The notes beneath the pieces were generated by a model. That model was not told the origin of the DNA. It saw only the letters and a list, made by a program, of their open reading frames with translations, and did no database searches. This document shows, piece by piece, positions 1 to 64,000 of a DNA stretch of 64,000 bases; within the stretch, counting starts at the first letter, position 1, and every line of letters begins with the position of its first letter. Source of the DNA: Nocardia goodfellowii. GTDB lineage: Bacteria; Actinomycetota; Actinomycetes; Mycobacteriales; Mycobacteriaceae. Where the stretch lies: the NCBI RefSeq assembly GCF_017875645.1, contig NZ_JAGGMR010000001.1, positions 5,704,001 through 5,768,000 on the forward strand. Direction: 5' to 3'. The position numbers were made by a program, and so were the translations under genes.

Positions 1-101
1 ATCGCCGCTGTGCCCCTGGGACGGAGCCGGGCCGGGATTCTCGACATCAGGATTGCCGGGGAATGGAAACCGGCTCAGTACAGGGGCGGCGCCGGTTGCG
101 C

Positions 102-509
102 CTATCGACCCGGGTCGTACTCGTAAGCATTCGACGGCAGACCCGGCCGCGTCGGAAACGGGGTGATCCTGGCGTCGAGTGCGAACCCGATCTGCCCCAA
201 TGTCACCGGCATCATGCAGTCCCGGCCGGGGTGGGTGTAGAGCTCCCGGCCGGGCGTGGGATCAGCGAAGCCGGTGACCGACTTGTTGTAGGTCCCCACG
301 ATCGGACCACCGGCCAAATTCACGCCGACACAGTCGACTTCGAGAATGTAGGTGCCGTCCCCGCCGCAATGCGCCGCCGCACCTGTCGGCGAACGGTGCA
401 GCGTGCAATCCCGGGGCTCGGCTCCCGCGGGCGCGGCGGCGACCACCGTCATCGTGGCCGCTCCGGCGATCAATAGCGACACACCGAGCACACTTCGCGT
501 CTTACCCAT
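102..509 (-). CDS. Small secreted protein of unknown function
   Basis: 135 residues with a clear Sec signal peptide: Lys/Arg near the N-terminus, a hydrophobic stretch to about residue 27, and an Ala-x-Ala cleavage site near residue 30 just before EPRDC. The mature part has four cysteines (35, 48, 60, 98), which could form two disulfides outside the membrane. The start is an ATG preceded by AAGGAGC. No family is recognised. It stands alone, running the same way as the methyltransferase upstream, with about 70 bases between them. The function is unknown; an exported or cell-wall protein is inferred from the signal peptide only. Confidence 0.75.
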   Translation of the reverse strand: MGKTRSVLGVSLLIAGAATMTVVAAAPAGAEPRDCTLHRSPTGAAAHCGGDGTYILEVDCVGVNLAGGPIVGTYNKSVTGFADPTPGRELYTHPGRDCMMPVTLGQIGFALDARITPFPTRPGLPSNAYEYDPGR

Positions 510-580
510 TGTCAGCTCCTTCGATTGTCGTTGATGAGGGACGATGCGCGACGCGTCGGTGGCCTCGCTGTGCGGCGGCC

Positions 581-1342
581 TCAGGGTTTGGTGGCGACAA
601 CCAAGACGTTCTTGCCGAACAGTTTGCCGGTCATGCGCTGCAATGCCTTGCTGAGCGGAAAGACCAGCCGATCGTAGAAATGGAGCGCACGCGGATTGAT
701 TGTGCCGTCGTCACTTCCGGCGATCTTGTACACGAGTGTCGCGAAGAAGCCGATCGGGTCGCAGTAGCGGGATTCCACGACCTCCAATCCCGCGTTGCGC
801 AGGATGCGGTTCAACTGGGTGCGGCGATAGCGCCGGTAATGACCCACCTTGGTATCCATCGAGGTGAACAGGATTTCCAGCGCGGGCACATAGACGACGA
901 GCGTGCCGCCGGAACACAACCGGGAAGCGATCTGCTCCAAGGCCTCCTGGTCGTTCTTGATGTGCTCGAGCACATTGAAGGTGTAGATGAGGCTGTAGGT
1001 ATCGGCGCCGGACTTGCGCGTGGCATCCTCGACCACGCAATAGCCCTTCGCATGCAGCAGCTTTCGCAGCTCCGTGTCCGGCTCGAGGCAGTCGGGGATG
1101 ATCTGTCGCGCGGACAACATATCGGCGTAAGTTCCGCTGCCCGCACCGAAGTCGAGGATTCGCAGGTTCGGCGACGTGACGTGTTTGTCGACACAGTCGA
1201 TCAGAAACCGGTTGTAGTTGACGGCGCCGGACATCGCTTCCAGGTTGTCCCGGCCGGTGTACACGAACTCGCTGGGCGTCAGAATCGATCCCCTTCGCTC
1301 GGAATGGAATGTAAACGACTCTCCGTTCGGAGATGATGCCAC
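581..1342 (-). CDS. Class I SAM-dependent methyltransferase
   Basis: 253 residues. The glycine-rich SAM-binding motif I (ILDFGAGSG) lies at about residues 62-70, and the acidic residue that normally holds the ribose is in CLEPD near residue 86. The motif NVLEHI near residue 124 is typical of the UbiE/Methyltransf_11-type Rossmann fold. The best start is a GTG at 1342; no convincing ribosome-binding site is visible. The substrate cannot be told from sequence. The C-terminal half (FYDRLVFPLSKAL) resembles methyltransferases that sit beside polyketide or glycolipid genes, but no such genes are near here. It is followed downstream by the small secreted protein. Confidence 0.85.
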   Translation of the reverse strand: MASSPNGESFTFHSERRGSILTPSEFVYTGRDNLEAMSGAVNYNRFLIDCVDKHVTSPNLRILDFGAGSGTYADMLSARQIIPDCLEPDTELRKLLHAKGYCVVEDATRKSGADTYSLIYTFNVLEHIKNDQEALEQIASRLCSGGTLVVYVPALEILFTSMDTKVGHYRRYRRTQLNRILRNAGLEVVESRYCDPIGFFATLVYKIAGSDDGTINPRALHFYDRLVFPLSKALQRMTGKLFGKNVLVVATKP

Positions 1343-1402
1343 GTCGTTGATGCTCAGCCGGGATTTTGGGACCAGAAAACCGAATGGCTGCGCGGTTTCG
1401 GC

Positions 1403-2737
1403 TCAGCCGTCCGAGCGAGCGCGGCCGACAGCGAGCAGGGCGATCGGGACGATGGCAGCCAGAGCCGCGGCGAGAACCAGGAATGCCGTGGTGTCGCCGT
1501 AGGTCCGGGCCAGCGGCGCGACCAGAGCCAGCACGAGCGGCGGGCCGGTCTCCATCGCGGTGTTGGCCAGCCCACCGGTCGAGCCTTGCCGCGCGGGACC
1601 TGCGGCGGCCATCGTGATGGCCATCGCCGCCGAAAGGGCAAGTCCGACACCGAAGGGAAAGATCAGCAGCCCTGCCAGTTGCAGACCCAGATACGGACCC
1701 AGCGTGCTGACCAGCACCGTGCCGGCCGCTGCGAGCAGCAGGCCGGTGACGAGAACGGCACGGGCGCCATAGCGGCCGAGCAGTCGAGCCGCAGCCGGAC
1801 CGGCGAGCAGTACCACGATCGCGGCGGGCACGAAGGCCGCCGAAATGCCCGCCGGGCTGTATCCCACAGAGGCCAGATACAGAGTCAGCAAGTAGTACAG
1901 CGACGCGTTGGCCCCCGCCGAGATCAGGATCGCCGCCAACCCCGCCCGTCCCGGAATGGCCAGCACCGGAAGCAACGGCGCGGAGGAATGGCGTTGCGTC
2001 ACAACGAATCCCGCGAGCAGCAGCAGCCCCGCTCCGGCCAGGGGCAGCGATTCCGCCGCGAGACCATAGAGCAGAGCGGTGAGACCGGCGGTGACCGCGA
2101 CGGTGCTCACCGGAGCTATCGCCGCATGTGGGAACCGCGCGGGCGGATCTATCGGAACGAGCGCGGCGATGACGACGGCCGCGCCCGACGCGATGAGCGC
2201 CACGGGCATGAACAGCCACCGCCACGACACCGCGTCGACCAGGAAGCCCGAAATCACCGTTCCCGCAGCGGCTCCGGTGACCGCGAGCACACCCCATACA
2301 GCCGTGGCGCGGATCCGGCGGCCAGAGTCGGCGAACACCGCGGGGATCAGCGCCATTGCCGCCGGCACGGCGAACGCCGCGCCGACTCCCTGGAGGAGCC
2401 GGGCCGCTACCAGGACCGTCATGCCCGGCGCGGCGGCCGCGGCGACCGAGGCCACCGCGAAGACCGCCAGCGCTCCGATCGCCGTGCGGCGCGGACCGTA
2501 CCGATCGGCGGCGCGACCCGCCACGAGCAGCAACGCCCCGAACGTGACGCTGTAGGAGGTGGCGAGCACCACGAGTTCCGCGGAACTCGAGCCCCAATCC
2601 CGCTGTAGCTGAGGTAATGCCACGGTCAGCATGGTGATCGAGGCGATCATCACCAGCTGCACCGCTGCCAGCGCCGCGAACGCCGCCTCGGCCCGGCGTG
2701 CCGTCGGCAGCGCTCCGGTCATCTCTGTCGCTGACAT
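1403..2737 (-). CDS. MFS drug/proton antiporter-type exporter
   Basis: 444 residues, very hydrophobic, with about 12 predicted membrane helices. It has the DHA-type loop (ATSYSVTFGALLLVAGRAADRYGPRR, given here only as a region near residues 53-80) containing the G-x-x-x-D-R-x-G-R-R motif between helices 2 and 3. The family exports small hydrophobic compounds across the cytoplasmic membrane. A TetR gene lies immediately upstream on the same strand, 85 bases away, and a TetR-type operator (2754-2769) sits 17 bases before the ATG. Regulated drug or metabolite efflux is therefore likely. The transported compound is unknown. Confidence 0.85.
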   Translation of the reverse strand: MSATEMTGALPTARRAEAAFAALAAVQLVMIASITMLTVALPQLQRDWGSSSAELVVLATSYSVTFGALLLVAGRAADRYGPRRTAIGALAVFAVASVAAAAAPGMTVLVAARLLQGVGAAFAVPAAMALIPAVFADSGRRIRATAVWGVLAVTGAAAGTVISGFLVDAVSWRWLFMPVALIASGAAVVIAALVPIDPPARFPHAAIAPVSTVAVTAGLTALLYGLAAESLPLAGAGLLLLAGFVVTQRHSSAPLLPVLAIPGRAGLAAILISAGANASLYYLLTLYLASVGYSPAGISAAFVPAAIVVLLAGPAAARLLGRYGARAVLVTGLLLAAAGTVLVSTLGPYLGLQLAGLLIFPFGVGLALSAAMAITMAAAGPARQGSTGGLANTAMETGPPLVLALVAPLARTYGDTTAFLVLAAALAAIVPIALLAVGRARSDG

Positions 2738-2753
2738 ACTTCCCCACTCTTTC

Positions 2754-2769
2754 TAGAACGATCGGTCTT
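2754..2769. promoter_or_regulatory. TetR operator, copy A
   Basis: TAGAACGATCGGTCTT, an imperfect palindrome 17 bases before the MFS start. It closely matches a second site at 3425-3440 before the TetR gene (TAGACCAATCGGTCAA). Both fit TAGACC-N4-GGTCTA, a common operator form for AcrR-type TetR proteins. The match between two independent promoters is the main evidence. Confidence 0.7.
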
Positions 2770-2821
2770 GAATTGAAGCCGAAAAAACGGCGCGACCGAG
2801 GGATGCCGGAAATGAACCCGG

Positions 2822-3403
2822 TCAGCCCAGGACCGACACCGCTACCCGCGCGGCGTCCCGTAATCGAACGGCCGCGTCCGGGGTGCGTTCGAGCACTCGC
2901 ACGCCTTGCAGGAACACCAGCAGGAACCGCGCCAACGCGCGCGGATCCGCATCCGCGGGCAGCTCGCCTTGCGCTCGGGCCCGCAGTAACGCGGCGGTCA
3001 GTGTTGTTTCCAGATGCGCCCAACTGGCTTCCACCAGCCGCGCCACGCCCCGATCCCGAGCGGCGAGCTCGACCGCGCTGTTGACCACGAGGCAGCCGAG
3101 ATGACGCTCGTCCTCGGCCGCCTCGGTCGCATAGCGCCACACCAGCGCTCGTACCGCCGGCACTACCGGACCCGGCTGCGACAACTCGTTCATGATCTGC
3201 GGGTCGGAGATATCCAGATACCGCCGCAGCGCCTTGGCGAAGAACTCCTGCTTACTGCCGAAGGTCGCGTAGATACTGGCTTTGGCGATTCCCAAGTGGC
3301 GCACCAGGTCCGCCATCGAGGTCGCCTCGTAGCCACGTTCCCAGAACAGCTCCAGCGCACGCTCCAACACCGTGTCCGGATCGAACTCCTTTGCCCTTGC
3401 CAT
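2822..3403 (-). CDS. TetR/AcrR-family repressor
   Basis: 193 residues. The N-terminal TetR helix-turn-helix spans about residues 10-55, with the typical segments TSMADLVRHLGIAKASIY and FGSKQEFFAKAL. The C-terminal ligand domain is helical and matches the TetR_C group found in AcrR/YcdC-like regulators (FLQGVRVLER). The ATG at 3403 is followed by basic residues as usual. The neighbouring MFS exporter and the two shared operators (2754-2769 and 3425-3440) indicate that it represses both itself and the exporter until an inducer binds. The inducer is unknown. Confidence 0.88.
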   Translation of the reverse strand: MARAKEFDPDTVLERALELFWERGYEATSMADLVRHLGIAKASIYATFGSKQEFFAKALRRYLDISDPQIMNELSQPGPVVPAVRALVWRYATEAAEDERHLGCLVVNSAVELAARDRGVARLVEASWAHLETTLTAALLRARAQGELPADADPRALARFLLVFLQGVRVLERTPDAAVRLRDAARVAVSVLG

Positions 3404-3424
3404 GGCCGGAACGATACGCAGTTC

Positions 3425-3440
3425 TAGACCAATCGGTCAA
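3425..3440. promoter_or_regulatory. TetR operator, copy B
   Basis: TAGACCAATCGGTCAA, 22 bases upstream of the TetR start and 15 bases past the end of the SDR gene. It shares the core TAGAMC-N4-GGTC with copy A at 2754-2769, so it is the likely autoregulatory site. Confidence 0.72.
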
Positions 3441-3455
3441 TAATAGGTCGGAAAG

Positions 3456-4238
3456 TCATGCCCGCATTCCGCCATCGACCCGCAGGACCGTCCCGGTGAC
3501 ATAGGAGGAACGATCGCTCAGCAGCCAGGCGGCGGCCTCGGCGATCTCTTCCGGAGCGGCCGCCCGGCCCAAGGGGGTTCGGGCATTGAGCTGGTCGATC
3601 GTGCCCGGCGACTTCGCATCCCACTCGTGCAGCATCTCGGTGAGCGTGGTGCCGGGCGCGATGGCGTTGACGCGGATGCCTTCTGGACCATAGGTGACAG
3701 CGGCGGATTCGGTCAGGCTGTTCAGAGCTCGCTTCGCCGCACCATAGATGGGAAGCGCGGGATTGCCCATCAGGCTGCCGACGCTGGAGGTGTTCACGAT
3801 CGCCCCCTGTCGCGCGGTGGCGCGGATGGCGGCGATCTCCGCGGTCATGGCCAGCCAAGGGCCCCTGAGGTTTACGGCGCAGACATGGTCGAAATCGGCC
3901 TGCGACAACTGGTCCAGCGGACCGGGTGGCTGGCCCGTCGCACCGTTGTTGAAGGCGCCGTCGAGCCGGCCGTAGCGCCGCACGCACCGATCGACAGCGG
4001 CTTGGACGCTGTCCGGGTCGGCCAGGTCGCAGACGACATAGTCGGCCGTGCCGCCGGTCGCGCGGATTTCCTCGGTGACCGCTTTCAGCTGAGTCTCGGT
4101 GCGGGCGGCGAGCAGCACCTGAGCGCCCTCCCGGGCGAACAATCGTGCGGCGGCCGCGCCGATGCCGCGGCCCGCGCCGGTGAGGAAGACGACTTTGCCG
4201 ACAAGCAAACCGGGGGTCGTGGATGGTGTGTTGGTCAT
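3456..4238 (-). CDS. SDR-family NAD(P)-dependent oxidoreductase
   Basis: 260 residues. It has the Rossmann motif TGAGRGIG (about residues 18-25), the NNG motif as NNGA near residue 96, the catalytic Ser in NTSSVGS, and the YxxxK pair in YGAAKRALN (about residues 162-166). This is a complete classical short-chain dehydrogenase with the FabG-like C-terminal YVTGTVLRVDGGMRA. I place the start at the ATG at 4238 (MTNTPS); longer readings have no family similarity. It is divergent from an XRE regulator, with a 25-bp inverted repeat between them, so that regulator probably controls it. The substrate is unknown. Confidence 0.88.
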   Translation of the reverse strand: MTNTPSTTPGLLVGKVVFLTGAGRGIGAAAARLFAREGAQVLLAARTETQLKAVTEEIRATGGTADYVVCDLADPDSVQAAVDRCVRRYGRLDGAFNNGATGQPPGPLDQLSQADFDHVCAVNLRGPWLAMTAEIAAIRATARQGAIVNTSSVGSLMGNPALPIYGAAKRALNSLTESAAVTYGPEGIRVNAIAPGTTLTEMLHEWDAKSPGTIDQLNARTPLGRAAAPEEIAEAAAWLLSDRSSYVTGTVLRVDGGMRA

Positions 4239-4269
4239 ATCGCCGAGCTTGTCCGCGTCCGCCGGACCT

Positions 4270-4294
4270 ATCCAGGTACCGGCGGTGCCTGGAT
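4270..4294. promoter_or_regulatory. Inverted repeat between SDR and XRE genes
   Basis: ATCCAGGTACC-GGC-GGTGCCTGGAT: 11-base arms with one mismatch around a 3-base centre. It sits in the 85-bp divergent intergenic region, 32 bases from the SDR start and 30 from the regulator start. It is the obvious candidate binding site for the XRE regulator at 4324. Confidence 0.65.
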
Positions 4295-4323
4295 GGATTT
4301 GCCCGCCTTGACACACTGAACCG

Positions 4324-5178
4324 GTGGACAGAGGAGAACTGGCCGGGTTCCTGCGCAGCAGACGTGAACGCATCACCCCTGCCGACGTAGGGCTTCCCGC
4401 CGGGCAACGCCGCCGCACCCCGGGGCTGCGCCGCGAGGAGGTCGCGCAGCTGGCGTTCATCTCGACCGAGTACTACACCCGGCTCGAACAGGCCCGCGGC
4501 CCGCATCCCACCCGAGAAGTGCTGTCCCAGCTTGCCCGCGCCCTGCGACTATCCGATGCCGAGCGCGATCACCTGCATCACCTCGCCGGTGTTCCGCCCG
4601 GGCCGCCGCCCGGACCCGCACGGGAGGTCCGCCAGAGCATCCTGGACCTACTGCGCCGATTGCCCGACACCGCCGCGCTCGTGCTCTCGGCCGCCTATGA
4701 GGTCCTCGCCTGGAACGACCTGGCCGCCGCCCTGCTCGAAGACTTCTCCGCGCTGTCCCGGCGCGACCGCAATCTCCTCCGCCGCGCGTTCCTCGGCCCG
4801 CACCGCGCGGGGCGTCGGCTCTACGGGATCTCGGACGCCGATGAGTTCAGCCGCACCGCCGCACAGCATCTGCGCGCGGCCGCGGCCCGCTACCCCGACG
4901 ACCCGGAATTGACCGCCCTGATCAGCGAGCTCCGCTCCGGCAGTCCGGAATTCGCTGAGCTCTGGGCAGCGCACGACGTCACCGACGGCCCCACCCTCTG
5001 CAAGACCTTCGACCATCCGCTCGTCGGCCCCATCTCGGTGAACCGCGATGTGCTCGATATCGCCGACCGCGACCAGCGAGTCATCCTCTACACCGCGAAC
5101 CCCGGCTCGCCCGCCGAACAGGCGCTGCGGCTGCTGTCCGTCATCGGGACGCAGCGCATGGAAACGACGCCCGGCTGA
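4324..5178 (+). CDS. XRE-family regulator with MmyB-type ligand domain
   Basis: 284 residues, GTG start. The N-terminal helix-turn-helix covers about residues 5-70 (LRREEVAQLA, EYYTRLEQ), a hallmark of the MmyB-like actinobacterial group. The C-terminal PAS-like ligand-binding domain (MLTR_LBD type) includes SPEFAELW and the terminal LYTANPGSPAEQALRLL. Members usually control a divergent redox enzyme in response to a small ligand, and here the divergent SDR gene fits that pattern. A second complete copy lies at 15571 and a truncated third at the right edge of the window. Confidence 0.88.
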   Translation: MDRGELAGFLRSRRERITPADVGLPAGQRRRTPGLRREEVAQLAFISTEYYTRLEQARGPHPTREVLSQLARALRLSDAERDHLHHLAGVPPGPPPGPAREVRQSILDLLRRLPDTAALVLSAAYEVLAWNDLAAALLEDFSALSRRDRNLLRRAFLGPHRAGRRLYGISDADEFSRTAAQHLRAAAARYPDDPELTALISELRSGSPEFAELWAAHDVTDGPTLCKTFDHPLVGPISVNRDVLDIADRDQRVILYTANPGSPAEQALRLLSVIGTQRMETTPG

Positions 5179-5527
5179 CCGTCGCCACCGCAGGAAATAC
5201 GCCAAGCGCCCCAACGACTTTGCCCCTCCGTCCGAAGAACCACGCCTCCCCCTTCGGCATCATTGTCCTCGATCACCGACCACAAGGTCGGGACACTCGC
5301 CGTGGCGCGCGCGGGCAGGTAGCCCGCAATCGTCTCGAAACTTCCTGCCGGCTGCCGCATCTCGGCGGTCCCGACGCGCGGAACCGGGAGTCACATAGCG
5401 CACCCGGCATAGTCAGTGCCAATCAGGTTAGGCTAATTTTCCTTGCATGCGCCCGGCGTGAGTTTGCTGGACGCATGTACTGATGGCACCACTGCCTCGG
5501 GCATACCCCGAGAGAAGTCAGGAAGAG
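5179..5527. other. Gene-poor gap upstream of the porin genes
   Basis: About 350 bases. I find no convincing gene here; a 90-codon minus-strand reading (5088-5360) runs into the XRE gene and has no family resemblance. The last 110 bases hold the IdeR-like box at 5423-5441 and therefore probably the porin promoter. Confidence 0.5.
5423..5441 (+). promoter_or_regulatory. IdeR/DtxR-like iron box
   Basis: TCAGGTTAGGCTAATTTTC matches the IdeR consensus TTAGGTTAGGCTAACCTAA at 14 of 19 positions, including an unbroken core AGGTTAGGCTAA. It lies 87 bases before the first porin start, a normal place for an iron-dependent operator. The right half is degenerate, so binding is uncertain. Confidence 0.5.
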
Positions 5528-6202
5528 ATGACAACTAATCCGAGCACCGGATCCGGCTTGCTCACGCGATCTTTCGGAATCCTGGGCACCACGGTCGCGG
5601 CAGTCGGACTGTTCGCACCGGGCACAGCCACGGCCGACGTTCTCGTGCCGCTGCCGGACGGCCACAAGGTGGCGCCCGGCGCCGTCATCACCCGCACGGG
5701 TGAGCGGGCCCTGGTATCGCCGTCCTTGGCGGCAAATGGCGCGGGCCGCGTCGTGTGGGTTTCGGGCATGGTCGTCGCCGAGGTCACCGAGACACCGGAG
5801 GGGAAGGTCGGGCCCGATTCCGGCCCCTCGAACAACCCGGGCAGCAACAACTCCGCCACCTTCGGTGCGTCCCAGCTCAACACCGGGTACATCATCGGCT
5901 GCCAGGTCAGCATCGCCGACAACGCCGTCTCGCTGGGCGCGTCCGGTGGCGCGACCCTCCAGTCGGCCAGCATCAGCGGCTCGATCGGGGTGCGGATCAA
6001 GCCCGGCGAGGTGCGGTTCGTGCAGCTCGAGCGCGCCGACATCGTCAAGCCCGGAACGTATTCCGTGGACTACACCGACGTGGAGATGTCGATCGAGGGC
6101 TGCGCCGGTTACGCGCAGGCTCGCGCGTACACCAACCTCGAGATCATCGGCGAGAGTCACACCAAGACGACCCTCTATGGGCAGCCGTTCAGCATCGGCT
6201 GA
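5528..6202 (+). CDS. MspA/Nfp-family outer-membrane porin, first of pair
   Basis: 224 residues from the ATG at 5528, which has an AGGAAGAG ribosome-binding site; the longer reading from 5483 lacks one. The signal peptide is cleaved after about residue 36 (TATA before DVLVPL). The mature protein shows MspA-family marks: VLVPLPDGHK, SPSLAANG, GYIIGCQV, EGCAGYAQARAY and the terminal YGQPFSIG. This family makes water-filled beta-barrel channels in the mycolic-acid outer membrane. A paralogue follows 57 bases downstream, as in the NfpA/NfpB hetero-oligomeric channel of Nocardia farcinica. A glycine/asparagine-rich insertion (PSNNPGSNNS) distinguishes it from its partner. Confidence 0.88.
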   Translation: MTTNPSTGSGLLTRSFGILGTTVAAVGLFAPGTATADVLVPLPDGHKVAPGAVITRTGERALVSPSLAANGAGRVVWVSGMVVAEVTETPEGKVGPDSGPSNNPGSNNSATFGASQLNTGYIIGCQVSIADNAVSLGASGGATLQSASISGSIGVRIKPGEVRFVQLERADIVKPGTYSVDYTDVEMSIEGCAGYAQARAYTNLEIIGESHTKTTLYGQPFSIG

Positions 6203-6259
6203 GCCGGCGGCGTAGTCAGCACATCAATCCGCACCGAACCCTCGAAGGGTTAAATCTTC

Positions 6260-6925
6260 ATGTTCAACCGTAGAAACCGCGCGGCCGTCTCCGGACTCGC
6301 CGCTGCCGCCACCGCAATCGGTTTGTTGTCCGCCGGAGCCGCGAGCGCCGACACCTTCATTCCGCTGCCCGGTGGCGAGATCATTCGTGACCTGCCCAAC
6401 GGCATGACCATCACGGTCCGGCTGGTCGGCGAGTCGGCCACCATCAACCCCTCTCTGGCCAGCACGCCCCTGCACCGCAACACCTGGGTGTCCGGTACCG
6501 CGCACGTCGAACTCACCGGAGGCGACCGGTCGAGTGTCGGCGCGAAGATCGCGCCGGGCTATGTGGTGGGCTGCCAAGTCGACATCGGCGGCGGCAGTCT
6601 CACCGGCAACGGCAGTACCAGCCTGAGCGACGAGAATGTGTCCGTGTCCTCGCGAGCGGGCGGCAGGCTCACCCTCGGTCCCGGTCAGACCGGGCGGCAC
6701 ATGCTCCTCGATTTCGAGGCTCCCGACGATTACGGCAACGAGGAGCACAGCCGCGCCAATTCCTTCCGCGGCCCCACCGGCAGCGTCAATTGGACCGACG
6801 CCACCCTGGCGCTCGACGGATGCGCGGGCTACGCCCAGGCACGCGCTTTCGTGCTGGTGAAAGTTCGTGGCGCGCACGGTGTTTCCGTGGTGACCCTGTG
6901 GGGTCAGCCCTTCAGCCTCGGCTGA
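6260..6925 (+). CDS. MspA/Nfp-family outer-membrane porin, second of pair
   Basis: 221 residues with a signal peptide cleaved after about residue 30 (SASA before DTFIPL). It shares with the first porin the pattern IPLPGGE, NPSLA, GYVVGCQV, DGCAGYAQARAF and terminal WGQPFSLG, so the two are tandem paralogues. Nocardial MspA-type pairs form a mixed channel in the mycolate outer membrane, and that role is inferred here. The ATG at 6260 is preceded by GAAGGGTTAAATCTTC. A strong hairpin terminator (6938-6967) closes the two-gene unit, so both are probably co-transcribed from the promoter near the iron box. Confidence 0.88.
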   Translation: MFNRRNRAAVSGLAAAATAIGLLSAGAASADTFIPLPGGEIIRDLPNGMTITVRLVGESATINPSLASTPLHRNTWVSGTAHVELTGGDRSSVGAKIAPGYVVGCQVDIGGGSLTGNGSTSLSDENVSVSSRAGGRLTLGPGQTGRHMLLDFEAPDDYGNEEHSRANSFRGPTGSVNWTDATLALDGCAGYAQARAFVLVKVRGAHGVSVVTLWGQPFSLG

Positions 6926-6937
6926 GAAAATCGCGTG

Positions 6938-6967
6938 CGGGCTCGGCGAGCGGGGTCGCCGAGCCCG
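6938..6967 (+). terminator. Hairpin terminator after the porin pair
   Basis: CGGGCTCGGCGA - GCGGGG - TCGCCGAGCCCG: a perfect 12-bp stem with a 6-base loop, 12 bases after the porin stop codon and just before the end of the convergent TetR gene. There is no long T tract, as is usual in actinobacteria. Confidence 0.75.
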
Positions 6968-6980
6968 TTGCACGTGGCGG

Positions 6981-7673
6981 CTACCTGCTGGGGTAGGGCA
7001 GCGTGGCGGCGAGACCGGCCAGCAAGATGTCCAGGCCCCGTTCGAGTTCGGCGGCGCCGTCGTAGGAAGCCAGGTCGGAGGCGAGACCGCGTAGCAGCGG
7101 GAAATCGCCTACCGGGAGGCGATGCAGGCCGAGCCGCAGCAGGTCGTCGGTTTCTTCCGGCCGTTCCACGACTTCCTGGAGTTCGTTCAGTACGTGCCCG
7201 TAGAGGAATCCGAACAGCGCGCGATAGATGTGCAGGGCGTCGGGGCCGGCGAAACCGGCCCGCGTGAGCAGCGCGAGCACATCTTCCAGCGGCCGCAACA
7301 CCGACTGCGGGCGCTGCCCCAGCGGTGTCGACAACGGGCGGGTCACCAGCAGCGGCACCACTTTCGGATGCCGCAGGGCCAGTTGCCGGAATTCTCTGGC
7401 GACAGTGCGCAATTGATTGACCCAGTCCGGGTCGGTGGGATCGACGGTCAGTTGCGCGAACACCATTTCGGCGACCCCGTCGAGCACCGCCGCCTTGTTC
7501 GGCACATGCCGGTAGACCACCATCGGATCCCGCTGCACCGCCTCGGCCAGCCGCCGCATCGACAGACCCTCCACACCCTCACGATCGACGATCTCCAGCG
7601 CGGACGCCAGCACCATGTCCCGGGTGACTCGACTGGACTTGCCCTTCGAACGAGTTCGCGAAGTTTCTGCCAT
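6981..7673 (-). CDS. TetR-family regulator with TetR_C-type ligand domain
   Basis: 230 residues from the ATG at 7673 (a GTG directly in front at 7676 is also possible). The helix-turn-helix lies at about residues 20-63 (SMRRLAEAVQRDPMVVYRHVPNKAAVLDGV). The C-terminal half matches the tetracycline-repressor-like ligand domain (FLYGHVLNELQEV, ERGLDILLAGL). No ribosome-binding site is visible and the operator-like repeat at 7683-7706 begins only 10 bases upstream, which suggests a leaderless, autoregulated transcript. No transporter or enzyme lies next to it; the only neighbour is the decayed sigma gene. Confidence 0.85.
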   Translation of the reverse strand: MAETSRTRSKGKSSRVTRDMVLASALEIVDREGVEGLSMRRLAEAVQRDPMVVYRHVPNKAAVLDGVAEMVFAQLTVDPTDPDWVNQLRTVAREFRQLALRHPKVVPLLVTRPLSTPLGQRPQSVLRPLEDVLALLTRAGFAGPDALHIYRALFGFLYGHVLNELQEVVERPEETDDLLRLGLHRLPVGDFPLLRGLASDLASYDGAAELERGLDILLAGLAATLPYPSR

Positions 7674-7682
7674 CACACAGTC

Positions 7683-7706
7683 AGTGTAGGGCTACGACGT
7701 TGACAT
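7683..7706 (+). promoter_or_regulatory. Operator-promoter repeat, copy 1
   Basis: A 24-base unit (AGTGTAGGGCTACGACGTTGACAT) that is 21/24 identical to copy 2 at 7806-7829. It combines an imperfect palindrome (GTAGGGCTAC) with TTGACA, which could be a -35 element for rightward transcription. It abuts the TetR start. Confidence 0.6.
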
Positions 7707-7805
7707 CCGCTCTCGCAGGACATAACGCACGATCCTGAGTGCGACGGCCGTACCGGTGGGCTCCGCTGAAAAAGCCCCTGCCACAAGGGAAGTAGTCATG
7801 TTCAT

Positions 7806-7829
7806 AGTGTAGGCCTACAGCGTTGACAT
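7806..7829 (+). promoter_or_regulatory. Operator-promoter repeat, copy 2
   Basis: AGTGTAGGCCTACAGCGTTGACAT. It contains a perfect 12-base palindrome, TGTAGGCCTACA, then TTGACA followed after 17 bases by TCTACT, a plausible -10. This would drive the decayed sigma gene at 7902. Given copy 1 before the TetR gene, the palindrome is the likely TetR operator. Confidence 0.6.
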
Positions 7830-7901
7830 TAGTTGCGCAACAGTGTCTACTGAGGGAATCCAAGACCGCCATCGCCTTTCAGCCGGATCCGAGGCAACAC
7901 C

Positions 7902-8556
7902 ATGAGCCCCCAGTCGACCACGACCCTTCTCCGCCCGGCGCCAGGCAAGAACGAGGGCAATGGCGGCTTCTACGCCATCGAGCAGTTGTTCGCCGATTTC
8001 GCCCAGCTGCGGCACGACGACCCTCGTCGAATCGTCGTGCGAGAGGAACTGCTCGCCAGCTGTCTCCCGCTGGCCGAGCACATCGCTCGCAGGTTCGACG
8101 GCCGTGGGCCAGCCTTCGAGCAATTGCTGCGGGCCGCGCGATCGGGCATGACGAGGGCTATCGATCGGCACGATGGCAGCAAGCCATTCCTGCACTCGGC
8201 GGTACCCGTGGTCACCGATGCCGTCCGTTCGCATTTCCGCGCGCCCGGATCGGTGACGCGAATGCCGCAGCGCCTCGCCGATATTCGGCACTCGATCGGC
8301 CCCGCCACCATCGCGCTCGACCGGCGACTGGGGCGGATGCCCACCGCCGCGCAGATCGCCGCCGAACTCGACGCCGACCTGCTGGAGGTCGTCCACGCAC
8401 TGGTCATCGGCAACGCGACTCGATAGACACCCTCGCCAGCGCAGGCTCCGAGCATCAGCGCAGCACCCGATCACCAGCGTCATCGGCTCGAACGATCTCG
8501 TGATCGTCGACCCGGGCCTCGATTCAGTGGGCAACGGGTACCGGATTCGGCAGTAG
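7902..8556 (+). pseudogene. Decayed SigB/SigF-family sigma factor gene
   Basis: The intact reading is 174 codons (7902-8426). It resembles group 3 stress sigma factors: LPLAEHIARRFDGRG (region 2.1), AIDRHD, AVPVVTDAVRSHFR (regions 2.3-2.4) and RLGRMPTAAQIAAEL (region 3). Region 4, which reads the -35 element, is missing. After the stop, another frame continues with sequence like the usual linker: SIDTLASAG directly after GNATR, then in a third frame DPGLDSVGNGYRIR (to 8556), which resembles the DPxLDSVENRxAL stretch of intact family members. This points to a full-length gene broken by frameshifts and deletion. A short protein could still be made from 7902-8426. Confidence 0.6.
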
Positions 8557-8658
8557 CACAGCAACCTACCGGCCTGTGCGACGGTTCTTGCCGGAGTGAA
8601 TGTAGTCGATGCCGACGACCTGACAGTGTCACCCATTGGGCAACAAGGAGATTCGACA

Positions 8659-8922
8659 ATGAGAACTTATCAACGCGACAGCCGGCGGATGCGCGGCGGT
8701 GGCCGCTCCAGGATCACCGGTCTGCTCGCGGTAGTGGTGTTCGGGTGGCTGATCATTGGCGCGATCGCCGGCGCGCAGCGGGACTACTACACCGACGCAC
8801 CGAACAACTGCGCGAGCACCGGAACCATCGCGGTGACCATTCTCGCCGGGCCGCTGAACTACCTCGGCATGAATCCCAAAGTCACCGACTGTCAGATCGA
8901 TCTGCCACAGCCGAGCCAGTAA
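8659..8922 (+). CDS. Small single-pass membrane protein
   Basis: 87 residues from the ATG at 8659, which follows a clear AAGGAG; longer readings lack a ribosome-binding site. A basic N-terminus (RRMRGGGRSR) precedes one hydrophobic helix at about residues 19-38. The outside part has two cysteines (51 and 78) flanking a second apolar stretch, TIAVTILAGPLNYLG. The topology suggests a basic tail inside and a disulfide-capable loop outside. Function is unknown. It lies between the sigma remnant and the hotdog-fold gene and is probably transcribed alone. Confidence 0.65.
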   Translation: MRTYQRDSRRMRGGGRSRITGLLAVVVFGWLIIGAIAGAQRDYYTDAPNNCASTGTIAVTILAGPLNYLGMNPKVTDCQIDLPQPSQ

Positions 8923-9011
8923 CGACCCGAAGGAGAGACCGCCCACGCGGGGACTGTCGGACCTCCTCGGTAGGGTCGAGCGGGAGTGGCGGAGTTGCGA
9001 AGGGTTGGTTC

Positions 9012-9737
9012 ATGGTTGAGGCGGCGGTCCGTATCCCGGGGTATGCGCACGGCTATCCGGAGGTGGCTTTCGGCGGGTACGTCGCCGGAGTGCTCGCCGC
9101 GAACTCGGAGGATCCGACGGAGTTGCGAGTCGACTTCCGGGCTCCGGTGCCGGTCGAGACGCCGTTGACGATCACCGCCACCGAGTCCGGCGGGCGCGCG
9201 CTCAGCAACGCCGACGGTCTGCTGCTCGCGCAGACCGCGAAGGCGACGGTCACCATCGCGGCCCCGCCCGCACCGTCCTGGGCCGAGGCGCAAGCCGCCA
9301 CGGCGGCGGCGCTGTCCTCCCCCGAACGCTCGCGTGGCGACTGCTTCGGCTGCGGGGCGGATTGCGAACCAGGGCGCGGTATGCGCCTTTTCACCTCGAA
9401 GCTGCCCGGACACGACTTGATCGCGGGTGCGTGGAGTCCGGACCCGGCATTGGGCGGGGCCGGAGGCGAGCTCAGCGCCGAACACGTCTGGTCCCTGCTG
9501 GACTGCCCCGGCGGGTGGGCGGCGATGACCATGCGCGGTATGCGCCCCGGTGCGGTGACCGCCGCGCTGACCGGCACCCAGTTGCGGCCGGTTTCCGTTG
9601 GCGCGGAGTACATTTCGTATGCGTGGGCGGCCCATCGAGCGGGCCGCAAGTACACCGTCGGCGTCGCGCTCGCCACTGCGGACGGTAGCCTCTGTGCGCT
9701 GGCTGAGGCGCTGTGGATCGAGCCGCGCCCGAGCTGA
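9012..9737 (+). CDS. Hotdog-fold thioesterase-like protein
   Basis: 241 residues from the ATG at 9012. It reads as two hotdog halves. The N-terminal half carries GYPEVAFGGYVAGVLA and VDFRAPVPVETPL; the C-terminal half carries CFGCG...GMRLF near residue 115, GWAAMTMRG and TGTQLRPVSVGAEYI. The CFGCG...G-L/M-R pattern is common in PaaI/YigI-like acyl-CoA thioesterases. The expected role is hydrolysis of an acyl-CoA in the cytoplasm, but the substrate is unknown and no catalytic acid can be assigned with confidence. It ends 5 bases before the convergent aquaporin gene. Confidence 0.65.
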   Translation: MVEAAVRIPGYAHGYPEVAFGGYVAGVLAANSEDPTELRVDFRAPVPVETPLTITATESGGRALSNADGLLLAQTAKATVTIAAPPAPSWAEAQAATAAALSSPERSRGDCFGCGADCEPGRGMRLFTSKLPGHDLIAGAWSPDPALGGAGGELSAEHVWSLLDCPGGWAAMTMRGMRPGAVTAALTGTQLRPVSVGAEYISYAWAAHRAGRKYTVGVALATADGSLCALAEALWIEPRPS

Positions 9738-9741
9738 TCGC

Positions 9742-10533
9742 TCAGAACAGAAACTGTGCGGCGACACCGGCGAGGATGCCGCCGAGTGCGGGCCCGAGCA
9801 CCGGCACCCAGGCGTAGCTCCAATCGCTGGTCCCGGCCGGTCGCGCCGGTCCCGGATCGGCTTGCGGGTGCGCGCCGGCCGCGACCGGCGTCCGAGCGGA
9901 TCGCCCGACCGGCAGGACGGCATGCGCCAACCGGGGGCCGAGATCGCGGGCGGGATTGATGGCATAACCGGTGGGTCCGCCGAGCGAAGCGCCGATACCG
10001 ACAACCAGCAGCGCCACCGCGAGCGGGCCGAGACCCGACGGCGTGTTCCCGAACGACAGCACCACCAGCACCAGCACGAAGGTCGCGATGATCTCGGTGA
10101 GCAGATTCCAGCGGTAGTCGCGGATCTCGGGTCCGGTGGCGAAAACGGCGAGCTTCTTGGCCGCGTCCGGTTCGGCGTCGAAATGCTTCTTGTAAGCGAG
10201 GTAGGTCAGGCACGCACCGGCAAAGGCCCCGGTCAGTTGCGCGGCGAGATAGGTCGCCGTGGCACCGAAGGTCACGGGAATGCCCGGCGCGTAATCATCG
10301 GCGCCGCTGGTCAGAATGCCAAGGGTGACTGCCGGATTCAGGTGCGCGCCGGTCTTGAACGCCAGGTACACACCGGCCATCACACCCAGGCCCCAGCCGA
10401 AGCTGATCAGCAGCCATCCGCCATCGAAACCCTTGGACTTGACCAGCAATACATTGGCTACGACTCCGGTGCCAAGCAGAAGCAGCACTGCCGTACCGAC
10501 TGCTTCGCTGACGAACACCGATCCGAGACCCAT
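9742..10533 (-). CDS. glpF: Glycerol facilitator / aquaglyceroporin
   Basis: 263 residues, six membrane helices plus the two NPA half-helices: HLNPAV at residues 66-68 and INPARD at 193-195. The Asp directly after the second NPAR is the GlpF signature that separates glycerol facilitators from strict water channels. The protein moves glycerol or similar small polyols across the cytoplasmic membrane. Unusually, it has a Pro/Ala-rich insert (about residues 205-240) between the second NPA box and the last helix. No glycerol kinase or glycerol-phosphate dehydrogenase is adjacent, so the physiological substrate is open. Confidence 0.88.
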   Translation of the reverse strand: MGLGSVFVSEAVGTAVLLLLGTGVVANVLLVKSKGFDGGWLLISFGWGLGVMAGVYLAFKTGAHLNPAVTLGILTSGADDYAPGIPVTFGATATYLAAQLTGAFAGACLTYLAYKKHFDAEPDAAKKLAVFATGPEIRDYRWNLLTEIIATFVLVLVVLSFGNTPSGLGPLAVALLVVGIGASLGGPTGYAINPARDLGPRLAHAVLPVGRSARTPVAAGAHPQADPGPARPAGTSDWSYAWVPVLGPALGGILAGVAAQFLF

Positions 10534-10630
10534 CGCTCCTCCGTTTCACATGCCCCCAAACAGACACAGCGGACCGACAGTAACCCACCGGGCTGTTGGC
10601 TAACGTTCAGCAGCCGTGCGGCGGGTGAGT

Positions 10631-11194
10631 TCAGGTGTTCTCGGTGAAGCGATACCAATCGCCGTCGAAGTCTTCGTATCCGATGCCCGGCCCCGGCGGC
10701 CGCCCCAGCACCGGCGGCGGATTATCGGGGAAGTAGGCGAACCCGGACCGATCCAGGTCACCGCCGTCGATATAGAACAGGCATCCGCCGTCGCGGCGCT
10801 CGACGAAACGCACCAGGTAGACGCCCAACCGGGTGCGCTCCCCCGGGTTCACACAGTCGACCGCCTGGTCTTCCAGGATGCCGCGGGTGATCTCCCACCC
10901 CGCCCGTTCCGGAATCTCGTACCAGACCAGCGCGGCCAGCGCGCCGATGAACAGCGGTGCCGCCAGGCACAATTGGATCGCGTGATAGCGGATCAGGCCG
11001 ATCAGTCCGAGCGCCGCCGACACCAGCCCGAACCCCACCAACGCTGCCCACAGCAGCGCTTTGGCGACGAAAGTGCCCTGCGCGGCGAGCACCCAGCACA
11101 GGGCCAGGCACAGGGCCGCGACGACCAGGGTGAGCAAACCCATGGTGCCCACGAACCAGCGCGGTGTGCGAATCCGCTCGCCACCAACGCTCAT
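10631..11194 (-). CDS. Membrane protein of unknown function
   Basis: 187 residues from the ATG at 11194; alternative starts at 11206 and 11230 add only basic residues. Three to four hydrophobic helices occupy about residues 13-100. They are followed by a soluble C-terminal domain with CVNPGERTRLGVYLVRF, GGCLFYIDGGD and DGDWYRFTEN. The two cysteines in that domain and the topology suggest an extracytoplasmic domain. I do not recognise the family. The gene stands between the glycerol facilitator and the 33-codon gene, all on the minus strand. Confidence 0.65.
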   Translation of the reverse strand: MSVGGERIRTPRWFVGTMGLLTLVVAALCLALCWVLAAQGTFVAKALLWAALVGFGLVSAALGLIGLIRYHAIQLCLAAPLFIGALAALVWYEIPERAGWEITRGILEDQAVDCVNPGERTRLGVYLVRFVERRDGGCLFYIDGGDLDRSGFAYFPDNPPPVLGRPPGPGIGYEDFDGDWYRFTENT

Positions 11195-11234
11195 GTCCCA
11201 CAACATACGACGACGACCGCGTCCCCGCATGAGA

Positions 11235-11281
11235 AAACCCCCGGGTCATATCCTCGAACGAGGTTACCGACCAGGGGGTTT
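11235..11281 (-). terminator. Bipartite hairpin terminator after the 33-codon gene
   Basis: AAACCCCCGGGTC (11235-11247) pairs with GACCAGGGGGTTT (11269-11281), 12 of 13 bases matching. The loop holds a second small hairpin, CCTCG-AA-CGAGG. On the minus strand it lies 24 bases past the stop of the small gene at 11306 and ends in a run of T from the AAA arm. It also overlaps the possible longer N-terminus of the membrane protein, supporting the shorter start for that gene. Confidence 0.7.
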
Positions 11282-11305
11282 CGCCAAGATTCGCTCAGCT
11301 CGGCA

Positions 11306-11407
11306 TCACAGCGGCGGGAATCCGGCGGAGCCAGTGGCCATCCAATTCCAGAATGCCGCGGCGCGGTTGATGAGCAAAGCGAAAATATCGAGCGCGGTGC
11401 TTCCCAT
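11306..11407 (-). CDS. Candidate 33-residue hydrophobic peptide
   Basis: A 33-codon reading: ATG, STALDIFALLINRAAAFWNW in the first two thirds, then GSAGFPPL and TGA. A TTAGGAAAAC ribosome-binding site precedes the ATG at a good distance. The peptide is amphipathic to hydrophobic, with two Trp, no signal cleavage site and no cysteine. A strong hairpin follows the stop. Upstream lies a 280-base gene-free stretch able to hold a promoter. Short hydrophobic peptides without signal sequences include the PorA/PorH channels of corynebacteria, but I see no sequence match to them. Existence as a gene is supported by context only. Confidence 0.45.
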   Translation of the reverse strand: MGSTALDIFALLINRAAAFWNWMATGSAGFPPL

Positions 11408-11688
11408 GTTTTCCTAACCTCGAGCGATCTTTCTAGCAGCGACCAGGGTAACGGATCGCGGTAACCACTGCTCAACCACACGAAACCACAATCCGCCACC
11501 GGCAGCTACCGGCCGGGTACCGTGTGCGCGGTCCCACCCGCGGTCGAACCCGCCCAGTCGGCAGACGGCGAGCCCCGTTACCGGACGAGCGGCGAAAGGT
11601 CCTACCATCCAACGTAAACCGCCCGTCACAGCCTGCCGACGGGTCGCATAGCGCACTGTGTGCCCAGACCCGAGGATCCGGATCGAGA

Positions 11689-13035
11689 ATGACGACAACG
11701 GTGGACGACCGCGCACCACGGCACGACATCTCGACCCGCATGCTCATAGCCGCGTTGCTGGCGGCGGTGGCGACCCTGGTCTGGCATATCTACGCCATCC
11801 CGATCGGGAGCCCCTACTACGGCCTGTTCAACAATGACGTCGACCAGTACGTCTACACCGCCGGCGGCGAAGCCGTCCGCTATGGAGTCAGCCTGTACGA
11901 CACTCCGGTCTTCTTCGACATGGAGTTCACCTACACGCCGTTCGCCGCGCTGCTGTTCGTCGCGTTCACCCTGACCGTTCCAGTGGTGGCCAAGGCGGTG
12001 TGGTGGGTCGCCATCATGGTCGCGCTGATCGCGCTGGTCGCCGTCTGCCTACGTGCGTTGAACTACCGGAATACTTGGCGCACTTGGCTGTTCGCCGCTC
12101 TCCTAGCGGTGCTCTGCACGGCCTTCGAACCAGTGCGGACCACGATCTGGCTCGGGCAGATCAATATCTTCCTGGTCCTGCTCTGCGTATGGGATCTAAC
12201 CCGCGCCCGCACCGCCACGCTGCGTGGTGCGGGCGTCGGCATCGCGGCCGGCATCAAGCTCACCCCCGGGTTCTTCCTCGTCTATCTCGCCTGCACCCGC
12301 CAGTGGCGGGCCTTCTGGATCGCGACGACCGCCTTCGCGACCACGGTCGGCATCGGCTTCCTGATCCGGCCCACCGACTCCACCACCTATTGGGGACGCC
12401 AGTTCGACGCGACCGGCCGGGTCGGCCCCGTCGATTCGCCCGCCAATCAATCCGTCAACGGATTCCTCGCACAGATGCTGCGGTTCTACGACATCGAGCG
12501 CTACGCCGTACACAGTCCCACAGCGACCGTGTACGCCGCACCCACCTGGATGTGGCTGGCCGTCGCCACCCCGCTGGTCCTGCTGGGACTCGCCGCGAGC
12601 GTTCGTGCCTATCGTTGCGGGCAGGTCCTGCTGTCGATCACCTTGGCGGGCATGACCGCGGCGTGCCTGTCCCCGTTCTCCTGGGGACACCACTGGGTGT
12701 GGTTCGTCCCGCTGTTCGTCCTCGCGCTGCACTACGCGCGGACCACCCGAGTGCACCTACGCTGGGCGCTGCCGATCCTCGTCTTCCTCATCAGCTTCTG
12801 CTGGTGGTGGAACTACCCCGAACGACCGCCCATGCGAGACGCACCCCACCCCATCGGCCTCGGCTTGTTCATGCTCCCCCGCGACAACCTCCCCACCTGG
12901 CTGGCCCACCTCGCCGTCCCCTTCTACTCAGGCTGCTACCTGCTGCTGTTCATCGTGACCGCGGCGTACGTCCTATGGCATGAACGCAACGTGCGCGGGG
13001 CGAACGCGGGCATCAAGGTCAGGGCCGCCGCGTGA
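11689..13035 (+). CDS. GT87-family alpha-mannosyltransferase-like membrane enzyme
   Basis: 448 residues from the ATG at 11689; the in-frame extension upstream is Arg/Pro-rich and unlike the family. About ten membrane helices. The N-terminal loop (NNDVDQYVYTAGGEAV, about residues 46-61) holds an acidic pair expected for a GT-C catalytic Asp, and FEFTYTP-like MEFTYTPFAALL follows, typical of DUF2029/GT87. Known members (PimE, Rv2181) use polyprenyl-phosphate-mannose to add alpha-1,2-mannose to PIM or lipoarabinomannan outside the membrane. That role is inferred; the gene stands alone between unrelated genes. Confidence 0.75.
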   Translation: MTTTVDDRAPRHDISTRMLIAALLAAVATLVWHIYAIPIGSPYYGLFNNDVDQYVYTAGGEAVRYGVSLYDTPVFFDMEFTYTPFAALLFVAFTLTVPVVAKAVWWVAIMVALIALVAVCLRALNYRNTWRTWLFAALLAVLCTAFEPVRTTIWLGQINIFLVLLCVWDLTRARTATLRGAGVGIAAGIKLTPGFFLVYLACTRQWRAFWIATTAFATTVGIGFLIRPTDSTTYWGRQFDATGRVGPVDSPANQSVNGFLAQMLRFYDIERYAVHSPTATVYAAPTWMWLAVATPLVLLGLAASVRAYRCGQVLLSITLAGMTAACLSPFSWGHHWVWFVPLFVLALHYARTTRVHLRWALPILVFLISFCWWWNYPERPPMRDAPHPIGLGLFMLPRDNLPTWLAHLAVPFYSGCYLLLFIVTAAYVLWHERNVRGANAGIKVRAAA

Positions 13036-13090
13036 AAGCCGGGGCCCCAAGCGGGCAAAGCCGTTTCGGGCTGCTCGGATGCCGAGCGGC

Positions 13091-14530
13091 TCAGTAGCCG
13101 AAGTTCCGCACCACTGGTCGCTGTGGGGCATACGCCGGCCAGCCCGGGTCTCCGGTTGTCGCGAATGCGACCCAGGCGGCGTGCATCTGGGCCGCGAGGC
13201 CACGCGGGGCGGCGCCGGGTCCGAGCAGACCGGTGGCCCCGTGCAGCCACGGTTCGTCGGCATTGTCGAACACGAACGGCAGTTCGACGGTATGGGCGGC
13301 GCCGAGGCGGCCGTTCAGGGCTGTCGAGCGATAGCCGAATGAGTAGACGTGGGTTCGACCACCCGAGATTCCGGCGTGGGCCCCGGCCATACGCGCCGCA
13401 CCGGCCCCGAACAAGGCGTCGCCGAGGAGCACCGAGCGCAACTCGCCCGGTGTCGCGTCCGGATGTGCCGAGCGCAACGCGGCAACCGTGGCTTCCGGGT
13501 CCGGGTGCACTCGAGCGGCGACAGCGCGGAGGTCAGCCTCTGTCGTCGACTCCAGCGTGCCCGCCGGCACGAGATAAAGACGCCCTTCCTCGGTGTTGGT
13601 GCCGATCAACAGGTCGACCTCATCGGCTGGGCCGTCGCCGAGACCATCGGCAGGCTGGACCGGGAGCACCAGGCTGAACGGGCTCAAACCGACCAATGGG
13701 TCCGTGGCGGTGCCGGTGCGTAGGTCCAGGTCGGTCAGTGCCGGGAGAACAGCCAGAAACCGTTCGTCCGCGATCGTGGCGAACGCCTCGGCGGTTGGTT
13801 CGATACCCAGTGCGGCAGCTGCCGCACTGGTAACCCGGCGCGCCTGCTCCGGAGTGAAAGCGCCTGTGCCGCTGCCACTTTGGATGATCGACCGCCGGAA
13901 GAGACCTCGAGCGTCCGGTGTCGCGAGCAGCCCGCCGACAATTGTGGCACCGGCGGACTGGCCGAAGACGGTCACGTTCTCCGGGTCACCGCCGAAGGCG
14001 GAAATCGTGTCGTGCACCCAGCCGAGCGCGGCGAGCACGTCGAGCAGTCCGCGGTTGGGCAGAGCTCCTTCCAGGTCGAGGAAGCCGGGGACACCGAGGC
14101 GGTAGTTCACCGTCACCAGGACGACGCCGTCGCGGGCGAAGGCGCCGCCGTCATAGATCGCGGCGCGCGTGGAGCCGCTGACGAACCCCCCGCCGTGCAC
14201 GAAGACCATGACGGGACGTGCACCGCCGTCGGCGGCGGGGGTGCGGATGTCGACGGTCAGGTACTCCGCGCCGCGTACCCAACCCGGTCCGAAGTAGGGC
14301 GTCATATCGAGCAGGCCGAAATCGCGGGTGGGCTGCGGGGCGGTCGGCGCGGGCCGCGTGCCATCGCGCACACCGGACCAGCCCGGATGCGGCGCGGGTG
14401 GCTCGAAACGGCCGCGGCCGATCGGGGCTGCCGCGTAAGGGAGGCCGCGGTAGAGCTCGCCGGAGCTGTCACGGTGGCCACGTATGGCGCCCGCCGGGGT
14501 TTCGACAACCGGAGTTGTGGACTGAGCCAT
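13091..14530 (-). CDS. Type B carboxylesterase
   Basis: 479 residues from the ATG at 14530, which follows AGGAAG; the longer reading starting at 14578 is not needed. It is a complete alpha/beta hydrolase of the carboxylesterase/PnbA family: oxyanion HGGG at about residues 112-115, nucleophile Ser192 in GQSAG, the acidic residue in TNTEEG and the His in GAAHTVELPFVF. It hydrolyses carboxylic esters. No signal peptide is seen, so it is probably cytoplasmic. It follows the metallo-hydrolase gene on the same strand with only 20 bases between, suggesting an operon controlled by the divergent XRE regulator. Confidence 0.88.
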   Translation of the reverse strand: MAQSTTPVVETPAGAIRGHRDSSGELYRGLPYAAAPIGRGRFEPPAPHPGWSGVRDGTRPAPTAPQPTRDFGLLDMTPYFGPGWVRGAEYLTVDIRTPAADGGARPVMVFVHGGGFVSGSTRAAIYDGGAFARDGVVLVTVNYRLGVPGFLDLEGALPNRGLLDVLAALGWVHDTISAFGGDPENVTVFGQSAGATIVGGLLATPDARGLFRRSIIQSGSGTGAFTPEQARRVTSAAAAALGIEPTAEAFATIADERFLAVLPALTDLDLRTGTATDPLVGLSPFSLVLPVQPADGLGDGPADEVDLLIGTNTEEGRLYLVPAGTLESTTEADLRAVAARVHPDPEATVAALRSAHPDATPGELRSVLLGDALFGAGAARMAGAHAGISGGRTHVYSFGYRSTALNGRLGAAHTVELPFVFDNADEPWLHGATGLLGPGAAPRGLAAQMHAAWVAFATTGDPGWPAYAPQRPVVRNFGY

Positions 14531-14550
14531 GGGAATTGCTTCCTTTCTGA

Positions 14551-15468
14551 TCAGGAGATCCGGGAGAAACCGGCCCACCCCTTGATCGCGAACCGCGACC
14601 CGCTGCGCTCGACCGATACCGCGCCGTGGCCGCCGAAATGGGCCGGGAAGACGAGCGCGTTGCTGTCGGCGGCGGACCCCAGCAGCTTGTAGCGGGTGGC
14701 CCGGGACTCGACCGGATCCTCACAAAAGCAGGAGTTGGTCTCCGGCTCCATGACCTGGAGCGCGGTGTGCATCAGATCCCCGACGAACAGCGCTCGATCG
14801 CCGCCGGACTGCAAGGTGAGCACGGACGAGCCGGGCGTGTGGCCGGGAGCCAGGTCGAGTCGTAAGTTCTTGTCGATTCGGTACGACCCGTCCCACAGGT
14901 GGGTCAGCCCCGCCTGCTGGACCGGTGCGACGCTGTCTTCGAAAACGTTCTGGTTACCGCGACCGAGCACGGAGGTGTATTCGTTGGCCGGGTCCCAGAA
15001 CTCGAAGTCCCGACGCGGCATCAGATAGGTGGCGTTGGGGAAGGTCGGCACCCAGGTTCGGCCGTCGAGCCGGGTGTTCCAGCCGACATGGTCGATGTGC
15101 AGATGTGTGTTGACCACGATGTCGACGTCCTCGGGCCGCACGCCGACGGCGGCCAGATTGTCGAGATAGTTGGTGTCCAACCTGCTCCACACGGGCGCGT
15201 AGGGCCGTTCCTTGTGGTTGCCCACGCCGGTGTCGACGAGGATCGTGCGTCCCTCGCTGTGCAGCAACCAGGACTGAATGGTGGAGTGGCACTCATCCGT
15301 TTCCGGGTTCCAGAAGTCCGGCGCCAATTCGTGGCGGTGTTCGTGCCACGAATCGGCAGGACTGTCCGGAAAGAACTGCGCCGGAGTCATTTCGACGGAG
15401 CCGTAATACTCTTTGATGCGGGTGACGGTGACGTCGCCGAGCATGATCTGTTCGGGAAACTGGTCCAT
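14551..15468 (-). CDS. MBL-fold metallo-hydrolase
   Basis: 305 residues. The zinc signature THLHIDHVGWN gives His122, His124, Asp126 and His127. Further ligands lie in APGHTPGSS, FVGDLMH and FPAHFGGHG, so the two-metal site looks complete. The region around NPETDECHSTIQSWLL is typical of the group that includes quorum-quenching lactonases and organophosphate-type hydrolases. It probably opens a lactone or similar ester in the cytoplasm. It is first in a two-gene unit with the carboxylesterase and is divergent from the XRE regulator at 15571. Confidence 0.85.
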   Translation of the reverse strand: MDQFPEQIMLGDVTVTRIKEYYGSVEMTPAQFFPDSPADSWHEHRHELAPDFWNPETDECHSTIQSWLLHSEGRTILVDTGVGNHKERPYAPVWSRLDTNYLDNLAAVGVRPEDVDIVVNTHLHIDHVGWNTRLDGRTWVPTFPNATYLMPRRDFEFWDPANEYTSVLGRGNQNVFEDSVAPVQQAGLTHLWDGSYRIDKNLRLDLAPGHTPGSSVLTLQSGGDRALFVGDLMHTALQVMEPETNSCFCEDPVESRATRYKLLGSAADSNALVFPAHFGGHGAVSVERSGSRFAIKGWAGFSRIS

Positions 15469-15521
15469 GTGGCCGAGTCTGTCCGTGCGATCGGGCGCGA
15501 ACCACTCCCGCGTTGTCCTAC

Positions 15522-15532
15522 CCCTGACAGGG
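15522..15532. promoter_or_regulatory. Short palindrome between MBL and XRE genes
   Basis: CCCTG-A-CAGGG, a perfect 11-base palindrome, in the 102-bp divergent intergenic region. It is the only clear symmetric element there, so it is a candidate site for the XRE regulator. It is unlike the repeat at 4270-4294. Confidence 0.35.
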
Positions 15533-15570
15533 TGTGGCTGGGCTCGTGCCGGGCCCCGGATACTGAAGAG

Positions 15571-16458
15571 ATGAACGGACCCGGCCCACTCGGCGACTTT
15601 CTCCGAGCTCGACGCGCGCGGCTCGAGCCGGAGGACGTCGGCTTGCGCGAAACCGGCACGCGCAGGCGAGTCCGAGGCCTGCGCCGCGAAGAATTAGCCC
15701 AGCTGGCCGGGGTCAGCGTCTCGTACTACACACGGCTGGAACAAGGTACGTCCCGCGGGGCGTCGGCCGAGGTACTCGATGCGGTCGCCCGCGCGCTACG
15801 ACTCGACGACCACGAGCGCGAACACCTCGACCGACTGGCCGACGCCGCCCGCCACCACCCACGGGTGCGTCGTCCCCGCCCCGAGAAGCTCGTCGACGAG
15901 ACTCGCGACCTGCTCCGCGCCGTCGACGGTGTCCCGGCACTGGTGCTCGGCCGGCGCACGGACGTGCTGGCATGGAACGCACTCGGCCACGCCCTGCTGG
16001 CTGGGCACCTGGACTTCCGCGGCCCGGACGACCCGGCGCGGCGGCCGAATATGAGCCGGATGCTATTCCTGGACCCGCATTGCCGGGAGCTGTACGCGGA
16101 CTGGAAAACCAAGGCACGCGCGATAGTCGGCAACCTGCGCATCGCTGTCGGCAAGTACCCGGACGATCCACTGCTCGCGGAACTGATCGGCGAGCTTACG
16201 ATGAAAAGCCCCGAGTTCGTCACGCTTTGGCGCGACCACCGCGTGGCACCATGCGACGCGGCGTCCTACGAACTGCACCATCCCGTGGTGGGCCCGGTGA
16301 CGGTGACACAGCAAACCCTCTCGATCGCCCGTGCCCCCGGCCAAGCGCTGATCGTGTGCACGACCTCCGCCGGGTCGCCCGCCCAGGAAGCCCTCGCGCT
16401 ACTGCGGCAGGTCAACCGTCCCCGAACACCCGAGCCGATGCCGGCGGCAATGGCATAG
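15571..16458 (+). CDS. XRE-family regulator with MmyB-type ligand domain
   Basis: 295 residues from the ATG at 15571. Same architecture as the gene at 4324: helix-turn-helix at about residues 8-72 (LRREELAQLAGVSVSYYTRLEQG), then the MLTR_LBD-type domain with VLAWNALGHALL, SPEFVTLW and CTTSAGSPAQEALALL near the end. The usual His-rich contact STYELHHPVVG is present as SYELHHPVVG. It is divergent from the MBL/carboxylesterase pair and probably regulates it. An in-frame extension upstream to 14899 is the antisense of the MBL gene and is not coding. Confidence 0.88.
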   Translation: MNGPGPLGDFLRARRARLEPEDVGLRETGTRRRVRGLRREELAQLAGVSVSYYTRLEQGTSRGASAEVLDAVARALRLDDHEREHLDRLADAARHHPRVRRPRPEKLVDETRDLLRAVDGVPALVLGRRTDVLAWNALGHALLAGHLDFRGPDDPARRPNMSRMLFLDPHCRELYADWKTKARAIVGNLRIAVGKYPDDPLLAELIGELTMKSPEFVTLWRDHRVAPCDAASYELHHPVVGPVTVTQQTLSIARAPGQALIVCTTSAGSPAQEALALLRQVNRPRTPEPMPAAMA

Positions 16459-16544
16459 TCGCTACCCATTGCGCGAATTCCACCCACCGGACAACTCGAC
16501 CGCGCTCGACGCACATCGCGAAATGCCGCCCCGCTGAACGGGTC

Positions 16545-16994
16545 TCACGTGGCCGGTGGCATCGCGGAGATGCAGGCGACCAGATCGTCGCGCAGTCGGT
16601 GTTGTCGTTCCGCGGACAGCGGAGCGAACATTTGTCGTTCGATGGTGCGTACGGCGACGCTGGCTGCGCGGAGTTTCTTCTGTCCGGCGCTGGTGAGCTG
16701 GGTGGGTAGTGCGCGGCCGCGGGGAGGTTGGCCGGGCCGGCTGAGCAGGCCGCGGGTTTCCAGTCCGCGCAGCACGAGGTTCATGGATTGCCGGGTGACG
16801 AACGCACCGCGGGCGAGTTCGGAGTTGGATATTCCCGGGTTTCGGCCGAGTAGTTCGAGGCAGGCGTATTGCGCGACAGTCAGTTCCAGTGGGCGCAGTA
16901 CCGCGTCCATCGCGGAGTGCAGGGCGGCTTGGGCCTGTTTGAGGACGTAACCCACCGACTGCTCCAGTTCACCCACGGTCTCCTCTTGACTCAT
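16545..16994 (-). CDS. MarR-family repressor
   Basis: 149 residues from the ATG at 16994. The winged helix-turn-helix spans about residues 35-105: AQYACLELLGRNPGISNSELARGAFVTRQSM (recognition region) and RGLLSRPGQPPRGRALPTQLT (wing). It has no cysteine suited to redox sensing; ligand control is more likely. Two 16-bp palindromes lie at its start codon and just beyond (16994-17009 and 17021-17036), in front of the divergent flavoprotein gene. This is the classical arrangement of a MarR repressor that controls itself and a neighbouring enzyme. Confidence 0.88.
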   Translation of the reverse strand: MSQEETVGELEQSVGYVLKQAQAALHSAMDAVLRPLELTVAQYACLELLGRNPGISNSELARGAFVTRQSMNLVLRGLETRGLLSRPGQPPRGRALPTQLTSAGQKKLRAASVAVRTIERQMFAPLSAERQHRLRDDLVACISAMPPAT

Positions 16995-17009
16995 GTCAGT
17001 ATCTTGACA
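16994..17009. promoter_or_regulatory. MarR operator, site 1
   Basis: TGTCAGTATCTTGACA: arms TGTCA/TGACA. It overlaps the first base of the MarR start codon. It matches site 2 in length and arms, with start points 27 bases apart. Confidence 0.75.
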
Positions 17010-17020
17010 CAGACTGGGCA

Positions 17021-17036
17021 TGTCAACATACTGACA
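17021..17036. promoter_or_regulatory. MarR operator, site 2
   Basis: TGTCAACATACTGACA: arms TGTCA/TGACA with an AT-rich centre. Read on the other strand it is TGTCAGTATGTTGACA, 15/16 identical to site 1. It lies 78 bases before the flavoprotein start. Confidence 0.75.
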
Positions 17037-17113
17037 ATCCGGAAGCTCGTGATCTCTCGCGAGAGGGTGTGATCGCCCACTTCGGCTCCACATCACGACA
17101 TCGAGGAGAAACA

Positions 17114-17584
17114 GTGGCCGAGTTCCGCGACAGGACAGGCGATGTCGACGACATCAACCGGAGAACGAGCGGCAGCGACACGCGGGCCGCCACGATCCTC
17201 GACAGCCACATCGGCATACTCGGCAAGAAAGCCTTCGCCCACCTGGCGTCGTTGGGACCCGGCGGTGCGCCGCAATCACACCCGGTGTGGTTCGACTTCG
17301 ACCCGGTCAGCGGGCGGCTGCTCATCTCCACCGGCACGGACCGGCAGAAATATCGCAATATCCGGCGCGATCCGCGGGTGTCGGTTTCGATCCTCGATCC
17401 CGACGACCCCTATCGCTATCTGGAAATCCGCGGCCACGTCGTGATGATCGAGCCGGACCCCGGGAAAGCATTCCTGGACCGGTTGGCGCGCAAGTACCTG
17501 GATCTGGATACCTATCCGTACGAGCAGCGACGCAACGTCGAGCGCGTGATTGTCCACATCCGCCCCGACCACATCATAGCTTGA
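17114..17584 (+). CDS. PPOX-class, probably F420-dependent, oxidoreductase
   Basis: 156 residues from a GTG at 17114 that follows GAGGAGAAACA; a longer reading from 17069 has no ribosome-binding site. It shows the split beta-barrel pattern of the PPOX family: FAHLASLGPGGAPQSHPVWFDFD, LLISTGTDRQKYRNIRRDPRVSVSI, YLEIRGHV and DLARKYL-like segments, as in TIGR03618-type F420 enzymes. The Lys/Arg-rich KYRNIRRDPR is where the cofactor phosphate usually binds. It probably reduces a xenobiotic or quinone-like ligand with F420H2 or FMN. The divergent MarR gene and its two operators suggest induction by that substrate. Confidence 0.8.
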   Translation: MAEFRDRTGDVDDINRRTSGSDTRAATILDSHIGILGKKAFAHLASLGPGGAPQSHPVWFDFDPVSGRLLISTGTDRQKYRNIRRDPRVSVSILDPDDPYRYLEIRGHVVMIEPDPGKAFLDRLARKYLDLDTYPYEQRRNVERVIVHIRPDHIIA

Positions 17585-17674
17585 CCACCCGGATGCGTTG
17601 GCGGCCAACGGATCACCCATGCATTCGGATTACCCGATGCACAGTAGACCTGCGCATGCGCGCGAGCGTGACGT

Positions 17675-18634
17675 TCACCGTGTGAACAACGCGCGGTCGG
17701 GCTCCGGTATCCACATCGCGCCGACCGCGTCGCGGTTGTAACAACCGCTGATGTAGTCGATCAAAGGGCTGAGCTGTGGATGCGCGGCGGTCGGCTCGCG
17801 CCACAGCAGTGCCATGGGGTAGGCGGGCGTGGGGTCGACGATGGGAATGCGGCGGATGTTCGGATGCCACGGAGTCGTGGTTCCCTCGCCGCCGAAGGTG
17901 ACCAGGGTGGTGGAGTCCGCGACGCGGTCGACCACGTTCGCGAATCCGATCCCGCCGGGGTGTCTTTCGGTAGTGATCGTGATGCCGCAGCTGTCGCTGA
18001 GGCGGCTGTAGAAGTCGCTGACTTCGGAGCCGAAGCCGGCGCCGGGTACCCATGCGGTCCATGCCCCGAGTTCGCCGAACTTCACATGGTCGCGGTCTGC
18101 CAGCGGATGGCCCTTTCCGACGAGCAGATGCAGGGCGTCGAGATAGGCGGGCACCGCGGTGACGTGCGCCGGCAGTGGACGGGCGCGCCAGTGACCGCGG
18201 GCAAAGGCGACATCCACCCGACCGTCGATCACGGCGTCCCGGGAAGTGGTCGACGGTCCCATCATGATGAGTTCGATGTCGGCGTCCGGGTGCTTTTCGA
18301 GGTAGAACCGCATCAAGTTCGCGTCGGCGATCTGGGCGCCGTGCACGGCGACGCGCAGGATGCGCGAGTCGCGCACCGCCGCGATCGCGGCATCGGCCGT
18401 GGCGAGGGTCGAGCGTGCGTGCGGCAGGAAGCGCGCGCCGTGGGCGGTCAACGCGGCGTTGCCGATTCGGCGTTCGAACAGTGGGACGCCCAGCTGGCTT
18501 TCCAGCTTCGCGATCCGTTTCGACACCGCCTGCTGGCTGATACCCAGCACGGCCGCGGCCAGCCCGAACTGGCCCTCCTCGCTGATCGCGACCATCGCGC
18601 GCACCGCGGACAGGTCCAGATCCAACCCGAGCAC
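17675..18634 (-). CDS. LysR-family transcriptional regulator
   Basis: 319 residues. The N-terminal winged helix-turn-helix covers about residues 7-66 (AVRAMVAISEEGQFGLAAAVLGISQQAVSKRIAKLESQLGVPLFER). It is followed by the two-lobe LysR substrate domain (DVAFARGHW, LLVGKGHPLADRD). LysR proteins normally activate a divergent gene, but the divergent neighbour here is a DNA polymerase gene 140 bases away, which would be an unusual target. It may act elsewhere. It ends about 90 bases from the convergent flavoprotein gene, and I see no strong terminator between. Confidence 0.87.
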   Translation of the reverse strand: MLGLDLDLSAVRAMVAISEEGQFGLAAAVLGISQQAVSKRIAKLESQLGVPLFERRIGNAALTAHGARFLPHARSTLATADAAIAAVRDSRILRVAVHGAQIADANLMRFYLEKHPDADIELIMMGPSTTSRDAVIDGRVDVAFARGHWRARPLPAHVTAVPAYLDALHLLVGKGHPLADRDHVKFGELGAWTAWVPGAGFGSEVSDFYSRLSDSCGITITTERHPGGIGFANVVDRVADSTTLVTFGGEGTTTPWHPNIRRIPIVDPTPAYPMALLWREPTAAHPQLSPLIDYISGCYNRDAVGAMWIPEPDRALFTR

Positions 18635-18773
18635 CTGCTTTCACATCCATTGGTTGTCTGCCAACGCGTGTCGATTGTTCGACAGGACCGGAGTCTAGCT
18701 GGTCATATACCCCGGAAATCGCCGAGCGCGGAAGCGGCGCTCGACAACCGAAGATGGAGCGGGTGGTCTGATC

Positions 18774-21700
18774 ATGAGTCGTTCGTCCTTCGTGCATCTG
18801 CACAATCACACCGAGTACTCCATGCTCGACGGTGCCGCCAAGATTTCTCCGCTGTTCACGGAGGCGAAACGGCTGGGGATGACGGCGGTCGGCATGACCG
18901 ACCACGGAAACATGTACGGCGCTTCGGAGTTCTACAACTCCGCGAAGAAGCACGGCATCACGCCGATCATCGGTATCGAGGCCTACATCGCGCCGGCGTC
19001 GCGGTTCGACACCAAGCGTGTGCTGTGGGGCGATCCGAGCCAGAAGGGCGATGACGTCTCGGGTTCGGGCGCGTACACGCACATGACGATGGTCGCGGAG
19101 AACGCGACCGGTTTGCGCAACTTGTTCAAGCTGTCTTCGCTCGCTTCGATCGAGGGTCAGCTCGGTAAGTGGGCGCGTATGGACGAGGAGATCATCGCCC
19201 AGTATGCCGAGGGCATCATCGCGACCACGGGGTGTCCGTCGGGTGAGGTGCAGACGCGGTTGCGTCTGGGTCATGATCGCGAGGCGTTGGAGGCGGCGGC
19301 GAAGTGGCAGGAGATTTTCGGTAAGGAGAATTTCTTTCTCGAGGTGATGGATCATGGTCTGTCGATCGAGCGGCGGGTGCGGGAGGGGTTGCTGAATATC
19401 AGTAAGCAGCTCGATATTCCGCCGTTGGCGACCAATGACTGTCATTACGTCACCAAGGATCAGTCGACCAATCATGAGGCGCTGCTGTGTATTCAGACCG
19501 GCAAGACCCTTTCGGATCCGACCCGGTTCAAGTTCGACGGTGACGGCTATTACCTGAAGTCCGCCGAGGAGATGCGGGCGATCTGGGATGCCGAGGTGCC
19601 CGGCGCGTGCGACAACACGGTGCTCATCGGCGAACGCGTCCAGTCCTACGACGAGGTGTGGAAACACCGCGACCGGATGCCGCTCTTCCCGGTGCCGGAC
19701 GGTGAGACCCAAGCGACCTGGCTGCACAAGGAGGTCATGCGCGGTCTCGACCGGCGCTTCCCGGACGGTGCGTCCGAAGACTACGTCCGGCGCGCCGAAT
19801 ACGAGATCGACGTCATCTGTGAGATGGGTTTCCCCGCGTACTTTCTCGTCGTAGGTGACCTCATCGACCACGCACGCGAGGTCGGTATCCGCGTCGGCCC
19901 CGGGCGTGGTTCGGCCGCGGGTTCGCTGGTGGCCTACGCGCTCGGCATCACCAATATCGACCCGATCCCGCACGGCCTGCTGTTCGAACGGTTTCTCAAC
20001 CCCGAGCGTGTTTCGATGCCTGATATCGATATCGACTTCGACGACCGCCGCCGCGGTGAAATGGTCCGCTACGCCACCGAGAAATGGGGCAGCGACCGAG
20101 TCGCCCAGGTCATCACCTTCGGCACCATCAAAACCAAAGCCGCGATCAAAGACTCCGCACGCGTACTGTTCGGCCAACCCGGATTCGCCATCGCCGACCA
20201 GATCTCCAAAGCACTGCCCCCGCCGATCATGGCCAAAGACATCTCGGTCGCGGGCATCACCGACCCCGACCACGAGCGGTACAAAGAAGCCGCCGAGGTC
20301 CGCGAACTCATCGCCGCCAACCCCGATGTCGCCAAGATCTACGAAACCGCCCGCGGCCTGGAAGGGCTGATCCGCAACGCCGGCGTGCACGCCTGCGCGG
20401 TCATCATGTCCTCCGAACCGCTCATGGACGCCATCCCACTGTGGAAACGCGCCCAGGACGGCGCCATCATCACCGGCTGGGACTACCCGTCCTGCGAGGC
20501 CATCGGCCTGCTCAAAATGGACTTCCTCGGCCTGCGCAACCTCACCGTCATCGGTGACGCCCTGGAAAACATCAAAGCCAACCGCGGCATCGACCTCGAT
20601 CTCGACGCCCTCGCGTTGGATGACGACGCTACCTACGCGATGCTTGCCCGCGGCGACAATCTCGGCGTCTTCCAACTGGATTCAGCGGGCATGCGCGAGT
20701 TGCTGCTCCGTATGGCACCGACCGAGTTCAACGACCTCATTGCCTCGAACGCCCTCTACCGTCCCGGTCCGATGGGGGTCGGCGCGCACTGGGCATACGC
20801 GGACCGCAAGAACGGCCGCGAGGCTGTCACGCCGATCCACCCGGAGCTCGACGAACCGCTGCGCGCCATCTTGGGCGAGACATACGCGCTGATCGTCTAC
20901 CAGGAGCAGATCATGCAGATCGCGCAGCGGGTGGCCGGTTACTCGCTCGGTCAGGCCGACCTGCTCCGTCGGGCCATGGGCAAGAAGAAGCCGGAAGTGC
21001 TGGCCGCCGAGTTCGCGAACTTCCGAAAAGGCATGCGCGGCAACGGTTACAGCGAGGACGCGGTCACCGCACTGTGGGAGGCCGTCTTGCCGTTCGCCGG
21101 CTACGCGTACAACAAGTCGCACGCCGCCGGCTACAGCCTGGTCATGTACTGGACCGCATACCTCAAGGCGAACTATCCGGCCGAGTACATGGCCGGCCTG
21201 CTCACCTCCGTCGGTGACGACAAGGACAAGTCGGCGGTCTATCTGGCAGACTGCCGCAAGCGGGGCATCACCGTGCTGCCACCGGACGTCAACGCCTCCC
21301 GCGCCGACTTCGCCTCGGTCGGGGGCGATATCCGCTTCGGTCTGGGCGCGGTGCGCAACGTAGGGGCCACTGTGGTGTCGGCGATCATCACCGCCCGCGC
21401 GAAGCAGGGGAAGTTCACCGATTTCTCCGACTACCTGGCCAAGGTCGACGCTCAGGCGTGCTCGAAGAAAGTCACCGAATCCCTCATCAAGGCAGGGGGA
21501 TTCGATTCGCTGGGCCATCCCCGCAAGGGTTTGCTGCTGGTGCACGCCGAAGCGATAGATGCGGCGATGAGCACCAAGAAGGCCGAGGCGATGGGCCAGT
21601 TCGATCTTTTCGGCGGGGACGAATCGATCAGCTCTGTGTTCACCGTCGAGGTGCCCGACGAGGAGTGGGACACCAAGCACAAGCTCGCGCTCGAACGGGA

Positions 21701-22325
21701 AATGCTGGGGCTGTACGTGTCCGGTCATCCGCTGGAAGGCGTTGCGGCGGCGCTCACCTCGCGCACCGACACCTCGATCGCGGCCGTGCACGCCGGAAAG
21801 GTCCGCCATGGCCAGCGGATCACCCTCGGCGGCATCGTCGCGGCGGTCGATCGCCGCGTCAGCAAGAAGGGCGAGCCCTGGGCCATCGTCGAGATCGCCG
21901 ACCTCGACGCCGCCACCGAGATCCTGGTCTTCTCCTCGACCTACAGTCAGTACCAGCACACGCTCACCGAGGACTCCATCTTGCTCGTCACCGCGACTGT
22001 CACCATCCGCGAGGGCCGCACGTCGATCCTCGCGACCGAGATCTCCACACCCGGCCTGGGCGAGAACGGACCATCCTCCGCCCCGATCACCCTCACCCTC
22101 CCCGTGCACGCGTGCACCCGTCCCAATGTCGAAGCCCTTCGGGAGGTCTTGCAGCGGCACCCCGGGTCCACCGAAGTGCGCATCGCACTGGTCGGGAACA
22201 AGACGACACAGCTGGCGATAGACCCGAGATTCCGGGTGCACAAGACTCCGGCACTGTTCGGAGATCTCAAAGCATTGTTCGGACCCGCTTGCCTGATACC
22301 CGTTGCCACTGCGGCGAATACGTAG
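18774..22325 (+). CDS. dnaE1: DNA polymerase III alpha subunit, DnaE1 type
   Basis: 1183 residues, the normal DnaE1 length. The PHP domain is at residues 5-270 ([26 protein letters not shown]). The palm carries [14 protein letters not shown] with Asp417 and Asp419 as catalytic residues, and ALYRPGPMG near residue 662. The beta-clamp-binding and OB-fold region follows (QFDLF near 943, then [18 protein letters not shown]). It should replicate DNA in the polymerase III holoenzyme. It closely follows mycobacterial DnaE1, but the stretch [16 protein letters not shown] differs from the usual conserved form, and lspA/rluD, the common neighbours of actinobacterial dnaE1, are absent. It could be an additional copy. 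No ribosome-binding site is obvious. Confidence 0.93.
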
Positions 22326-22360
22326 CTGGGCACCCGCGTCCTTTGCTAGTCTCCCGCTGC

Positions 22361-22864
22361 GTGGATACCTGTGCGCACTGTGGTTTCGTCTACGACCTGT
22401 CCGGTGCGATCGAGGTGGCGGCCCAGACCAGAGACCACGCTGCCGAATTCGCCGACCTGCTGGGCACCGACTCGCCGAAGTTGCGGCAACGAACGGAACC
22501 GCAGGTGTGGTCCCCGCTCGAATACGCGTGCCATATGCGCGACGTGCTGTTGGTGCAACGGGAACGTGCCCTGGCGGCCCGCCGGTGGGACACCCCGGAA
22601 GCCACCCCGATGGGTCGCGACGAACGTGTCGAGCACGACGGGTACGCGGACCAACAGCCTGCCGATGTCGGCAGGCAGATCAGGGACGCCGCGCAGTTGT
22701 TCGCCAATGTGCTCGACCGCCTCGCGGACGAAGACTGGGAGCGCACCCTGATCTACAACTTCCCCGCGCGAGAAGAGCGGTCGCTGCGCTGGCTCGCCGT
22801 GCACACTCTGCACGAACTGCGCCACCACCTGATCGACATGCGCACCCAGCTGGCGAGCGGCTAG
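22361..22864 (+). CDS. DinB-family protein
   Basis: 167 residues from a GTG at 22361. It begins with CAHCGFVYD, a CxxC motif found in an actinobacterial subgroup. The four-helix DinB/YfiT bundle follows, with metal-type histidines in ACHMRDVLL (near residue 63) and in HTLHELRHHLIDM (about residues 147-158). Members include mycothiol- and bacillithiol-dependent transferases; the substrate here is unknown. A TAGTCT sequence 8 bases before the GTG could be a -10 element, so the transcript may be leaderless. It starts 35 bases after the polymerase gene. Confidence 0.8.
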   Translation: MDTCAHCGFVYDLSGAIEVAAQTRDHAAEFADLLGTDSPKLRQRTEPQVWSPLEYACHMRDVLLVQRERALAARRWDTPEATPMGRDERVEHDGYADQQPADVGRQIRDAAQLFANVLDRLADEDWERTLIYNFPAREERSLRWLAVHTLHELRHHLIDMRTQLASG

Positions 22865-23015
22865 CCCTCGGGGCGGCCCGCCGTTCCTGAACTCAAATGC
22901 TCGCGCACTGTTCGCCGGCGGCGTCGGCGTGTCCTGGTCTGGCAGCTTCCCAACCAGGCAATACTCGGACGGCAAAGTCCGGGCAATCACGCGAGTCTTG
23001 GAGGGTTTACGTATC

Positions 23016-24245
23016 GTGCTCATGTCCGTCGTTCGTCGCTCCTTGTCGGCACCGTTCCTCTCACTAGCTGCGCTGGGTGCGGTCACCGCGCTCGCGCTGG
23101 CTTCCGCGACCGCTACTGCTGAGCCGCTCTATCCGACGCCGGACCCCGATCCGTTCTATTCCGCGCCGGCGGACCTCGAGTCCGCGGCACCCGGCGATGT
23201 GCTGGCAACCCGTCCGATGCCGCCGCTCCTGTCGTTCCCCGGTGCCCGCGTCACACTGATCAAGTTCCGGTCGACCAACTCCACCGGTGAGCCGATCGCG
23301 GCCACGACGACGGTGCTGACCCCGATGAACCACCAGGCCGGGGCGCCCCTGCTGTCCTATCAGCACATCATCAACGGCTTGGGCACCCAATGCGCTGTCT
23401 CCCATGTGCTTTACACCACTGACCCGAATCTGTTCGTCAAGGAGGCGCCCGTCCTCAACGCCCTCCTACTGCGCGGCTGGTCCATCGCGCTGCCCGATCA
23501 TCTCGGCCCGAACGCCGCTTACGGCGCCGCCCGCCTCGGCGGCCTGATCACTCTCGACGGCATTCGCGCCGCGCAACGCGTCTCCGAACTCGGGCTCGAC
23601 ACCAGCCCCGTCGCGATGCTCGGGTACTCCGGTGGCGGGATGGCCACCGGGTGGGCGGCCGCCTTGCAGCGCGAATACGCCCCGGAGCTGCGGATTGTCG
23701 GGGCAGCGGAGGGCGGTGTGCCGATGAACCTGGTGAAGATGATCGAAGAGCTGGGGTACCAGCGTCACCCGGTCTTCGGACTGGCGCTCGCCGCGGCGAT
23801 CGGCCTCGAACGCGAATACCCGCGGCAACTGCCGATCAGTGAGCACATGAGCCCGGCCGGGCTCGCCGTCCGCGCCAGCATCGCCAACGGCTGCACCAAC
23901 GACATCCTGATGGCCGGCGCCGGCCGCGGCGTCATGGACGTCGCCAAATCCACGTCGCTGATCGAGGATTCGAACGCGCGGCAGGTGGTGGAAGCGAACA
24001 GCCTGGAACTCTACGACGGCACCCCGATGGCGCCGGTCTACGAGTGGCACGCTCCGCAGGACGCGCTGATCCCCGTCGATTCCATCGACAACACCGTGGC
24101 GCGCTACTGCGCGGCGGGTCTGCCCGTGCTGTCGGAGCTGTTCCCCAGCCCCGACCACCTCAGCACCGCGGTACTCGGCGCACCGGCCGCGATCAACTGG
24201 ATCGATGCCCGCTTCCGCGGCGAACCGGCGCCCAGCAACTGCTGA
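23016..24245 (+). CDS. Secreted LIP-family lipase
   Basis: About 409 residues from a GTG at 23016 (ATG at 23022 is also possible); GGAGGG lies 10 bases before the GTG. The signal peptide ends near TATA before EPLYPTPD. The alpha/beta hydrolase of the PF03583 secretory lipase family is complete: nucleophile in GYSGGGMATG, acid in EWHAPQDALIPVD and His in SPDHLST. It should hydrolyse triacylglycerols or other esters outside the cell or in the envelope. A second family member lies at 34340. A 14-bp perfect hairpin follows the gene. Confidence 0.87.
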   Translation: MLMSVVRRSLSAPFLSLAALGAVTALALASATATAEPLYPTPDPDPFYSAPADLESAAPGDVLATRPMPPLLSFPGARVTLIKFRSTNSTGEPIAATTTVLTPMNHQAGAPLLSYQHIINGLGTQCAVSHVLYTTDPNLFVKEAPVLNALLLRGWSIALPDHLGPNAAYGAARLGGLITLDGIRAAQRVSELGLDTSPVAMLGYSGGGMATGWAAALQREYAPELRIVGAAEGGVPMNLVKMIEELGYQRHPVFGLALAAAIGLEREYPRQLPISEHMSPAGLAVRASIANGCTNDILMAGAGRGVMDVAKSTSLIEDSNARQVVEANSLELYDGTPMAPVYEWHAPQDALIPVDSIDNTVARYCAAGLPVLSELFPSPDHLSTAVLGAPAAINWIDARFRGEPAPSNC

Positions 24246-24264
24246 GAACCCGCACAGTGATCTG

Positions 24265-24304
24265 AAGAGGCCCCGCACCGTGTATATCCAGTGCGGGGCC
24301 TCTT
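24265..24304. terminator. Bidirectional hairpin terminator
   Basis: AAGAGGCCCCGCAC (24265-24278) and GTGCGGGGCCTCTT (24291-24304): a perfect 14-bp stem with a 12-base loop. It separates the convergent lipase and epimerase genes and can serve both. Confidence 0.85.
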
Positions 24305-24354
24305 GACGTAATCGCCTGGGGCCGAGCGAGTTCGGCGTTGCGCAGGAACCGTTT

Positions 24355-25422
24355 TCATTCGGATTCGGCAGCGGCCTGGCTCTGGTGCGTCGGAGATCCG
24401 ACGCGAAACGGCGCTCGCGGCGGAGCGAGCACCGGACTGTCGCCATGCTGACGCATACGTAACCCGGTGGCCAGTTCGGCGGCCACGGCAATGGCGTCGT
24501 GCTTCGGTGACCAGCCGAGTTCCCGGCGGGCCCGGCCTGTTTCGATCAGGCACGCCTGGTCGGCCAGGTCGAGCCAGCCGTGGTGCAACGGTTGCAAGCC
24601 CAGCCGCCAGCTTGCCCATGCGGCGGCGGTCAACAGGGGCCGCGGCACGGGCAGCCGGAATCCGCCGAAGATGGTGGCGAGCATGGGCGCCGAAAGGACC
24701 GGTTCCGCGGCGAGATCGAAAGCCCCCGTCGCTTTTTCGCGAATGATCAGCCGGATCGCGGCAGCCACATCTTCGGCGTGCACCAGCTGTAACCGGAAAT
24801 CCCGCCACAGCGGCACCGGCAGAAGGCGATGACCGATGACCGCACGCGGCAGCCAGCGGCTCAGGAGCCAGTCGGCGAGCTCGGCAGCAGCGGCACCCTG
24901 CGTGACGGCACAGGGACGGATCCGGGCGAGGCGTATCGCGGGATGCGCGCGGGCGAACGCATCGAGTTGCTGCTCGAGGACGACCTTTCCGCTGCTGTAG
25001 GCGCTGGTCGCGATGCCGGACCGCGGCCACTGCTCGTCGACTCGTCGCCACCGTGCGGTGGGTGTGTAGGCCGCCACCGACGAGGCGCATATCAGATGCG
25101 CTACCCCGCTGGCCGCGGCAGCGTGCAGCACCTGGGCCGTGCCGAGGCGATTCGTCCGGTCCGGGGGCGGATCTCCGGTTCGCGGGTGGATCGCCCACGC
25201 CAGATGGACGACCACGTCGGCCCCGGTGCACGCGCTGGTCAGCACCGGGAGGGCCGACGGGTCACCGATGTCGCACTGAATCCAGCGGACTCCGGTGTAG
25301 GGCTCGCGGTCCGCCGCGGGTGGGCGACGGGCGATTCCCACCACCTCCCACCCCTCCGCGCGCACCGTATTCAACAGTGCCGTACCGACATTGCCGCTCG
25401 CCCCCGTGATCACCACCTTCAC
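24355..25422 (-). CDS. NAD-dependent epimerase/dehydratase-family protein
   Basis: 355 residues from a GTG at 25422. Extended SDR with the Rossmann motif TGASGNVG (about residues 6-13), ADVVVHLAW and CASSVAAYT. The usual YxxxK appears as YSSGK in SAYSSGKVVLEQQL, so the catalytic Tyr and Lys are present. The GTG overlaps the stop of the preceding gene as GTGA, which implies translational coupling. It is last in the six-gene unit that begins with the hemerythrin gene at 28980 and is thus probably under the SigF-type promoter. The substrate is unknown; sugars or an aldehyde-derived product are possible. Confidence 0.82.
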   Translation of the reverse strand: MKVVITGASGNVGTALLNTVRAEGWEVVGIARRPPAADREPYTGVRWIQCDIGDPSALPVLTSACTGADVVVHLAWAIHPRTGDPPPDRTNRLGTAQVLHAAAASGVAHLICASSVAAYTPTARWRRVDEQWPRSGIATSAYSSGKVVLEQQLDAFARAHPAIRLARIRPCAVTQGAAAAELADWLLSRWLPRAVIGHRLLPVPLWRDFRLQLVHAEDVAAAIRLIIREKATGAFDLAAEPVLSAPMLATIFGGFRLPVPRPLLTAAAWASWRLGLQPLHHGWLDLADQACLIETGRARRELGWSPKHDAIAVAAELATGLRMRQHGDSPVLAPPRAPFRVGSPTHQSQAAAESE

Positions 25423-26042
25423 GGATAGCCGACCGCGCGGCCCGTGACCAGACCGGTGTCCCAGGCCCGTTCGATGAGTTCGGCAACGTCGATGCGGCTC
25501 AACTCGCGCACCCGCGGGCTGGTCACCAAGGTGTTGACGTAGTCGACCACCTGATCGGCGACCAGGTAGTCCAAACGCGCGAAGGGCTCGGCGAGGCGAG
25601 CGATCACGTTCTGCGCGTGCACCTTCGTGGACACATCCGCCCGGGTGATCAGCCGATGCCGAATCACCAGCGCACACGGCGCGTCGGGCACGAGCGTGAC
25701 CCGCGTCCGCACACAGGCCGCGGCGAGGTACTGGGCGGAGATCCCACCCAGGCCCGCCTGAATCCGTAATGTGAGCGGCACCAGCACCGCCATCTCGCAG
25801 CAGTCCGTTTCCGACGGCAGGACCTGCACGCGCTCGGTCCGGCCGGCGGCGATCACGGAGCAGAACCCACCCGGGCCGACCGCGATCGGGCCGGTTTCCA
25901 GGTGGTCGCCGACGATCTCCCCGACCACCTCGGCGATGCGTTCCGGTGGAGTCGCGGCCCGCAACAGGTTGTCGGCGAATGCGATGCGCGAATGCGCCGG
26001 CGAGACGGGCCGATCCTCGGCCACCGTGAACTGGTCGTACAT
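25419..26042 (-). CDS. Unknown protein in the stress operon
   Basis: 207 residues from the ATG at 26042, which follows GGAGG. I do not recognise the family. The middle (GPGGFCSVIAAGRTERVQVL, LTLRIQAGLGGISAQYLA) looks like a mixed alpha/beta fold. The C-terminus (YLVADQVVDYVNTLVTSPRV, DVAELIERAWDTGLVTG) is helical. There are no membrane helices and no signal peptide. It starts 31 bases after the DUF1360 gene and overlaps the epimerase gene by 4 bases, so it is made together with them. Longer reading frames upstream are antisense or out-of-frame products and were not used. Confidence 0.65.
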   Translation of the reverse strand: MYDQFTVAEDRPVSPAHSRIAFADNLLRAATPPERIAEVVGEIVGDHLETGPIAVGPGGFCSVIAAGRTERVQVLPSETDCCEMAVLVPLTLRIQAGLGGISAQYLAAACVRTRVTLVPDAPCALVIRHRLITRADVSTKVHAQNVIARLAEPFARLDYLVADQVVDYVNTLVTSPRVRELSRIDVAELIERAWDTGLVTGRAVGYP

Positions 26043-26073
26043 GAACACCTCCGTTGCGGGCCGAACCCTCGAA

Positions 26074-26544
26074 CTAACCTTCGGCCAGCTGTTGTGCTTT
26101 CGCGTACGCGAGGTGCAGGAAGTCGGCGCCGGCCAGGGCCGCCATCCCGTCGGCCACCAGGCGGGTCGCCCGGGGCGCGAAGACGTGCCCGACGGTGAGA
26201 GCGGTGACCGCCCAGACGTCGAAACAGAAAGGGCAGCTGAGTAATTCGCCGAAGCTGTGCTGGATGCCGGCCGCACTCTTCGGCCGCTCTATGACTTCGC
26301 CGGGACCACCGGCGCCGGTCTCCTCGGTGAACGGGGCTCGCACGGGTCTGGTGACAGCGGCTTTGGTCACCGTGCGGGAAAGTTTGTGGGCGGCTGCCGC
26401 GGTGGTGATCAACTCCCGCACCGTCATGTCTCGCGGGAGGTGCCGATCGGTCAGCCTGCCCCAGAGTGCGACGGCGACGACGACAATCGCGTAGAGCGTC
26501 ATCGTCGCCGCGTAACCGCCCAGGCGGCGCTGGTTCTCGTTCAT
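26074..26544 (-). CDS. DUF1360 membrane protein
   Basis: 156 residues from the ATG at 26544, whose ATGA overlaps the stop of the dehydrogenase gene. One hydrophobic helix lies near residues 10-28, and another around the DUF1360 hallmark SCPFCFDVWAVTALT (about residues 104-118), a CxxC in a membrane segment. A basic linker rich in Thr and Arg separates them. DUF1360 has no established function. Its place in a SigF-type operon, also seen in Bacillus general-stress contexts for related proteins, suggests envelope or stress physiology; that is inference. Confidence 0.72.
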   Translation of the reverse strand: MNENQRRLGGYAATMTLYAIVVVAVALWGRLTDRHLPRDMTVRELITTAAAAHKLSRTVTKAAVTRPVRAPFTEETGAGGPGEVIERPKSAAGIQHSFGELLSCPFCFDVWAVTALTVGHVFAPRATRLVADGMAALAGADFLHLAYAKAQQLAEG

Positions 26545-27710
26545 GGGCGGAATACCGCCCGGATGCAACCTTCCCGCTTGTTCTTGAAAATGTCGTAGCC
26601 GCGCACCGCGTCTTCCAGCGGCAGGTCATGGGTGATGAGATACGACGGGTCGAGGTCGCCCTGCTGGATGTAGTCGAACATCCGCGGCACGTATCGCTGA
26701 CCGTGCTGCTGGGAGGACCGGATCGTCAAACCCTTGTTGGTCACCACACCCATCGGGAACTTGTCGGTCAACCCGTAGATGCCCAGTACCGACACCACTC
26801 CGCCTTTGCGGCAGGCGATGATCGCCTCGCGTAGCGGCGTCGCGCGGTCGGTCTCCAATCGCAGCAATTGCTTCGCGCGGTCATAGATCTGCTGTATTCC
26901 GGTGCCGTGCGCTTCCATGCCGACCGCCTCGATGCAGGCGTCCGGCCCGCGGCCGCCGGTCATTTCGCGCAGCGCCTCGGGCACGCTGTCGACCGCGGTG
27001 TAATCGATGGTCTCGGCGCCGAACTGCTTGCGCGCCAGCGCCAGTCGTTCCGGGAAGCGATCGATGACGATGACCTGACCCGCCCCGAGCAGGCGGGCGG
27101 TGTGCCCGGCCATGAGTCCCACGCCACCGCTGCCCCATACGGCGACCGTGTCACCGGGCGCGATGTCGCAGAAGTCCGCGCCCATCAGGCCGGTCGGCAC
27201 GGCGTCGGAGAGGAACAGGGCCTGCTCGTCGCTGATGCCTTCGGGAATGGCGAAGCAGTTGACGTCACCGAACGGCACGCGCACATACTGCGCGTGCGAT
27301 CCCTGATAGCCGCCGAACGGGTGGGTGTACCCGTAGATCCCGCCGGTCGGGTATCCGAAGACCGGCTGTTGCAGTTCGGCATTCGGGTTCGTGGTGTCAC
27401 ACGCCGACCACAATTCATGCTGACAGAACCAGCAGGACCCGCAGCCGATGAACGACGGAACCACCACGCGGTCACCGACTTTGCGCGTGGTGACCTCGCG
27501 GCCCACTTCGACGATCTCGCCCATGAACTCGTGCCCGAAGACGTCGCCCGCACGCATACCGGGCAGATAGCCGTCGATGAAGTGCAGGTCGGAGCCACAG
27601 GTGGTGGTCAGCCCGACCCGCACGATGACGTCGTGCGGATTGAGCAGTGACGGGTCGTCCACGGTTTCCACCGCCAGGTCGTTGACACCGTTCCAACAGA
27701 GTGCACGCAT
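26541..27710 (-). CDS. Zinc-dependent alcohol/formaldehyde dehydrogenase-like enzyme
   Basis: 389 residues, medium-chain dehydrogenase. Catalytic zinc ligands are in TTCGSDLHF (Cys38) and GHEFMGEI (His59, Glu60). The structural zinc cysteines are in GCGSCWFCQHELWSAC. The NAD-binding motif is WGSGGVGLMAG. The length and the insert around RAKQLLRLETDRATPLREA match the formaldehyde-dehydrogenase-like group that acts without glutathione. In a stress operon it probably removes an aldehyde or alcohol. It overlaps the DUF1360 gene by 4 bases and follows the SRPBCC gene after 17 bases. Confidence 0.87.
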   Translation of the reverse strand: MRALCWNGVNDLAVETVDDPSLLNPHDVIVRVGLTTTCGSDLHFIDGYLPGMRAGDVFGHEFMGEIVEVGREVTTRKVGDRVVVPSFIGCGSCWFCQHELWSACDTTNPNAELQQPVFGYPTGGIYGYTHPFGGYQGSHAQYVRVPFGDVNCFAIPEGISDEQALFLSDAVPTGLMGADFCDIAPGDTVAVWGSGGVGLMAGHTARLLGAGQVIVIDRFPERLALARKQFGAETIDYTAVDSVPEALREMTGGRGPDACIEAVGMEAHGTGIQQIYDRAKQLLRLETDRATPLREAIIACRKGGVVSVLGIYGLTDKFPMGVVTNKGLTIRSSQQHGQRYVPRMFDYIQQGDLDPSYLITHDLPLEDAVRGYDIFKNKREGCIRAVFRP

Positions 27711-27727
27711 GTGTCGTCTCTCCTAGG

Positions 27728-28243
27728 TCAGTGCGCGGCCGCACGCGCGCTCGGATTGTGGGCAAGAGTGGGCACCTCGCCGGTTTGCAGCAGTGCGCGG
27801 GCCCGGTAGAGCGCCTTGAAAGTCGCGGCGCCGGTGAGCAAATCGGGTACCGGCGACTTCACCCGCAGGGTCACCTCGGTACCGAGCTCGCGCGGCGCGT
27901 CCCGGAACGTCACCCGGATTTCCGCCGGCTCGGCTGGATCACCGTTACCGGCGGCCCGCACGAAACGCAGACCGTCCGGCTCCGTCTCCAGAGTGGTGTC
28001 CCAGGTGATCGGTTCCTCGTCCGCGCGGTGCAGAACCCATTCGTAACGCATGGGTTCGGTCGAACGGACCTCGGCGAGTTCCCCGAGCACCTGCGACAAC
28101 TTCTCCGGATCCCGCCAGAATTGTTCAACCTCGGCCCGCGGGCGGCTGATGGTGACGGTTTGCGCGCCCCCGCCGCTGCCGGAGTCGATGACCTTGCCCA
28201 CCAGATCCGTCAGCTGTTCCTTGGCTTTATCGATGTAACTCAT
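27728..28243 (-). CDS. SRPBCC-family (cyclase/dehydrase-like) protein
   Basis: 171 residues from the ATG at 28243, which follows GGAAGGG. After a helical lead (YIDKAKEQLTDLVGKVIDSG), the helix-grip fold begins at about residue 27: TVTISRPRAEVEQFWRDPEKLSQVLG is the family opening, then YEWVLHRADEEPITWDTTLE and ELGTEVTLRV. Such proteins bind hydrophobic ligands or lipids in a deep pocket. It lies between the hemerythrin and dehydrogenase genes. A possible role is lipid or membrane repair under stress, but this rests on context. Confidence 0.8.
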   Translation of the reverse strand: MSYIDKAKEQLTDLVGKVIDSGSGGGAQTVTISRPRAEVEQFWRDPEKLSQVLGELAEVRSTEPMRYEWVLHRADEEPITWDTTLETEPDGLRFVRAAGNGDPAEPAEIRVTFRDAPRELGTEVTLRVKSPVPDLLTGAATFKALYRARALLQTGEVPTLAHNPSARAAAH

Positions 28244-28272
28244 GGAATTCCCTTCCAGGTCCGTCGGAGATA

Positions 28273-28980
28273 TCAGGTCCTTGTCGTGGGGTTTTCGCCG
28301 CGGCGCAGCGGGGGCAGGTGTTCGACCGCCCCGGCCACCGTCGCGAGAGCACGGCTGGCGCCACGGCATCCGGCGGCCAACGGCGCCGGCGCTCGGCGCG
28401 AAGCCTGGTCGAGCCGATCCCGCGATCGGTCCAGCCCCGTCAGCGGCAGCGCGGCCAGTGCGTTTCCCGGTGGCCGGCGGGCGACGGTGGGGTGCGGTCG
28501 GGTGGGCGCGGTGTACCGGACCGCCAGCCACAGCACACCGGCCCGGCGCAACGCGCGCGGGTCCAGCGCCTCCTGCAGCTTCGGCAGCAGGACATCCTCC
28601 TCGTCGCGCGCGTCCTGCCGGAGCAGTTCGGCAATGCGCTCGAACAGCCGCATATGCTCGAGACTGCCGGGGTCGGTCACTTCGAGTTCGGTGAACAGCT
28701 CGTTGATCTCCTGGTGTTCCTGTTCCACCCGCAACGTCAGCTCCGCGCCGTCGGGCAGCGTCCGGCGAACCAGCGGCCACAACACCGCCTCCTCCGCGAA
28801 CGCGTGCGGGAAGACCAGCCGGCACAGCGCGGTCAGCGCGGCACCGCGCTCACTACCGCTGCTGGACTCGACCCGGTCCAAGAGCAGTTCCAGCCGCTGG
28901 TGGTCGCGACGCTGCAGCGTCAAGACACTCAATGCGCCGCCGAGGTCGGTTTCCGTTTGAGCGGCAAGTGAGCGTGGCAT
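28273..28980 (-). CDS. Hemerythrin HHE-domain protein
   Basis: 235 residues. The hemerythrin-like four-helix bundle covers about residues 20-150, with iron-ligand-type residues in RRDHQRLELL (His27), FPHAFAEEAVLWPL (His58, Glu62), EQEHQEINELF (His88, Glu91) and DEEDVLLPKL (Glu127 region). Such proteins bind O2, NO or peroxide through a di-iron site; actinobacterial members respond to oxidative or nitrosative stress. The C-terminal 80 residues are Arg/Pro/Ala-rich and probably disordered. It is first in the six-gene unit; GGAGGAGG precedes its ATG and a SigF-type promoter lies 40-65 bases upstream. Confidence 0.85.
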   Translation of the reverse strand: MPRSLAAQTETDLGGALSVLTLQRRDHQRLELLLDRVESSSGSERGAALTALCRLVFPHAFAEEAVLWPLVRRTLPDGAELTLRVEQEHQEINELFTELEVTDPGSLEHMRLFERIAELLRQDARDEEDVLLPKLQEALDPRALRRAGVLWLAVRYTAPTRPHPTVARRPPGNALAALPLTGLDRSRDRLDQASRRAPAPLAAGCRGASRALATVAGAVEHLPPLRRGENPTTRT

Positions 28981-29019
28981 CGGTCCTCCTCCAGCACGGG
29001 CATGCGAGTCGTCGCAGAT

Positions 29020-29045
29020 CTACCCGGCGGTCGAGGTCGCAAACC
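29020..29045 (-). promoter_or_regulatory. SigF/SigB-type stress promoter
   Basis: On the minus strand: GGTTT, then 15 bases, then GGGTAG. The actinobacterial SigF consensus is GGTTT-N15-17-GGGTAY, so both boxes and the spacing fit. The -10 box ends 40 bases before the hemerythrin ATG, leaving a leader of about 30 bases that contains GGAGGAGG. It would place the genes from 28980 to 24355 in the general stress regulon. Confidence 0.75.
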
Positions 29046-29248
29046 ACATCGGCGTATTCATCGGATCCGGTGCAATGGTCGGCCGCAGTGCGTTGCGGCG
29101 TTTGACCGGCCGAGGCATCGCGTTCGGCGTAGCGGCACTCGGCGCGCACGATGGGGGATATTGTCTGACAGATCGCCTCGGAGTTGCCTGAGTCGTTTGC
29201 GTGGTGCGCGGACGTATTTGCTGTCCGCACACCGAAGAGAGGGAACCC

Positions 29249-30001
29249 GTGCGTCACAACCTGGTCGCCGCCGTCATGCTCACCGTCCTCGCCGCTACCG
29301 GGCTCAGTGCCTGTGGCAGTGCCGACCCCAACGTGTTGAAGATCGGCACCGAAGGCGTTTACGCGCCCTTCAGCTATCAGGGCTCCGACGGCGAACTCAC
29401 CGGCTTCGACATCGAGGTAGTCCAGGCGGTCGCCGAAAAGCTCGGCAAGAAGGTCGAGTTCGTGCAGATTCCGTGGGACGCGATTTTCGCGGGACTCGAG
29501 TCGAAACGCTTCGACCTCATCGCCAACCAGGTGACAGTCAATGACGAGCGCAAGGACAAATACGCGCTGTCGCAGCCTTACACCTTCTCCGAGGGTGTGA
29601 TTGTCACGCGGACAGACAACAACGACATCGCCTCGCTCGCCGACCTCAATGGCAAGACCTGCGCGGAGTCGCCGACCACGACCTGGGCGAAGGTCGCCAC
29701 GAATGCGGGCGCGAAAATCGAAGCGGTGGAAGGCTTCGTGCAGGCCATCCAGCTGCTGAAGGCCGGCCGCGTCGACGCCACCGTCAACGACAACCTCGCG
29801 GTCGCCGAATACACCAAGAAAACCGGCGATACCAGCGTGCGGATCGCCGGCAAAACCGGCGCCGCCAGCCTGCAGGCGTTTGCCGCGCGCAAAGGTGATG
29901 CGCTGATGACCGACGTCGACAAGGCATTGGCGGCCCTGCGCGCCGACGGTACGCTGGCGAAGATTTCCGATGAATATTTCGGCACCGACGTCAGCAAATA
30001 G
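29249..30001 (+). CDS. Polar amino-acid-binding lipoprotein (ABC transporter SBP_bac_3)
   Basis: 250 residues from a GTG at 29249, after GAGAGGGAACCC. The lipoprotein signal ends in the lipobox LSAC (Cys about residue 22), so the protein is anchored outside the membrane. The family 3 binding fold is complete: VLKIGTEGVYAPFSYQGSDGELTGFDIEVVQAVAEKL, FDLIANQVTVNDERK and LNGKTCAESPTT. The ligand is probably a polar amino acid such as cystine or glutamine. No permease or ATPase gene is adjacent, which is unusual; its partners must lie elsewhere. Confidence 0.87.
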   Translation: MRHNLVAAVMLTVLAATGLSACGSADPNVLKIGTEGVYAPFSYQGSDGELTGFDIEVVQAVAEKLGKKVEFVQIPWDAIFAGLESKRFDLIANQVTVNDERKDKYALSQPYTFSEGVIVTRTDNNDIASLADLNGKTCAESPTTTWAKVATNAGAKIEAVEGFVQAIQLLKAGRVDATVNDNLAVAEYTKKTGDTSVRIAGKTGAASLQAFAARKGDALMTDVDKALAALRADGTLAKISDEYFGTDVSK

Positions 30002-30012
30002 CCGGCTGTCGA

Positions 30013-30711
30013 TCAGGCGGGACTGATGTGGTTCCACACGTCCGCGCGCCGCTCGGCGAGCGAACGTAGACCCTTCTCCGCGGTGGACCGCACCTGCTCG
30101 GCGGTGGCGGCGTCGGGGCCGAGCAGGGCGGTGACGGCGGCCGCGAATACCGTCTCGGGGTCGACTGCCAGGGACCGGGTCGAGCGGTCGGCCGCGGTCG
30201 CGAGAAATCCGGTGGTCAGCGCCTGCAGGGCGAAGGCCTGGTCGGCCGCCGACCAGTCGGTGCGCGCCATGCCATCGGCACGCCACATCGGCAGGACGTC
30301 ATGCATCATGGCGTCGGGCCCCAGGGTGTCGAAAAGCCGGGTGATCGCTGGATCCGCCGCTATGACGCCGAGTAGTTCCTCGTCCCGGGCCATCAGGGCA
30401 TTCGCATACGGATGCCCCGCCATGACACGCAGCAGGAAGGGGCACAGCCGGGACGGGCGGGCCAGGTCGGGATCGGCGGAGACCGCGGCGATGATCTCGT
30501 CGGCCACGGCGATGTAGTCCCGCCCGACCACGCCCAGCAGAAGGTCTTCCTTGGACTTCCAATACAGGTAAACGGTGCCCTTGCCGACGTGCGCCTTCCG
30601 GGCCACGTCGGCGATCGTCATCCCTTTACTGCCGACGCTGAGCAGCAGATCGCCCGCAGCGGCGAGAATACGCGCGGCCTTGGGCGAACTGTGCTCGGGC
30701 AGATCAGGCAA
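30013..30711 (-). CDS. TetR-family regulator, coupled to a FAD monooxygenase
   Basis: 232 residues. I place the start at a TTG (30711) preceded by GAGAGG at a good distance; it overlaps the stop of the monooxygenase gene by 8 bases, so the two are translationally coupled. The helix-turn-helix is at about residues 28-62 (MTIADVARKAHVGKGTVYLYWKSKEDLLLG). The C-terminal domain (FALQALTTGFLAT) fits a ligand pocket. It probably represses its own operon through the repeat at 31981-32003. Confidence 0.83.
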   Translation of the reverse strand: MPDLPEHSSPKAARILAAAGDLLLSVGSKGMTIADVARKAHVGKGTVYLYWKSKEDLLLGVVGRDYIAVADEIIAAVSADPDLARPSRLCPFLLRVMAGHPYANALMARDEELLGVIAADPAITRLFDTLGPDAMMHDVLPMWRADGMARTDWSAADQAFALQALTTGFLATAADRSTRSLAVDPETVFAAAVTALLGPDAATAEQVRSTAEKGLRSLAERRADVWNHISPA

Positions 30712-31966
30712 CGGTGATCCTCTCGTGTGGGCCGGTCGGCGGAAGTCCGCGCAGTACCTTGCCGACAATATCGGCATTCTTGAATTCGATGATGTCAGCG
30801 GTGTCCATCACCCAGTCGGCGATCCGCTTGCCGAGCCGGGTCCGCGACAACAGTGGCAGCGCGCGGCGCATCATGATCTGGAACCGATTGTCCATCACGA
30901 AGATTCGGCGCTGATCGATGCCTTTGTCCTGGTAGTGGGTCAGATAGGGACGCAGCGCGGCTTCCCATTCGCTGAGTGCGGTCTCGATATCGCGGTGCCG
31001 CTCCAGCATGGTGCCGAGCAGATCCGCGCCCGCGAAACCAGTCGAGACGCCCATTCCGGCATAGAGGCTCACGCACCACGCCGCGTCTCCGACCAGGACC
31101 ACCCGGCCGCGATGCCAGCTGTCCATCCGCACCTGCTCGACCGAATCGAACAACATGGTGTCGGCGGATTCCAGCGCGGCCACCGCCTCGGCGAGGACGC
31201 CGCTGAGCGGCGCGGGCCCGAAGGCAGCGCGAACGCTGTCGGCGGGGGGCTGGGTGAACTCGGCGTCGACATCGTCGGTGCGGTAGGTCAGCAGCACCGT
31301 CGGATCGTGGTCGGCGAACGGAAAGACCCACATCGAGCGGCCCGGCTCGAACAGGGTCGCGCCTTGGGTGGGCACCAGATCGGTGGGTGTGCCGGGGAAT
31401 TGGAACGCGGCGATCATGTAGTTCAGGCGCTTCAGGTATCGGTCGTGCGGCCCGAACACCAAGGCGCGCACGGTCGATCGCACTCCGTCCGCGCCGACGA
31501 CCAGGTCGAATCGCTCGGTCACCGAGGTATCTGCCGAGGTGTCGCGCAGTGTCACCCATACGTCGTCGCCGTCCTGCTCGATCGAGGTCGGCACGGTCGA
31601 GAAACGGATCTCCACCTCGTCGGGAAGCACCGAGTACGCGGCCCTTTCCGCGTCGCCGCGCAGCATCATCCACGGCTGACCGGGCAGATCACTCATCGAA
31701 ACGCCGGGGCGGATACGTCCGCGGCGGTCGAGATCGAGGGTCGGTGTCGTCGTGGTGCGGTCGTGCATGGCATCGAGAATCCCCAGCCGGCGCGCGGCCG
31801 CTCGTCCCGCCCCGAACAGCAACACGAAGTAGCCGCCGGAGCGTCGGCTCGGTGACCGCTCGACCACAACCGGCGTCCATCCCGCCCGGTGTAGCCGGGC
31901 GGCCGTGGCCAATCCGCTGACACCCATTCCGACCACCAGAACCCGCTTTTCATTTGAATCACTCAT
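30704..31966 (-). CDS. FAD-dependent monooxygenase (PHBH/TetX-like)
   Basis: 420 residues. FAD-binding Rossmann motif VVGMGVSGLATAARL at about residues 10-24, the DG motif in VVGADGVRSTVR (about 160), and the GD motif in LVGDAAWCVSLYAGMGVS (about 290). This set marks class A flavin monooxygenases, which hydroxylate small aromatic or polyketide-like molecules using NAD(P)H and O2; some inactivate antibiotics. The usual GDAAH is GDAAW here. It is followed by a co-translated TetR gene and preceded by a TetR-type repeat, so expression is probably induced by its substrate. Confidence 0.85.
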   Translation of the reverse strand: MSDSNEKRVLVVGMGVSGLATAARLHRAGWTPVVVERSPSRRSGGYFVLLFGAGRAAARRLGILDAMHDRTTTTPTLDLDRRGRIRPGVSMSDLPGQPWMMLRGDAERAAYSVLPDEVEIRFSTVPTSIEQDGDDVWVTLRDTSADTSVTERFDLVVGADGVRSTVRALVFGPHDRYLKRLNYMIAAFQFPGTPTDLVPTQGATLFEPGRSMWVFPFADHDPTVLLTYRTDDVDAEFTQPPADSVRAAFGPAPLSGVLAEAVAALESADTMLFDSVEQVRMDSWHRGRVVLVGDAAWCVSLYAGMGVSTGFAGADLLGTMLERHRDIETALSEWEAALRPYLTHYQDKGIDQRRIFVMDNRFQIMMRRALPLLSRTRLGKRIADWVMDTADIIEFKNADIVGKVLRGLPPTGPHERITVA

Positions 31967-31977
31967 ACGTGAAGACT

Positions 31978-32006
31978 AAATGACCAGAAAGTTCATTCGG
32001 TCAGTT
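31978..32006. promoter_or_regulatory. Probable TetR operator before the FAD monooxygenase
   Basis: AAATGACC...GGTCAGTTT: arms TGACC (31981-31985) and GGTCA (31999-32003) 13 bases apart, extended by A/T-rich ends. It lies 12 bases before the monooxygenase start, where a repressor would block the promoter. The centre is only weakly symmetric. Confidence 0.5.
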
Positions 32007-32148
32007 TGTGGCGTGCATCACCGACGCAGAGCCCAAGCCGAGACCTCGATAGGAGCGATGCCGGTTCCGGAACGGCAGCTGTCGAATTTCGTCTATAGGC
32101 GCATGCCCGATGATCGGCGCAGGTTGTTCTCCGAGGTGGGAGTGCCTG

Positions 32149-32718
32149 TCACGCTTCGCTTTTCACGCCGAGCGCTTGCCGCAAGACGGCGTGCACGTAG
32201 TCGGCGTCAGCGGGCGCATTGTCGATCAGGATGGCGGCGCACAGACCGTCGGAGGTCGCGACGACAGTGGTTACGGCATCAGGGTCGTCGGTGCAGTGCC
32301 GGGCGAGTTCGGCGACGCTTTCGCGCCAGCGGCGGGCGACGGGACGGAGAGCGGGGCGGCGGGCGGCAAGCGTGGAGAGTTCGCGTTCGGCCAGGGCGCG
32401 GTCTCGGCCGGGGCCCGCGGATTCGGCAATGAGTTCAGCGAGGCCGCGAAGTTTGTCGTCGCGGTGGTCGATGATGTGGCGGATGCGCGCGGTATAAGCC
32501 TCGGCGATGCTGGTCAGGGCGGCGACCAGTAGGTCGTCGAGGCTGGCGAAGTAGTAGTTGCTCAGGCTGACCGGTATACCGGCTTCCTTGGCTACGGTGC
32601 GATGGGTGACACCGGCCGCGCCGTCCCGCTGTACGACCGCCAAGGTGGCCTCGATGATTTCGGCTCGGCGTTTGTGCCCTCGGGCTTTGCGCCCGTCCGT
32701 GGATTCGCTGTCCCCCAT
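32149..32718 (-). CDS. TetR-family regulator, partner of MFS exporter
   Basis: 189 residues from the ATG at 32718, 4 bases past the MFS stop. The helix-turn-helix is at about residues 15-58 (GVTHRTVAKEAGIPVSLSNYYFASLDDLLVAAL), of the BetI/AcrR kind. The C-terminal helices (CTDDPDAVTTVVATSDGLCAAIL) form the ligand domain, with two cysteines of possible interest. It is the second gene of an MFS-TetR operon and probably binds the large operator at 34282-34314 at the head of that operon. Confidence 0.85.
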   Translation of the reverse strand: MGDSESTDGRKARGHKRRAEIIEATLAVVQRDGAAGVTHRTVAKEAGIPVSLSNYYFASLDDLLVAALTSIAEAYTARIRHIIDHRDDKLRGLAELIAESAGPGRDRALAERELSTLAARRPALRPVARRWRESVAELARHCTDDPDAVTTVVATSDGLCAAILIDNAPADADYVHAVLRQALGVKSEA

Positions 32719-32722
32719 AGCC

Positions 32723-34279
32723 TTACGCACCCTCAGGTCCGGGCAAGCCCGGCCGGGTTTCCCCGATGGGACGAATGTGCCTGAGCATAACCACGCACAG
32801 AATGATAACGACCACGATCGCGGCTCCCGCGGTGATGGAGGCTATGTTCATCCCGGTGGTGAACGCTTCCCGCGCGCCGTGCACGGTCTCCGGCGGGAGT
32901 TGGGCGGCGACAGCCACGGTGCCGTCGAGGCTGTCGGCGACACGGGCGGCGACCTCGGGCGCCACCTGGGTGGGCGGCTGAACCTGTGCACGGTAGCTGG
33001 CGGCGGTCAGGCTGCCCAGCAAGGCGACTCCTACGGCGAGCCCGAGTTCCTGCACGGTTTCCGACAAAGCCGCCGCCGATCCGGACTTCGCGGCCGGAGC
33101 GGCGCCGACGACGATGTCGGTGCCCAGCGCGGCGATAGCTCCCAATCCCAGATAGACGAAGGCGAATCCCGCCACCGTCCGCCCCGCGCTGCCGGTGTCC
33201 GCGGTGGCGAGGAGTGCGTATCCGACCAGGGACAGGCCCTGCGTGACCGCCATGACCGTCCCCGGCCGGATGCTCCTGGCCACGATGGGGGCGCCGATGG
33301 CGGCGGCGAACATCGCCAGCGCCGGTGGGCCCATCCACAATCCGGCCACCGCCGGGGAGAGCCCTTCGACCAGCTGCAAGTACTGGGTGACGAGATACAT
33401 CGTGCCGCCCACGCCGACCAGCCCGATCAGCAGAACCGTCAAGGCGGCGGAGAAGGCGCGATCGGCGAACAAGGTCACATCCAGCAGCGGGGAGGCGAGC
33501 CGAAGTTGCCTGCGCGCGAAGGCAATTCCGGAACCCGCTCCGATCAGTACGAGCGGCAGCGTCGATACGTCGGCCCCGTGGGTGGCGAAGTGCTTCACGG
33601 CGTAGACCACCGGCAGGATGGCGGCCAAGGACAGCGCGACGCTGAGGGGGTCGAGCCGGCCGGCACCAGGCGTCGAGTATTCCGGCAGCAACCTATGCGC
33701 GCCCGCCAGCACGGCGATCGCCACCGGCACCGCGAGCAGGAAGGCGGCACCCCACCAGAATCGATCGACCAGCGCGCCGCCGACTATCGGACCGGCCGCC
33801 ATACCGAGAGCGAACATGGTGGCCCACACACCGATCGCTACCGCCCGCTGGCGTAGGTCGCTGAACATATTGCTGATCAGCGACAGCGTCGAGGGCATGA
33901 GCGTGGCACCGGCGACGCCCAGCAACGCCCGTGCCGCGATCAGCAGTTCGGCGCTCGGGGCGAATGCCGCGACGACCGAGACGGCCGCGAATGCCGCGAC
34001 GCCGATCATCAGCAGACGCCGCCTGCCGATTCGATCGCCCAGTGTGCCCATGGTGATGAGGAAGCCGGCGATGAAGAAGCCGTAGGCGTCCATGATCCAC
34101 AAGGACTGTGCCGCAGTGGGATTCAGCTCCGCGGCCATGCTCGGCGCCACCAGGTACAGGACCGTGACGTCCAACCCGAGCAGCACGGTCGGCAGCGCCA
34201 ACAGTGCCAGGCCGAACCACTCCCGCGCTCCGGCACCAGGCTTCCCGGCATGCGGCAAGACGCAATTTTCCGTCGACAT
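32723..34279 (-). CDS. MFS exporter, EmrB/QacA (DHA2, 14-helix) type
   Basis: 518 residues from the ATG at 34279. About 14 membrane helices. Motif C-like LGVAGATLMPSTLSLI near residue 120 and motif A-like MGTLGDRIGRRRLLMIG near 75 place it in the QacA/EmrB drug:H+ antiporter group; DVTVLYLVAPSM in helix 1 carries the Asp common in this group. It should export cationic or lipophilic compounds. No clear ribosome-binding site is seen: the operator palindrome ends 3 bases from the ATG, so the transcript is probably leaderless or has a very short leader. Confidence 0.88.
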   Translation of the reverse strand: MSTENCVLPHAGKPGAGAREWFGLALLALPTVLLGLDVTVLYLVAPSMAAELNPTAAQSLWIMDAYGFFIAGFLITMGTLGDRIGRRRLLMIGVAAFAAVSVVAAFAPSAELLIAARALLGVAGATLMPSTLSLISNMFSDLRQRAVAIGVWATMFALGMAAGPIVGGALVDRFWWGAAFLLAVPVAIAVLAGAHRLLPEYSTPGAGRLDPLSVALSLAAILPVVYAVKHFATHGADVSTLPLVLIGAGSGIAFARRQLRLASPLLDVTLFADRAFSAALTVLLIGLVGVGGTMYLVTQYLQLVEGLSPAVAGLWMGPPALAMFAAAIGAPIVARSIRPGTVMAVTQGLSLVGYALLATADTGSAGRTVAGFAFVYLGLGAIAALGTDIVVGAAPAAKSGSAAALSETVQELGLAVGVALLGSLTAASYRAQVQPPTQVAPEVAARVADSLDGTVAVAAQLPPETVHGAREAFTTGMNIASITAGAAIVVVIILCVVMLRHIRPIGETRPGLPGPEGA

Positions 34280-34281
34280 AC

Positions 34282-34314
34282 TTGAACGATAGTACAACTT
34301 GTACCATCGTTCAA
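34282..34314. promoter_or_regulatory. 33-bp near-perfect operator palindrome
   Basis: Left arm TTGAACGATAGTACAA, one central base (34298), right arm TTGTACCATCGTTCAA: 15 of 16 positions are symmetric. It ends 3 bases before the MFS start codon. It is the strongest operator in the window and the likely site of the TetR encoded at 32149. Confidence 0.85.
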
Positions 34315-34339
34315 ATAGACCGACCCCGCCGCCGGCACC

Positions 34340-35674
34340 TCAGCGGCGTGGACATCCGTTCGGGGCTGGGACACCCTGTAGCCGCTCGTCTAGCCAACCC
34401 ATCGCACCGAGGAAGGTGGTCAGCGATCCGGTGATGTGCTCCCCCGGGCTGATCTGCACAGTCGCGGATACGCCCAGCGCGCACTGTTCCGCATACAGAT
34501 CGGTCGCGCCGGATGCGGGAACCCATTGATCGTTTTTCGCGTGGAAGATATACAACGGGAATGCGGACTTTCTGCCGCGAAGGTCGGTAGCGCGGAAAAT
34601 CTTGTCAGCGAGCGCGCTGTCGAGGGGTTTCTCATATTTGGACGCGAGTTCGAGCGGGATTCCCACCGCGCCGAGCAAGGCTTCCTCGGTACCGCACACA
34701 TCCTTGAGCGGTGAGGTCGCACCGAACTTCGCCAAATCGTTCATCGCAGTGAGGATTTCGGGGTGTTCACGGGCGAAGGCGAGCACGACCGCCATCAGGA
34801 TCCCGGACTGCACCCGGCCATCGAACAATTCCGCGACCCGACGCAAGTCGGTCATGATCCCGCCCAGCGCCGCACCCTCGATCACCGAGCGCAGTTCCGG
34901 CGCATACTCCTCCAAGAGCATCGCCGCGGAATAAGCCGCCAGTCCCCCACCGGAATAGCCGAACAGCGCGTAACGGCTGTCATCGAATTCGGACCCGAAC
35001 GCCGAGCGAGCGGCCCGAATGCCATCGAGCAACGCCTGACCGGTCACTCGAGGCTCGGCGTACGCCATTCTGGGGCCTTCGTGGTCCGGTACCAGGACCG
35101 CGAAACCGCGCGCGAGTGCTTTTACTGTCACCGGTGGGATCCAGTTGAAACCCGCCATCTCGCCGCCGCCGCCGTGCGCCGTCCGATAACCGGGCGCGCA
35201 CCGCAGGCCCAGCGAGTTGATCGGCAGAGCGTGGACCAGCACCGGGCGATCGCCCGCACCGCGCCAATCGTCGACGGGTTTCAGCAGTGTCGCTGTCGTG
35301 AAGGAGGGCGCACCGGCCGAATCCCGGGTGGCGTACCTCACCTGGACCGCTTCGCGGATCGGAATCGGCAGTTGCATGGCGGTGGCAGTGGTGAGGTCCC
35401 GTCGCCCGATCACCTCACCGGCCGCGCGGTGTGTCGATGCAGCGGGCCAGGTATCGAGGAATGGGTCGCCTGACGGAGTGGGCTGCACCCCGCGCCACAA
35501 TTTCTCGATTTCGGGTGTCAGACCTGCGGGCGGGGGCGTACCGGAGGATTCGAGGCCGAGTCCGTGCAGCACGCTGTCTCGGTCTGGCGGTGCGGCGGCG
35601 GTGTGCCCGGGTAATGCGATCGCCACAACACAACCGACGGCGATCGCGGTTTCGATATAACTCGCGTAACCCAT
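34340..35674 (-). CDS. Secreted LIP-family lipase
   Basis: 444 residues from the ATG at 35674; an upstream start would add charged residues before the signal peptide. The hydrophobic signal (AIAVGCVVAIALPGHTAA) ends near residue 28. The secretory lipase signature is complete: GYSGGGLAAYSAAM (Ser), HAKNDQWVPASGATD (Asp) and PGEHITGSL (His). It should act on lipids or esters outside the membrane. It runs the same way as the serine hydrolase, dehydrogenase and ligase genes upstream, which together could take a lipid ester to an acyl-CoA. The 131-base gap from the hydrolase may hold its own promoter. Confidence 0.86.
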   Translation of the reverse strand: MGYASYIETAIAVGCVVAIALPGHTAAAPPDRDSVLHGLGLESSGTPPPAGLTPEIEKLWRGVQPTPSGDPFLDTWPAASTHRAAGEVIGRRDLTTATAMQLPIPIREAVQVRYATRDSAGAPSFTTATLLKPVDDWRGAGDRPVLVHALPINSLGLRCAPGYRTAHGGGGEMAGFNWIPPVTVKALARGFAVLVPDHEGPRMAYAEPRVTGQALLDGIRAARSAFGSEFDDSRYALFGYSGGGLAAYSAAMLLEEYAPELRSVIEGAALGGIMTDLRRVAELFDGRVQSGILMAVVLAFAREHPEILTAMNDLAKFGATSPLKDVCGTEEALLGAVGIPLELASKYEKPLDSALADKIFRATDLRGRKSAFPLYIFHAKNDQWVPASGATDLYAEQCALGVSATVQISPGEHITGSLTTFLGAMGWLDERLQGVPAPNGCPRR

Positions 35675-35805
35675 GCCGTCCCGGCCTTTCACATCATCCA
35701 CCATGGCTTCGTGATGTTCTGCCAGCCGTTTTTTTCAGGCTCCGCACAATTCAACACCGGCTGCCGGTGGCGATCAGGCCGACACGCCAGCCATTGCGCC
35801 GGCCG

Positions 35806-37002
35806 TCAGTTGCGTGTTGCCGAGCCCATCAATACCGCGGCGATCTGCGCGAAGAGTCCGGCCAATGGCGGCTGCGGCGCGGACGGTGAGAGGATATGCG
35901 CGCCGTAGTGGACGATCACGAGGTCGGTTCCGGGGGAAATGAACAGACGCTGGCCATGGATTCCGCTGGCCATATAGGAGCCGTACCCGTCGTTGAGCAC
36001 CCACCAGAAATCGCGATAGCTCAACGAGGCAGGTGCGTCGGCACTGTCGCGGGGCAGCCGGACCCGGGCCGCCGGGCCGCTGGACACTCGGCCGATCGCA
36101 TCGACCACCCGGGCGGGAACGATCTGCCGGTCTCCGACCGCGCCGCCGCAACGCAACATCTCCCCCAGCCTCGCGACGTCCGAGGCGGTCGCGGCGAAAC
36201 CACCGCACGCCATCTCCGTGCCCGCGGAATCGAGCAGGTAGCACCCGTCCTCGGCGGTGCCGATCTTCGACCACAGCAGCGTGCTGAACAGCTCGGCCGT
36301 CGAGATTCCGGTGATGCGGCGCAGCACCTCCGCGAGCGCTTCGACATTGCCGTTCTCGTAACGGAATTCGCGGCCGTAAGGGCCGGCGGCGCGGGCGGTC
36401 GCGAGGTGGTCGAGGATAGTGGTGGGACCGCGATAGCCCTGCGGCCGCAGCGACGGCGTCACCACCGCCCAATAGCGGTGGGCCTCCAGCACCCGATCGT
36501 AGGGGCGATTGCCGAAACGGACGTCGGTGCTCATGTGCAGGAGCTGGTCGATCGTAGCGTCACCGTAGCCGGTCCCGGCGAACTCCGGGACGTAGTGCGC
36601 GACCGGCGAATCCCGGTTGAGCAGGCCTTGGTCTTCCAGCAGGGCTGCCAGCAAGCCGAGGTAGGACTTGGCCGCCGAGGCGTTCAGATGCGGTTCGTGC
36701 GCCCGGTAGCCGTGCAGGTATGTCTCGTAGACTTTCCGGCCGCGGTGCATGACCAGCAGGGCGTCGGTCTCGGATTCCGCCAGCGCCGTCGCCAGCGGGA
36801 CCGTGCGGCCATGGGTCCATGCGAGGGAGATGTCGGACAGATCGATCGGAGCACTCGGCAACGGCCGCGGGTCGCCGGCGCCGCGCCAAACCGCCCGGGT
36901 GGGTCCTGTTTCGCGCACCGCGGTCGCGTTGTGGCGAACGTGGGCGGGATCGAGAAACCCACGGCCCCAAATGATGTCGTCGTTGCGCAGCGTTCGTGTC
37001 AT
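35806..37002 (-). CDS. Beta-lactamase-fold serine hydrolase (NylB/EstB-like)
   Basis: 398 residues. The SxxK motif is SAAK in NASAAKSYLGLLAALL (about residues 108-115), the YxN motif is YEN in REFRYENGNVEALAEVL (about 214), and the third box GIHGQRLF lies near 360. This matches the 6-aminohexanoate-dimer hydrolase and EstB esterase group, in which SxxK Ser attacks an ester or amide. There is no signal peptide, so it is likely cytoplasmic. It is 60 bases downstream of the acyl-CoA dehydrogenase gene and may release the acid that the ligase activates. Confidence 0.83.
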   Translation of the reverse strand: MTRTLRNDDIIWGRGFLDPAHVRHNATAVRETGPTRAVWRGAGDPRPLPSAPIDLSDISLAWTHGRTVPLATALAESETDALLVMHRGRKVYETYLHGYRAHEPHLNASAAKSYLGLLAALLEDQGLLNRDSPVAHYVPEFAGTGYGDATIDQLLHMSTDVRFGNRPYDRVLEAHRYWAVVTPSLRPQGYRGPTTILDHLATARAAGPYGREFRYENGNVEALAEVLRRITGISTAELFSTLLWSKIGTAEDGCYLLDSAGTEMACGGFAATASDVARLGEMLRCGGAVGDRQIVPARVVDAIGRVSSGPAARVRLPRDSADAPASLSYRDFWWVLNDGYGSYMASGIHGQRLFISPGTDLVIVHYGAHILSPSAPQPPLAGLFAQIAAVLMGSATRN

Positions 37003-37062
37003 CGTGTCGGTATCCCTTCGAAGGCCCAGGCACGGGCCTCCTTGATCGTCGGCGAAACAGGG

Positions 37063-38235
37063 TCAAGCGAGGAGCAGTTCGCGGGCGATGCCGTTGCGCT
37101 GAATCTCCGAGGATCCGGTCAGAATGCGGAACATACGCAGTCGCTGGAACAGGGATTCGATCTCGCCGCCGCGCACCACACCGGCTTTGCCGTGGATCTG
37201 GACCGCGTGGTCGGCGATGTCGAACGCCTTCTCCGCGACGAACAACTTGCACAAGAACGCCTCGACTCGGGGCCGGCTACCGGCATCGAGTGCCGCCAGC
37301 GCGTCGTAGGTCATCGATCGCGCGGCGTAATAGTCGGCCGCCATGTCCGCCAGGCGATGCTGGATCGATTGCAGCATGCCCAGCGGCGCCCCGTTGACCA
37401 TCCGAGTCTTGGCGTAGTCCACCGACAACGCCAGCGCACGCCGCGCGCCGCCCAGTGCGGTCGGGCAGTGCAGCAGCCGGTTGACCGTGACCCGGCCCAA
37501 TCCGATGCGCAGACCTTGACCGATTTCACCGAGCAGCTGTTCGGGTCCGACGTAGCAGTCGTCGAGCAGGATGTCGGCTTCGATGTGCTCCCCCGACATC
37601 GGCAGATCCCCTTCTGCCACTGTGCATCCGGGCGCGTCCAGGTCTACCAGGAACGCGGAGTAGGTGTCGGTGTCGGCCATGCGGGCGATCAGGACCGAGA
37701 AGTCGGCGAAGGGTCCCGCACTGGAGAAGACTTTGTGGCCGTTGAGCCGCCAGCCGTCGCCGTCCGGGGTCGCGGTGGTGCGAATGCCGCGCACGTCGGA
37801 ACCGGCGTCCTGTTCGGTGAGCGAGAAGCAGCAGGCGCGTTCGCCGCGCAACACCGGCAGCAGATATTTCTCCAGCTGGTAGCGGGTGGCATGCTCGAAG
37901 ATCGAGCCGACCCGTAGCGGTCCGCCCATGTCTCCGAGCACCGAGGTCGCGAGAATGCGCGGGGAGGCGCCGATCTCTTCTTTCAGGGCGGCCAGTTCGG
38001 TGAAACTCAAGCCGTGGCCACCATATTCGGCGGGCAGGTGGATGCCGTAGAAGCCGAGCTCGCGGCTGCGCCGCCACACCGGCTCCAATGTCTGGCGGGT
38101 GTAGCGCGATTCGCGGGCGAGACCGAGTCCGGCCTCGTACTCGGCGAGCTCGGTGTCGAGGTAGGTGCGCAGTCGTTCGACCAGATCCTGTAGCCGCGGG
38201 TTGTCGGCATAGCTCGGAGTGAGGGTGAAAGGCAT
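37063..38235 (-). CDS. Acyl-CoA dehydrogenase
   Basis: 390 residues from the ATG at 38235, after GGAG. Family marks: CCFSLTEQDAGSDVRGIRTTA (FAD contact, about residues 128-148), WRLNGHKVFSSAGPFADF, and the C-terminal HAVQIHGKAGVVRGGEIESLFQRLRMFRILTGSSEIQRNGIA. It oxidises an acyl-CoA to the enoyl form and hands electrons to ETF. The position that is Glu in medium-chain enzymes (YEG before T-x-x-I-Q) is Leu here (RILTGSSEIQ), so the base must come from elsewhere. It is 16 bases after the ligase gene and forms an operon with it. Confidence 0.88.
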   Translation of the reverse strand: MPFTLTPSYADNPRLQDLVERLRTYLDTELAEYEAGLGLARESRYTRQTLEPVWRRSRELGFYGIHLPAEYGGHGLSFTELAALKEEIGASPRILATSVLGDMGGPLRVGSIFEHATRYQLEKYLLPVLRGERACCFSLTEQDAGSDVRGIRTTATPDGDGWRLNGHKVFSSAGPFADFSVLIARMADTDTYSAFLVDLDAPGCTVAEGDLPMSGEHIEADILLDDCYVGPEQLLGEIGQGLRIGLGRVTVNRLLHCPTALGGARRALALSVDYAKTRMVNGAPLGMLQSIQHRLADMAADYYAARSMTYDALAALDAGSRPRVEAFLCKLFVAEKAFDIADHAVQIHGKAGVVRGGEIESLFQRLRMFRILTGSSEIQRNGIARELLLA

Positions 38236-38251
38236 TGCGATGGCTCCGATT

Positions 38252-39808
38252 TCAGTTGACGCCGCGCGCGGTGGCGGCCCAGTAGGGGGCACGCACGGCG
38301 CGGCGATCGAGTTTGCCGTTGCGGTTGACCGGCAGCGTGGCGACGAAGTCCACCGACTGCGGCTTCTTCATCCGAGCCAATCTGGCGGCGCAGTGCTCGA
38401 TCAGCTCCGACTCGCTCGGGTCGGTGCCCGCGCGGGCCACGACCACTGCCTTGACCGCTTCGCCCCACTGCTCGTCGGGCACGCCGACCACACAGACCTC
38501 GGCCACCGCGGGATGTTCGTAGAGGACGGCTTCGACCTCGCTGCAATAGATATTGAAGCCACCGGAGATGATCATGTCCTTCTTGCGGTCGACGATGAAC
38601 AGATAGCCGTCGTGGCGGAAGTAGCCGACATCACCGGTGTACACCCACCCGTCCCGGAACGTCTCCGCCGACAGCTCCGGTTCGTGCCAGTACTCGCGCA
38701 CACAATCCGGACCGCGGGCGACGATTTCGCCGATTTCCCCTGCGGGCACCGGGATTCCGGCGTCGTCGACAACGCGAACCTCGGTGTCGAAGACCGGGCG
38801 GCCGCAGGAGCTGAGCAACTCGGGATCGGAGTCGATGCCGCGCACCACGTCCTCGGCGGTCAGAATGGTGATGCCGCTGGTGGTCTCGCCGAGCCCGTAG
38901 CCCTGCATGACGATCGGCCCGAAAACGGCCACCGCGTCCCGCAGCCGTTGCGGTGACACCGGCGCGCCGCCGACACCCAGACAGGTGAGGCTGGACAGAT
39001 CCACCTCGGTGATCGCCGGGTGCTGCATCAGCATGTTCAACATCGTCGGCACCACGAAAGTGGCGGTGACGCGCTCGGTTTCGATGGTGCGGAGAAAGGT
39101 TCCGGTCTCGAAGGCGGGCAGGATCACCACCGCCCCGCCGCGCGACAGTACCGCCAGCAAGACCATCCCCGAGGCATGGGTGATCGGCCCGGGAGCGAGG
39201 TAGCGCTCGTTCAGGTGCGGCGCGGAGCCGGGGCTCATCAACCGTTTGCGCATATTGGCCAGCCGGTTTCCGGTGGTCTGCACCGCGGCTTTCAGCGAAC
39301 CGGTCGAGCCCGAGGTGTAGTTCAGGACCGCCGGATGATTTTCATCGACGTCGACGGAAATCGGCTTGTCACTGCCCTGGTCGAGCAACTTCCCGTAGTT
39401 TCCGGCGTCTGCGGCCGCACCGGCGTAATCGAAGACGGCGCAATCGATTCCGGCTGCGGCGACGGCGGCGAGGGCGGCGGCGGCATGGTCGGTATCGACG
39501 AACAGAACGCGCACGTCCGCGTCACGCAGCACGTGCGCCAGCTCCCCGCCCGCCAGCCGGGCGTTGATCGGCACCCGGACGAAACCGCCCTTGGACAGCG
39601 CCATTTCGGTCACGACCAGTTCGCCGCAGTTGGCGGCGAAAGTGGCCACGGCCTGCCCGGGCGCGATGCCGGTGCGCAGCAGGGCCGAAGCCAATCGGTT
39701 CGCTTCAGCCTCCAGCCTGCGGTAATTCCATCGCGCCGCGCCGCACACGAGCGCCTCGCGCTCGGGCCAGAAAGTGGCGCTTCGGGTCAGATAACCGCCC
39801 AGGTTCAT
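38252..39808 (-). CDS. AMP-dependent acyl-CoA synthetase/ligase
   Basis: 518 residues, complete ANL-family enzyme: P-loop YTSGSTGSLKAA (about residues 163-174), GYGLGETTSG (about 302), YTGDVGYFRHDGYLFIVDRKKDMI with the hinge Asp/Lys, GFNIYCSEVE, and catalytic Lys in PVNRNGKLDRR near the end. It activates a fatty or aromatic acid with ATP and CoA. Substrate is not evident. First gene of the ligase-dehydrogenase unit, divergent from the TetR gene at 39925, with an operator palindrome between (39844-39856). Confidence 0.88.
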   Translation of the reverse strand: MNLGGYLTRSATFWPEREALVCGAARWNYRRLEAEANRLASALLRTGIAPGQAVATFAANCGELVVTEMALSKGGFVRVPINARLAGGELAHVLRDADVRVLFVDTDHAAAALAAVAAAGIDCAVFDYAGAAADAGNYGKLLDQGSDKPISVDVDENHPAVLNYTSGSTGSLKAAVQTTGNRLANMRKRLMSPGSAPHLNERYLAPGPITHASGMVLLAVLSRGGAVVILPAFETGTFLRTIETERVTATFVVPTMLNMLMQHPAITEVDLSSLTCLGVGGAPVSPQRLRDAVAVFGPIVMQGYGLGETTSGITILTAEDVVRGIDSDPELLSSCGRPVFDTEVRVVDDAGIPVPAGEIGEIVARGPDCVREYWHEPELSAETFRDGWVYTGDVGYFRHDGYLFIVDRKKDMIISGGFNIYCSEVEAVLYEHPAVAEVCVVGVPDEQWGEAVKAVVVARAGTDPSESELIEHCAARLARMKKPQSVDFVATLPVNRNGKLDRRAVRAPYWAATARGVN

Positions 39809-39843
39809 CGACAGGCTCCAAATGTGACGCAGTGACTGATATT

Positions 39844-39856
39844 GGACATGATGTCT
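39844..39856. promoter_or_regulatory. TetR operator before the ligase operon and TetR gene
   Basis: GGACATGATGTCT: palindrome GACAT-G-ATGTC. It lies 35 bases before the ligase start and 69 before the TetR start. The same motif recurs at 40607-40619 before the MFS gene. Confidence 0.75.
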
Positions 39857-39924
39857 ATTTACTGTCGCCGTGTCAACGGCCGCTATGCTGACTCTTCAAG
39901 TCACGCCGAGAGAGAGGTCGAACC

Positions 39925-40530
39925 GTGCCGCCCGAAGACCGTCGCGTCCGGCGCAGCCGCCGCGCGCTGCGCGAGGCTCTGGTTTCCCTGACACTCGAAC
40001 GTGGCTACTCCAACGTCACGGTCGAAGACATCACCGTCCGCGCCGACCTGGGCCGAGCCACGTTCTACAGCCACTACACCGACAAAGACGATCTGCTGCA
40101 GCAGATCGTCACCGACCTGATCGAGGATCTGAACCGCCGCCTCGAACCCCTGGCCGACCCCGGCGAGGTGGGTTTCACCGGCAAACCCGTACTCGAGGTG
40201 TTCCGGCACGCGGCCGAGGAGCGCGACGCCTACCGGGTGATCCTGCGCGGCGAGGGCGACGGCCGGGCACTGCGGCGCTACATCGAAGACCGCACCGCGG
40301 TCGCCGCGGCCACTTTCGCCGCGCGGGCGAAAAATCTCGGCGTCACACCGAAGATGGACCTCTACGTGCTGGCCCGGGCGTGGGTCGGCGAGCAGACCGC
40401 GATCCTGCAGTGGTGGCTCGAGACGGACCCGCCGCCGATCCCGCTGGAGGATATCGCCGCGATGCTGCGCGCCCTGTCGCTGCACGGCCGGTTCCGGGCC
40501 ATGGGATTCGAGGATGAACCACCGGCCTGA
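39925..40530 (+). CDS. TetR-family regulator of lipid cassette and MFS
   Basis: 201 residues, GTG start after GAGAGAGGT. Helix-turn-helix at about residues 10-55 (ALVSLTLERGYSNVTVEDITVRADLGRATFYSHYTDKDDLLQQIV). The C-terminal domain includes LARAWVGEQTAILQWWLE, usual for TetR_C_14-like proteins. The gene lies between two blocks that carry the same palindrome at their heads: the ligase operon to the left and the MFS/DUF202 operon to the right. It probably represses both and itself. An acyl-CoA or its precursor is a reasonable inducer, by analogy with FadR/KstR-like regulators. Confidence 0.85.
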   Translation: MPPEDRRVRRSRRALREALVSLTLERGYSNVTVEDITVRADLGRATFYSHYTDKDDLLQQIVTDLIEDLNRRLEPLADPGEVGFTGKPVLEVFRHAAEERDAYRVILRGEGDGRALRRYIEDRTAVAAATFAARAKNLGVTPKMDLYVLARAWVGEQTAILQWWLETDPPPIPLEDIAAMLRALSLHGRFRAMGFEDEPPA

Positions 40531-40550
40531 CCTGGCGTAACCCAACCCCG

Positions 40551-40582
40551 AAGCGGTGACCACGCACGGTCACCGCTTTTTC
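40551..40582 (+). terminator. Intrinsic terminator after the TetR gene
   Basis: AAGCGGTGACC (40551-40561), loop ACGCAC, GGTCACCGCTT (40568-40578) followed by TTT: a perfect 11-bp stem with a short T run, 21 bases past the TetR stop. It separates the regulator from the MFS operon. Confidence 0.88.
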
Positions 40583-40606
40583 TGTCCACACATCGCGGCC
40601 AATGAT

Positions 40607-40619
40607 AGACATCATGTCT
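40607..40619. promoter_or_regulatory. TetR operator before the MFS/DUF202 operon
   Basis: AGACATCATGTCT: perfect 13-base palindrome around a central C, sharing GACATNATGTC with the site at 39844-39856. It lies 159 bases before the MFS start, just downstream of the terminator. Confidence 0.75.
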
Positions 40620-40777
40620 GCTATTGAACTTTGTGCCCAACCGTGGTGTTATTGCCGTCACCATCGCTCGGCTGTGCGTCAGCCGCCATGACCCGAACTT
40701 CCCAGCGCCGGTTGACCCGGGTCCACCCGAAACACCGCACCGGACGCAATGCCGCGTCGTCGCTCGAGAGGATTTCC

Positions 40778-42094
40778 ATGAGCACCGAGACCACCGGTCT
40801 GGTCGCGCCCGCACACCGGCCACGCCGGGCCCGGACGCTGAGCCTGCTGACCGCGTCGACCGCGATGGACAACACCGAATCGAGTCTGACGACCGTGCTC
40901 TTCCCGCTTATGCGAGAAGCGTTGGGACTTTCCTCGGCGGCGCTGGGAACCGTGGTCGCGGTGTCCAAGGCCGTCGGCGTGTTCGCCGCGTTCCCGTGGG
41001 CACTGCTGGCCCACCGCTACCCCCGCAAAACGGTACTGGCGGTGTGTTCCGGGTTCTGGGGCGTGTGGGTGATCTTCGCCGGATTCTCCACCAGCTTTCT
41101 ACAATTCGTCGTCCTCTACGGCATCGCCGCGGCCGGTTTCGCGGGGGCGGGGCCGATCGCGCTGTCCATCCTCGGCGACATCTACGACGACGACCGGCGC
41201 GGCCGCGCCACCGGAGTCCTCTACGGCGGTGTCGCGATCATCGCGGGCGGCAGCGCTCCACTGTTCGGTCTGCTATCCGGATCCGCGGATGGATGGCGCT
41301 ACGGCTACATCATCTCCGGCGGCGTCTGTTTGCTCATCGGCATCCTGATCGTGCTGTTTCTCGACGATCCACAGCAGGACGCGATACCCCCGGGACCCGC
41401 ACCCGCCCAACCACTCGAAAAACTCGAGGGTAAGGCTCGTGTCATTCGACGGGAACTGCGGGAGTTGCTGGGGATCGAGTCGTTTCGGCTGATTCTGTGG
41501 CAGCGGGCGCTGTCCGGCCAGAACGTGATCATGAGCTTCGGCGCCGTATTCCTCGTCGAGGACCGGGGATTCAGCACCGCGGCGGCCGCTGTCGTCGCGC
41601 TCCCGTTCGCCGCGGGCTACCTCTCGGGAACGATCGTCGGCGGTCGCGTAAACGACGCCATCCATCGCGCGCTCCCCCGCAGCGGCCGGGTCGTGATGTT
41701 GCAGGCCAGCCAGATCCTCTTCGCCGCGGTCGGATTGCTCACCACACAGCTGGTGTGGGGCTCGATCGCGAGCTATGCCGTGCTCTTCGCGCTCCTCGGC
41801 TTCCTGCAGGGGCAAGTGCCCGTGGTCAATCGGCCGCTCATCATGGCCGTGGTGGCACCGCGGCTGCGCCCGCTGGCTTTCGCGGTGTCGGTGTCGATGG
41901 TCGAGGGCCTCGCCTACGCCGGGTACGCCCTGCTCACCGGATTTCTCGGCGATGCCATCGGGCTCCAGGGCGCGCTTCTCCTGGTCACCGTCGTACTGAC
42001 CGCCGTCAATGGCATCGGATCGGCCGTGCTGTACCGACCGTACGCTCGCGACAGCGCCGCGATATCCGAATCGGAAACGAAATGTCTTGGCTGA
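40778..42094 (+). CDS. MFS transporter in the TetR regulon
   Basis: 438 residues from the ATG at 40778, after GAGAGGATTT; a longer reading from 40631 has no ribosome-binding site and is not hydrophobic. Twelve predicted membrane helices. The first helix carries MDNTESSLTTVLFPLMREALGLSSAALGTVVAVSK, followed by HRYPRKTVLAV (motif A-like), and DDRRGRATGVLYGG occurs before the central loop. The direction of transport and the substrate are not clear. Two DUF202 genes overlap its end, so the three proteins are made together. The upstream operator ties it to the lipid cassette. Confidence 0.85.
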   Translation: MSTETTGLVAPAHRPRRARTLSLLTASTAMDNTESSLTTVLFPLMREALGLSSAALGTVVAVSKAVGVFAAFPWALLAHRYPRKTVLAVCSGFWGVWVIFAGFSTSFLQFVVLYGIAAAGFAGAGPIALSILGDIYDDDRRGRATGVLYGGVAIIAGGSAPLFGLLSGSADGWRYGYIISGGVCLLIGILIVLFLDDPQQDAIPPGPAPAQPLEKLEGKARVIRRELRELLGIESFRLILWQRALSGQNVIMSFGAVFLVEDRGFSTAAAAVVALPFAAGYLSGTIVGGRVNDAIHRALPRSGRVVMLQASQILFAAVGLLTTQLVWGSIASYAVLFALLGFLQGQVPVVNRPLIMAVVAPRLRPLAFAVSVSMVEGLAYAGYALLTGFLGDAIGLQGALLLVTVVLTAVNGIGSAVLYRPYARDSAAISESETKCLG

Positions 42095-42465
42095 GAACAC
42101 TATTCGCGCCACCCCCGGTTGCCGAACGCGAACCACCGCCCGCGCCGGTGGACTACCGGTTCACCCTTGCCGCGGAACGCACCTTCCTGGCATGGATCCG
42201 CACCGCGCTGGCACTGCTGGCCGGTGGGGTGGCGATGCATGAACTGGCGCGAACCTTCGCCACCCCGCTGTTGCGCACCCTCATCGCGACGAGCGTGCTG
42301 GTTCTCGCCACGGTCGTCGCCGTGGGCGCCTACCGGCGGTGGTGCGTCGTCGACGACGCGATCCGGCACGATCGCCCCCTGCCGGGGTCTCGATTGATGG
42401 TGGTTCTGGCGGTGCTGGTCGCCGCCGTCGGAATCATGGCCGGCGTGGCAGTGGCCACCGGATGA
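42082..42465 (+). CDS. DUF202 (YidH-type) membrane protein, first
   Basis: 127 residues from the ATG at 42082, overlapping the end of the MFS gene by 13 bases. The DUF202 signature is LAAERTFLAWIRTALALLAGGVAM (about residues 29-52), followed by two more helices (LRTLIATSVLVLATVVAVGAYRRW and RLMVVLAVLVAAVGIMAGVAV). Three membrane segments in all. The family has no proven role. A second DUF202 gene overlaps its stop as ATGA; such pairs are common and probably form a heteromeric membrane unit. Confidence 0.82.
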   Translation: MSWLRTLFAPPPVAEREPPPAPVDYRFTLAAERTFLAWIRTALALLAGGVAMHELARTFATPLLRTLIATSVLVLATVVAVGAYRRWCVVDDAIRHDRPLPGSRLMVVLAVLVAAVGIMAGVAVATG

Positions 42466-42773
42466 GCACGGTCCCTCGAGACCCGGGACTGCAAGCCGAG
42501 CGGACCGCGCTGGCGTGGCGACGTACGGCCGCCACCGCGATGTGCGTCGCGCTGCTGCTGGCGCATCACGCAGCCCAGCGTCCCGGGATCCCCTCCGCGA
42601 CAGCCCCTATCGTGAGCTCCGTCTGTCTGCTCGTACTCGCATTCGTCGGCCACTACCGCGGACGCCGTGTCCTGGCCGACCACCACAGCAGCGCGCGGGC
42701 GGCGGCCCTGTTCGCCTCGGTCGCGGTGGCCGGCGCATCGGGCACGATCGCGATCGGCCTGTACTTCGGATGA
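42462..42773 (+). CDS. DUF202 membrane protein, second
   Basis: 103 residues. The shorter partner of the preceding gene, with the same motif GLQAERTALAWRRTAATAMCVALLLA (about residues 9-34) and two further helices (IVSSVCLLVLAFVGHYRGRR and AALFASVAVAGASGTIAIGLY). Its ATG overlaps the preceding stop as ATGA, so translation is coupled. Last gene of the MFS/DUF202 operon. Confidence 0.8.
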   Translation: MSTVPRDPGLQAERTALAWRRTAATAMCVALLLAHHAAQRPGIPSATAPIVSSVCLLVLAFVGHYRGRRVLADHHSSARAAALFASVAVAGASGTIAIGLYFG

Positions 42774-42873
42774 GGACTGCCGCAGACAGCGGTGGCCAGG
42801 CGTTTCAACCAATACCTCGTCCGATCTCTGCTTGACCACGCGTCCCGCATTGTGTGGGCACTAGCGTGGTCAC

Positions 42874-43518
42874 ATGCTCAGCCTCGAACAGCTGATCACG
42901 TTCGGCGTGGCAGCCCTGATCATTATCGTGATTCCCGGCCCCAGCGTGGTCTTCGCCATCGGCCGAGCCCTCGCCCACGGCCGGTCGGTCGCGCTGGCCA
43001 GCGTGGCCGGCAACACTCTCGGCCTGCTCACTGTGCTGGTGCTGGTCTCGGCCGGGCTCGGCGCGATCGTCGCCGAGTCGGCCACCGCGTTCTGGATGGT
43101 GAAAATCGCCGGCGCGGCCTACCTGATCTACCTCGGGGTCAACGCTGTCCGGCACCGGGGCACCTTCGGCGCGGGCGACCTCGATCCGGAACGCTTCGCC
43201 TTGCCCTGGCGTACCTCGGTACGCCAGGGCTTCGTCGTCGGCGCGTCGAACCCGAAGTCGTTCATCCTGGCCGCCGCCGTCGTACCGCAGTTCGTGGACC
43301 GAGACGCCGGACAGGTCCAGCTCCAGATCTTTTTGCTCGGTCTGATCGCCGTCGTGATCGCGTTGGTGTCGGACAGCCTCTGGGCGGTGCTCGCCGCCCA
43401 CCTGCGCGACTGGTTCAGCCGGTCTCCGCGACGCGAAAAGATCCTCGGGACGGCGGGAGGCTTTTCGATGATCGGGCTCGGCGTCTCAGTGGCGTTCACC
43501 GGCAACCACTCGAAATAG
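42874..43518 (+). CDS. LysE/RhtB-family amino-acid exporter
   Basis: 214 residues with five to six membrane helices. Family marks: FGVAALIIIVIPGPSVVFAIGRALAHGRSVALASVAGNTLG (about residues 10-50), VKIAGAAYLIYLGV (about 76-89), and GFVVGASNPKSFILAAAVVPQF (about 118-139). The NPK motif and the PGP motif are both intact. It should export amino acids or related metabolites in exchange for protons. A TAGCGT sequence 6 bases before the ATG suggests a leaderless transcript. It is a separate unit, 100 bases after the DUF202 gene. Confidence 0.87.
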   Translation: MLSLEQLITFGVAALIIIVIPGPSVVFAIGRALAHGRSVALASVAGNTLGLLTVLVLVSAGLGAIVAESATAFWMVKIAGAAYLIYLGVNAVRHRGTFGAGDLDPERFALPWRTSVRQGFVVGASNPKSFILAAAVVPQFVDRDAGQVQLQIFLLGLIAVVIALVSDSLWAVLAAHLRDWFSRSPRREKILGTAGGFSMIGLGVSVAFTGNHSK

Positions 43519-43638
43519 CGGTGTCAGTCAACCAAATTCAGGTGTGGTGAACGTACCCATCCTTCTACGCGTCAGCGACGAAGAAACCGTGGAGTATCGC
43601 GATAGCTTGCCGAATGCAACCATCACCAGGAGGAACAA

Positions 43639-44115
43639 TTGCTCGAATCGTTCACCCGCCGCACACGATCCAGGCGTTGCGCGATCACACGGGTCGCGAC
43701 ATTTCTGCTCCTGACCACTGCGGTATGCAATACCGGACTCGTACCCACGGCACACGCCGCACCCGACTACGCCAAAATCATCGAGCAACGTGAAACGTAC
43801 TGTCGCGAGAAGGGTTACAACGCCATCGCCGGCTGGTACAAAGGCAAGGAAGTAGAGGCATTCGCATACAAATTCAGCGGTGAGGAGTTCGCCAACTATC
43901 ATGCGCGCCGAAAGCTGGATGGCTTCGATTGCGTCAGTGAGGGCAAGCTGCACAAGAAAGGGCGATATGCATTCCATCAAGACGGCGATGTAGGGAGTTG
44001 GTATCCCTCCAGTTCCGGCACATACGAGTATTTCTACCAAGAGCTGGATGCCGACGGGAAACCCACTTCCCTCTATCTTCGAGGGGGAGAATTTCATCGG
44101 ATCCCCAAACAGTAA
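43639..44115 (+). CDS. Secreted protein of unknown function
   Basis: 158 residues from a TTG at 43639, preceded by CCAGGAGGAACAA, a near-ideal ribosome-binding site. The signal peptide has a long basic start (RRTRSRRCAITR) and ends after PTAHA near residue 40. The mature part is charged and aromatic-rich (GWYKGKEVEAFAYKF, GTYEYFYQELDADGK), with two cysteines (55 and about 97) that could pair. No family is recognised. The neighbouring convergent gene at 44259 also encodes a small secreted protein with a TTG start; a hairpin separates them. AT content is a little higher than in adjacent genes. Confidence 0.7.
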   Translation: MLESFTRRTRSRRCAITRVATFLLLTTAVCNTGLVPTAHAAPDYAKIIEQRETYCREKGYNAIAGWYKGKEVEAFAYKFSGEEFANYHARRKLDGFDCVSEGKLHKKGRYAFHQDGDVGSWYPSSSGTYEYFYQELDADGKPTSLYLRGGEFHRIPKQ

Positions 44116-44218
44116 CGGCTCGCGACCACTGCGATCGCATGGTGCCAGAGCAGATTCGGCACGATCTGCGGTTGGCTCGGGCCAAGGGGAAGTTCGAATG
44201 ACGCACTGAGCGGGCGCG

Positions 44219-44243
44219 GCGGCGAGGTGGGATTCCTCGCCGC
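44219..44243. terminator. Hairpin between convergent secreted-protein genes
   Basis: GCGGCGAGG - TGGGATT - CCTCGCCGC: perfect 9-bp stem, 7-base loop. It lies 104 bases after the left gene and 16 after the right one, and so probably serves mainly the minus-strand gene. Confidence 0.6.
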
Positions 44244-44258
44244 GCTCGGCCGATCGAG

Positions 44259-44588
44259 CTACAGCAAAAGATTTGATTCCAGTTTGCAGTCCGTCCCGAG
44301 GACAGTCTTGGGGACGTCCGGCGCTACTTCCCTGCAAATGTAGGCGGTTCGGCTGTCTTTGCTGCTGGCTATGATGCCAGGACCTTCCGGCTTCTTTTTC
44401 TTCGGCGAGCCGGCGCCGGCTTTGCAGTCCGAGCCCAGCACGTCCGCGTTTTCTGTGCCTGTGCTGCTGATATTGTCGCACTCGTAATATGCATGGTCTG
44501 CACCGTAAGCGGCCGGTGCGACCGCGATTGCCCCCGCCGCCAGTAGACCGATCCCTGCCATTACCGTGGTTGATCGACGTATCCGCAA
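44259..44588 (-). CDS. Small secreted protein with an internal Cys repeat
   Basis: 109 residues from a TTG at 44588, preceded by GGAGGAAGATT. The signal peptide ends near residue 30 (AYGA before DHAYY). The mature part contains two copies of the pattern Ala-Tyr-x-Cys ... Val-Leu-Gly-Ser/Thr-Asp-Cys-Lys: residues 33-56 (Cys37, Cys55) and 82-102 (Cys85, Cys101), joined by a Lys-rich linker (PKKKKPEG). This looks like a duplicated disulfide-bonded minidomain. No family is recognised. It is convergent with the secreted protein at 43639. Confidence 0.68.
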   Translation of the reverse strand: MRIRRSTTVMAGIGLLAAGAIAVAPAAYGADHAYYECDNISSTGTENADVLGSDCKAGAGSPKKKKPEGPGIIASSKDSRTAYICREVAPDVPKTVLGTDCKLESNLLL

Positions 44589-44760
44589 ATCTTCCTCCTG
44601 TCATGTCCGCACGGTTCTTTACTGACGGTTATTCGGACCGACAGCCATGCCGGATTGGTTCGCCGCACCGATACCGACGTTCGGCGCCAGGCTCCAGATC
44701 AACTCCGGAAAATTAGTCTCGGTCCGCCGAAAAGGACCGAGCCTGACCAGGTACCGGCTG

Positions 44761-45717
44761 TCAGAGGAAGTCGAGTAGCAGGGTGGTGACTTCGGCTGGA
44801 CTGTCTACCTGAGCGAAATGGGATGACTTGTCCAGCTGGTGTAGCTGCGCATCAGGCAGGAGCGCAGCAAGTTTCGTCCCGGTAGCGGGCGGCACCATCG
44901 GGTCTTGCCGGGAATAGATGAGCTGCAACGGCATCGGGAACGGTTGCCGTAGTGCCCGTCGCCGCCGCAGTTCGTGAGTGAACCGGGCGAATTCGCGCGG
45001 CGCCATCACATCCTTCGAGTAGCTGACGAAGGTGCGAGTGCCCGCGGCGGTGGCCAGCGGTGCGCCGTATTCGCGGGCCTCCTCGAGGGATTTGAGCGTG
45101 TCGTCGTAGTAGTTCACGATCCGGTGGGACCAGCGCATCGGGTCTCGCCGCACCCACCATCCGAAAATCGCCGGCGCACCCGGAAGCGACAGGGCCGCAT
45201 GCAAGGCGTGCATCCGTGCCACCGGGAATGCCGGGGCGTGAATATTGACCAGTCGGGCGAATGCGCCGGGTTCGGCGAGAGCGTGGCGCATCGCCAGGTA
45301 TCCGCCGAGGGAATTGCCGACCGCGGCGCAGCCCCGTATTCCGAGCGCGTGCTGGAATTCGCCGATCCATGCGGCCATCACCGGTGCCGAAAGCGGCACG
45401 GCCGGTTGACTACTGCGGCCGTGGCCCGGTAGGTCGGGGATGATCAGCCGGAAGCGCGCGCCGAGCCCCTCGAGCACGTAGCGCCACGAGTAGCCGGTGG
45501 TCATGAGGCCATGGATCAGCAAAAGCGGTGGCCCGCTGCCGTATTCGCGGTAGTGCACCCGAACGGGCCCCAGTGCGGCCGAGTCCGTCTGCACCTCACA
45601 CGCCGGCGCCGCGAAGTACGGGTGGGGGCGGAGCGGCGAATCGGGCAACCGGGCGAATCGTTGCCGCTGGAACGGGCGGAGCGTGCGCGGCGGTACCAGG
45701 CCGGTATGGATGTCCAT
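44761..45717 (-). CDS. Alpha/beta hydrolase
   Basis: 318 residues from the ATG at 45717, after GGGGAG; a TTG upstream is less likely. The fold is complete: oxyanion strand LLLIHGLMTTG (about residues 66-76), nucleophile in VGNSLGGYLAMRHAL (Ser about 135), acid in YSRQDPMVPP and His in SSHFAQVDSP near the end. The nucleophile elbow G-N-S-L-G-G is typical of epoxide-hydrolase and haloperoxidase-like members. The substrate is unknown. It is divergent from a TetR gene, with two copies of a TTGCAA-type operator between. Confidence 0.84.
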   Translation of the reverse strand: MDIHTGLVPPRTLRPFQRQRFARLPDSPLRPHPYFAAPACEVQTDSAALGPVRVHYREYGSGPPLLLIHGLMTTGYSWRYVLEGLGARFRLIIPDLPGHGRSSQPAVPLSAPVMAAWIGEFQHALGIRGCAAVGNSLGGYLAMRHALAEPGAFARLVNIHAPAFPVARMHALHAALSLPGAPAIFGWWVRRDPMRWSHRIVNYYDDTLKSLEEAREYGAPLATAAGTRTFVSYSKDVMAPREFARFTHELRRRRALRQPFPMPLQLIYSRQDPMVPPATGTKLAALLPDAQLHQLDKSSHFAQVDSPAEVTTLLLDFL

Positions 45718-45738
45718 GAGCTTTCTCCCCACGAGTTC

Positions 45739-45753
45739 TTGCAACGCTTACAT
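45739..45753. promoter_or_regulatory. TetR operator, hydrolase side
   Basis: TTGCAACGCTTACAT, a degenerate copy of the site at 45791-45805 (TTGCAACGATTGCAA). It lies 21 bases before the hydrolase start. Confidence 0.55.
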
Positions 45754-45790
45754 GAACTCTGCGCGCTACGCTACGCACCGACGGAACTTA

Positions 45791-45805
45791 TTGCAACGAT
45801 TGCAA
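45791..45805. promoter_or_regulatory. TetR operator, regulator side
   Basis: TTGCAA-CGA-TTGCAA: two self-symmetric hexamers three bases apart, 12 bases before the TetR start codon and partly next to its ribosome-binding site. Confidence 0.65.
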
Positions 45806-45817
45806 GAGGCGGACTCA

Positions 45818-46432
45818 GTGGATCCTCGGAAACAACGCACCATCGACGCCCTCATGGCCGCCGCCGGAGAGATCTTCAGCGAACGACCGGCAGACGAGGT
45901 GACCGTGGAGGAGATCGCCGAGCGAGCGGGAGTAGCGGTCGGGTCGATCTACAACCACTTCGGATCCAAGTCCGGTTTGCACGCCGCCGTGGTCGATCGC
46001 GCACTCGATCTCGACCGCCGGTTCATCGACCTGGCCTTTACCGCAGATCGGGGACCGGCCGAACAGATCTACGCCGTGGCCGAACAGTACCTGCAGTTCT
46101 ATCTGCAATATCCTGAGTACTTCCGCATGCTCGCGGCCCCGGCAGCCCCTGGCGGATACTCCGCCGGACGAGAGCTGTCCGAACGCCTGGCGCGAAACAT
46201 CAAGCGACAGAACGATCGTCTGGCCCAGGCACTCAGCGCTGGAATCGACGCCGGCATCGCGCGTCCGATCGATCCTTCGAAGGTCGCCACCGTCTTGTTG
46301 GCCACGTGGAACGGCATCATCAGCCTCAACTGGCGACCGGATCAACTGCGCCGGACCGAGGCAGAACTGCGGGACCTGCTCGAAACCGCCGCCGACGTTA
46401 TCGCACACGGCCTATTGCGGACGCCGAAGTAG
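45818..46432 (+). CDS. TetR-family regulator
   Basis: 204 residues from a GTG at 45818, after AGAGGCGG; the in-frame extension upstream overlaps the hydrolase gene and is not coding. Helix-turn-helix at about residues 22-55 (VTVEEIAERAGVAVGSIYNHFGSKSGLHAAVV). The C-terminal domain with LLATWNGIISLNWRPDQLR is of the TetR_C_33-like kind. It is divergent from the alpha/beta hydrolase and probably regulates it through the two TTGCAA sites. Downstream lies the FAD hydroxylase gene at 46580, 147 bases away, which may have its own control. Confidence 0.85.
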   Translation: MDPRKQRTIDALMAAAGEIFSERPADEVTVEEIAERAGVAVGSIYNHFGSKSGLHAAVVDRALDLDRRFIDLAFTADRGPAEQIYAVAEQYLQFYLQYPEYFRMLAAPAAPGGYSAGRELSERLARNIKRQNDRLAQALSAGIDAGIARPIDPSKVATVLLATWNGIISLNWRPDQLRRTEAELRDLLETAADVIAHGLLRTPK

Positions 46433-46541
46433 CCAGGCGAAGGGAGTCACCCCCCTGCGCAATGGCAGCATTGCCAGTCCAATTCGACCGATGTCTCTCC
46501 ATGCAGGACAACGATGTCGAAATGTAGAACAAATTCCTACT

Positions 46542-46581
46542 ATTGCCTCACTCGTCCACTTGACTGAAGAGGTGAGGCAAT
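46542..46581 (+). promoter_or_regulatory. Inverted repeat enclosing a ribosome-binding site and start codon
   Basis: ATTGCCTCAC (46542-46551) and GTGAGGCAAT (46572-46581): a perfect 10-bp inverted repeat 20 bases apart. The right arm contains the GAGG of the ribosome-binding site and the first two bases of the hydroxylase ATG. In RNA the hairpin would mask both; in DNA it could be a wide operator. Confidence 0.6.
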
Positions 46582-48142
46582 GGCGCCACAGCGGCGAGGT
46601 ATGCACGATGTAGTCGTCGTCGGGGCGGGACCGGTGGGATTGGCCACGGCGCGGATGCTGGGTTTGCGCGGATACGACGTTCTTGTCCTGGAACGGCAAC
46701 GCGGGCCGTATCCACTGCCGCGCGCGGTGCATTTCGATGATGAGATCGGACGCGTCTTTCAAGCGATGGGGTTGGCCGAGGAAATTCGGGCGATTTCGGA
46801 GCCGGTGCCCGATCACTACGAGTGGCGCAATCGGGCCGGTGCGGCCCTGGTGCGGATCGACTGGTCCGGGATCGGGCCGAGCGGGTGGCCGACCGCGAGC
46901 TTCTTCTCGCAGCCGGAGCTCGAACAGGTTCTGGCGCAAGCGGTGACGGCGATGCCGGAGGTTACGCTGCGGCGTGGAGCCGAAGTAGTGGGGATCGAAG
47001 AACACGACGACTATGTCGTGCTGTCGCAGGCTGACGGCGATGCGTCCCGGGCCAGGTTCGTCATCGGCTGCGATGGCGCGAACAGTCTCGTACGCGAGCA
47101 CCTCGAGACCGAAATGTGCGATCTCGGTTTCTTTTTCGACTGGTTGATCATCGACACTATTCCGCTCGACGACCAGCAATGGTCGCCACAGAACTGGCAG
47201 CTGTGCGACCCGGCCCGCCCCACCACCATCGTCTCGGGCGGCCCGGGACGACGACGGTGGGAGTTCATGCGGCTGCCCGCCGAAAGCCGGGAAACGCTCG
47301 ACACCGCCGAGACCGCATGGCGATTGCTCGAACCATGGGGCCGCACACCGGAAAACACCGAGCTCGAGCGCCACTGCGTGTACACCTTCAGTGCCCGATG
47401 GGCGCAACGTTGGCAGCGCGGGCGCCTGGCGATCGCGGGTGACGCGGCTCATCTCATGCCGCCGTTCGCCGGGCAGGGTATGTGCTCCGGTCTGCGTGAC
47501 GCTGCCAACCTGACGTGGAAACTCGACCGCGTCCTCCGCGGCGAATCCGAGGCCGGGCTGTTGGATACCTACACCGTAGAACGCCGCACGCACCTCCAGC
47601 ACGCGATCACCATGTCGGTCGAACTCGGCCGGGTCATCTGCGTACTCGACGAAGCGGAGGCCACGGCACGCGATGCCCGCATGATCGCTGGTGGCGCGGA
47701 TCCCGCTGTGGTGCTGCCGAGTACAGCGCTTCCGGTACTCGGCGCCGGTGTCACCGTGAGCACGATGGATCGTGCTGGGCTGCGAGGAACGCTGGCGCCT
47801 CAGTACCCGGTCGTCCACGAAGGCCGATCGGTACTTCTCGATGAAGTCGTCGGCCGGCGGGCGGCCCTGTTGATCGGTTCCGCGGGCTCTGCCAACATGC
47901 TCGGGGCGACGCTCAGCTCGCAACTGTCCGCAATCGACGTAAGCCCCTTCACGATCCACGGCGGTGACCCCGCGGACTTGGCCGATCACACCGGGCAGTG
48001 GACAGAGTGGTTCGCGGCCACCGGCATGCACGCGGTGCTGGTTCGGCCCGATCGCTACATCTTCGGAGCGGTCACCGATGCCGGCGCGCTCGGTTCACTT
48101 CTCGATGAATACCGCCAATGTTTGCGGCTGACCGTCCAGTAA
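46580..48142 (+). CDS. FAD-dependent aromatic hydroxylase (MhpA-like)
   Basis: 520 residues. Class A flavin monooxygenase with VVVVGAGPVGLATARMLG (about residues 11-28), DG motif in IGCDGANSLVR (about 155), and GD motif in IAGDAAHLMPPFAGQGMCSGLRDAANL (about 294-315). The length and the C-terminal thioredoxin-like tail resemble MhpA, the 3-(3-hydroxyphenyl)propionate hydroxylase. It adds a hydroxyl to an aromatic ring to prepare it for cleavage. It is convergent with the left catabolic operon and probably belongs to the same pathway. Its start lies in a 10-bp inverted repeat (46542-46581). Confidence 0.82.
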   Translation: MAPQRRGMHDVVVVGAGPVGLATARMLGLRGYDVLVLERQRGPYPLPRAVHFDDEIGRVFQAMGLAEEIRAISEPVPDHYEWRNRAGAALVRIDWSGIGPSGWPTASFFSQPELEQVLAQAVTAMPEVTLRRGAEVVGIEEHDDYVVLSQADGDASRARFVIGCDGANSLVREHLETEMCDLGFFFDWLIIDTIPLDDQQWSPQNWQLCDPARPTTIVSGGPGRRRWEFMRLPAESRETLDTAETAWRLLEPWGRTPENTELERHCVYTFSARWAQRWQRGRLAIAGDAAHLMPPFAGQGMCSGLRDAANLTWKLDRVLRGESEAGLLDTYTVERRTHLQHAITMSVELGRVICVLDEAEATARDARMIAGGADPAVVLPSTALPVLGAGVTVSTMDRAGLRGTLAPQYPVVHEGRSVLLDEVVGRRAALLIGSAGSANMLGATLSSQLSAIDVSPFTIHGGDPADLADHTGQWTEWFAATGMHAVLVRPDRYIFGAVTDAGALGSLLDEYRQCLRLTVQ

Positions 48143-48146
48143 TGGC

Positions 48147-48181
48147 GGAGGGGCAACGGCATGACAAGCCGTCGCCCCTCC
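48147..48181. terminator. Hairpin between hydroxylase and aldolase genes
   Basis: GGAGGGGCAACGGC - ATGACAA - GCCGTCGCCCCTCC: 13 of 14 base pairs, 7-base loop, 5 bases after the hydroxylase stop. It can end transcription from both convergent units. Confidence 0.82.
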
Positions 48182-48206
48182 GGTGATTGCCACTGTCCGG
48201 CGGAAA

Positions 48207-48926
48207 TCACGGCTGCTGAGCGGATTCGGTTGTGCCTGCGCCGGATTCAGCGCGACGCAGCAGGTACTGATATCCGGCCGCCAGCTGGGCAGGGTTCCAG
48301 ACCTGTTCTTGTTTGAGCTTGGTTTCCACCTCGTGGGACCAGATGTTCGGTCCACCGGCCGCCTGTGCCAACAGTTGTGTGCGGCAGGCACGTTCGAGCA
48401 AGACCGCGTACATCACCGCGGTGGCGGGATCCGGTCCGACGGTGACCGCGCCGTGGTTGGGCAGCAGCACGGCGTTGGCCTCCCCCAATCGTTCGGCCAC
48501 GGCACGGCGGAGTTCCCGGTCCGCGATCAGCGCGCCGGTTCGGGTGAACCGGGGCAGCTGCGGATAGGTGAACGGCACGGCGTCGTGGGAGATGGCGCGC
48601 AGTTCACAGTCGAGGGAGGCGAACGCGCTCAGCGCTGGTGCGTGGGTATGCACGACGCTGGTCACCTCAGGGCGCAGCGCCATGATCTCGGTATGGATCG
48701 GAAATTCGAGATGGCGCCGGCCGTGACCTTCGACCACGGTCCCGTCCGCGCCGACCAGGACGACCTTTGTGTGGTCGATTTCCTCGAATCCCCACCCCGA
48801 GGCCTTCATCCAGACCCCACGACCGTCGGTGTCGCGTACCGACGCGTGCCCCCAGACCATGTCGCCCAGGCCCGCCGCGGCCAGCGCCCGGCTCGCCTGG
48901 ACGACCGAAACCTGTTCCGGGCGCAT
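48207..48926 (-). CDS. Class II aldolase/adducin-family protein
   Basis: 239 residues from the ATG at 48926 (a GTG one codon earlier is also possible). Family marks: GDMVWGHASVRD (about 20), LEFPIHTEIMALRPEVTSVVHTHAPALSAF (about 73-102) with the zinc-type His pair VHTH, and PNHGAVTVG (about 155) with the third His. Class II aldolases cleave or decarboxylate hydroxy-carbonyl compounds with a metal. Last of eight genes in the left operon, overlapping the preceding stop by one base. It probably acts on an aliphatic product made after ring cleavage. Confidence 0.82.
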   Translation of the reverse strand: MRPEQVSVVQASRALAAAGLGDMVWGHASVRDTDGRGVWMKASGWGFEEIDHTKVVLVGADGTVVEGHGRRHLEFPIHTEIMALRPEVTSVVHTHAPALSAFASLDCELRAISHDAVPFTYPQLPRFTRTGALIADRELRRAVAERLGEANAVLLPNHGAVTVGPDPATAVMYAVLLERACRTQLLAQAAGGPNIWSHEVETKLKQEQVWNPAQLAAGYQYLLRRAESGAGTTESAQQP

Positions 48927-49594
48927 CACTCTGGGCCGCCGGCGCGCACGGTGTACGGCGTGGCGTGGTCCAGGACGAGGACTTCGGTGGGTTCTGGTGC
49001 GAGCTTGCGCAACAGCCCGTAGTGCATTTGCTGGTGGGCGTGGGCGAGTCCGGCTTGATGAATCGGTATGGCGAGCCGCGGTGCCGTGGCACGCAGGTAG
49101 TCGATCGCCTCACCGATCTTCATCCACGGACCTCCCGCCGGTATCAACACGGTGTCGGCTGTGCTGGGCGGTAGATCGAAGGAGTCGCCGGGGTGGAAGA
49201 CCGTGTCGGCGATGAGGTAGCCGTTGTTCTCCGAACCGGGCAGATCGGGATGGATGCACGCGTGCTCTCCCCCGGTGACGACGATCCGGATGCCTCGCAC
49301 GCTCACGGTGGTACCGGGCTCGACCACCCGGCCCGAGATCGCGCGCTCCGCCAGCGCTACCGCAGCGGCCGGGCCGTGCAGCAGTTGCGCGTTCGGATTG
49401 TGTTCGACCAGGGCGGTGACGCCGTCGACGTCGAGGTGGTCGGGGTGAGCGTGGGTGATCAGGATGGCGTCGAGGTCGCGCAGCCCGGCATAGTCGGTGG
49501 AGTAGCTACCTGGATCGATCAGGATCCGGGCGGGCCGATCCCGCGACGGGAGCTCAAGCAGCACGCACGCGTGCCCGTAGTGGGTGATGATCAT
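48926..49594 (-). CDS. UlaG-like MBL-fold hydrolase
   Basis: 222 residues. Short metallo-hydrolase of the lactonase_2/UlaG group: THYGHACVLLE at the start, THAHPDHLDVDG (about residues 47-58) with His48, His50, Asp52 and His53, GGEHACIHP and HPGDSF. Relatives open lactone rings (L-ascorbate-6-phosphate lactonase). In this operon it could hydrolyse a lactone formed during ring breakdown. The ATG follows AGGAAGGACG; the stop overlaps the aldolase start. Confidence 0.83.
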   Translation of the reverse strand: MIITHYGHACVLLELPSRDRPARILIDPGSYSTDYAGLRDLDAILITHAHPDHLDVDGVTALVEHNPNAQLLHGPAAAVALAERAISGRVVEPGTTVSVRGIRIVVTGGEHACIHPDLPGSENNGYLIADTVFHPGDSFDLPPSTADTVLIPAGGPWMKIGEAIDYLRATAPRLAIPIHQAGLAHAHQQMHYGLLRKLAPEPTEVLVLDHATPYTVRAGGPE

Positions 49595-49632
49595 GTCAGC
49601 GTCCTTCCTGGAACAACTTGTGGCTCAGCCGG

Positions 49633-50733
49633 TTACGGGTTGACCACGGTCATCCACATCGGTTCGTCGCGGCGCTGCATCGCGTCGATGGCTCGCACCA
49701 CGTCGGCGAGCGCGAAGCGCTGGGTGATCAGTTCCTCGACGTGCAGGGCGCCCTCGCCGAGCAGGGCGAGAACCTCGTGGGCGTCGTTGCGGGTGCAGGA
49801 GCGGGTGCCGACGTAGCGCCAGCAGTTGATCATCATCGCGGCGGGCGGGAACGGCAGCGGGGTCCGGTTGGCACCCATGTGCACCAGCGTTCCGCCGGTC
49901 GCCAACCCGGCCATGGCCTGGCCGGTCGCGGGGCCGTCGGGGATGAAATCGATCACCGCATCGGCTCCGCCGGGGGCCAGTTCGCGCAGTCGTGCGGTGA
50001 GCCCGTCGGTCCCCGCCCACTCGCTGTCGAGGTCGTCGATGGCGACGGTGTCGGTGGCCACCTCACCTGCCAGCGCCCGGACCGCTTCGAGCCGTTCGGC
50101 GTCGCGTCCGACCAGGATGAGCCGCGAGATCCCGTACTGCTCAGCGAGTTTGATCGTGGCGGTACCCATGGTGCCCGTGGCGGCGGTGACGATCACCGTG
50201 GCCCCGAGCGGCAGGTCGGCGCATTTGAGGGCACGCACGGCATTGGCGAGATCGTGGACCTTGGCGGCCACATCGAAGCCCACGTTGTCGGGCAACTTGT
50301 CGATGAGCCAGTGTGGAACCCGGATGTATTCGGCCAACGCGCCATCGTGGTAGCGGTCGTAGAGCGGCATCGGCGCCCTGCTGAAGGCTGCGTGCCCGAT
50401 CATGGCCTGCTGGGCGCACATCATGTCGCGGTCGGTGCGACAGTACGCGCAGTCGCGGCAGTTGAGGTTCGGGTGAACTCGAACCCGTTGCCCCACAGTC
50501 ATTCCCGATACTTCGGAGCCGAGGGCAGCGATCGTGCCGGCGGCCTCATGCCCCACAGTCGTGGGCAGATGTTTGAAGGCACCACTTGCCAGCAACCGCA
50601 TCATCCCGGGCGCGAGTCCCGCCGAGGCGATCTCGACGACGACGTCGAGCGGCCCCGGGACGGGTACCGGGATCTTCTCCAGCACAACAGAATCCGAGCC
50701 GCGGTGGGCACGGGCAGCGAGCATGACGGTCAT
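49633..50733 (-). CDS. Zinc-type medium-chain dehydrogenase
   Basis: 366 residues. Groes-like domain with GHEAAGTIAALG (about 60-71) and structural-zinc cysteines in CRDCAYCRTDRDMMC (about 93-107). The NAD(P)-binding motif is TAATGTMGTATIKLA (about 178-192), an unusual form of the GxGxxG turn. The usual catalytic Cys near residue 40 is replaced by Gly/Met (AGLAPGMMRLL), so classical zinc catalysis is doubtful and a quinone-oxidoreductase-like mechanism is possible. Its ATG overlaps the cupin gene stop as ATGA. Probably it oxidises or reduces a pathway intermediate. Confidence 0.8.
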   Translation of the reverse strand: MTVMLAARAHRGSDSVVLEKIPVPVPGPLDVVVEIASAGLAPGMMRLLASGAFKHLPTTVGHEAAGTIAALGSEVSGMTVGQRVRVHPNLNCRDCAYCRTDRDMMCAQQAMIGHAAFSRAPMPLYDRYHDGALAEYIRVPHWLIDKLPDNVGFDVAAKVHDLANAVRALKCADLPLGATVIVTAATGTMGTATIKLAEQYGISRLILVGRDAERLEAVRALAGEVATDTVAIDDLDSEWAGTDGLTARLRELAPGGADAVIDFIPDGPATGQAMAGLATGGTLVHMGANRTPLPFPPAAMMINCWRYVGTRSCTRNDAHEVLALLGEGALHVEELITQRFALADVVRAIDAMQRRDEPMWMTVVNP

Positions 50734-51725
50734 CGGCCGGCCTTTGCGCGGGCGGCGGCGAGCCGCTCGGGTGACCAGGGATCAGCGGTTCGGGTGGTGT
50801 CGGCGACCTGGGGCAACTCCCGATGCGACAGCAGGGTGATGTACTCCCCCGGTTCGTCGTTCACACTGGCGTAGGCCACGCCCAGCGGAATCTGGACGAA
50901 ATCACCGGGTGCGAGATCGACGATGCCGCGCTGGGAGATCAGCGTGCGGGATCCGCTGACCTGGTAGTGGACGGTGTCGCCGTCGAGCAGCCGCCGGTAG
51001 CGCACGCCCTGGTTCCCGGCGGCGTCGTGGTGGACGCCGAGCCGGAATCGGTCGGTGCCATACAGCCAAGTGGTCGCGTGGTCGGAGGTGCCGCGCAGTA
51101 CCTGGATACGTTCCTTCTCGTGGTGCACCTGGTCGAGCAGCAGTTGCTCATCGATGGGAAATACCGCGATGTCGTGGCCGCGGGCTCCCATGCACTGGGT
51201 GACCGCTTCGTTGACCGCACCGGCCCGCCAACCGTCGAACGGCGGTGAAAGCGGCTGGGATTCACCCACACTCGGGCCGACCTCGGCGACCGGTGCGGGA
51301 ATGTAGAACAGCAGATGGCTTTCCTTGCGGCCGTAGTTGTCGTGTGCCACTCCCCGCGGAATGCGAGAGAACTCGCCTGGCCGATGTTCGATGACACCCA
51401 GTTCGGTCATCAGCGTGCGCTCACCGGCGATCTGATACGAGATTTCGTCGACGTCGCAGTTGCGGTGGTAGAACGGCTGCCGATTGTCCATCGTCTGCCA
51501 CTCGACCCGGATGTGCTCACTTTCGTAGACTCCGCGCGGCGGCGCGAACGGCTGGGCGCGGAACTGCTGGGGGAAATGCACCACGTTCAGCGGCGGCTGG
51601 TCACGCCACAGCTTGATCGGCGCCTTGCTGGGGTGTGGTGACGCGAGCAGTTGCTCCTCGTCGCGTTCGATGCTGCGCAACGGGCTGTCGGTTCCCATGA
51701 CCACGACGTCCTCGATGACTTTCAT
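50730..51725 (-). CDS. Two-domain cupin, homogentisate-dioxygenase-like
   Basis: 331 residues from the ATG at 51725, after GGAGG. Two cupin domains: about residues 80-150 (YHRNCDVDEISYQIAGERTL, PGEFSRIPRGVAHDNYG) and 215-310 (LGVHHDAAGNQGVRYRRLLDGDTVHYQVSGSRTL, PGDFVQIPLGVAYASV). The pattern resembles the homogentisate 1,2-dioxygenase superfamily but is shorter than the roughly 440-residue HmgA, and the classical HxxxxxE set is only partly present. A ring-cleaving dioxygenase or an isomerase-like cupin are both possible. Fifth gene of the left operon. Confidence 0.65.
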   Translation of the reverse strand: MKVIEDVVVMGTDSPLRSIERDEEQLLASPHPSKAPIKLWRDQPPLNVVHFPQQFRAQPFAPPRGVYESEHIRVEWQTMDNRQPFYHRNCDVDEISYQIAGERTLMTELGVIEHRPGEFSRIPRGVAHDNYGRKESHLLFYIPAPVAEVGPSVGESQPLSPPFDGWRAGAVNEAVTQCMGARGHDIAVFPIDEQLLLDQVHHEKERIQVLRGTSDHATTWLYGTDRFRLGVHHDAAGNQGVRYRRLLDGDTVHYQVSGSRTLISQRGIVDLAPGDFVQIPLGVAYASVNDEPGEYITLLSHRELPQVADTTRTADPWSPERLAAARAKAGR

Positions 51726-51752
51726 GGCCACCTCCTTCTCTGGTGAATGCGG

Positions 51753-52715
51753 TCAGGCTGTGGGCAGCGCACTGTAGTAGCGCTGCGCCCCGGGATGGAG
51801 CGGGATCGGAGCGCGGCCCATGGTGACCGGGTCCAGTGGATAGGTGATCGGGCTGCGATCAGGCGGGATGTGCCGGTACTGCTGCTCGATGATGTGGCGG
51901 GTCTCGCCCAGAATCCACGCGATCGCGTAGGCGATGTCTTCGGCCAGTTCGGTGGTGGTGAGCACGAGGAAGTCGGAGAAGTCCAGGGTGCGAAATGCGC
52001 TGCGGCCGGGGAAGTAGTGGTCGGCGACGGTCGCAGCGGGCCACCCGAAATCGGTGTCGAGCTGCTCCAGCACCTCGGATTCGACTTCCAGGAAGTGGAA
52101 GTCGCCGCCGAACTGCTGCCAGTGCGGCAGCATGACCGCTTCATGAACGATCGCGGTGGCGCGCCCGGCCAGCACATGATCGAACGATTCGAACGGGCGC
52201 TCGTCTTCGAGGAATCGCCCACCCCATCGGAGGACGTCGATCCCGGCGCGTTCGAGCAGCGCGTGCGCGGCCAGCCCGACGTGGTTGATCCCGTCATTGA
52301 TCGATGTCGCCAGTGTGAGTGCGGGTTCGGCCGCGCGCAGCTCAGCGAACGTGGTCACCCCCAGCGCTCGGTGCACCGCCATCACCAGCCGGTCTCGCTG
52401 CGGCACTACGCCCAGTGCCCGCAGGTGCGGGAACGACTCGTCCTGGTAGACGCCACGACCGTCGAGTGCGGCGACCGCGAACGCGGCCGGAGTGGTCAGG
52501 GCGAGATCGACCTCACCGCGTCCGACGGCACGGACCGCATCGGCGAAGCCGCGGCTGTTCCAGATCGCGACGCGGGTGTCCGGGCCGGCGCGATCGGTGA
52601 GTTCTTGGGAGATCCAGCCGCAGACGCGGTGCAGGTTGGCCGTTCCCCAGTCACCGCGCAGGTGCAGGGTGAGGGAGCGGGCGATGGCCGGTGCTTCCGG
52701 CCTGGGGGCGTTCAT
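51753..52715 (-). CDS. TAXI/NMT1-type binding-fold protein without a signal peptide
   Basis: 320 residues from the ATG at 52715, whose ATGA overlaps the FAH stop. The fold is that of TRAP-transporter TAXI solute receptors: LTLHLRGDWGTANLHRVCGWISQELTDR, GEVDLALTTPAAFAVAALDGRG, and a C-terminal half ending ITYPLDPVTMGRAPIPLHPGAQRYYSAL. The N-terminus is polar (MNAPRPEAPAIAR), with no signal peptide or lipobox, so it should stay in the cytoplasm. No TRAP membrane gene is present. Some binding-fold proteins have become cytoplasmic enzymes, for example 4,5-dihydroxyphthalate decarboxylase. A decarboxylase or ligand-sensor role here is an inference from that precedent and the operon. Confidence 0.65.
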   Translation of the reverse strand: MNAPRPEAPAIARSLTLHLRGDWGTANLHRVCGWISQELTDRAGPDTRVAIWNSRGFADAVRAVGRGEVDLALTTPAAFAVAALDGRGVYQDESFPHLRALGVVPQRDRLVMAVHRALGVTTFAELRAAEPALTLATSINDGINHVGLAAHALLERAGIDVLRWGGRFLEDERPFESFDHVLAGRATAIVHEAVMLPHWQQFGGDFHFLEVESEVLEQLDTDFGWPAATVADHYFPGRSAFRTLDFSDFLVLTTTELAEDIAYAIAWILGETRHIIEQQYRHIPPDRSPITYPLDPVTMGRAPIPLHPGAQRYYSALPTA

Positions 52716-53545
52716 GCGCGACTCTCGGTGGTACGGACGGTGTTTCGGATGGCGCCGACTCCGTCGATTTCGACGCTGATGGTGTCGCCGTCGGTGAGGA
52801 ACACTTGGGGGTCGCGGCGGTAGCCGACCCCGCCCGGCGTGCCGGTGAGGATGAGGTCGCCGGGCGCCAGTGCGGTGAACGTGGAAATGGTCGCGATCAG
52901 ACGCGGAATGGAGAAGATCAGCATCGACAGGTCCGACTCCTGGACTTTCGCACCGTTGAGCACCGTCCGGATACCGGCTTCGGCGAGGTCGACGGTGTCG
53001 GGCGGGACGAGGTAGGGGCCGACCGGGGTGGAGGCGTCCCAGGCTTTGCCCTGCATCCACTGGTGTGTCTTGTACTGGTAGTCGCGCATCGTGACATCGT
53101 TAGCCACGCTATAGCCAAGGACGTGGTCGAGGGCATCTTCCTCGGGAATCCGGCGTCCCGACCGGCCGATGACCACCACGAGTTCGCCTTCGTAGTCGAC
53201 TTGCGCCGACTCCGGGGGCAGGACGATATCGTCGAAGCCACCCAGCAGACTGTCGGCGAATTTGGGGAACAGCACCGGGTATGTGGGCAGTTCACGGCGG
53301 GATTCGGTGACATGTTCGCGGTAGTTGAGGCCGACGCAGAACACTTTGCCGGGACGCGGGACGACGGGCAGAATCCGCGCCTCGGTGACCGATACCGCCG
53401 CCGTGGTATCGCGGACAGCCGCACGGAGCAGTTCCGGGGTGGTGCCGGCGCCGAGTTCGGTCATCCCGGCCAGCGGAACCAACGATGATCCGCGCAGTTC
53501 GCCGACGTGTCGCCGGCCGTCGTGTTCATAGGTCGCGTAGGTCAT
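52712..53545 (-). CDS. Fumarylacetoacetate hydrolase-family protein (left module)
   Basis: 277 residues from the ATG at 53545, which overlaps the preceding stop as ATGA. FAH core: VFCVGLNYREHVTES (about 70-83), PKFADSLLG, the metal-binding E-x-E in VDYEGELVVVIGRSGR (about 117-132), Asp in NDVTMRDYQ (about 152), GPYLVP and the terminal FTGTP-equivalent ILTGTPGGVGYRR. Family members hydrolyse C-C bonds of acylpyruvates or ring-cleavage products, or isomerise and decarboxylate them. It lies directly after the dioxygenase gene, which fits hydrolysis of the cleaved ring. Confidence 0.85.
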   Translation of the reverse strand: MTYATYEHDGRRHVGELRGSSLVPLAGMTELGAGTTPELLRAAVRDTTAAVSVTEARILPVVPRPGKVFCVGLNYREHVTESRRELPTYPVLFPKFADSLLGGFDDIVLPPESAQVDYEGELVVVIGRSGRRIPEEDALDHVLGYSVANDVTMRDYQYKTHQWMQGKAWDASTPVGPYLVPPDTVDLAEAGIRTVLNGAKVQESDLSMLIFSIPRLIATISTFTALAPGDLILTGTPGGVGYRRDPQVFLTDGDTISVEIDGVGAIRNTVRTTESRA

Positions 53546-54477
53546 CGGTTCATTCCTTCGCTGGTCTTGCGCCAACCGGCGAGCTGGCCGCCCCACAAAT
53601 TCACGGTGTGCGGTACCGGTTTCCATCGGCGGGGCACGTAGGTGGCGCGGTCGTCGTGGAATTGCTCCATCTCCGCCGACAGTTCGATGTGGTTGCCGGC
53701 GGGGTCGTCGAAGAAGACGAACAGGTTGTTGCCCGGGCCGTGCCGGCCGGGCCCCCAGGTGACATCGACGTTGTCGTCGGTGAGCCGGTCACACCACGCC
53801 TTGAAGTCCTCCCATCGCGACAGGTCGTAGGAGTAGTGGTCGATATCGCCGCCCCGCTCGATGTCGACCACCGCCAGCGTGTGGTGGTCGCGGTCGCTGC
53901 GCAGCCACGCGAATCTGCCGTCGTCCAATTGGTCGGAGATCCGGAACCCGACCTGGTCGACGAAGAAGGCGACCATGGCCTCGACGTTGTCGGTACCGAG
54001 TGTGATGTGCTGATATTTGATCGGCCGTCGTCCGGTGTCGGCGGTGGATTCGCCGTGCCGCCGCACCGTGGTGTGGAAATGGATCGGGGTGCCGTGCGGG
54101 TCGGCGACCGCGATGCCGTGCGGAGTGCCGACGGCGGCGTCGAGATAGTCCGCGTCGAGGGATTCGACGCTGTGCCCGGCGGCAGTCAGGCGGGTGGCCA
54201 GAGCCGCTACCCCGCCGAGGTCCCGGACTTCGAATCCATAGTGGCGCAGCGCCTTCGGTCCTTCGACCAGTTCGATGACATGGTGTCCGCTGCCCCAGCC
54301 CAGTCGCACTCTGCCGTCGGAGCGTTCCTCCTGGAGCACAAGTCCCAGGACACGACTGTAGAACTGGACGGTTGCGGCGAGATCGGGAACGGAGAACCCG
54401 ATGTGCGAGACCGCGGTGCGGGTCAATGTTCCTGCGGCGTCGTGCTCTTCGAGGACGACACGTTGCGGCTTATCCAT
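53542..54477 (-). CDS. Extradiol ring-cleavage dioxygenase, VOC type (left module)
   Basis: 311 residues, two VOC domains. The first (about 22-135) is structural. The second has the full iron triad: His157 in IKYQHITLG, His214 in DIDHYSYDL and Glu265 in NHIELSAEM, matching the His-His-Glu of BphC-type enzymes. A conserved His/Tyr pair near the iron is also seen (Tyr216). It should cleave a catechol-type ring next to the hydroxyls. Its start overlaps the stop of the hydroxylase gene by 8 bases and its end overlaps the FAH gene by 4, so the three are coupled. Confidence 0.87.
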   Translation of the reverse strand: MDKPQRVVLEEHDAAGTLTRTAVSHIGFSVPDLAATVQFYSRVLGLVLQEERSDGRVRLGWGSGHHVIELVEGPKALRHYGFEVRDLGGVAALATRLTAAGHSVESLDADYLDAAVGTPHGIAVADPHGTPIHFHTTVRRHGESTADTGRRPIKYQHITLGTDNVEAMVAFFVDQVGFRISDQLDDGRFAWLRSDRDHHTLAVVDIERGGDIDHYSYDLSRWEDFKAWCDRLTDDNVDVTWGPGRHGPGNNLFVFFDDPAGNHIELSAEMEQFHDDRATYVPRRWKPVPHTVNLWGGQLAGWRKTSEGMNR

Positions 54478-56098
54478 GGGTCAGGGCCCTTTCTGGAGAG
54501 GTGATCGACGCGGTTCCGGCAGGGGTCCAGGAGCGGACCCGCTCGACCAGGTCGGCGGAAGCGCGGGGTGGCCAGGCGGCGGCCACGACACGATCGGGAC
54601 GGATCAGGGCGAAACGCCCTGTGTAGGGGGCGAATTCACGCAGCAGGCCGCCGTCGACGTCCAGCACGACCCGGTGATCGGTGCGCGGCATGTGCTCGGT
54701 GGTCGAGACCTGGATCGAGACAGCGTCGAGTTGTTCGAGCACCGCGGCGACGGCTGTCCAGTCGGTCCGCCCGACGTCGATCCCCAGCAGCGCCCAGCCG
54801 TTGCCCAGCACACTGTCGAGCCGACGCAGACGGTGGGTAACGGTGTCGAAGACCAGCGGCTGTCCGATCGGGATCCCGACCAGTTCGGGCCGGTCTCCGG
54901 CGGAAAGCAGCCCACTGTCGTATCGGGCGGACGGGCGGTAGCGCATCTCCTCGAGGAACGCGCGCCCTTGCCCGGTGGCGAGGGCGCGTTCGATGTGCTG
55001 ATCGCGGCGGCGAGCGAACCGCGGTGAAGTCGTCATCACCACACGCCCGAGCCGTTCCGAGAGCCGGACGGTGGCCAGCGCGTGCGGATATCGTTCCCGC
55101 TGATATGTGTCCAAAATCGACGGGTCCAGCCGTCCGGCGAGCACATCGGCGATCTTCCAGGCCAGGTTGGACGCGTCACGCAGGCCGGAGTTCAGCCCCT
55201 GGCCGGCGAATGGCGGCATCATGTGCGCCGCGTCGCCGAGCAGAAACGATCGCCCGATCATCCATCGGTCGGCGACCACGGCATTGAACCGATAGTTGAT
55301 CGCGCGTTCGATCTGGCGCGGGCTGATCCGCCGGTACGGCGCCACCAACCGCTCGATCAAGGCGAAATCAGGTTTCTGGTCCGGGGTTCCCTCGCCGTCG
55401 AAGAGCCGGAATTCGTAGCGGCAGCGACCGTTCAGACCCGGCACGATCACATGCGGGCGGACGGGGTCGCCGTGATGCATCGCGAAGCGTTGCGTGTGCG
55501 GATCCTCGAGGGTGTCGACCACCAGCCAGACATCCGGATAACTGCGGCCGGTCATATCGATGTTCTGCAACAACCGGGTCGCCGAACGGCCACCGTCGCA
55601 GCCCAGCACGTACCGCGCGCGAACCACCGATCGACCGGTGGCCGTTACCGCGTGGACAGACACATGCTCGGGATGCTGGTCGAATCCGACGACGCGAGCG
55701 CCGAAACGCATTTCGACATTGCCGGTCTCAGCCAGCGCTTCCGCGAGTACGCGTTCGAGATCCGGTTGCGCGAAGGGGTTCTTGAACGGATATCCCAGCC
55801 GGAACGGGCGCGGTCCCCGGGCGTGGAACAACTCCTCACCGTGCCGGTCGTAGTAGCGCGTTCCGGTGCCCGGTACCACCACCGGCATAACCCGGTCCAC
55901 AATGCCCGCGGCCTGGTAGACGCGCAGCGACTCATCGTCGATGCTGATGGCTTTGGGTTCGTCGCTGGTACCGGAATTCTGTTCCAGTACAACGACATCG
56001 ACGCCTCGCGCCGCGAGCAACGCGGCCGCCGTCAGGCCGACCGGCCCAGCGCCACACACCACGACATCGGCTGTGCTTGTCGGCATCTTCGCCGCCAT
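54470..56098 (-). CDS. FAD-dependent aromatic hydroxylase (left module)
   Basis: 542 residues from the ATG at 56098, after AGGTGGGCC. MhpA-type class A flavin monooxygenase: VVVCGAGPVGLTAAALLAARG (about 11-31), IDDESLRVYQAAG, LGCDGGRSATR (about 166) and LLGDAAHMMPPFAGQGLNSGLRDASNLAWK (about 290-320). The C-terminal part has the thioredoxin-like extension of MhpA/PheA relatives. It is the first gene of the eight-gene left operon, so its product probably starts the pathway by hydroxylating the ring. The composite IclR site lies 53-90 bases upstream. Confidence 0.86.
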   Translation of the reverse strand: MAAKMPTSTADVVVCGAGPVGLTAAALLAARGVDVVVLEQNSGTSDEPKAISIDDESLRVYQAAGIVDRVMPVVVPGTGTRYYDRHGEELFHARGPRPFRLGYPFKNPFAQPDLERVLAEALAETGNVEMRFGARVVGFDQHPEHVSVHAVTATGRSVVRARYVLGCDGGRSATRLLQNIDMTGRSYPDVWLVVDTLEDPHTQRFAMHHGDPVRPHVIVPGLNGRCRYEFRLFDGEGTPDQKPDFALIERLVAPYRRISPRQIERAINYRFNAVVADRWMIGRSFLLGDAAHMMPPFAGQGLNSGLRDASNLAWKIADVLAGRLDPSILDTYQRERYPHALATVRLSERLGRVVMTTSPRFARRRDQHIERALATGQGRAFLEEMRYRPSARYDSGLLSAGDRPELVGIPIGQPLVFDTVTHRLRRLDSVLGNGWALLGIDVGRTDWTAVAAVLEQLDAVSIQVSTTEHMPRTDHRVVLDVDGGLLREFAPYTGRFALIRPDRVVAAAWPPRASADLVERVRSWTPAGTASITSPERALTHG

Positions 56099-56150
56099 CG
56101 GCCCACCTGCTTCCTGTCTTCGAGCGCGGTAGGCACACGCTAAATCGCGA

Positions 56151-56188
56151 GTCCTGTATTTCGAAAGCAACGTCCTGATTTACAGGAC
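56151..56188. promoter_or_regulatory. Composite IclR operator, left promoter
   Basis: A full palindrome GTCCTG-ATTTA-CAGGAC (56172-56188) plus an extra half-site GTCCTG at 56151-56156, exactly 21 bases further out on the hydroxylase side. The region separates the left operon from the IclR gene. The same palindrome and 21-base half-site spacing, in mirror image, occur at 57080-57117. Confidence 0.85.
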
Positions 56189-56196
56189 ATGGAGTG

Positions 56197-57003
56197 ATGG
56201 ATATCGTGAGCCGCATGGCAACCAACGCGGACCCACCCCGTACCTATCGCGAACGCAATTCCACCGCGGACCGCGCCCTGGACATCTTGCTGCTGTTCAG
56301 CGCCGACAAACCGGTCTGGTCAGGCATAGAGATATCGGCCCGCTTGGGCGTCGCGCGTTCGACCACCTATCGCTACCTGCAGAGTCTGACCGGGTCGGGA
56401 TTCATCGAGGAAGCGGCCGGTGGGTTCCGGCTCGGGCCGCGGATCTTCCAGCTGGCCCGGCTGGCCCGTGCCGGCCTGGGCCTGTCCGATGTCGCGCTGC
56501 CCGCCATGCGGGCGCTCGCGGCACAGGTGAACGAGACCGTCCTGCTGACCCGGCGGTCGGGTCGCTCGGTGGTGTGCCTGGATCTGGTCGAGGCACAGCA
56601 CGCCGTGCGCCTGTCCTACGAACGCGGGCACGTGTTGCCGATCAACGCCGGCGCGGCCGCAGAAGTGCTGCTCGCGTGGGCCGATCCGGACGAGGTCACC
56701 GCGATCCTCGAACAGGGACCGCTGGAACGCTTCACCGCGAAAACTCTGACCGACCCCGAAGCGCTGCGTACCCGCTTGGCGCACATCAGGAAACGCGGTG
56801 CCGCGTTATCGCAGGGAGAATTGGACGACCACATCCTCGGTGTCGCCGCGCCGATTCGCGACGCATCCGGTGCGGTATGCGCGGCGATCAGTATCGCCGC
56901 CCTCGCGTCCCGAGTTCCGCGCTCGGAACTGAAGACCGTCGAAGCGCAAGTCAAAGCCGCAGCCGCCACGGTGTCGCGGCAACTCGAACTGCGAGACGCC
57001 TGA
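56197..57003 (+). CDS. IclR-family regulator of the catabolic locus
   Basis: About 268 residues. Starts at 56194 (GTG), 56197 (ATG), 56206 (GTG) and 56215 (ATG) are in frame; I choose 56197 because an AGGAC sequence lies at suitable distance, but this overlaps the operator. Winged helix-turn-helix at about residues 25-85 (ALDILLLFSADKPVWSGIEISARLGVARSTTYRYLQSLTGSGFI). The IclR effector domain follows (YERGHVLPINAGAAAEVLLAW, SQGELDDHILGVAAPI, CAAISIAALASRV). It stands between the two divergent catabolic operons, and both promoters carry the same composite site, so it most likely controls both and itself. Confidence 0.88.
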   Translation: MDIVSRMATNADPPRTYRERNSTADRALDILLLFSADKPVWSGIEISARLGVARSTTYRYLQSLTGSGFIEEAAGGFRLGPRIFQLARLARAGLGLSDVALPAMRALAAQVNETVLLTRRSGRSVVCLDLVEAQHAVRLSYERGHVLPINAGAAAEVLLAWADPDEVTAILEQGPLERFTAKTLTDPEALRTRLAHIRKRGAALSQGELDDHILGVAAPIRDASGAVCAAISIAALASRVPRSELKTVEAQVKAAAATVSRQLELRDA

Positions 57004-57079
57004 ACTCGATCCCGCGCGGCGATCCGGGTTCGGCACGGTCTGCATCGATCGCCCCGAAAAGGCTGATCAACCGTTTCAG

Positions 57080-57117
57080 GTCCTGTTATACAGGACAGCA
57101 CTGTTGCGATCCAGGAC
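57080..57117. promoter_or_regulatory. Composite IclR operator, right promoter
   Basis: A perfect palindrome GTCCTG-TTATA-CAGGAC (57080-57096) plus a half-site CAGGAC at 57112-57117, exactly 21 bases beyond the same half of the palindrome. It lies 57-94 bases before the FAH start of the right operon. It mirrors the left composite site. Confidence 0.85.
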
Positions 57118-57173
57118 ACGTTCCTACCATCGCTGTGATCCAGAACTCAGCAGTCACAGAGGGTAGGTTTCAG

Positions 57174-58055
57174 ATGCGGATCGCAAATTCCGACAACCGG
57201 GCGACTATGGTCCTCGGCCCACCGGGCGATGAACGCCTGCTCGATATCGCGACCGCTTCCTCCGGGCGATTCGGTCCGGAATTGCCCGCGCTCTATCAGG
57301 ATTGGGCCGCGTTCACCGCCTGGGCGGCCGAACACGGATCTGATATCGACAGCGCCGCCACCACGGCCCTCGACCGGACCGCGCTCGGCGCCCCCTCCCC
57401 CATGCCGCGCCAGGTTTTCGCCGTCGGCCTGAACTACCGGGCCCACGCCGGCGAATCCGGTTTCGAAGCACCCACCGGGCTCCCGCCGGTATTCACCAAA
57501 TACGTCTCGAGTTTCACCGGTCCGGATACCGAGGTGACACTGCCCGACGGCGGAAACGTCGACTGGGAGATCGAACTCGTGGTCGTCATCGGACAGACCG
57601 GCCACCAGATCGACATCGCCAGCGCCTGGACATACGTCGCCGGATTGACCGCAGGGCAGGATATTTCCGAACGCGTCTCCCAGTTACGCGGGCCCGCACC
57701 ACAATTCGGACTCGGGAAGTCATTTCCAGGATTCTCCCCGCAGGGCCCGTGGCTGGTGACACCGGAGGAGTTCGACAACCCCGACGATCTCGAGCTGGGA
57801 TGCGGTCTCGACGGTGAAGAGCTACAGAAAGGCCGCACCGGCGAGCTCATCTTCAGCGTGCCCGCCTTGATCGCCGCGCTGTCGCGCACGGTGACCCTCT
57901 ACCCCGGTGATGTCATCTTCACCGGCACACCCGCCGGAGTCGGCGTCGGGCGGGACCCGCAACGGTTCGTTCAGCCCGGACAGCGATTGGACAGCTGGAT
58001 CGAAGGCATCGGCGAACTGCACCAGCGGTTCCGGGCCGCGGCGGACAGGAAGTAG
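57174..58055 (+). CDS. Fumarylacetoacetate hydrolase-family protein (right module)
   Basis: 293 residues. FAH core: VFAVGLNYRAHAGESGF (about 81-97), metal E-x-E in VDWEIELVVVIGQTGH (about 128-142), the Asp in GQDISERV (about 165), and the terminal IFTGTPAGVGVGRDP. It is a diverged paralogue of the FAH gene at 52712 (similar motifs, different lid and spacing), so the right module has its own C-C hydrolase. First gene of the right operon, directly behind the IclR operator; the ribosome-binding site is weak. Confidence 0.85.
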   Translation: MRIANSDNRATMVLGPPGDERLLDIATASSGRFGPELPALYQDWAAFTAWAAEHGSDIDSAATTALDRTALGAPSPMPRQVFAVGLNYRAHAGESGFEAPTGLPPVFTKYVSSFTGPDTEVTLPDGGNVDWEIELVVVIGQTGHQIDIASAWTYVAGLTAGQDISERVSQLRGPAPQFGLGKSFPGFSPQGPWLVTPEEFDNPDDLELGCGLDGEELQKGRTGELIFSVPALIAALSRTVTLYPGDVIFTGTPAGVGVGRDPQRFVQPGQRLDSWIEGIGELHQRFRAAADRK

Positions 58056-58063
58056 GTCAGGTC

Positions 58064-58990
58064 ATGGCACTGCATGGACTCGCTTCGGTCGCGGTGGGCG
58101 TCCCGAACGTCACCGAAACCATCGCCTACTACACCGAATTCGGTCTCGAACACCGCGGCGAGGGGTTGTTCGCGACCCGCGATGGTGGCGAGCAACTGCG
58201 CATCGCTTACGCGCCGACCCGCCGCTTGCTCGAATTGGCCGTCGCCGCAGCGGATTCCGACGACATCGCCGCCATCGCGGCTCGGCTGGGCGCCCACGAC
58301 GTCGAACACCATCACACGGCCGATTCGGTACGCGCGATCGAGCCGGTCACCGGCACCCCGGTCGTCGTCACCGTTCGACCGCGAATCACCATCGATCCGC
58401 CCGTTCTCGCCACGCCTTACAACGGGCCCGACCGCATCGACCGATGGGGGCGCGCGCCGTTCATCGCTCGCACCGAGCCGGTACGCCCGCGAAAACTCGG
58501 CCATGTCGTCATCGGCAGCACAGACCTGGACACCACGCGCCGGTTCTTCACCGACGGACTCGGTTTCAAGATCAGCGACTACATGGGTGCCAAAGCCGCC
58601 TTTCTACGCTGCTCCGTCGAACACCACAACGTGCTGGTCATGGCGGCGCCGGTCAACTTCATGCACCACACCAGCTGGCAGGTCGACGACATCGACGACG
58701 TCGGTCGCGCAGCACACCGCATGCTCGAAGGCCACCCCGAACGCCACACCTGGGGATTGGGTCGACACTTCGCCGGCGCCAACTTCTTCTGGTACCTCAA
58801 AGATCCAGCAGGAAACTTCTCCGAGTACTACTCCGATATGGACACCATCCCCGAGGACGAGCTGTGGTCACCCCAGGTGCTCGAGGGACTGCAGGGTCTC
58901 TACGCGTGGGGACCGCCACCGCCACCGTCGTTCCTCGAACCGGACGACTTGGCCGCACTGATGACCGGTGCGCATTCCACCAACCGCTGA
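58064..58990 (+). CDS. Extradiol ring-cleavage dioxygenase, VOC type (right module)
   Basis: 308 residues, ATG after AGGAAGTAGG, 8 bases behind the FAH stop. Second VOC domain has the iron triad: His147 in KLGHVVIGS, His201 or His202 in FMHHTSWQV, and Glu254 in NFSEYYSDM. The active-site loop MHHTSWQVDDID resembles BphC/HsaC-type enzymes, whereas the left-module enzyme has DHYSYDL, so the two probably act on different catechols. It carries out cleavage of a diol ring in the same pathway logic as the left module. Confidence 0.86.
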   Translation: MALHGLASVAVGVPNVTETIAYYTEFGLEHRGEGLFATRDGGEQLRIAYAPTRRLLELAVAAADSDDIAAIAARLGAHDVEHHHTADSVRAIEPVTGTPVVVTVRPRITIDPPVLATPYNGPDRIDRWGRAPFIARTEPVRPRKLGHVVIGSTDLDTTRRFFTDGLGFKISDYMGAKAAFLRCSVEHHNVLVMAAPVNFMHHTSWQVDDIDDVGRAAHRMLEGHPERHTWGLGRHFAGANFFWYLKDPAGNFSEYYSDMDTIPEDELWSPQVLEGLQGLYAWGPPPPPSFLEPDDLAALMTGAHSTNR

Positions 58991-59050
58991 ACAAGTGAAC
59001 AAGTTTCCGGGGCGGTCCGGTCCCGGGAAACTCCCGCGCCAGGAGCACCG

Positions 59051-60586
59051 ATGAACAACACGATCAACCACGTCCCCGTCCTGGTCGCCGGAGGCGGTCC
59101 CGTGGGACTGGCAACCGCTCTGGAACTCTCGCACCACGGGGTCGCCGTGCTGGTGGTCGAGCCGCGGGAAACCGTCTCGCCCTTGCGTCCACGCGCGAAA
59201 ACGACCTCCGCGCGAACGATGGAACTGTTTCGCAGGTGGGGTCTGTCCGACCGCATCCGTGCCCGGGCGGCGCTACCGGTCAGCTGGTCGGATGAAGCGA
59301 TCTTCACCACCAGCCTGCTGGGACGCGAAATCACCCGCTTCTCAGGCTGTTTCGGTCTGGACCTCACCGGTGCCGACATCGCCGCTGAAGCCGGCCAGCA
59401 GATACCACAACCTGTCATCGAAGAGGTTCTGCGCGAAGCCGTCGACTCCGCACCACATGCGACACTGCTGACCGGATGGACCGTGACCGGCCTGTCGCAG
59501 ACCACCGACCAGGTCACCGCGCGGATCGAACACAGCGACGGCACCACCCGATCCGTGTGCGCCGACTTCGTGGTCGGCGCGGACGGCGCCTGGAGTGCGG
59601 TGCGCGACAGCATCGGCGCACGCTATGCAGGCAGTGCCGACGAGCGGCCCAACTTCAACATCGTCTTCCGGGCCCCGGGACTCGCCGACAAGGTGCCGCA
59701 CGGCCCCGCCGTGCACTACTGGGTGCTGCATCCCCGCCGGCCCGGTGTGCTCGGCCGACTCGATCTCGAGGACATGTGGTGGTGCATCGCGCAAGGCGTC
59801 ACCGAGGAGCACGGCGCCGCGGACACCCTGGGCATCGTGCGCGAACTGGTGGGTGCCGATATCGAGGCCGACATTGTCGCGACCGACCCCTGGAAAGCCA
59901 AACTCCTGCTGGCAGATCACTACCGGGCGGGCCGAGTCTTCCTCGCCGGTGACGCCGCGCACCTGAATCCGCCGTGGGGAGGCCACGGATTCAACACCGG
60001 AATCGGTGACGCGGTGAACCTGGGCTGGAAGCTCGCCGCGGTAGTCAACGGCTGGGCCCCGGCCGGGTTGCTGGACAGCTACGAGGCCGAACGCAAACCG
60101 ATTGCCGCGCATACCATCGCCGCGGCGGCCCGCAACATGGCGACTCTCGCACCCGAACTCAGCGACGAACGTCTACTCGGCCCACCCGCGCAGTTCGACG
60201 CGGCCCGCCCCGCGGTCGCCCAAGCCGTCCAGCAGGCCAAAGACAGCGAATTCCACAGCCTCGATCTGGTACTGGGCTACACCTACCAGAACTCACCGGT
60301 GGTATCGGACCGAGCCGGAGCTCGCCTCACCCACCGCTGGCTCGCCCCCGGCGATTCCCTCTATGACCACCTCGGCCCCGAGTTCACCCTGCTCGGCGAC
60401 CTGGCGGATCCCCTGGTCGCCGAATTCGCGGACGCCGCACGCGCGCAGGACGTGCCGCTGACCCTCTTCGACGACCCCACCTGTGCCCTGGTTCTGGTGC
60501 GGCCCGACCAGCACCTGGCCTGGACCGCCGAAGACCCCGGCAGCCCAGCCGAGATCCTCCGGCGCGCGATCGGACACGACAACTGA
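59051..60586 (+). CDS. FAD-dependent aromatic hydroxylase (right module)
   Basis: 511 residues, ATG after CCAGGAGC. Class A flavin monooxygenase: LVAGGGPVGLATALELSHHG (about 11-30), RARTTSARTMELFRRWGL-type segment, FVVGADGAWSAVRDSIG (about 174-190) and FLAGDAAHLNPPWGGHGFNTGIGDAVNLGWKL (about 297-328). The PPWGG.G form of the GD motif is usual in PgaE/RdmE-like and TcmG-like hydroxylases. It is the third flavin hydroxylase of the locus. It probably hydroxylates the substrate for the dioxygenase encoded just upstream. Confidence 0.86.
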   Translation: MNNTINHVPVLVAGGGPVGLATALELSHHGVAVLVVEPRETVSPLRPRAKTTSARTMELFRRWGLSDRIRARAALPVSWSDEAIFTTSLLGREITRFSGCFGLDLTGADIAAEAGQQIPQPVIEEVLREAVDSAPHATLLTGWTVTGLSQTTDQVTARIEHSDGTTRSVCADFVVGADGAWSAVRDSIGARYAGSADERPNFNIVFRAPGLADKVPHGPAVHYWVLHPRRPGVLGRLDLEDMWWCIAQGVTEEHGAADTLGIVRELVGADIEADIVATDPWKAKLLLADHYRAGRVFLAGDAAHLNPPWGGHGFNTGIGDAVNLGWKLAAVVNGWAPAGLLDSYEAERKPIAAHTIAAAARNMATLAPELSDERLLGPPAQFDAARPAVAQAVQQAKDSEFHSLDLVLGYTYQNSPVVSDRAGARLTHRWLAPGDSLYDHLGPEFTLLGDLADPLVAEFADAARAQDVPLTLFDDPTCALVLVRPDQHLAWTAEDPGSPAEILRRAIGHDN

Positions 60587-60647
60587 CGACAGACCAGCCG
60601 TACCTGCTCGGTGCTGCCGGACCCACGCCACGTCAAAGGAGACGACC

Positions 60648-61919
60648 ATGGCAATCACCACGACATCCACGACACCAGCGAAGAAGCACCGGGCCGGGAT
60701 TCTCCTGCTCGGGTGTCTGGTCCTGTTCGTCGACGGCTACGACCTGTTCACCCTGGGCACGATCGGCCCCAGTCTGCTCCACGACCGCTCCTGGGGCGCA
60801 TCGGTCACCACGCTGGGCACCCTCGGTAGCCTGACGGCTCTGGGTATGCCGCTGGGCTCGATCCTGGCCGGCTGGGCCGCTGACCGCTGGAGCCGCAGAA
60901 CACCGCTGATCGTTGCCGTGTGCTGGATCTCGGCATCGATGCTGGCCGCGGCGGCCGCACGAGATCTCACCCAACTCGGCGCGGCACGAATCGGCACCGG
61001 AATCGGGGTCGGTGCGCTCGCGCCGTTGGTCGCCGCGCTGGTCTCCGACCATGCCCCTCGCAACCGCCGGACCCTGCATCTGGCCATCGCCATGGGCTCC
61101 ATCGGAATCGGCGGCACCGCCTCAGCCCTGCTCGGGCGAGTCCTCCTGTCCGAGGTGCACTTCCAGACCCTGTTTCTCATCGGCGCGTTCCCGGTGGTCC
61201 TGGTGCCGCTGATCCTCTGGATCGTCCCCTCGACCACTGCCCACCCCGGTACCACCGAGAAGGTCCGCTACGTCGCCGAACTGTTCACGCCCGCAACACG
61301 TCTCGCTACAGTCCTGTTCTGGATCGCGGCCTTCGCCAGCATGACCCTGGTGTACAGCACCACGGCCTGGCTGCCGACGGTCATGATGCGCAACGGATAC
61401 AGCCTCAACTCCTCGCTCGAATTCATGATCGCCTTCACCGCGGGGGCCGCCTGCGGCGGAGTGCTGATGGCGATCGTGGCCGACCGTGGTTATCTGAAAC
61501 TCGTTACCGCCGTGACCTTTTCCCTCGCCGCCGTGGCTCTGCTGGTGCTGAGCACCAATCAGCCACGCCCCCTGCTGCTGGCGATCTCGGCCCTGGCCGG
61601 ACTCGGATCCCTGGGCTGCCAGAACCTCATCATCGCCTACATCAGCGCCTACTACCCGCCCCGGCTCCGCGCCACCGCACTGGGATTGGGCCTGGGCGTC
61701 GGCCGCCTCGGCGCCATCGCCGGCCCGTCCTACCTCTCCGCCGCCACCACGTTCTTCACCTCACCCCGGGCCGGCTTCTTCGCCTTCATGGCCCCCGCCC
61801 TGCTCGGCGCCATCACCGTCGCGCTGCTTCCCGCGCCCGACACCGACAGCGGCCCGGACACCACGGCACCGCAGCCGCTGGAAGCCGGTGACAGACTTTC
61901 TCGCGAAGGAACCCGGTAG
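60648..61919 (+). CDS. MFS aromatic-acid:H+ symporter (AAHS-like)
   Basis: 423 residues, ATG after AAAGGAGACG. Twelve helices. LFVDGYDLFTLGTIGPSLL in helix 1 carries the D-x-x-D/E-type acidic residue of the AAHS family (PcaK, BenK), followed by GSILAGWAADRWSRRTPLIVAV (motif A). It should import an aromatic acid with protons. As the last gene of the right operon it supplies the substrate for the enzymes made from the same transcript. The regulated importer suggests the natural inducer is an external aromatic acid. Confidence 0.83.
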   Translation: MAITTTSTTPAKKHRAGILLLGCLVLFVDGYDLFTLGTIGPSLLHDRSWGASVTTLGTLGSLTALGMPLGSILAGWAADRWSRRTPLIVAVCWISASMLAAAAARDLTQLGAARIGTGIGVGALAPLVAALVSDHAPRNRRTLHLAIAMGSIGIGGTASALLGRVLLSEVHFQTLFLIGAFPVVLVPLILWIVPSTTAHPGTTEKVRYVAELFTPATRLATVLFWIAAFASMTLVYSTTAWLPTVMMRNGYSLNSSLEFMIAFTAGAACGGVLMAIVADRGYLKLVTAVTFSLAAVALLVLSTNQPRPLLLAISALAGLGSLGCQNLIIAYISAYYPPRLRATALGLGLGVGRLGAIAGPSYLSAATTFFTSPRAGFFAFMAPALLGAITVALLPAPDTDSGPDTTAPQPLEAGDRLSREGTR

Positions 61920-61931
61920 CCCGCCGCCGCA

Positions 61932-63200
61932 TCATCCCGCCAAGGTGTCGAGACATTGCGAACCGCGAGTCCGTGCGGCGGCGCGGCCGCGATGTGACCG
62001 GATCAGCAGCGCCGCCCGCAAATGGCACAAACCCGTGAGGTCCGTCGGGTCGAAGCCGGTGATCTCCGCGATCCGTTTCAGTCGGTAGTCGACGGTGTTG
62101 GCGTGCACATGCAACCTGCGAGCAGTCCGGTTGCGCTGCATATTCGTCGCCATATGCACTTCGAGGGTCAGTAGCAGATCCGGATGGGCTTCCAGCGAGT
62201 CGAGCACCGAACTCAGATAGTCGCGGGCCGGGCCCGGCCGAGTCAGCTGGTACTCGAACGCCAACTCATTCGGGCGATATACCCGGCTTTCGCCGCCGAG
62301 GCGATGAACGATATCGACGAGCTCGTGGACCTGCTCGGCCACCTTCGGGATGTCCGCGGGCACGGCGGCCATGGCCACCGCCCGGACCGGCACCTGGGCC
62401 GCGGCCGACAGCTGAACGATCAGTTCGTCCAGATCCGAATCGGAGAACCGCGGAGCGGGCAGCAGCAGCGTGCCCCCATCGACGCTCAACAGCGACAACA
62501 CTTTTCCGCCGCACCGGTTGGCCAGCTCCGCCTGGACTCGCCGAAGCTTGCGCCGGGCCACCACATTCGCATCCAGCCTGGAATCGAACTCGTCCGGATG
62601 TCGTGGAAGTTCCAGCCCCACAACGTGATACTGGTCGGCTACCTCGATGCCGCATTCCCGCGCCATCGTCGACGTGCTCTGGCCGCCCAGTAGCGCCGAG
62701 GTCAGCGTGTGCACGGCGGTGTGATGCTCACTGATCACCGAACGCAATTCGCGCACATAGGCGACCGATACCGCCGAGGTGATCATGTTCAGGGCCTCCA
62801 TCAACCGCAGCGCGACCCCCGCGATGGTTGCGTGGTCCCGGGTGGTGCCATGGGCCAGAATGAGGTCGAAGCCGAGTTTGAATCCTTCGTGGATGGCGTG
62901 GTGGATCGTATCGATCGGGATTCCCTCGCGCGCCCATCCGGCGGCCGCTGCCTGCACTCGTTCGGTGCGGCCGGGCAGATCCTGTCCGTCGAGCATGCTC
63001 CTGGTCAATTCCAGACACACTCGCGTTATGGTCGTTACATCACCGTGCAGTGCTTCGCCGGGCAAGGTCGCGCACGGCACGACGTTCTCGATGAAATGGC
63101 CGACCATTTGGCGAGAAAGAGTCCGCACATCCTTCAACGGGCTGGACACCGGCCGGCCCGAGGAGGTCAGGAACGGTTCGGAGGAGGTTGCGACAGACAT
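61932..63200 (-). CDS. PucR/CdaR-type transcriptional regulator
   Basis: 422 residues from the ATG at 63200, after AGGAAAGGAA; a longer in-frame start is unlikely. The C-terminal PucR helix-turn-helix spans about residues 352-410 (LLTLEVHMATNMQRNRTARRLHVHANTVDYRLKRIAEITGFDPTDL). The middle has a GGDEF-like/CdaR fold, and the N-terminal half is a helical sensor domain (SEHHTAVHTLTSALLGG). These proteins often activate catabolic genes in response to a substrate. It is convergent with the right operon, 12 bases apart, and may add a second control layer to the locus. Confidence 0.83.
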   Translation of the reverse strand: MSVATSSEPFLTSSGRPVSSPLKDVRTLSRQMVGHFIENVVPCATLPGEALHGDVTTITRVCLELTRSMLDGQDLPGRTERVQAAAAGWAREGIPIDTIHHAIHEGFKLGFDLILAHGTTRDHATIAGVALRLMEALNMITSAVSVAYVRELRSVISEHHTAVHTLTSALLGGQSTSTMARECGIEVADQYHVVGLELPRHPDEFDSRLDANVVARRKLRRVQAELANRCGGKVLSLLSVDGGTLLLPAPRFSDSDLDELIVQLSAAAQVPVRAVAMAAVPADIPKVAEQVHELVDIVHRLGGESRVYRPNELAFEYQLTRPGPARDYLSSVLDSLEAHPDLLLTLEVHMATNMQRNRTARRLHVHANTVDYRLKRIAEITGFDPTDLTGLCHLRAALLIRSHRGRAAARTRGSQCLDTLAG

Positions 63201-63604
63201 CGTAATTCCTTTCCTGCACACGACTTTGGGCAGGAACCCAACGTTACCGGCGAGTAGGACTTCGTGGCCCACCTCGCCGGTTGTGACAAAGGCGAACGAA
63301 CGCGTCGCGCGTTTGGAGATGTTGACAACCCCGGCACCGAACTGATCCACAGCACAGGGACTGGGTGTGCCCCCGTCAGACACACCCAGCCCTGGCACCG
63401 ATCCGCTTGTCGGCCAGCTTTATTCGACGCCCCGAACTCCGACCGACCGCAGGTCGGCAGGACCCTGAGCCGCCTGAAGACGTCTCCTCAGGCGGTCGGC
63501 CGGCGGCCGTTCGGGGCGAGGTCAGCTCGAGACCGAGTGGGCGGCGGTGGACCCATCAGAGCAGAGACTGCCGAGCCATCTCACTACTCGATGCGACTTC
63601 CGGC
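63201..63604. other. Gene-free gap left of the regulator remnant
   Basis: About 400 bases without a credible gene. A TTCCTGC/GCAGGAA inverted repeat (63211-63236) overlaps the leader of the PucR gene. Two small hairpins follow: CCGACC-GCA-GGTCGG (63443-63457) and CCGCCTGA-N10-TCAGGCGG (63470-63495). The latter could terminate minus-strand transcription past the remnant. Confidence 0.5.
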
Positions 63605-63721
63605 TCACTCACGGCTATTTCCGAGCACATCCGGAGAAGTACACAATTTACTTACCGTGATACCGGCCATAATCTCCTCGGCTTTGCGTATCCGATAGTG
63701 AACGGTGTTCTCGGAAGCTCG
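63605..63721 (-). pseudogene. C-terminal remnant of a PucR-type regulator
   Basis: Minus-strand reading ASENTVHYRIRKAEEIMAG, then about 20 non-conserved residues and a stop. This matches the recognition end of the PucR helix-turn-helix (in the intact gene nearby: HANTVDYRLKRIAEITG). No start or upstream domain exists. It begins directly after the stop of the MmyB-type gene and is in frame with it, so a deletion probably removed the body of a PucR gene and joined its tail here. Confidence 0.65.
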
Positions 63722-64000
63722 CTAGCGAAGATCCTGACCCCGGGTAGCGTCTTGTTCCCGGGCCCGGGTCGCGGACAGCGCGCCCAGCAGGGCGAGCGCG
63801 TGGGCGCTGGCCGAACCGGGTTCGGCGTGGTAGACGATCAATTCCTGCCCCGGCACCGCTTTCACGTCGAAAGCGTGCATGCTCAACGTCATTCGACCTA
63901 CTTCAGGATGCGCGAACCGCTTGGTCTCGAGCCGCTTGCCTCGAGCGTCGTGACGCTCCCACAAGTCGGAGAATGCCGCGCTGTGCATCCGTGTGGTGGC
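63722..64000 (-). CDS. XRE/MmyB-type regulator, C-terminal part (cut by window edge)
   Basis: Only the last 90 or so codons are in the window; the start lies beyond the right edge. The sequence matches the end of the MmyB ligand domain: FSDLWERHDARG, TKRFAHPEVGRMTLSMHAFDV and ELIVYHAEPGSASAHALALLGAL, as in the genes at 4324 and 15571. It is the third regulator of this type in the window. Its stop codon is immediately followed, in frame, by the PucR remnant. Confidence 0.8.
   Translation of the reverse strand, partial: ATTRMHSAAFSDLWERHDARGKRLETKRFAHPEVGRMTLSMHAFDVKAVPGQELIVYHAEPGSASAHALALLGALSATRAREQDATRGQDLR

Follow-up and report, generated by a model that had tools for sequence, protein, structure and literature searches.

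The question raised by this locus is whether two sets of ring-opening enzymes gathered around a single IclR-family regulator act one after the other on the same compound or side by side on related ones, and by which route the cleaved rings are broken down. The locus lies in Nocardia goodfellowii (GCF_017875645.1, NZ_JAGGMR010000001.1, positions 5,704,001–5,768,000); this whole stretch of 64,000 nt is referred to as the window, and all coordinates are those of the window. All genes claimed for the locus are open reading frames with family matches. In our reading, to which we assign a probability of roughly 45%, they would form a catabolic regulon in which two ring-opening arms act on related substrates and converge on one shared lower pathway. 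The original prediction had placed two modules of hydroxylase, VOC dioxygenase, and FAH hydrolase around one IclR gene, and all of these were present with intact catalytic residues, as were the genes of the five extra partners in the left operon and of the importer in the right one (Table 1).

Table 1. Features of the locus in window coordinates; start codons were our pick among alternatives.
Feature	Position	Strand	Evidence
Hyd3, third group A flavin hydroxylase, MhpA-type	46580-48142	+	NCBIfam PRK06183.1-3 601.3 bits, cut-off 390
Ald2, class II aldolase/decarboxylase-like	48207-48926	-	Pfam Aldolase_II 1.3e-41
MBL-fold (UlaG/UPF0173-like) metal hydrolase, proposed lactonase	48926-49594	-	Pfam Lactamase_B_3 1.8e-19; HxHxDH motif
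ADH, zinc-type medium-chain dehydrogenase	49633-50733	-	Pfam ADH_N + ADH_zinc_N
Bicupin	50730-51731	-	H-x-N-x4-E plus H metal motif, N-terminal barrel; fold match
TAXI-type binding-protein fold	51753-52715	-	Fold; without signal peptide
FAH_L, FAH-family C-C hydrolase, left arm	52712-53545	-	Pfam FAA_hydrolase 2.7e-69
VOC_L, two-domain VOC type I extradiol dioxygenase, left arm	53542-54477	-	Pfam Glyoxalase 6.6e-25
Hyd_L, group A flavin hydroxylase, left arm	54470-56098	-	Pfam FAD_binding_3 4.8e-64; NCBIfam PRK06183.1-3 399.5 bits, cut-off 390
Proposed IclR operator 1, GTCCTGATTTACAGGAC	56172-56188	.	73 bp before Hyd_L, 8 bp before IclR
IclR-family regulator	56197-57003	+	Pfam HTH_IclR + IclR_C
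Proposed IclR operator 2, GTCCTGTTATACAGGAC	57080-57096	.	77 bp before FAH_R
FAH_R, FAH-family C-C hydrolase, right arm	57174-58055	+	Pfam FAA_hydrolase 3.5e-59
VOC_R, VOC type I extradiol dioxygenase, right arm	58064-58990	+	C-terminal domain aligns to 3b59 and 1HAN
Hyd_R, group A flavin hydroxylase, right arm	59051-60586	+	NCBIfam PRK06126 521.6 bits, cut-off 445
MFS importer, aromatic acid:H+ symporter-like	60648-61919	+	Pfam MFS_1; TIGR00895 212.7 bits (cut-off 418.55), MhpT 178.7 bits (cut-off 410), both below cut-off
PucR-type regulator, right edge	61932-63200	-	Pfam HTH_30 3.4e-18

The left operon is transcribed in the order Hyd_L, VOC_L, FAH_L, TAXI-fold protein, bicupin, Zn-ADH, MBL-fold protein, and class II aldolase, with intergenic distances of -8 to +38 bp, which makes a single operon very likely. 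On the other side, IclR, FAH_R, VOC_R, Hyd_R, and the MFS gene follow one another, the regulator sharing its strand with the right operon. The mirror image that had been claimed for the two halves therefore applies to the strands but not to the gene order, which runs outward as Hyd-VOC-FAH on the left and FAH-VOC-Hyd on the right. The predicted range also ended too far out, at 63200, taking in the PucR-type regulator gene, which nothing connects to the cluster. Just outside this range, at the other end, lies Hyd3, convergent with the left operon; hydroxylases of its type occupy the right arm in other Nocardia and adjoin Hyd_R in locus L084, and Hyd3 may belong to the system.

The perfect palindrome GTCCTG-N5-CAGGAC occurred exactly twice in the 7.98-Mb genome, once per operon promoter and with identical half-sites in operators 1 and 2, and its backward-read control gave 0 copies. 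In 81 related loci (1.62 Mb), 25 exact copies were counted vs. 0, 0, 0, 1, 0, 1, and 0 for seven control palindromes, while the relaxed form TCCTG-N5-CAGGA gave 51 matches. The palindrome was carried by 8 of 10 loci whose IclR was at least 70% identical, by 8 of 27 at 50–70%, and by 2 of 44 below 50%; in L056, L064, L066, L070, and L101, it lay at the 5′ edge of the called IclR frame, not clear of it. When up to two mismatches were allowed, the window held just the two exact sites vs. a mean of 3.93 in shuffled sequence, so the pattern is not enriched within the window alone. Two genome-unique operators with identical half-sites, recurring in related loci, thus give good support to the prediction that one IclR controls both arms. 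The regulator itself scored 139.7 bits against the PcaR/PobR-like subfamily model, below the cut-off of 284.75. In L034, L036, and L044, the palindrome was located near genes for an ABM-type monooxygenase, a cytochrome P450, and another Zn-ADH.

The enzymes of the two arms were just 29–37% identical over aligned stretches, by which a recent duplication of one arm was rejected. The 2-His-1-Glu metal site of type I extradiol dioxygenases was present in both VOC proteins, and alignment with relatives confirmed the intact triads predicted for them, H157/H214/E265 of VOC_L being kept in 17/17 aligned relatives and H147/H202/E254 of VOC_R in 19 relatives except for one gap at H147. Different active-site loops had also been foreseen, and at the position aligned with what we take to be Tyr250 of BphC (1HAN), Tyr was found in 19/19 VOC_R (Tyr244 in the window) and Phe in 17/17 VOC_L (Phe255). 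The acylpyruvase-type FAH signature (H-x2-E dyad, ExE, D, and K) was kept in both FAH subfamilies: H78, E81, E119, E121, D150, and K167 of FAH_L were each present in at least 39 of the 40 top-scoring relatives (56 in all), any exception being a gap, and H91, E94, E132, E134, D163, and K182 of FAH_R in 18/18. The roles of these residues are presumably those known from FAHD1; the solved FAH relatives include HpaG/HpcE, the FAHD1 acylpyruvase, and diketo-deoxyrhamnonate hydrolase. Curated cut-offs for the homoprotocatechuate pathway were not reached, as VOC_L scored 104.8 of 321.4 bits for the HpaD type, and FAH_L and FAH_R scored 160 and 127.3 of 276.4 bits for the HpaG-type decarboxylase. Hyd_L carries the motifs GxGxxG, GCDGG, and GD, and Hyd_R came closest among solved structures to RebC, then to 2,4-dichlorophenol and 2-hydroxybiphenyl hydroxylases, with rifampin monooxygenase and RdmE matching at lower ranks.

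Among the partners of the left operon, the bicupin (333 residues) was nearest in fold to homogentisate 1,2-dioxygenase by VIA-align, at 10–12% identity in the structural alignment, and by Foldseek, 3-hydroxyanthranilate dioxygenase and quercetinases ranked equally high, with TM-scores of at most 0.5 across the list. It had no NCBIfam match and scored 20.6 bits against Pfam Cupin_2 (cut-off 27.2), so that no sequence model placed it in the homogentisate 1,2-dioxygenase family. That enzyme is also longer, with about 420 residues, and its metal motif sits in the C-terminal barrel, unlike that of the bicupin. The TAXI fold was recognized in the next partner; however, 21 of 23 aligned TAXI-fold proteins have only 6–19 residues before the invariant R13 (35 and 77 as called in L099 and L109), the first 40 residues of all 23 showed low hydrophobicity on a simple scale, indicating no export signal, and no TRAP permease family was found among the cluster genes scanned. 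With neither signal peptide nor permease, the TAXI-fold protein is probably a cytosolic enzyme or sensor. Ald2 weakly matched the 3,4-dihydroxyphthalate decarboxylase PhtC (71.4 bits, cut-off 200), and the PDB relatives of the MBL-fold protein are uncharacterised metal hydrolases. In the database records examined, the cupins are annotated as hypothetical, homogentisate 1,2-dioxygenase, or quercetin-dioxygenase-like proteins, and the TAXI proteins as transporter subunits.

The gene set was then compared among related loci, whose ends lie about 10 kb from the cupin gene. ADH was directly downstream of 68 of 81 cupin copies (79 loci), and cupin plus ADH, taken as the core, were found in 63 of 70 genomes and at 69 loci, with nine genomes contributing two loci each and L089 and L099 overlapping. 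One-domain VOCs were assumed to be left-arm dioxygenases, the right arm was scored by VOC_R alone, and genes cut by a locus edge were counted (VOC_R in L084 and L108). An MBL or a dienelactone hydrolase (DLH) was carried by all 41 armed core loci vs. 4 of 28 unarmed ones (39/39 and 3/24 by genome). In the 79 loci, MBL was found in 16, DLH, with a profile seeded from clusters within this same set, in 30, and both together in none. This constant presence of one or the other, never both, in armed core loci suggests that a lactone step is a likely part of the pathway. The lactonase is not bound to every hydroxylase arm, since a third arm type, Hyd_R-like and mostly with FAH and a one-domain VOC, occurred in 12 of the 28 unarmed loci, mainly of Streptomyces, where cupin and ADH were present and neither MBL nor DLH was found. 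A LigB dioxygenase adjoins the core in Pigmentiphaga-type loci, and the core also serves other upper pathways.

Whether the arms work in sequence was weighed from their distribution. If they did, one would act on a bicyclic or biaryl compound, opening its first ring, and the other would open the second ring in what remains, and some findings agree with this: among the 63 core genomes, 15 carried both arms, 21 just the left, 3 just the right, and 24 neither (p = 0.011), so that the right arm was seldom without the left (3/18 genomes, one of them doubtful because the truncated end of L035 holds a left-arm FAH gene); both were present in 7 of the 11 Nocardia genomes in which the cupin matched over its full length; Sphingomonas L109 also has one IclR flanked by two arms; and both arms in the window seem to answer to one operator type. 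By locus, the counts were 13 with both arms, 22 left only, 6 right only, and 28 neither (p = 0.11). The association may stem from shared ancestry, as several of the genomes are Nocardia or Actinomadura. The left arm stood alone in 21 of the 39 armed core genomes, which supports convergence on a shared core. The right arm lay beside its own cupin, away from the left arm, in L039, L095, L099, L102, and L105, mostly with ADH, TAXI, aldolase, and lactonase genes as well, and in three same-genome pairs (L105/L086, L095/L060, and L099/L089), the left arm had a separate core set of its own. Moreover, VOC_R and FAH_R stay in the right arm even where its hydroxylase changes between the Hyd_R and Hyd3 types. 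As each arm is able to stand beside its own full core gene set, we lean toward parallel use, and consecutive cleavage appears less likely but has an appreciable chance.

Two further explanations were considered. The 3-(hydroxyphenyl)propionate (mhp/hpp) pathway, in a variant with FAH replacing MhpC, would share MhpA-type hydroxylases, extradiol cleavage, and an MhpT-like importer with the Nocardia cluster; Hyd_L and Hyd3 did exceed the cut-off of the MhpA-type subfamily PRK06183.1-3, but the four MhpA equivalog models listed stayed below cut-off, as did the importer for MhpT, and Hyd_R belongs to another subfamily. The predicted lack of an MhpC-type hydrolase and of acetaldehyde dehydrogenase held for the 15 proteins scanned at 46580–63200, among which no MhpC, MhpD, MhpE, or MhpF family was found; to this extent the claim stands, and an alpha/beta hydrolase at 44761–45744 reached no curated cut-off. 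The lactonase has no place in mhp, and the MhpA name says little, for PGAP used it for the hydroxylases in each of the four rhizobial modules viewed. Such a variant is quite improbable. A role in tailoring or detoxifying a polyketide-like or antibiotic compound, not in growth on it, is likewise improbable; it would fit the closeness of Hyd_R to RebC, rifampin monooxygenase, and RdmE and the surroundings of the palindrome in the three loci named above, but two ring-opening dioxygenases, two C-C hydrolases, a further hydrolase, and an aldolase make a degradative set, to which an importer-like MFS is attached, and no biosynthetic core genes were among those scanned.

In the favored reading of two arms with one lower pathway, IclR would occupy both operators and be released on binding an effector, either the substrate or a common intermediate. 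In each arm, the flavin hydroxylase would turn a phenolic ring into a catechol-type diol, the VOC dioxygenase would open it in extradiol fashion, and the FAH enzyme would hydrolyse the 2,4-dioxo acid thus formed (acylpyruvate type), making an MhpC-type hydrolase unnecessary. The remainder would close to, or already be, a lactone or pyrone, to be opened by the MBL-fold hydrolase (DLH in other clusters), and the homogentisate dioxygenase-like cupin, Zn-ADH, cytosolic TAXI-fold protein, and class II aldolase/decarboxylase would complete the breakdown, the products of both related substrates meeting in this common lower pathway. A non-standard route after ring cleavage, as originally suggested, is supported by the cupin-ADH-TAXI-lactonase-aldolase set that stands in place of the MhpC/D/E/F families. 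As to the substrates, our guess is fused-ring plant phenolics of the chromone, flavonoid, coumarin, or isocoumarin type, attacked at their resorcinol-type rings.

A search of open-access literature, mostly at the level of listings, returned no published description of this arrangement. FdeR, the regulator of the fde naringenin pathway of Herbaspirillum seropedicae, is presumably LysR-type. This pathway (FdeE, FdeC) has a flavin hydroxylase and a VOC dioxygenase in common with the Nocardia locus, both being described as acting on the flavonoid A ring, the former as an 8-hydroxylase (PMC11069340, PMC11303751). In the ifc pathway of Variovorax sp. V35, daidzein is converted to a 2-hydroxy-4-pyranone, which a cupin consumes, by an 8-hydroxylase, a VOC dioxygenase, and one step for which the paper names no enzyme; the conversion of X2 to X3 is unassigned there, and an alpha/beta hydrolase knock-out still degraded daidzein (PMC11069340). 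The two systems have in common a group A flavin hydroxylase, an extradiol dioxygenase of the VOC type, and a cupin, and the change of the ring-cleavage product into a pyranone would be a further likeness. They differ in that one hydroxylase-dioxygenase pair is described for ifc, in Proteobacteria, vs. two arms in Nocardia; the main text does not mention fumarylacetoacetate, and the sections examined name no TAXI protein, lactonase, or class II aldolase (PMC11069340). The Nocardia locus does combine a group A flavin hydroxylase with a VOC extradiol dioxygenase in one cluster, as do other aromatic clusters. The cupin family was full-length in 1 of 399 Burkholderiaceae genomes (profile search, at most five candidates scored per genome), and identity with IfcD was not supported; the Nocardia protein is probably not the ifc cupin, although a remote relative could escape such a search. 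The likeness to ifc is, by analogy, one of logic.

The locus also resembles plasmid modules of rhizobia (Aminobacter, Rhizobium bangladeshense, and Shinella), in which VOC, FAH, hydroxylase, and IclR genes adjoin and the VOC is 32.6–35.0% identical to VOC_L, with a TAXI protein and a dienelactone hydrolase also nearby in Aminobacter. They differ in having one arm, and no cupin of the Nocardia family was found in the stretches viewed. To our knowledge, no function has been described for them. Large parts of the gene set were also found in Streptomyces, Actinomadura, Amycolatopsis, Phaeobacter, Ramlibacter, and Sphingomonas. A tentative and somewhat doubtful extension is an undescribed lower pathway for phenolics that spans phyla and consists of the cupin, ADH, cytosolic TAXI-fold protein, lactonase, and class II aldolase, with interchangeable hydroxylase-dioxygenase-FAH arms; in it, the TAXI fold would have turned into a catabolic enzyme, or else an intracellular sensor of metabolites, and the homogentisate dioxygenase-like cupin would cleave a pyrone or second ring. 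The favored reading, if right, would mean a defined regulon with separable upper arms for the breakdown of a class of phenolics by actinobacteria, in which enzymes of two unrelated folds fill a single hydrolase slot and a fold known from binding proteins works inside the cell. The pP11_c cluster of Phaeobacter gallaeciensis shares hydroxylase, FAH, VOC, IclR, a cupin (named homogentisate 1,2-dioxygenase), ADH, two TAXI proteins, and class II aldolases with the Nocardia locus, but its hydrolases are of the dienelactone type, not MBL, it has a single VOC arm, and gentisate-type genes are attached; a plasmid search with the TAXI protein gave matches in Phaeobacter only.

The locus is a real, conserved catabolic gene cluster whose enzymes all belong to known families. 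On the main contig of the 7.98-Mb genome, of which the window takes up bases 5,704,001-5,768,000, open frames and family matches delimited thirteen genes in two transcription units with an IclR gene between; the gene list of the original prediction was thus correct, while its description as mirror-image proved loose, because the outward gene order is unlike on the left and right sides. Each unit carries an arm composed of a flavin hydroxylase (Hyd), an extradiol dioxygenase (VOC) and a C-C hydrolase (FAH), and the left one adds the proposed lower-pathway (core) genes. Neighbouring genes in the left unit are spaced by -8 to +38 bp (overlaps or gaps), and in the right unit 170 bp separate IclR from FAH_R, followed by 8, 60 and 61 bp between successive genes. 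A third hydroxylase (Hyd3), of the MhpA type, is convergent with the left operon, with 64 bp between, and has a TetR gene and a divergent alpha/beta hydrolase gene upstream. Beyond the right unit, ARAGORN called a tRNA within a PucR-type frame of the same strand; probably the call is false, or the gene model is wrong.

Features of the cluster and of related loci (window positions unless a locus is named)
Feature	Position	Strand	Content
Cluster	48,207-61,919		thirteen genes
Left unit			Hyd_L, VOC_L, FAH_L, TAXI-fold protein, bicupin, Zn-ADH, MBL-fold hydrolase, class II aldolase
Right unit			IclR, FAH_R, VOC_R, Hyd_R, MFS importer
Palindrome copies	56172-56188; 57080-57096		GTCCTG-N5-CAGGAC
Alpha/beta hydrolase	44761-45744		
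TetR	45683-46432		
Hyd3	46580-48142	+	flavin hydroxylase
PucR-type frame	61932-63200	-	
tRNA-Ser (gga)	62568-62650	-	
L034	701-2705		further operator copies
L044	1256-3536		further operator copies
L036	985-4558		further operator copies
L140 (own genome, C1:3396000-3412000)	6016-11595		VOC-FAH-hydroxylase set
L038 (Actinokineospora)	4456-4623	-	168-base stretch
L054 (Streptomyces)	16288-17184		Pfam HalD (Halogenase D) match

Judged by their residues, the arm enzymes look functional. Both VOC proteins could be aligned with solved extradiol dioxygenases over the metal-binding domain, where the His, His and Glu residues are all in place; this triad is invariant in the gathered relatives except for one gap. 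At the second-sphere Tyr position of BphC, Tyr was found in 19/19 VOC_R vs. Phe in 17/17 VOC_L relatives. Both FAH proteins retain H-x2-E, ExE, D and K, the solved relatives of FAH_L including HpaG/HpcE, FAHD1 acylpyruvase and L-2,4-diketo-3-deoxyrhamnonate hydrolase, and all three hydroxylases possess the usual FAD motifs. Recent duplication of one arm was ruled out, as the aligned stretches were only 31% (VOC), 37% (FAH) and 29% (hydroxylases) identical.

A perfect palindrome with the same half-sites is common to both promoter regions, and a whole-genome search found no further copies and none of the pattern read backward; no copy precedes Hyd3. It lies 8 bp upstream of IclR, 77 bp upstream of FAH_R, and 73 bp upstream of Hyd_L, the last distance depending on a start codon chosen among alternatives. 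With two mismatches allowed, no enrichment was observed within the window alone, and the weight of the palindrome comes from its position, genome-wide uniqueness and conservation rather than from the window count. In 81 related loci (1.62 Mb; 79 cupin loci plus L111 and L117), it occurred 25 times vs. 0, 0, 0, 1, 0, 1 and 0 times for seven other palindromes. Grouped by IclR identity, it was present in 8/10 loci at ≥70%, 8/27 at 50–70% and 2/44 below; these last two (L049 and L052) have the site before Hyd_L, although the stretch yielded no IclR. Five loci have the palindrome at the 5′ edge of the called IclR frame. From these sequence patterns, we infer that IclR would bind the palindrome. Further copies were observed in other species (L034, L036 and L044) near genes for an ABM-type monooxygenase, a P450 and a Zn-ADH, and the IclR regulon seems larger there.

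The 79 cupin loci, obtained by a profile search of genome contigs from the best 80 of 81 matches, represent 70 genomes as counted by record title, chiefly of actinobacteria, but also of Pigmentiphaga, Ramlibacter, Sphingomonas, a Burkholderiales bin and a Chloroflexota bin; Phaeobacter plasmids came from separate searches outside this set. The nearest named cupin is that of Nocardia sp. XZ_19_385 (87%), which points to Nocardia as the genus, and the nearest relative, L111 in the same-genus genome G108, shares the whole layout including both arms at 82–95% identity. Of 150 same-genus genomes, 11 gave a cupin match of full or almost full length, and 7 of these 11, the present one counted, hold a complete left arm and VOC_R within the stretch examined; in at least three of the seven (L117, L118 and L119), a Hyd3-type hydroxylase replaces Hyd_R. 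Two arms around one IclR also occur in Sphingomonas L109, so the two-armed form extends beyond Nocardia. Nocardia tenerifensis carries two cupin copies (L035 and L085), the former with duplicated, inverted MBL-aldolase-TAXI genes. The additional set in L140 lacks the palindrome. The stretch in L038, 71% identical to the MFS importer and adjoining IclR, may be left over from a right arm that was lost.

The two arms are separable but associated. Counting Hyd_L, FAH_L and either VOC_L or a one-domain VOC as the left arm, VOC_R as the right, and genes cut by a stretch edge as present, the 69/79 loci with cupin and ADH comprised 13 with both, 22 left only, 6 VOC_R only and 28 neither (p = 0.11), while the 63/70 genomes with the core comprised 15, 21, 3 and 24, respectively (p = 0.011). 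The arms could serve separate substrates through a common lower pathway, or perform two ring cleavages of one compound. The 21 left-only genomes argue for separate substrates, as do L039, L095, L099, L102 and L105, where the right arm lies beside its own core genes apart from any left arm; the genomes of L095, L099 and L105 even hold a second core set beside a left arm (L060, L089 and L086, respectively). However, the right arm lacks the left in only 3/18 genomes, and one of these cases, L035, has a left-arm FAH gene at its cut edge.

The MBL-fold hydrolase, a proposed lactonase, appears exchangeable, as a dienelactone hydrolase (Pfam DLH) is present in several loci without it. Profile searches of the 79 loci gave 16 MBL, 30 DLH, 0 both and 33 neither; either occurred in 41/41 armed core loci (left arm and/or VOC_R) vs. 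4/28 unarmed ones, or 39/39 vs. 3/24 genomes, numbers that are descriptive because the loci are related and the DLH profile was seeded partly from the set (seven proteins, six clusters, four of them within the 79 loci). Two unrelated folds in one slot suggest a shared reaction, in the simplest case lactone hydrolysis. A third arm type, with a Hyd_R-like protein, was found in 12/28 unarmed loci, with FAH in 11/12 and a one-domain VOC in several; the profiles used detected MBL or DLH in 0/12 of them, which counts against a strict lactonase rule. This type stands beside the same cupin and ADH in L051, L053, L055, L057, L058, L063, L069 and similar Streptomyces loci. No published description of the cluster was found in searches of an open-access library, and it is apparently undescribed so far; the proposed regulon, two-armed design, apparently exchangeable hydrolase and probably cytosolic TAXI-fold protein merit bench study.

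On chemical reasoning, the hydroxylase, extradiol dioxygenase and FAH combination fits meta-dihydroxy rings, whose extradiol products would be 2,4-dioxo acids split by FAH enzymes. PMC11069340 describes, for the ifc isoflavone route, a pyranone formed after A-ring opening and acted on by a cupin, which is a precedent for a pyranone and cupin step. A fused-ring phenolic is a tentative substrate, at about one chance in three. Neighbouring genes, including those for ABM, P450 and Zn-ADH, are weak hints: a gentisate-dioxygenase-like gene lies near the core in 6/79 loci (five Streptomyces, one other actinobacterium), none of which has the two arms, and Phaeobacter and Shinella plasmids also carry gentisate genes; a LigB-type ring-opening dioxygenase adjoins the TAXI-cupin-ADH trio, the VOC arm being absent, in L092, L096, L097, L098 and L100 (Pigmentiphaga and a Burkholderiales bin). 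The halogenase match in L054 adjoins an FAH gene.
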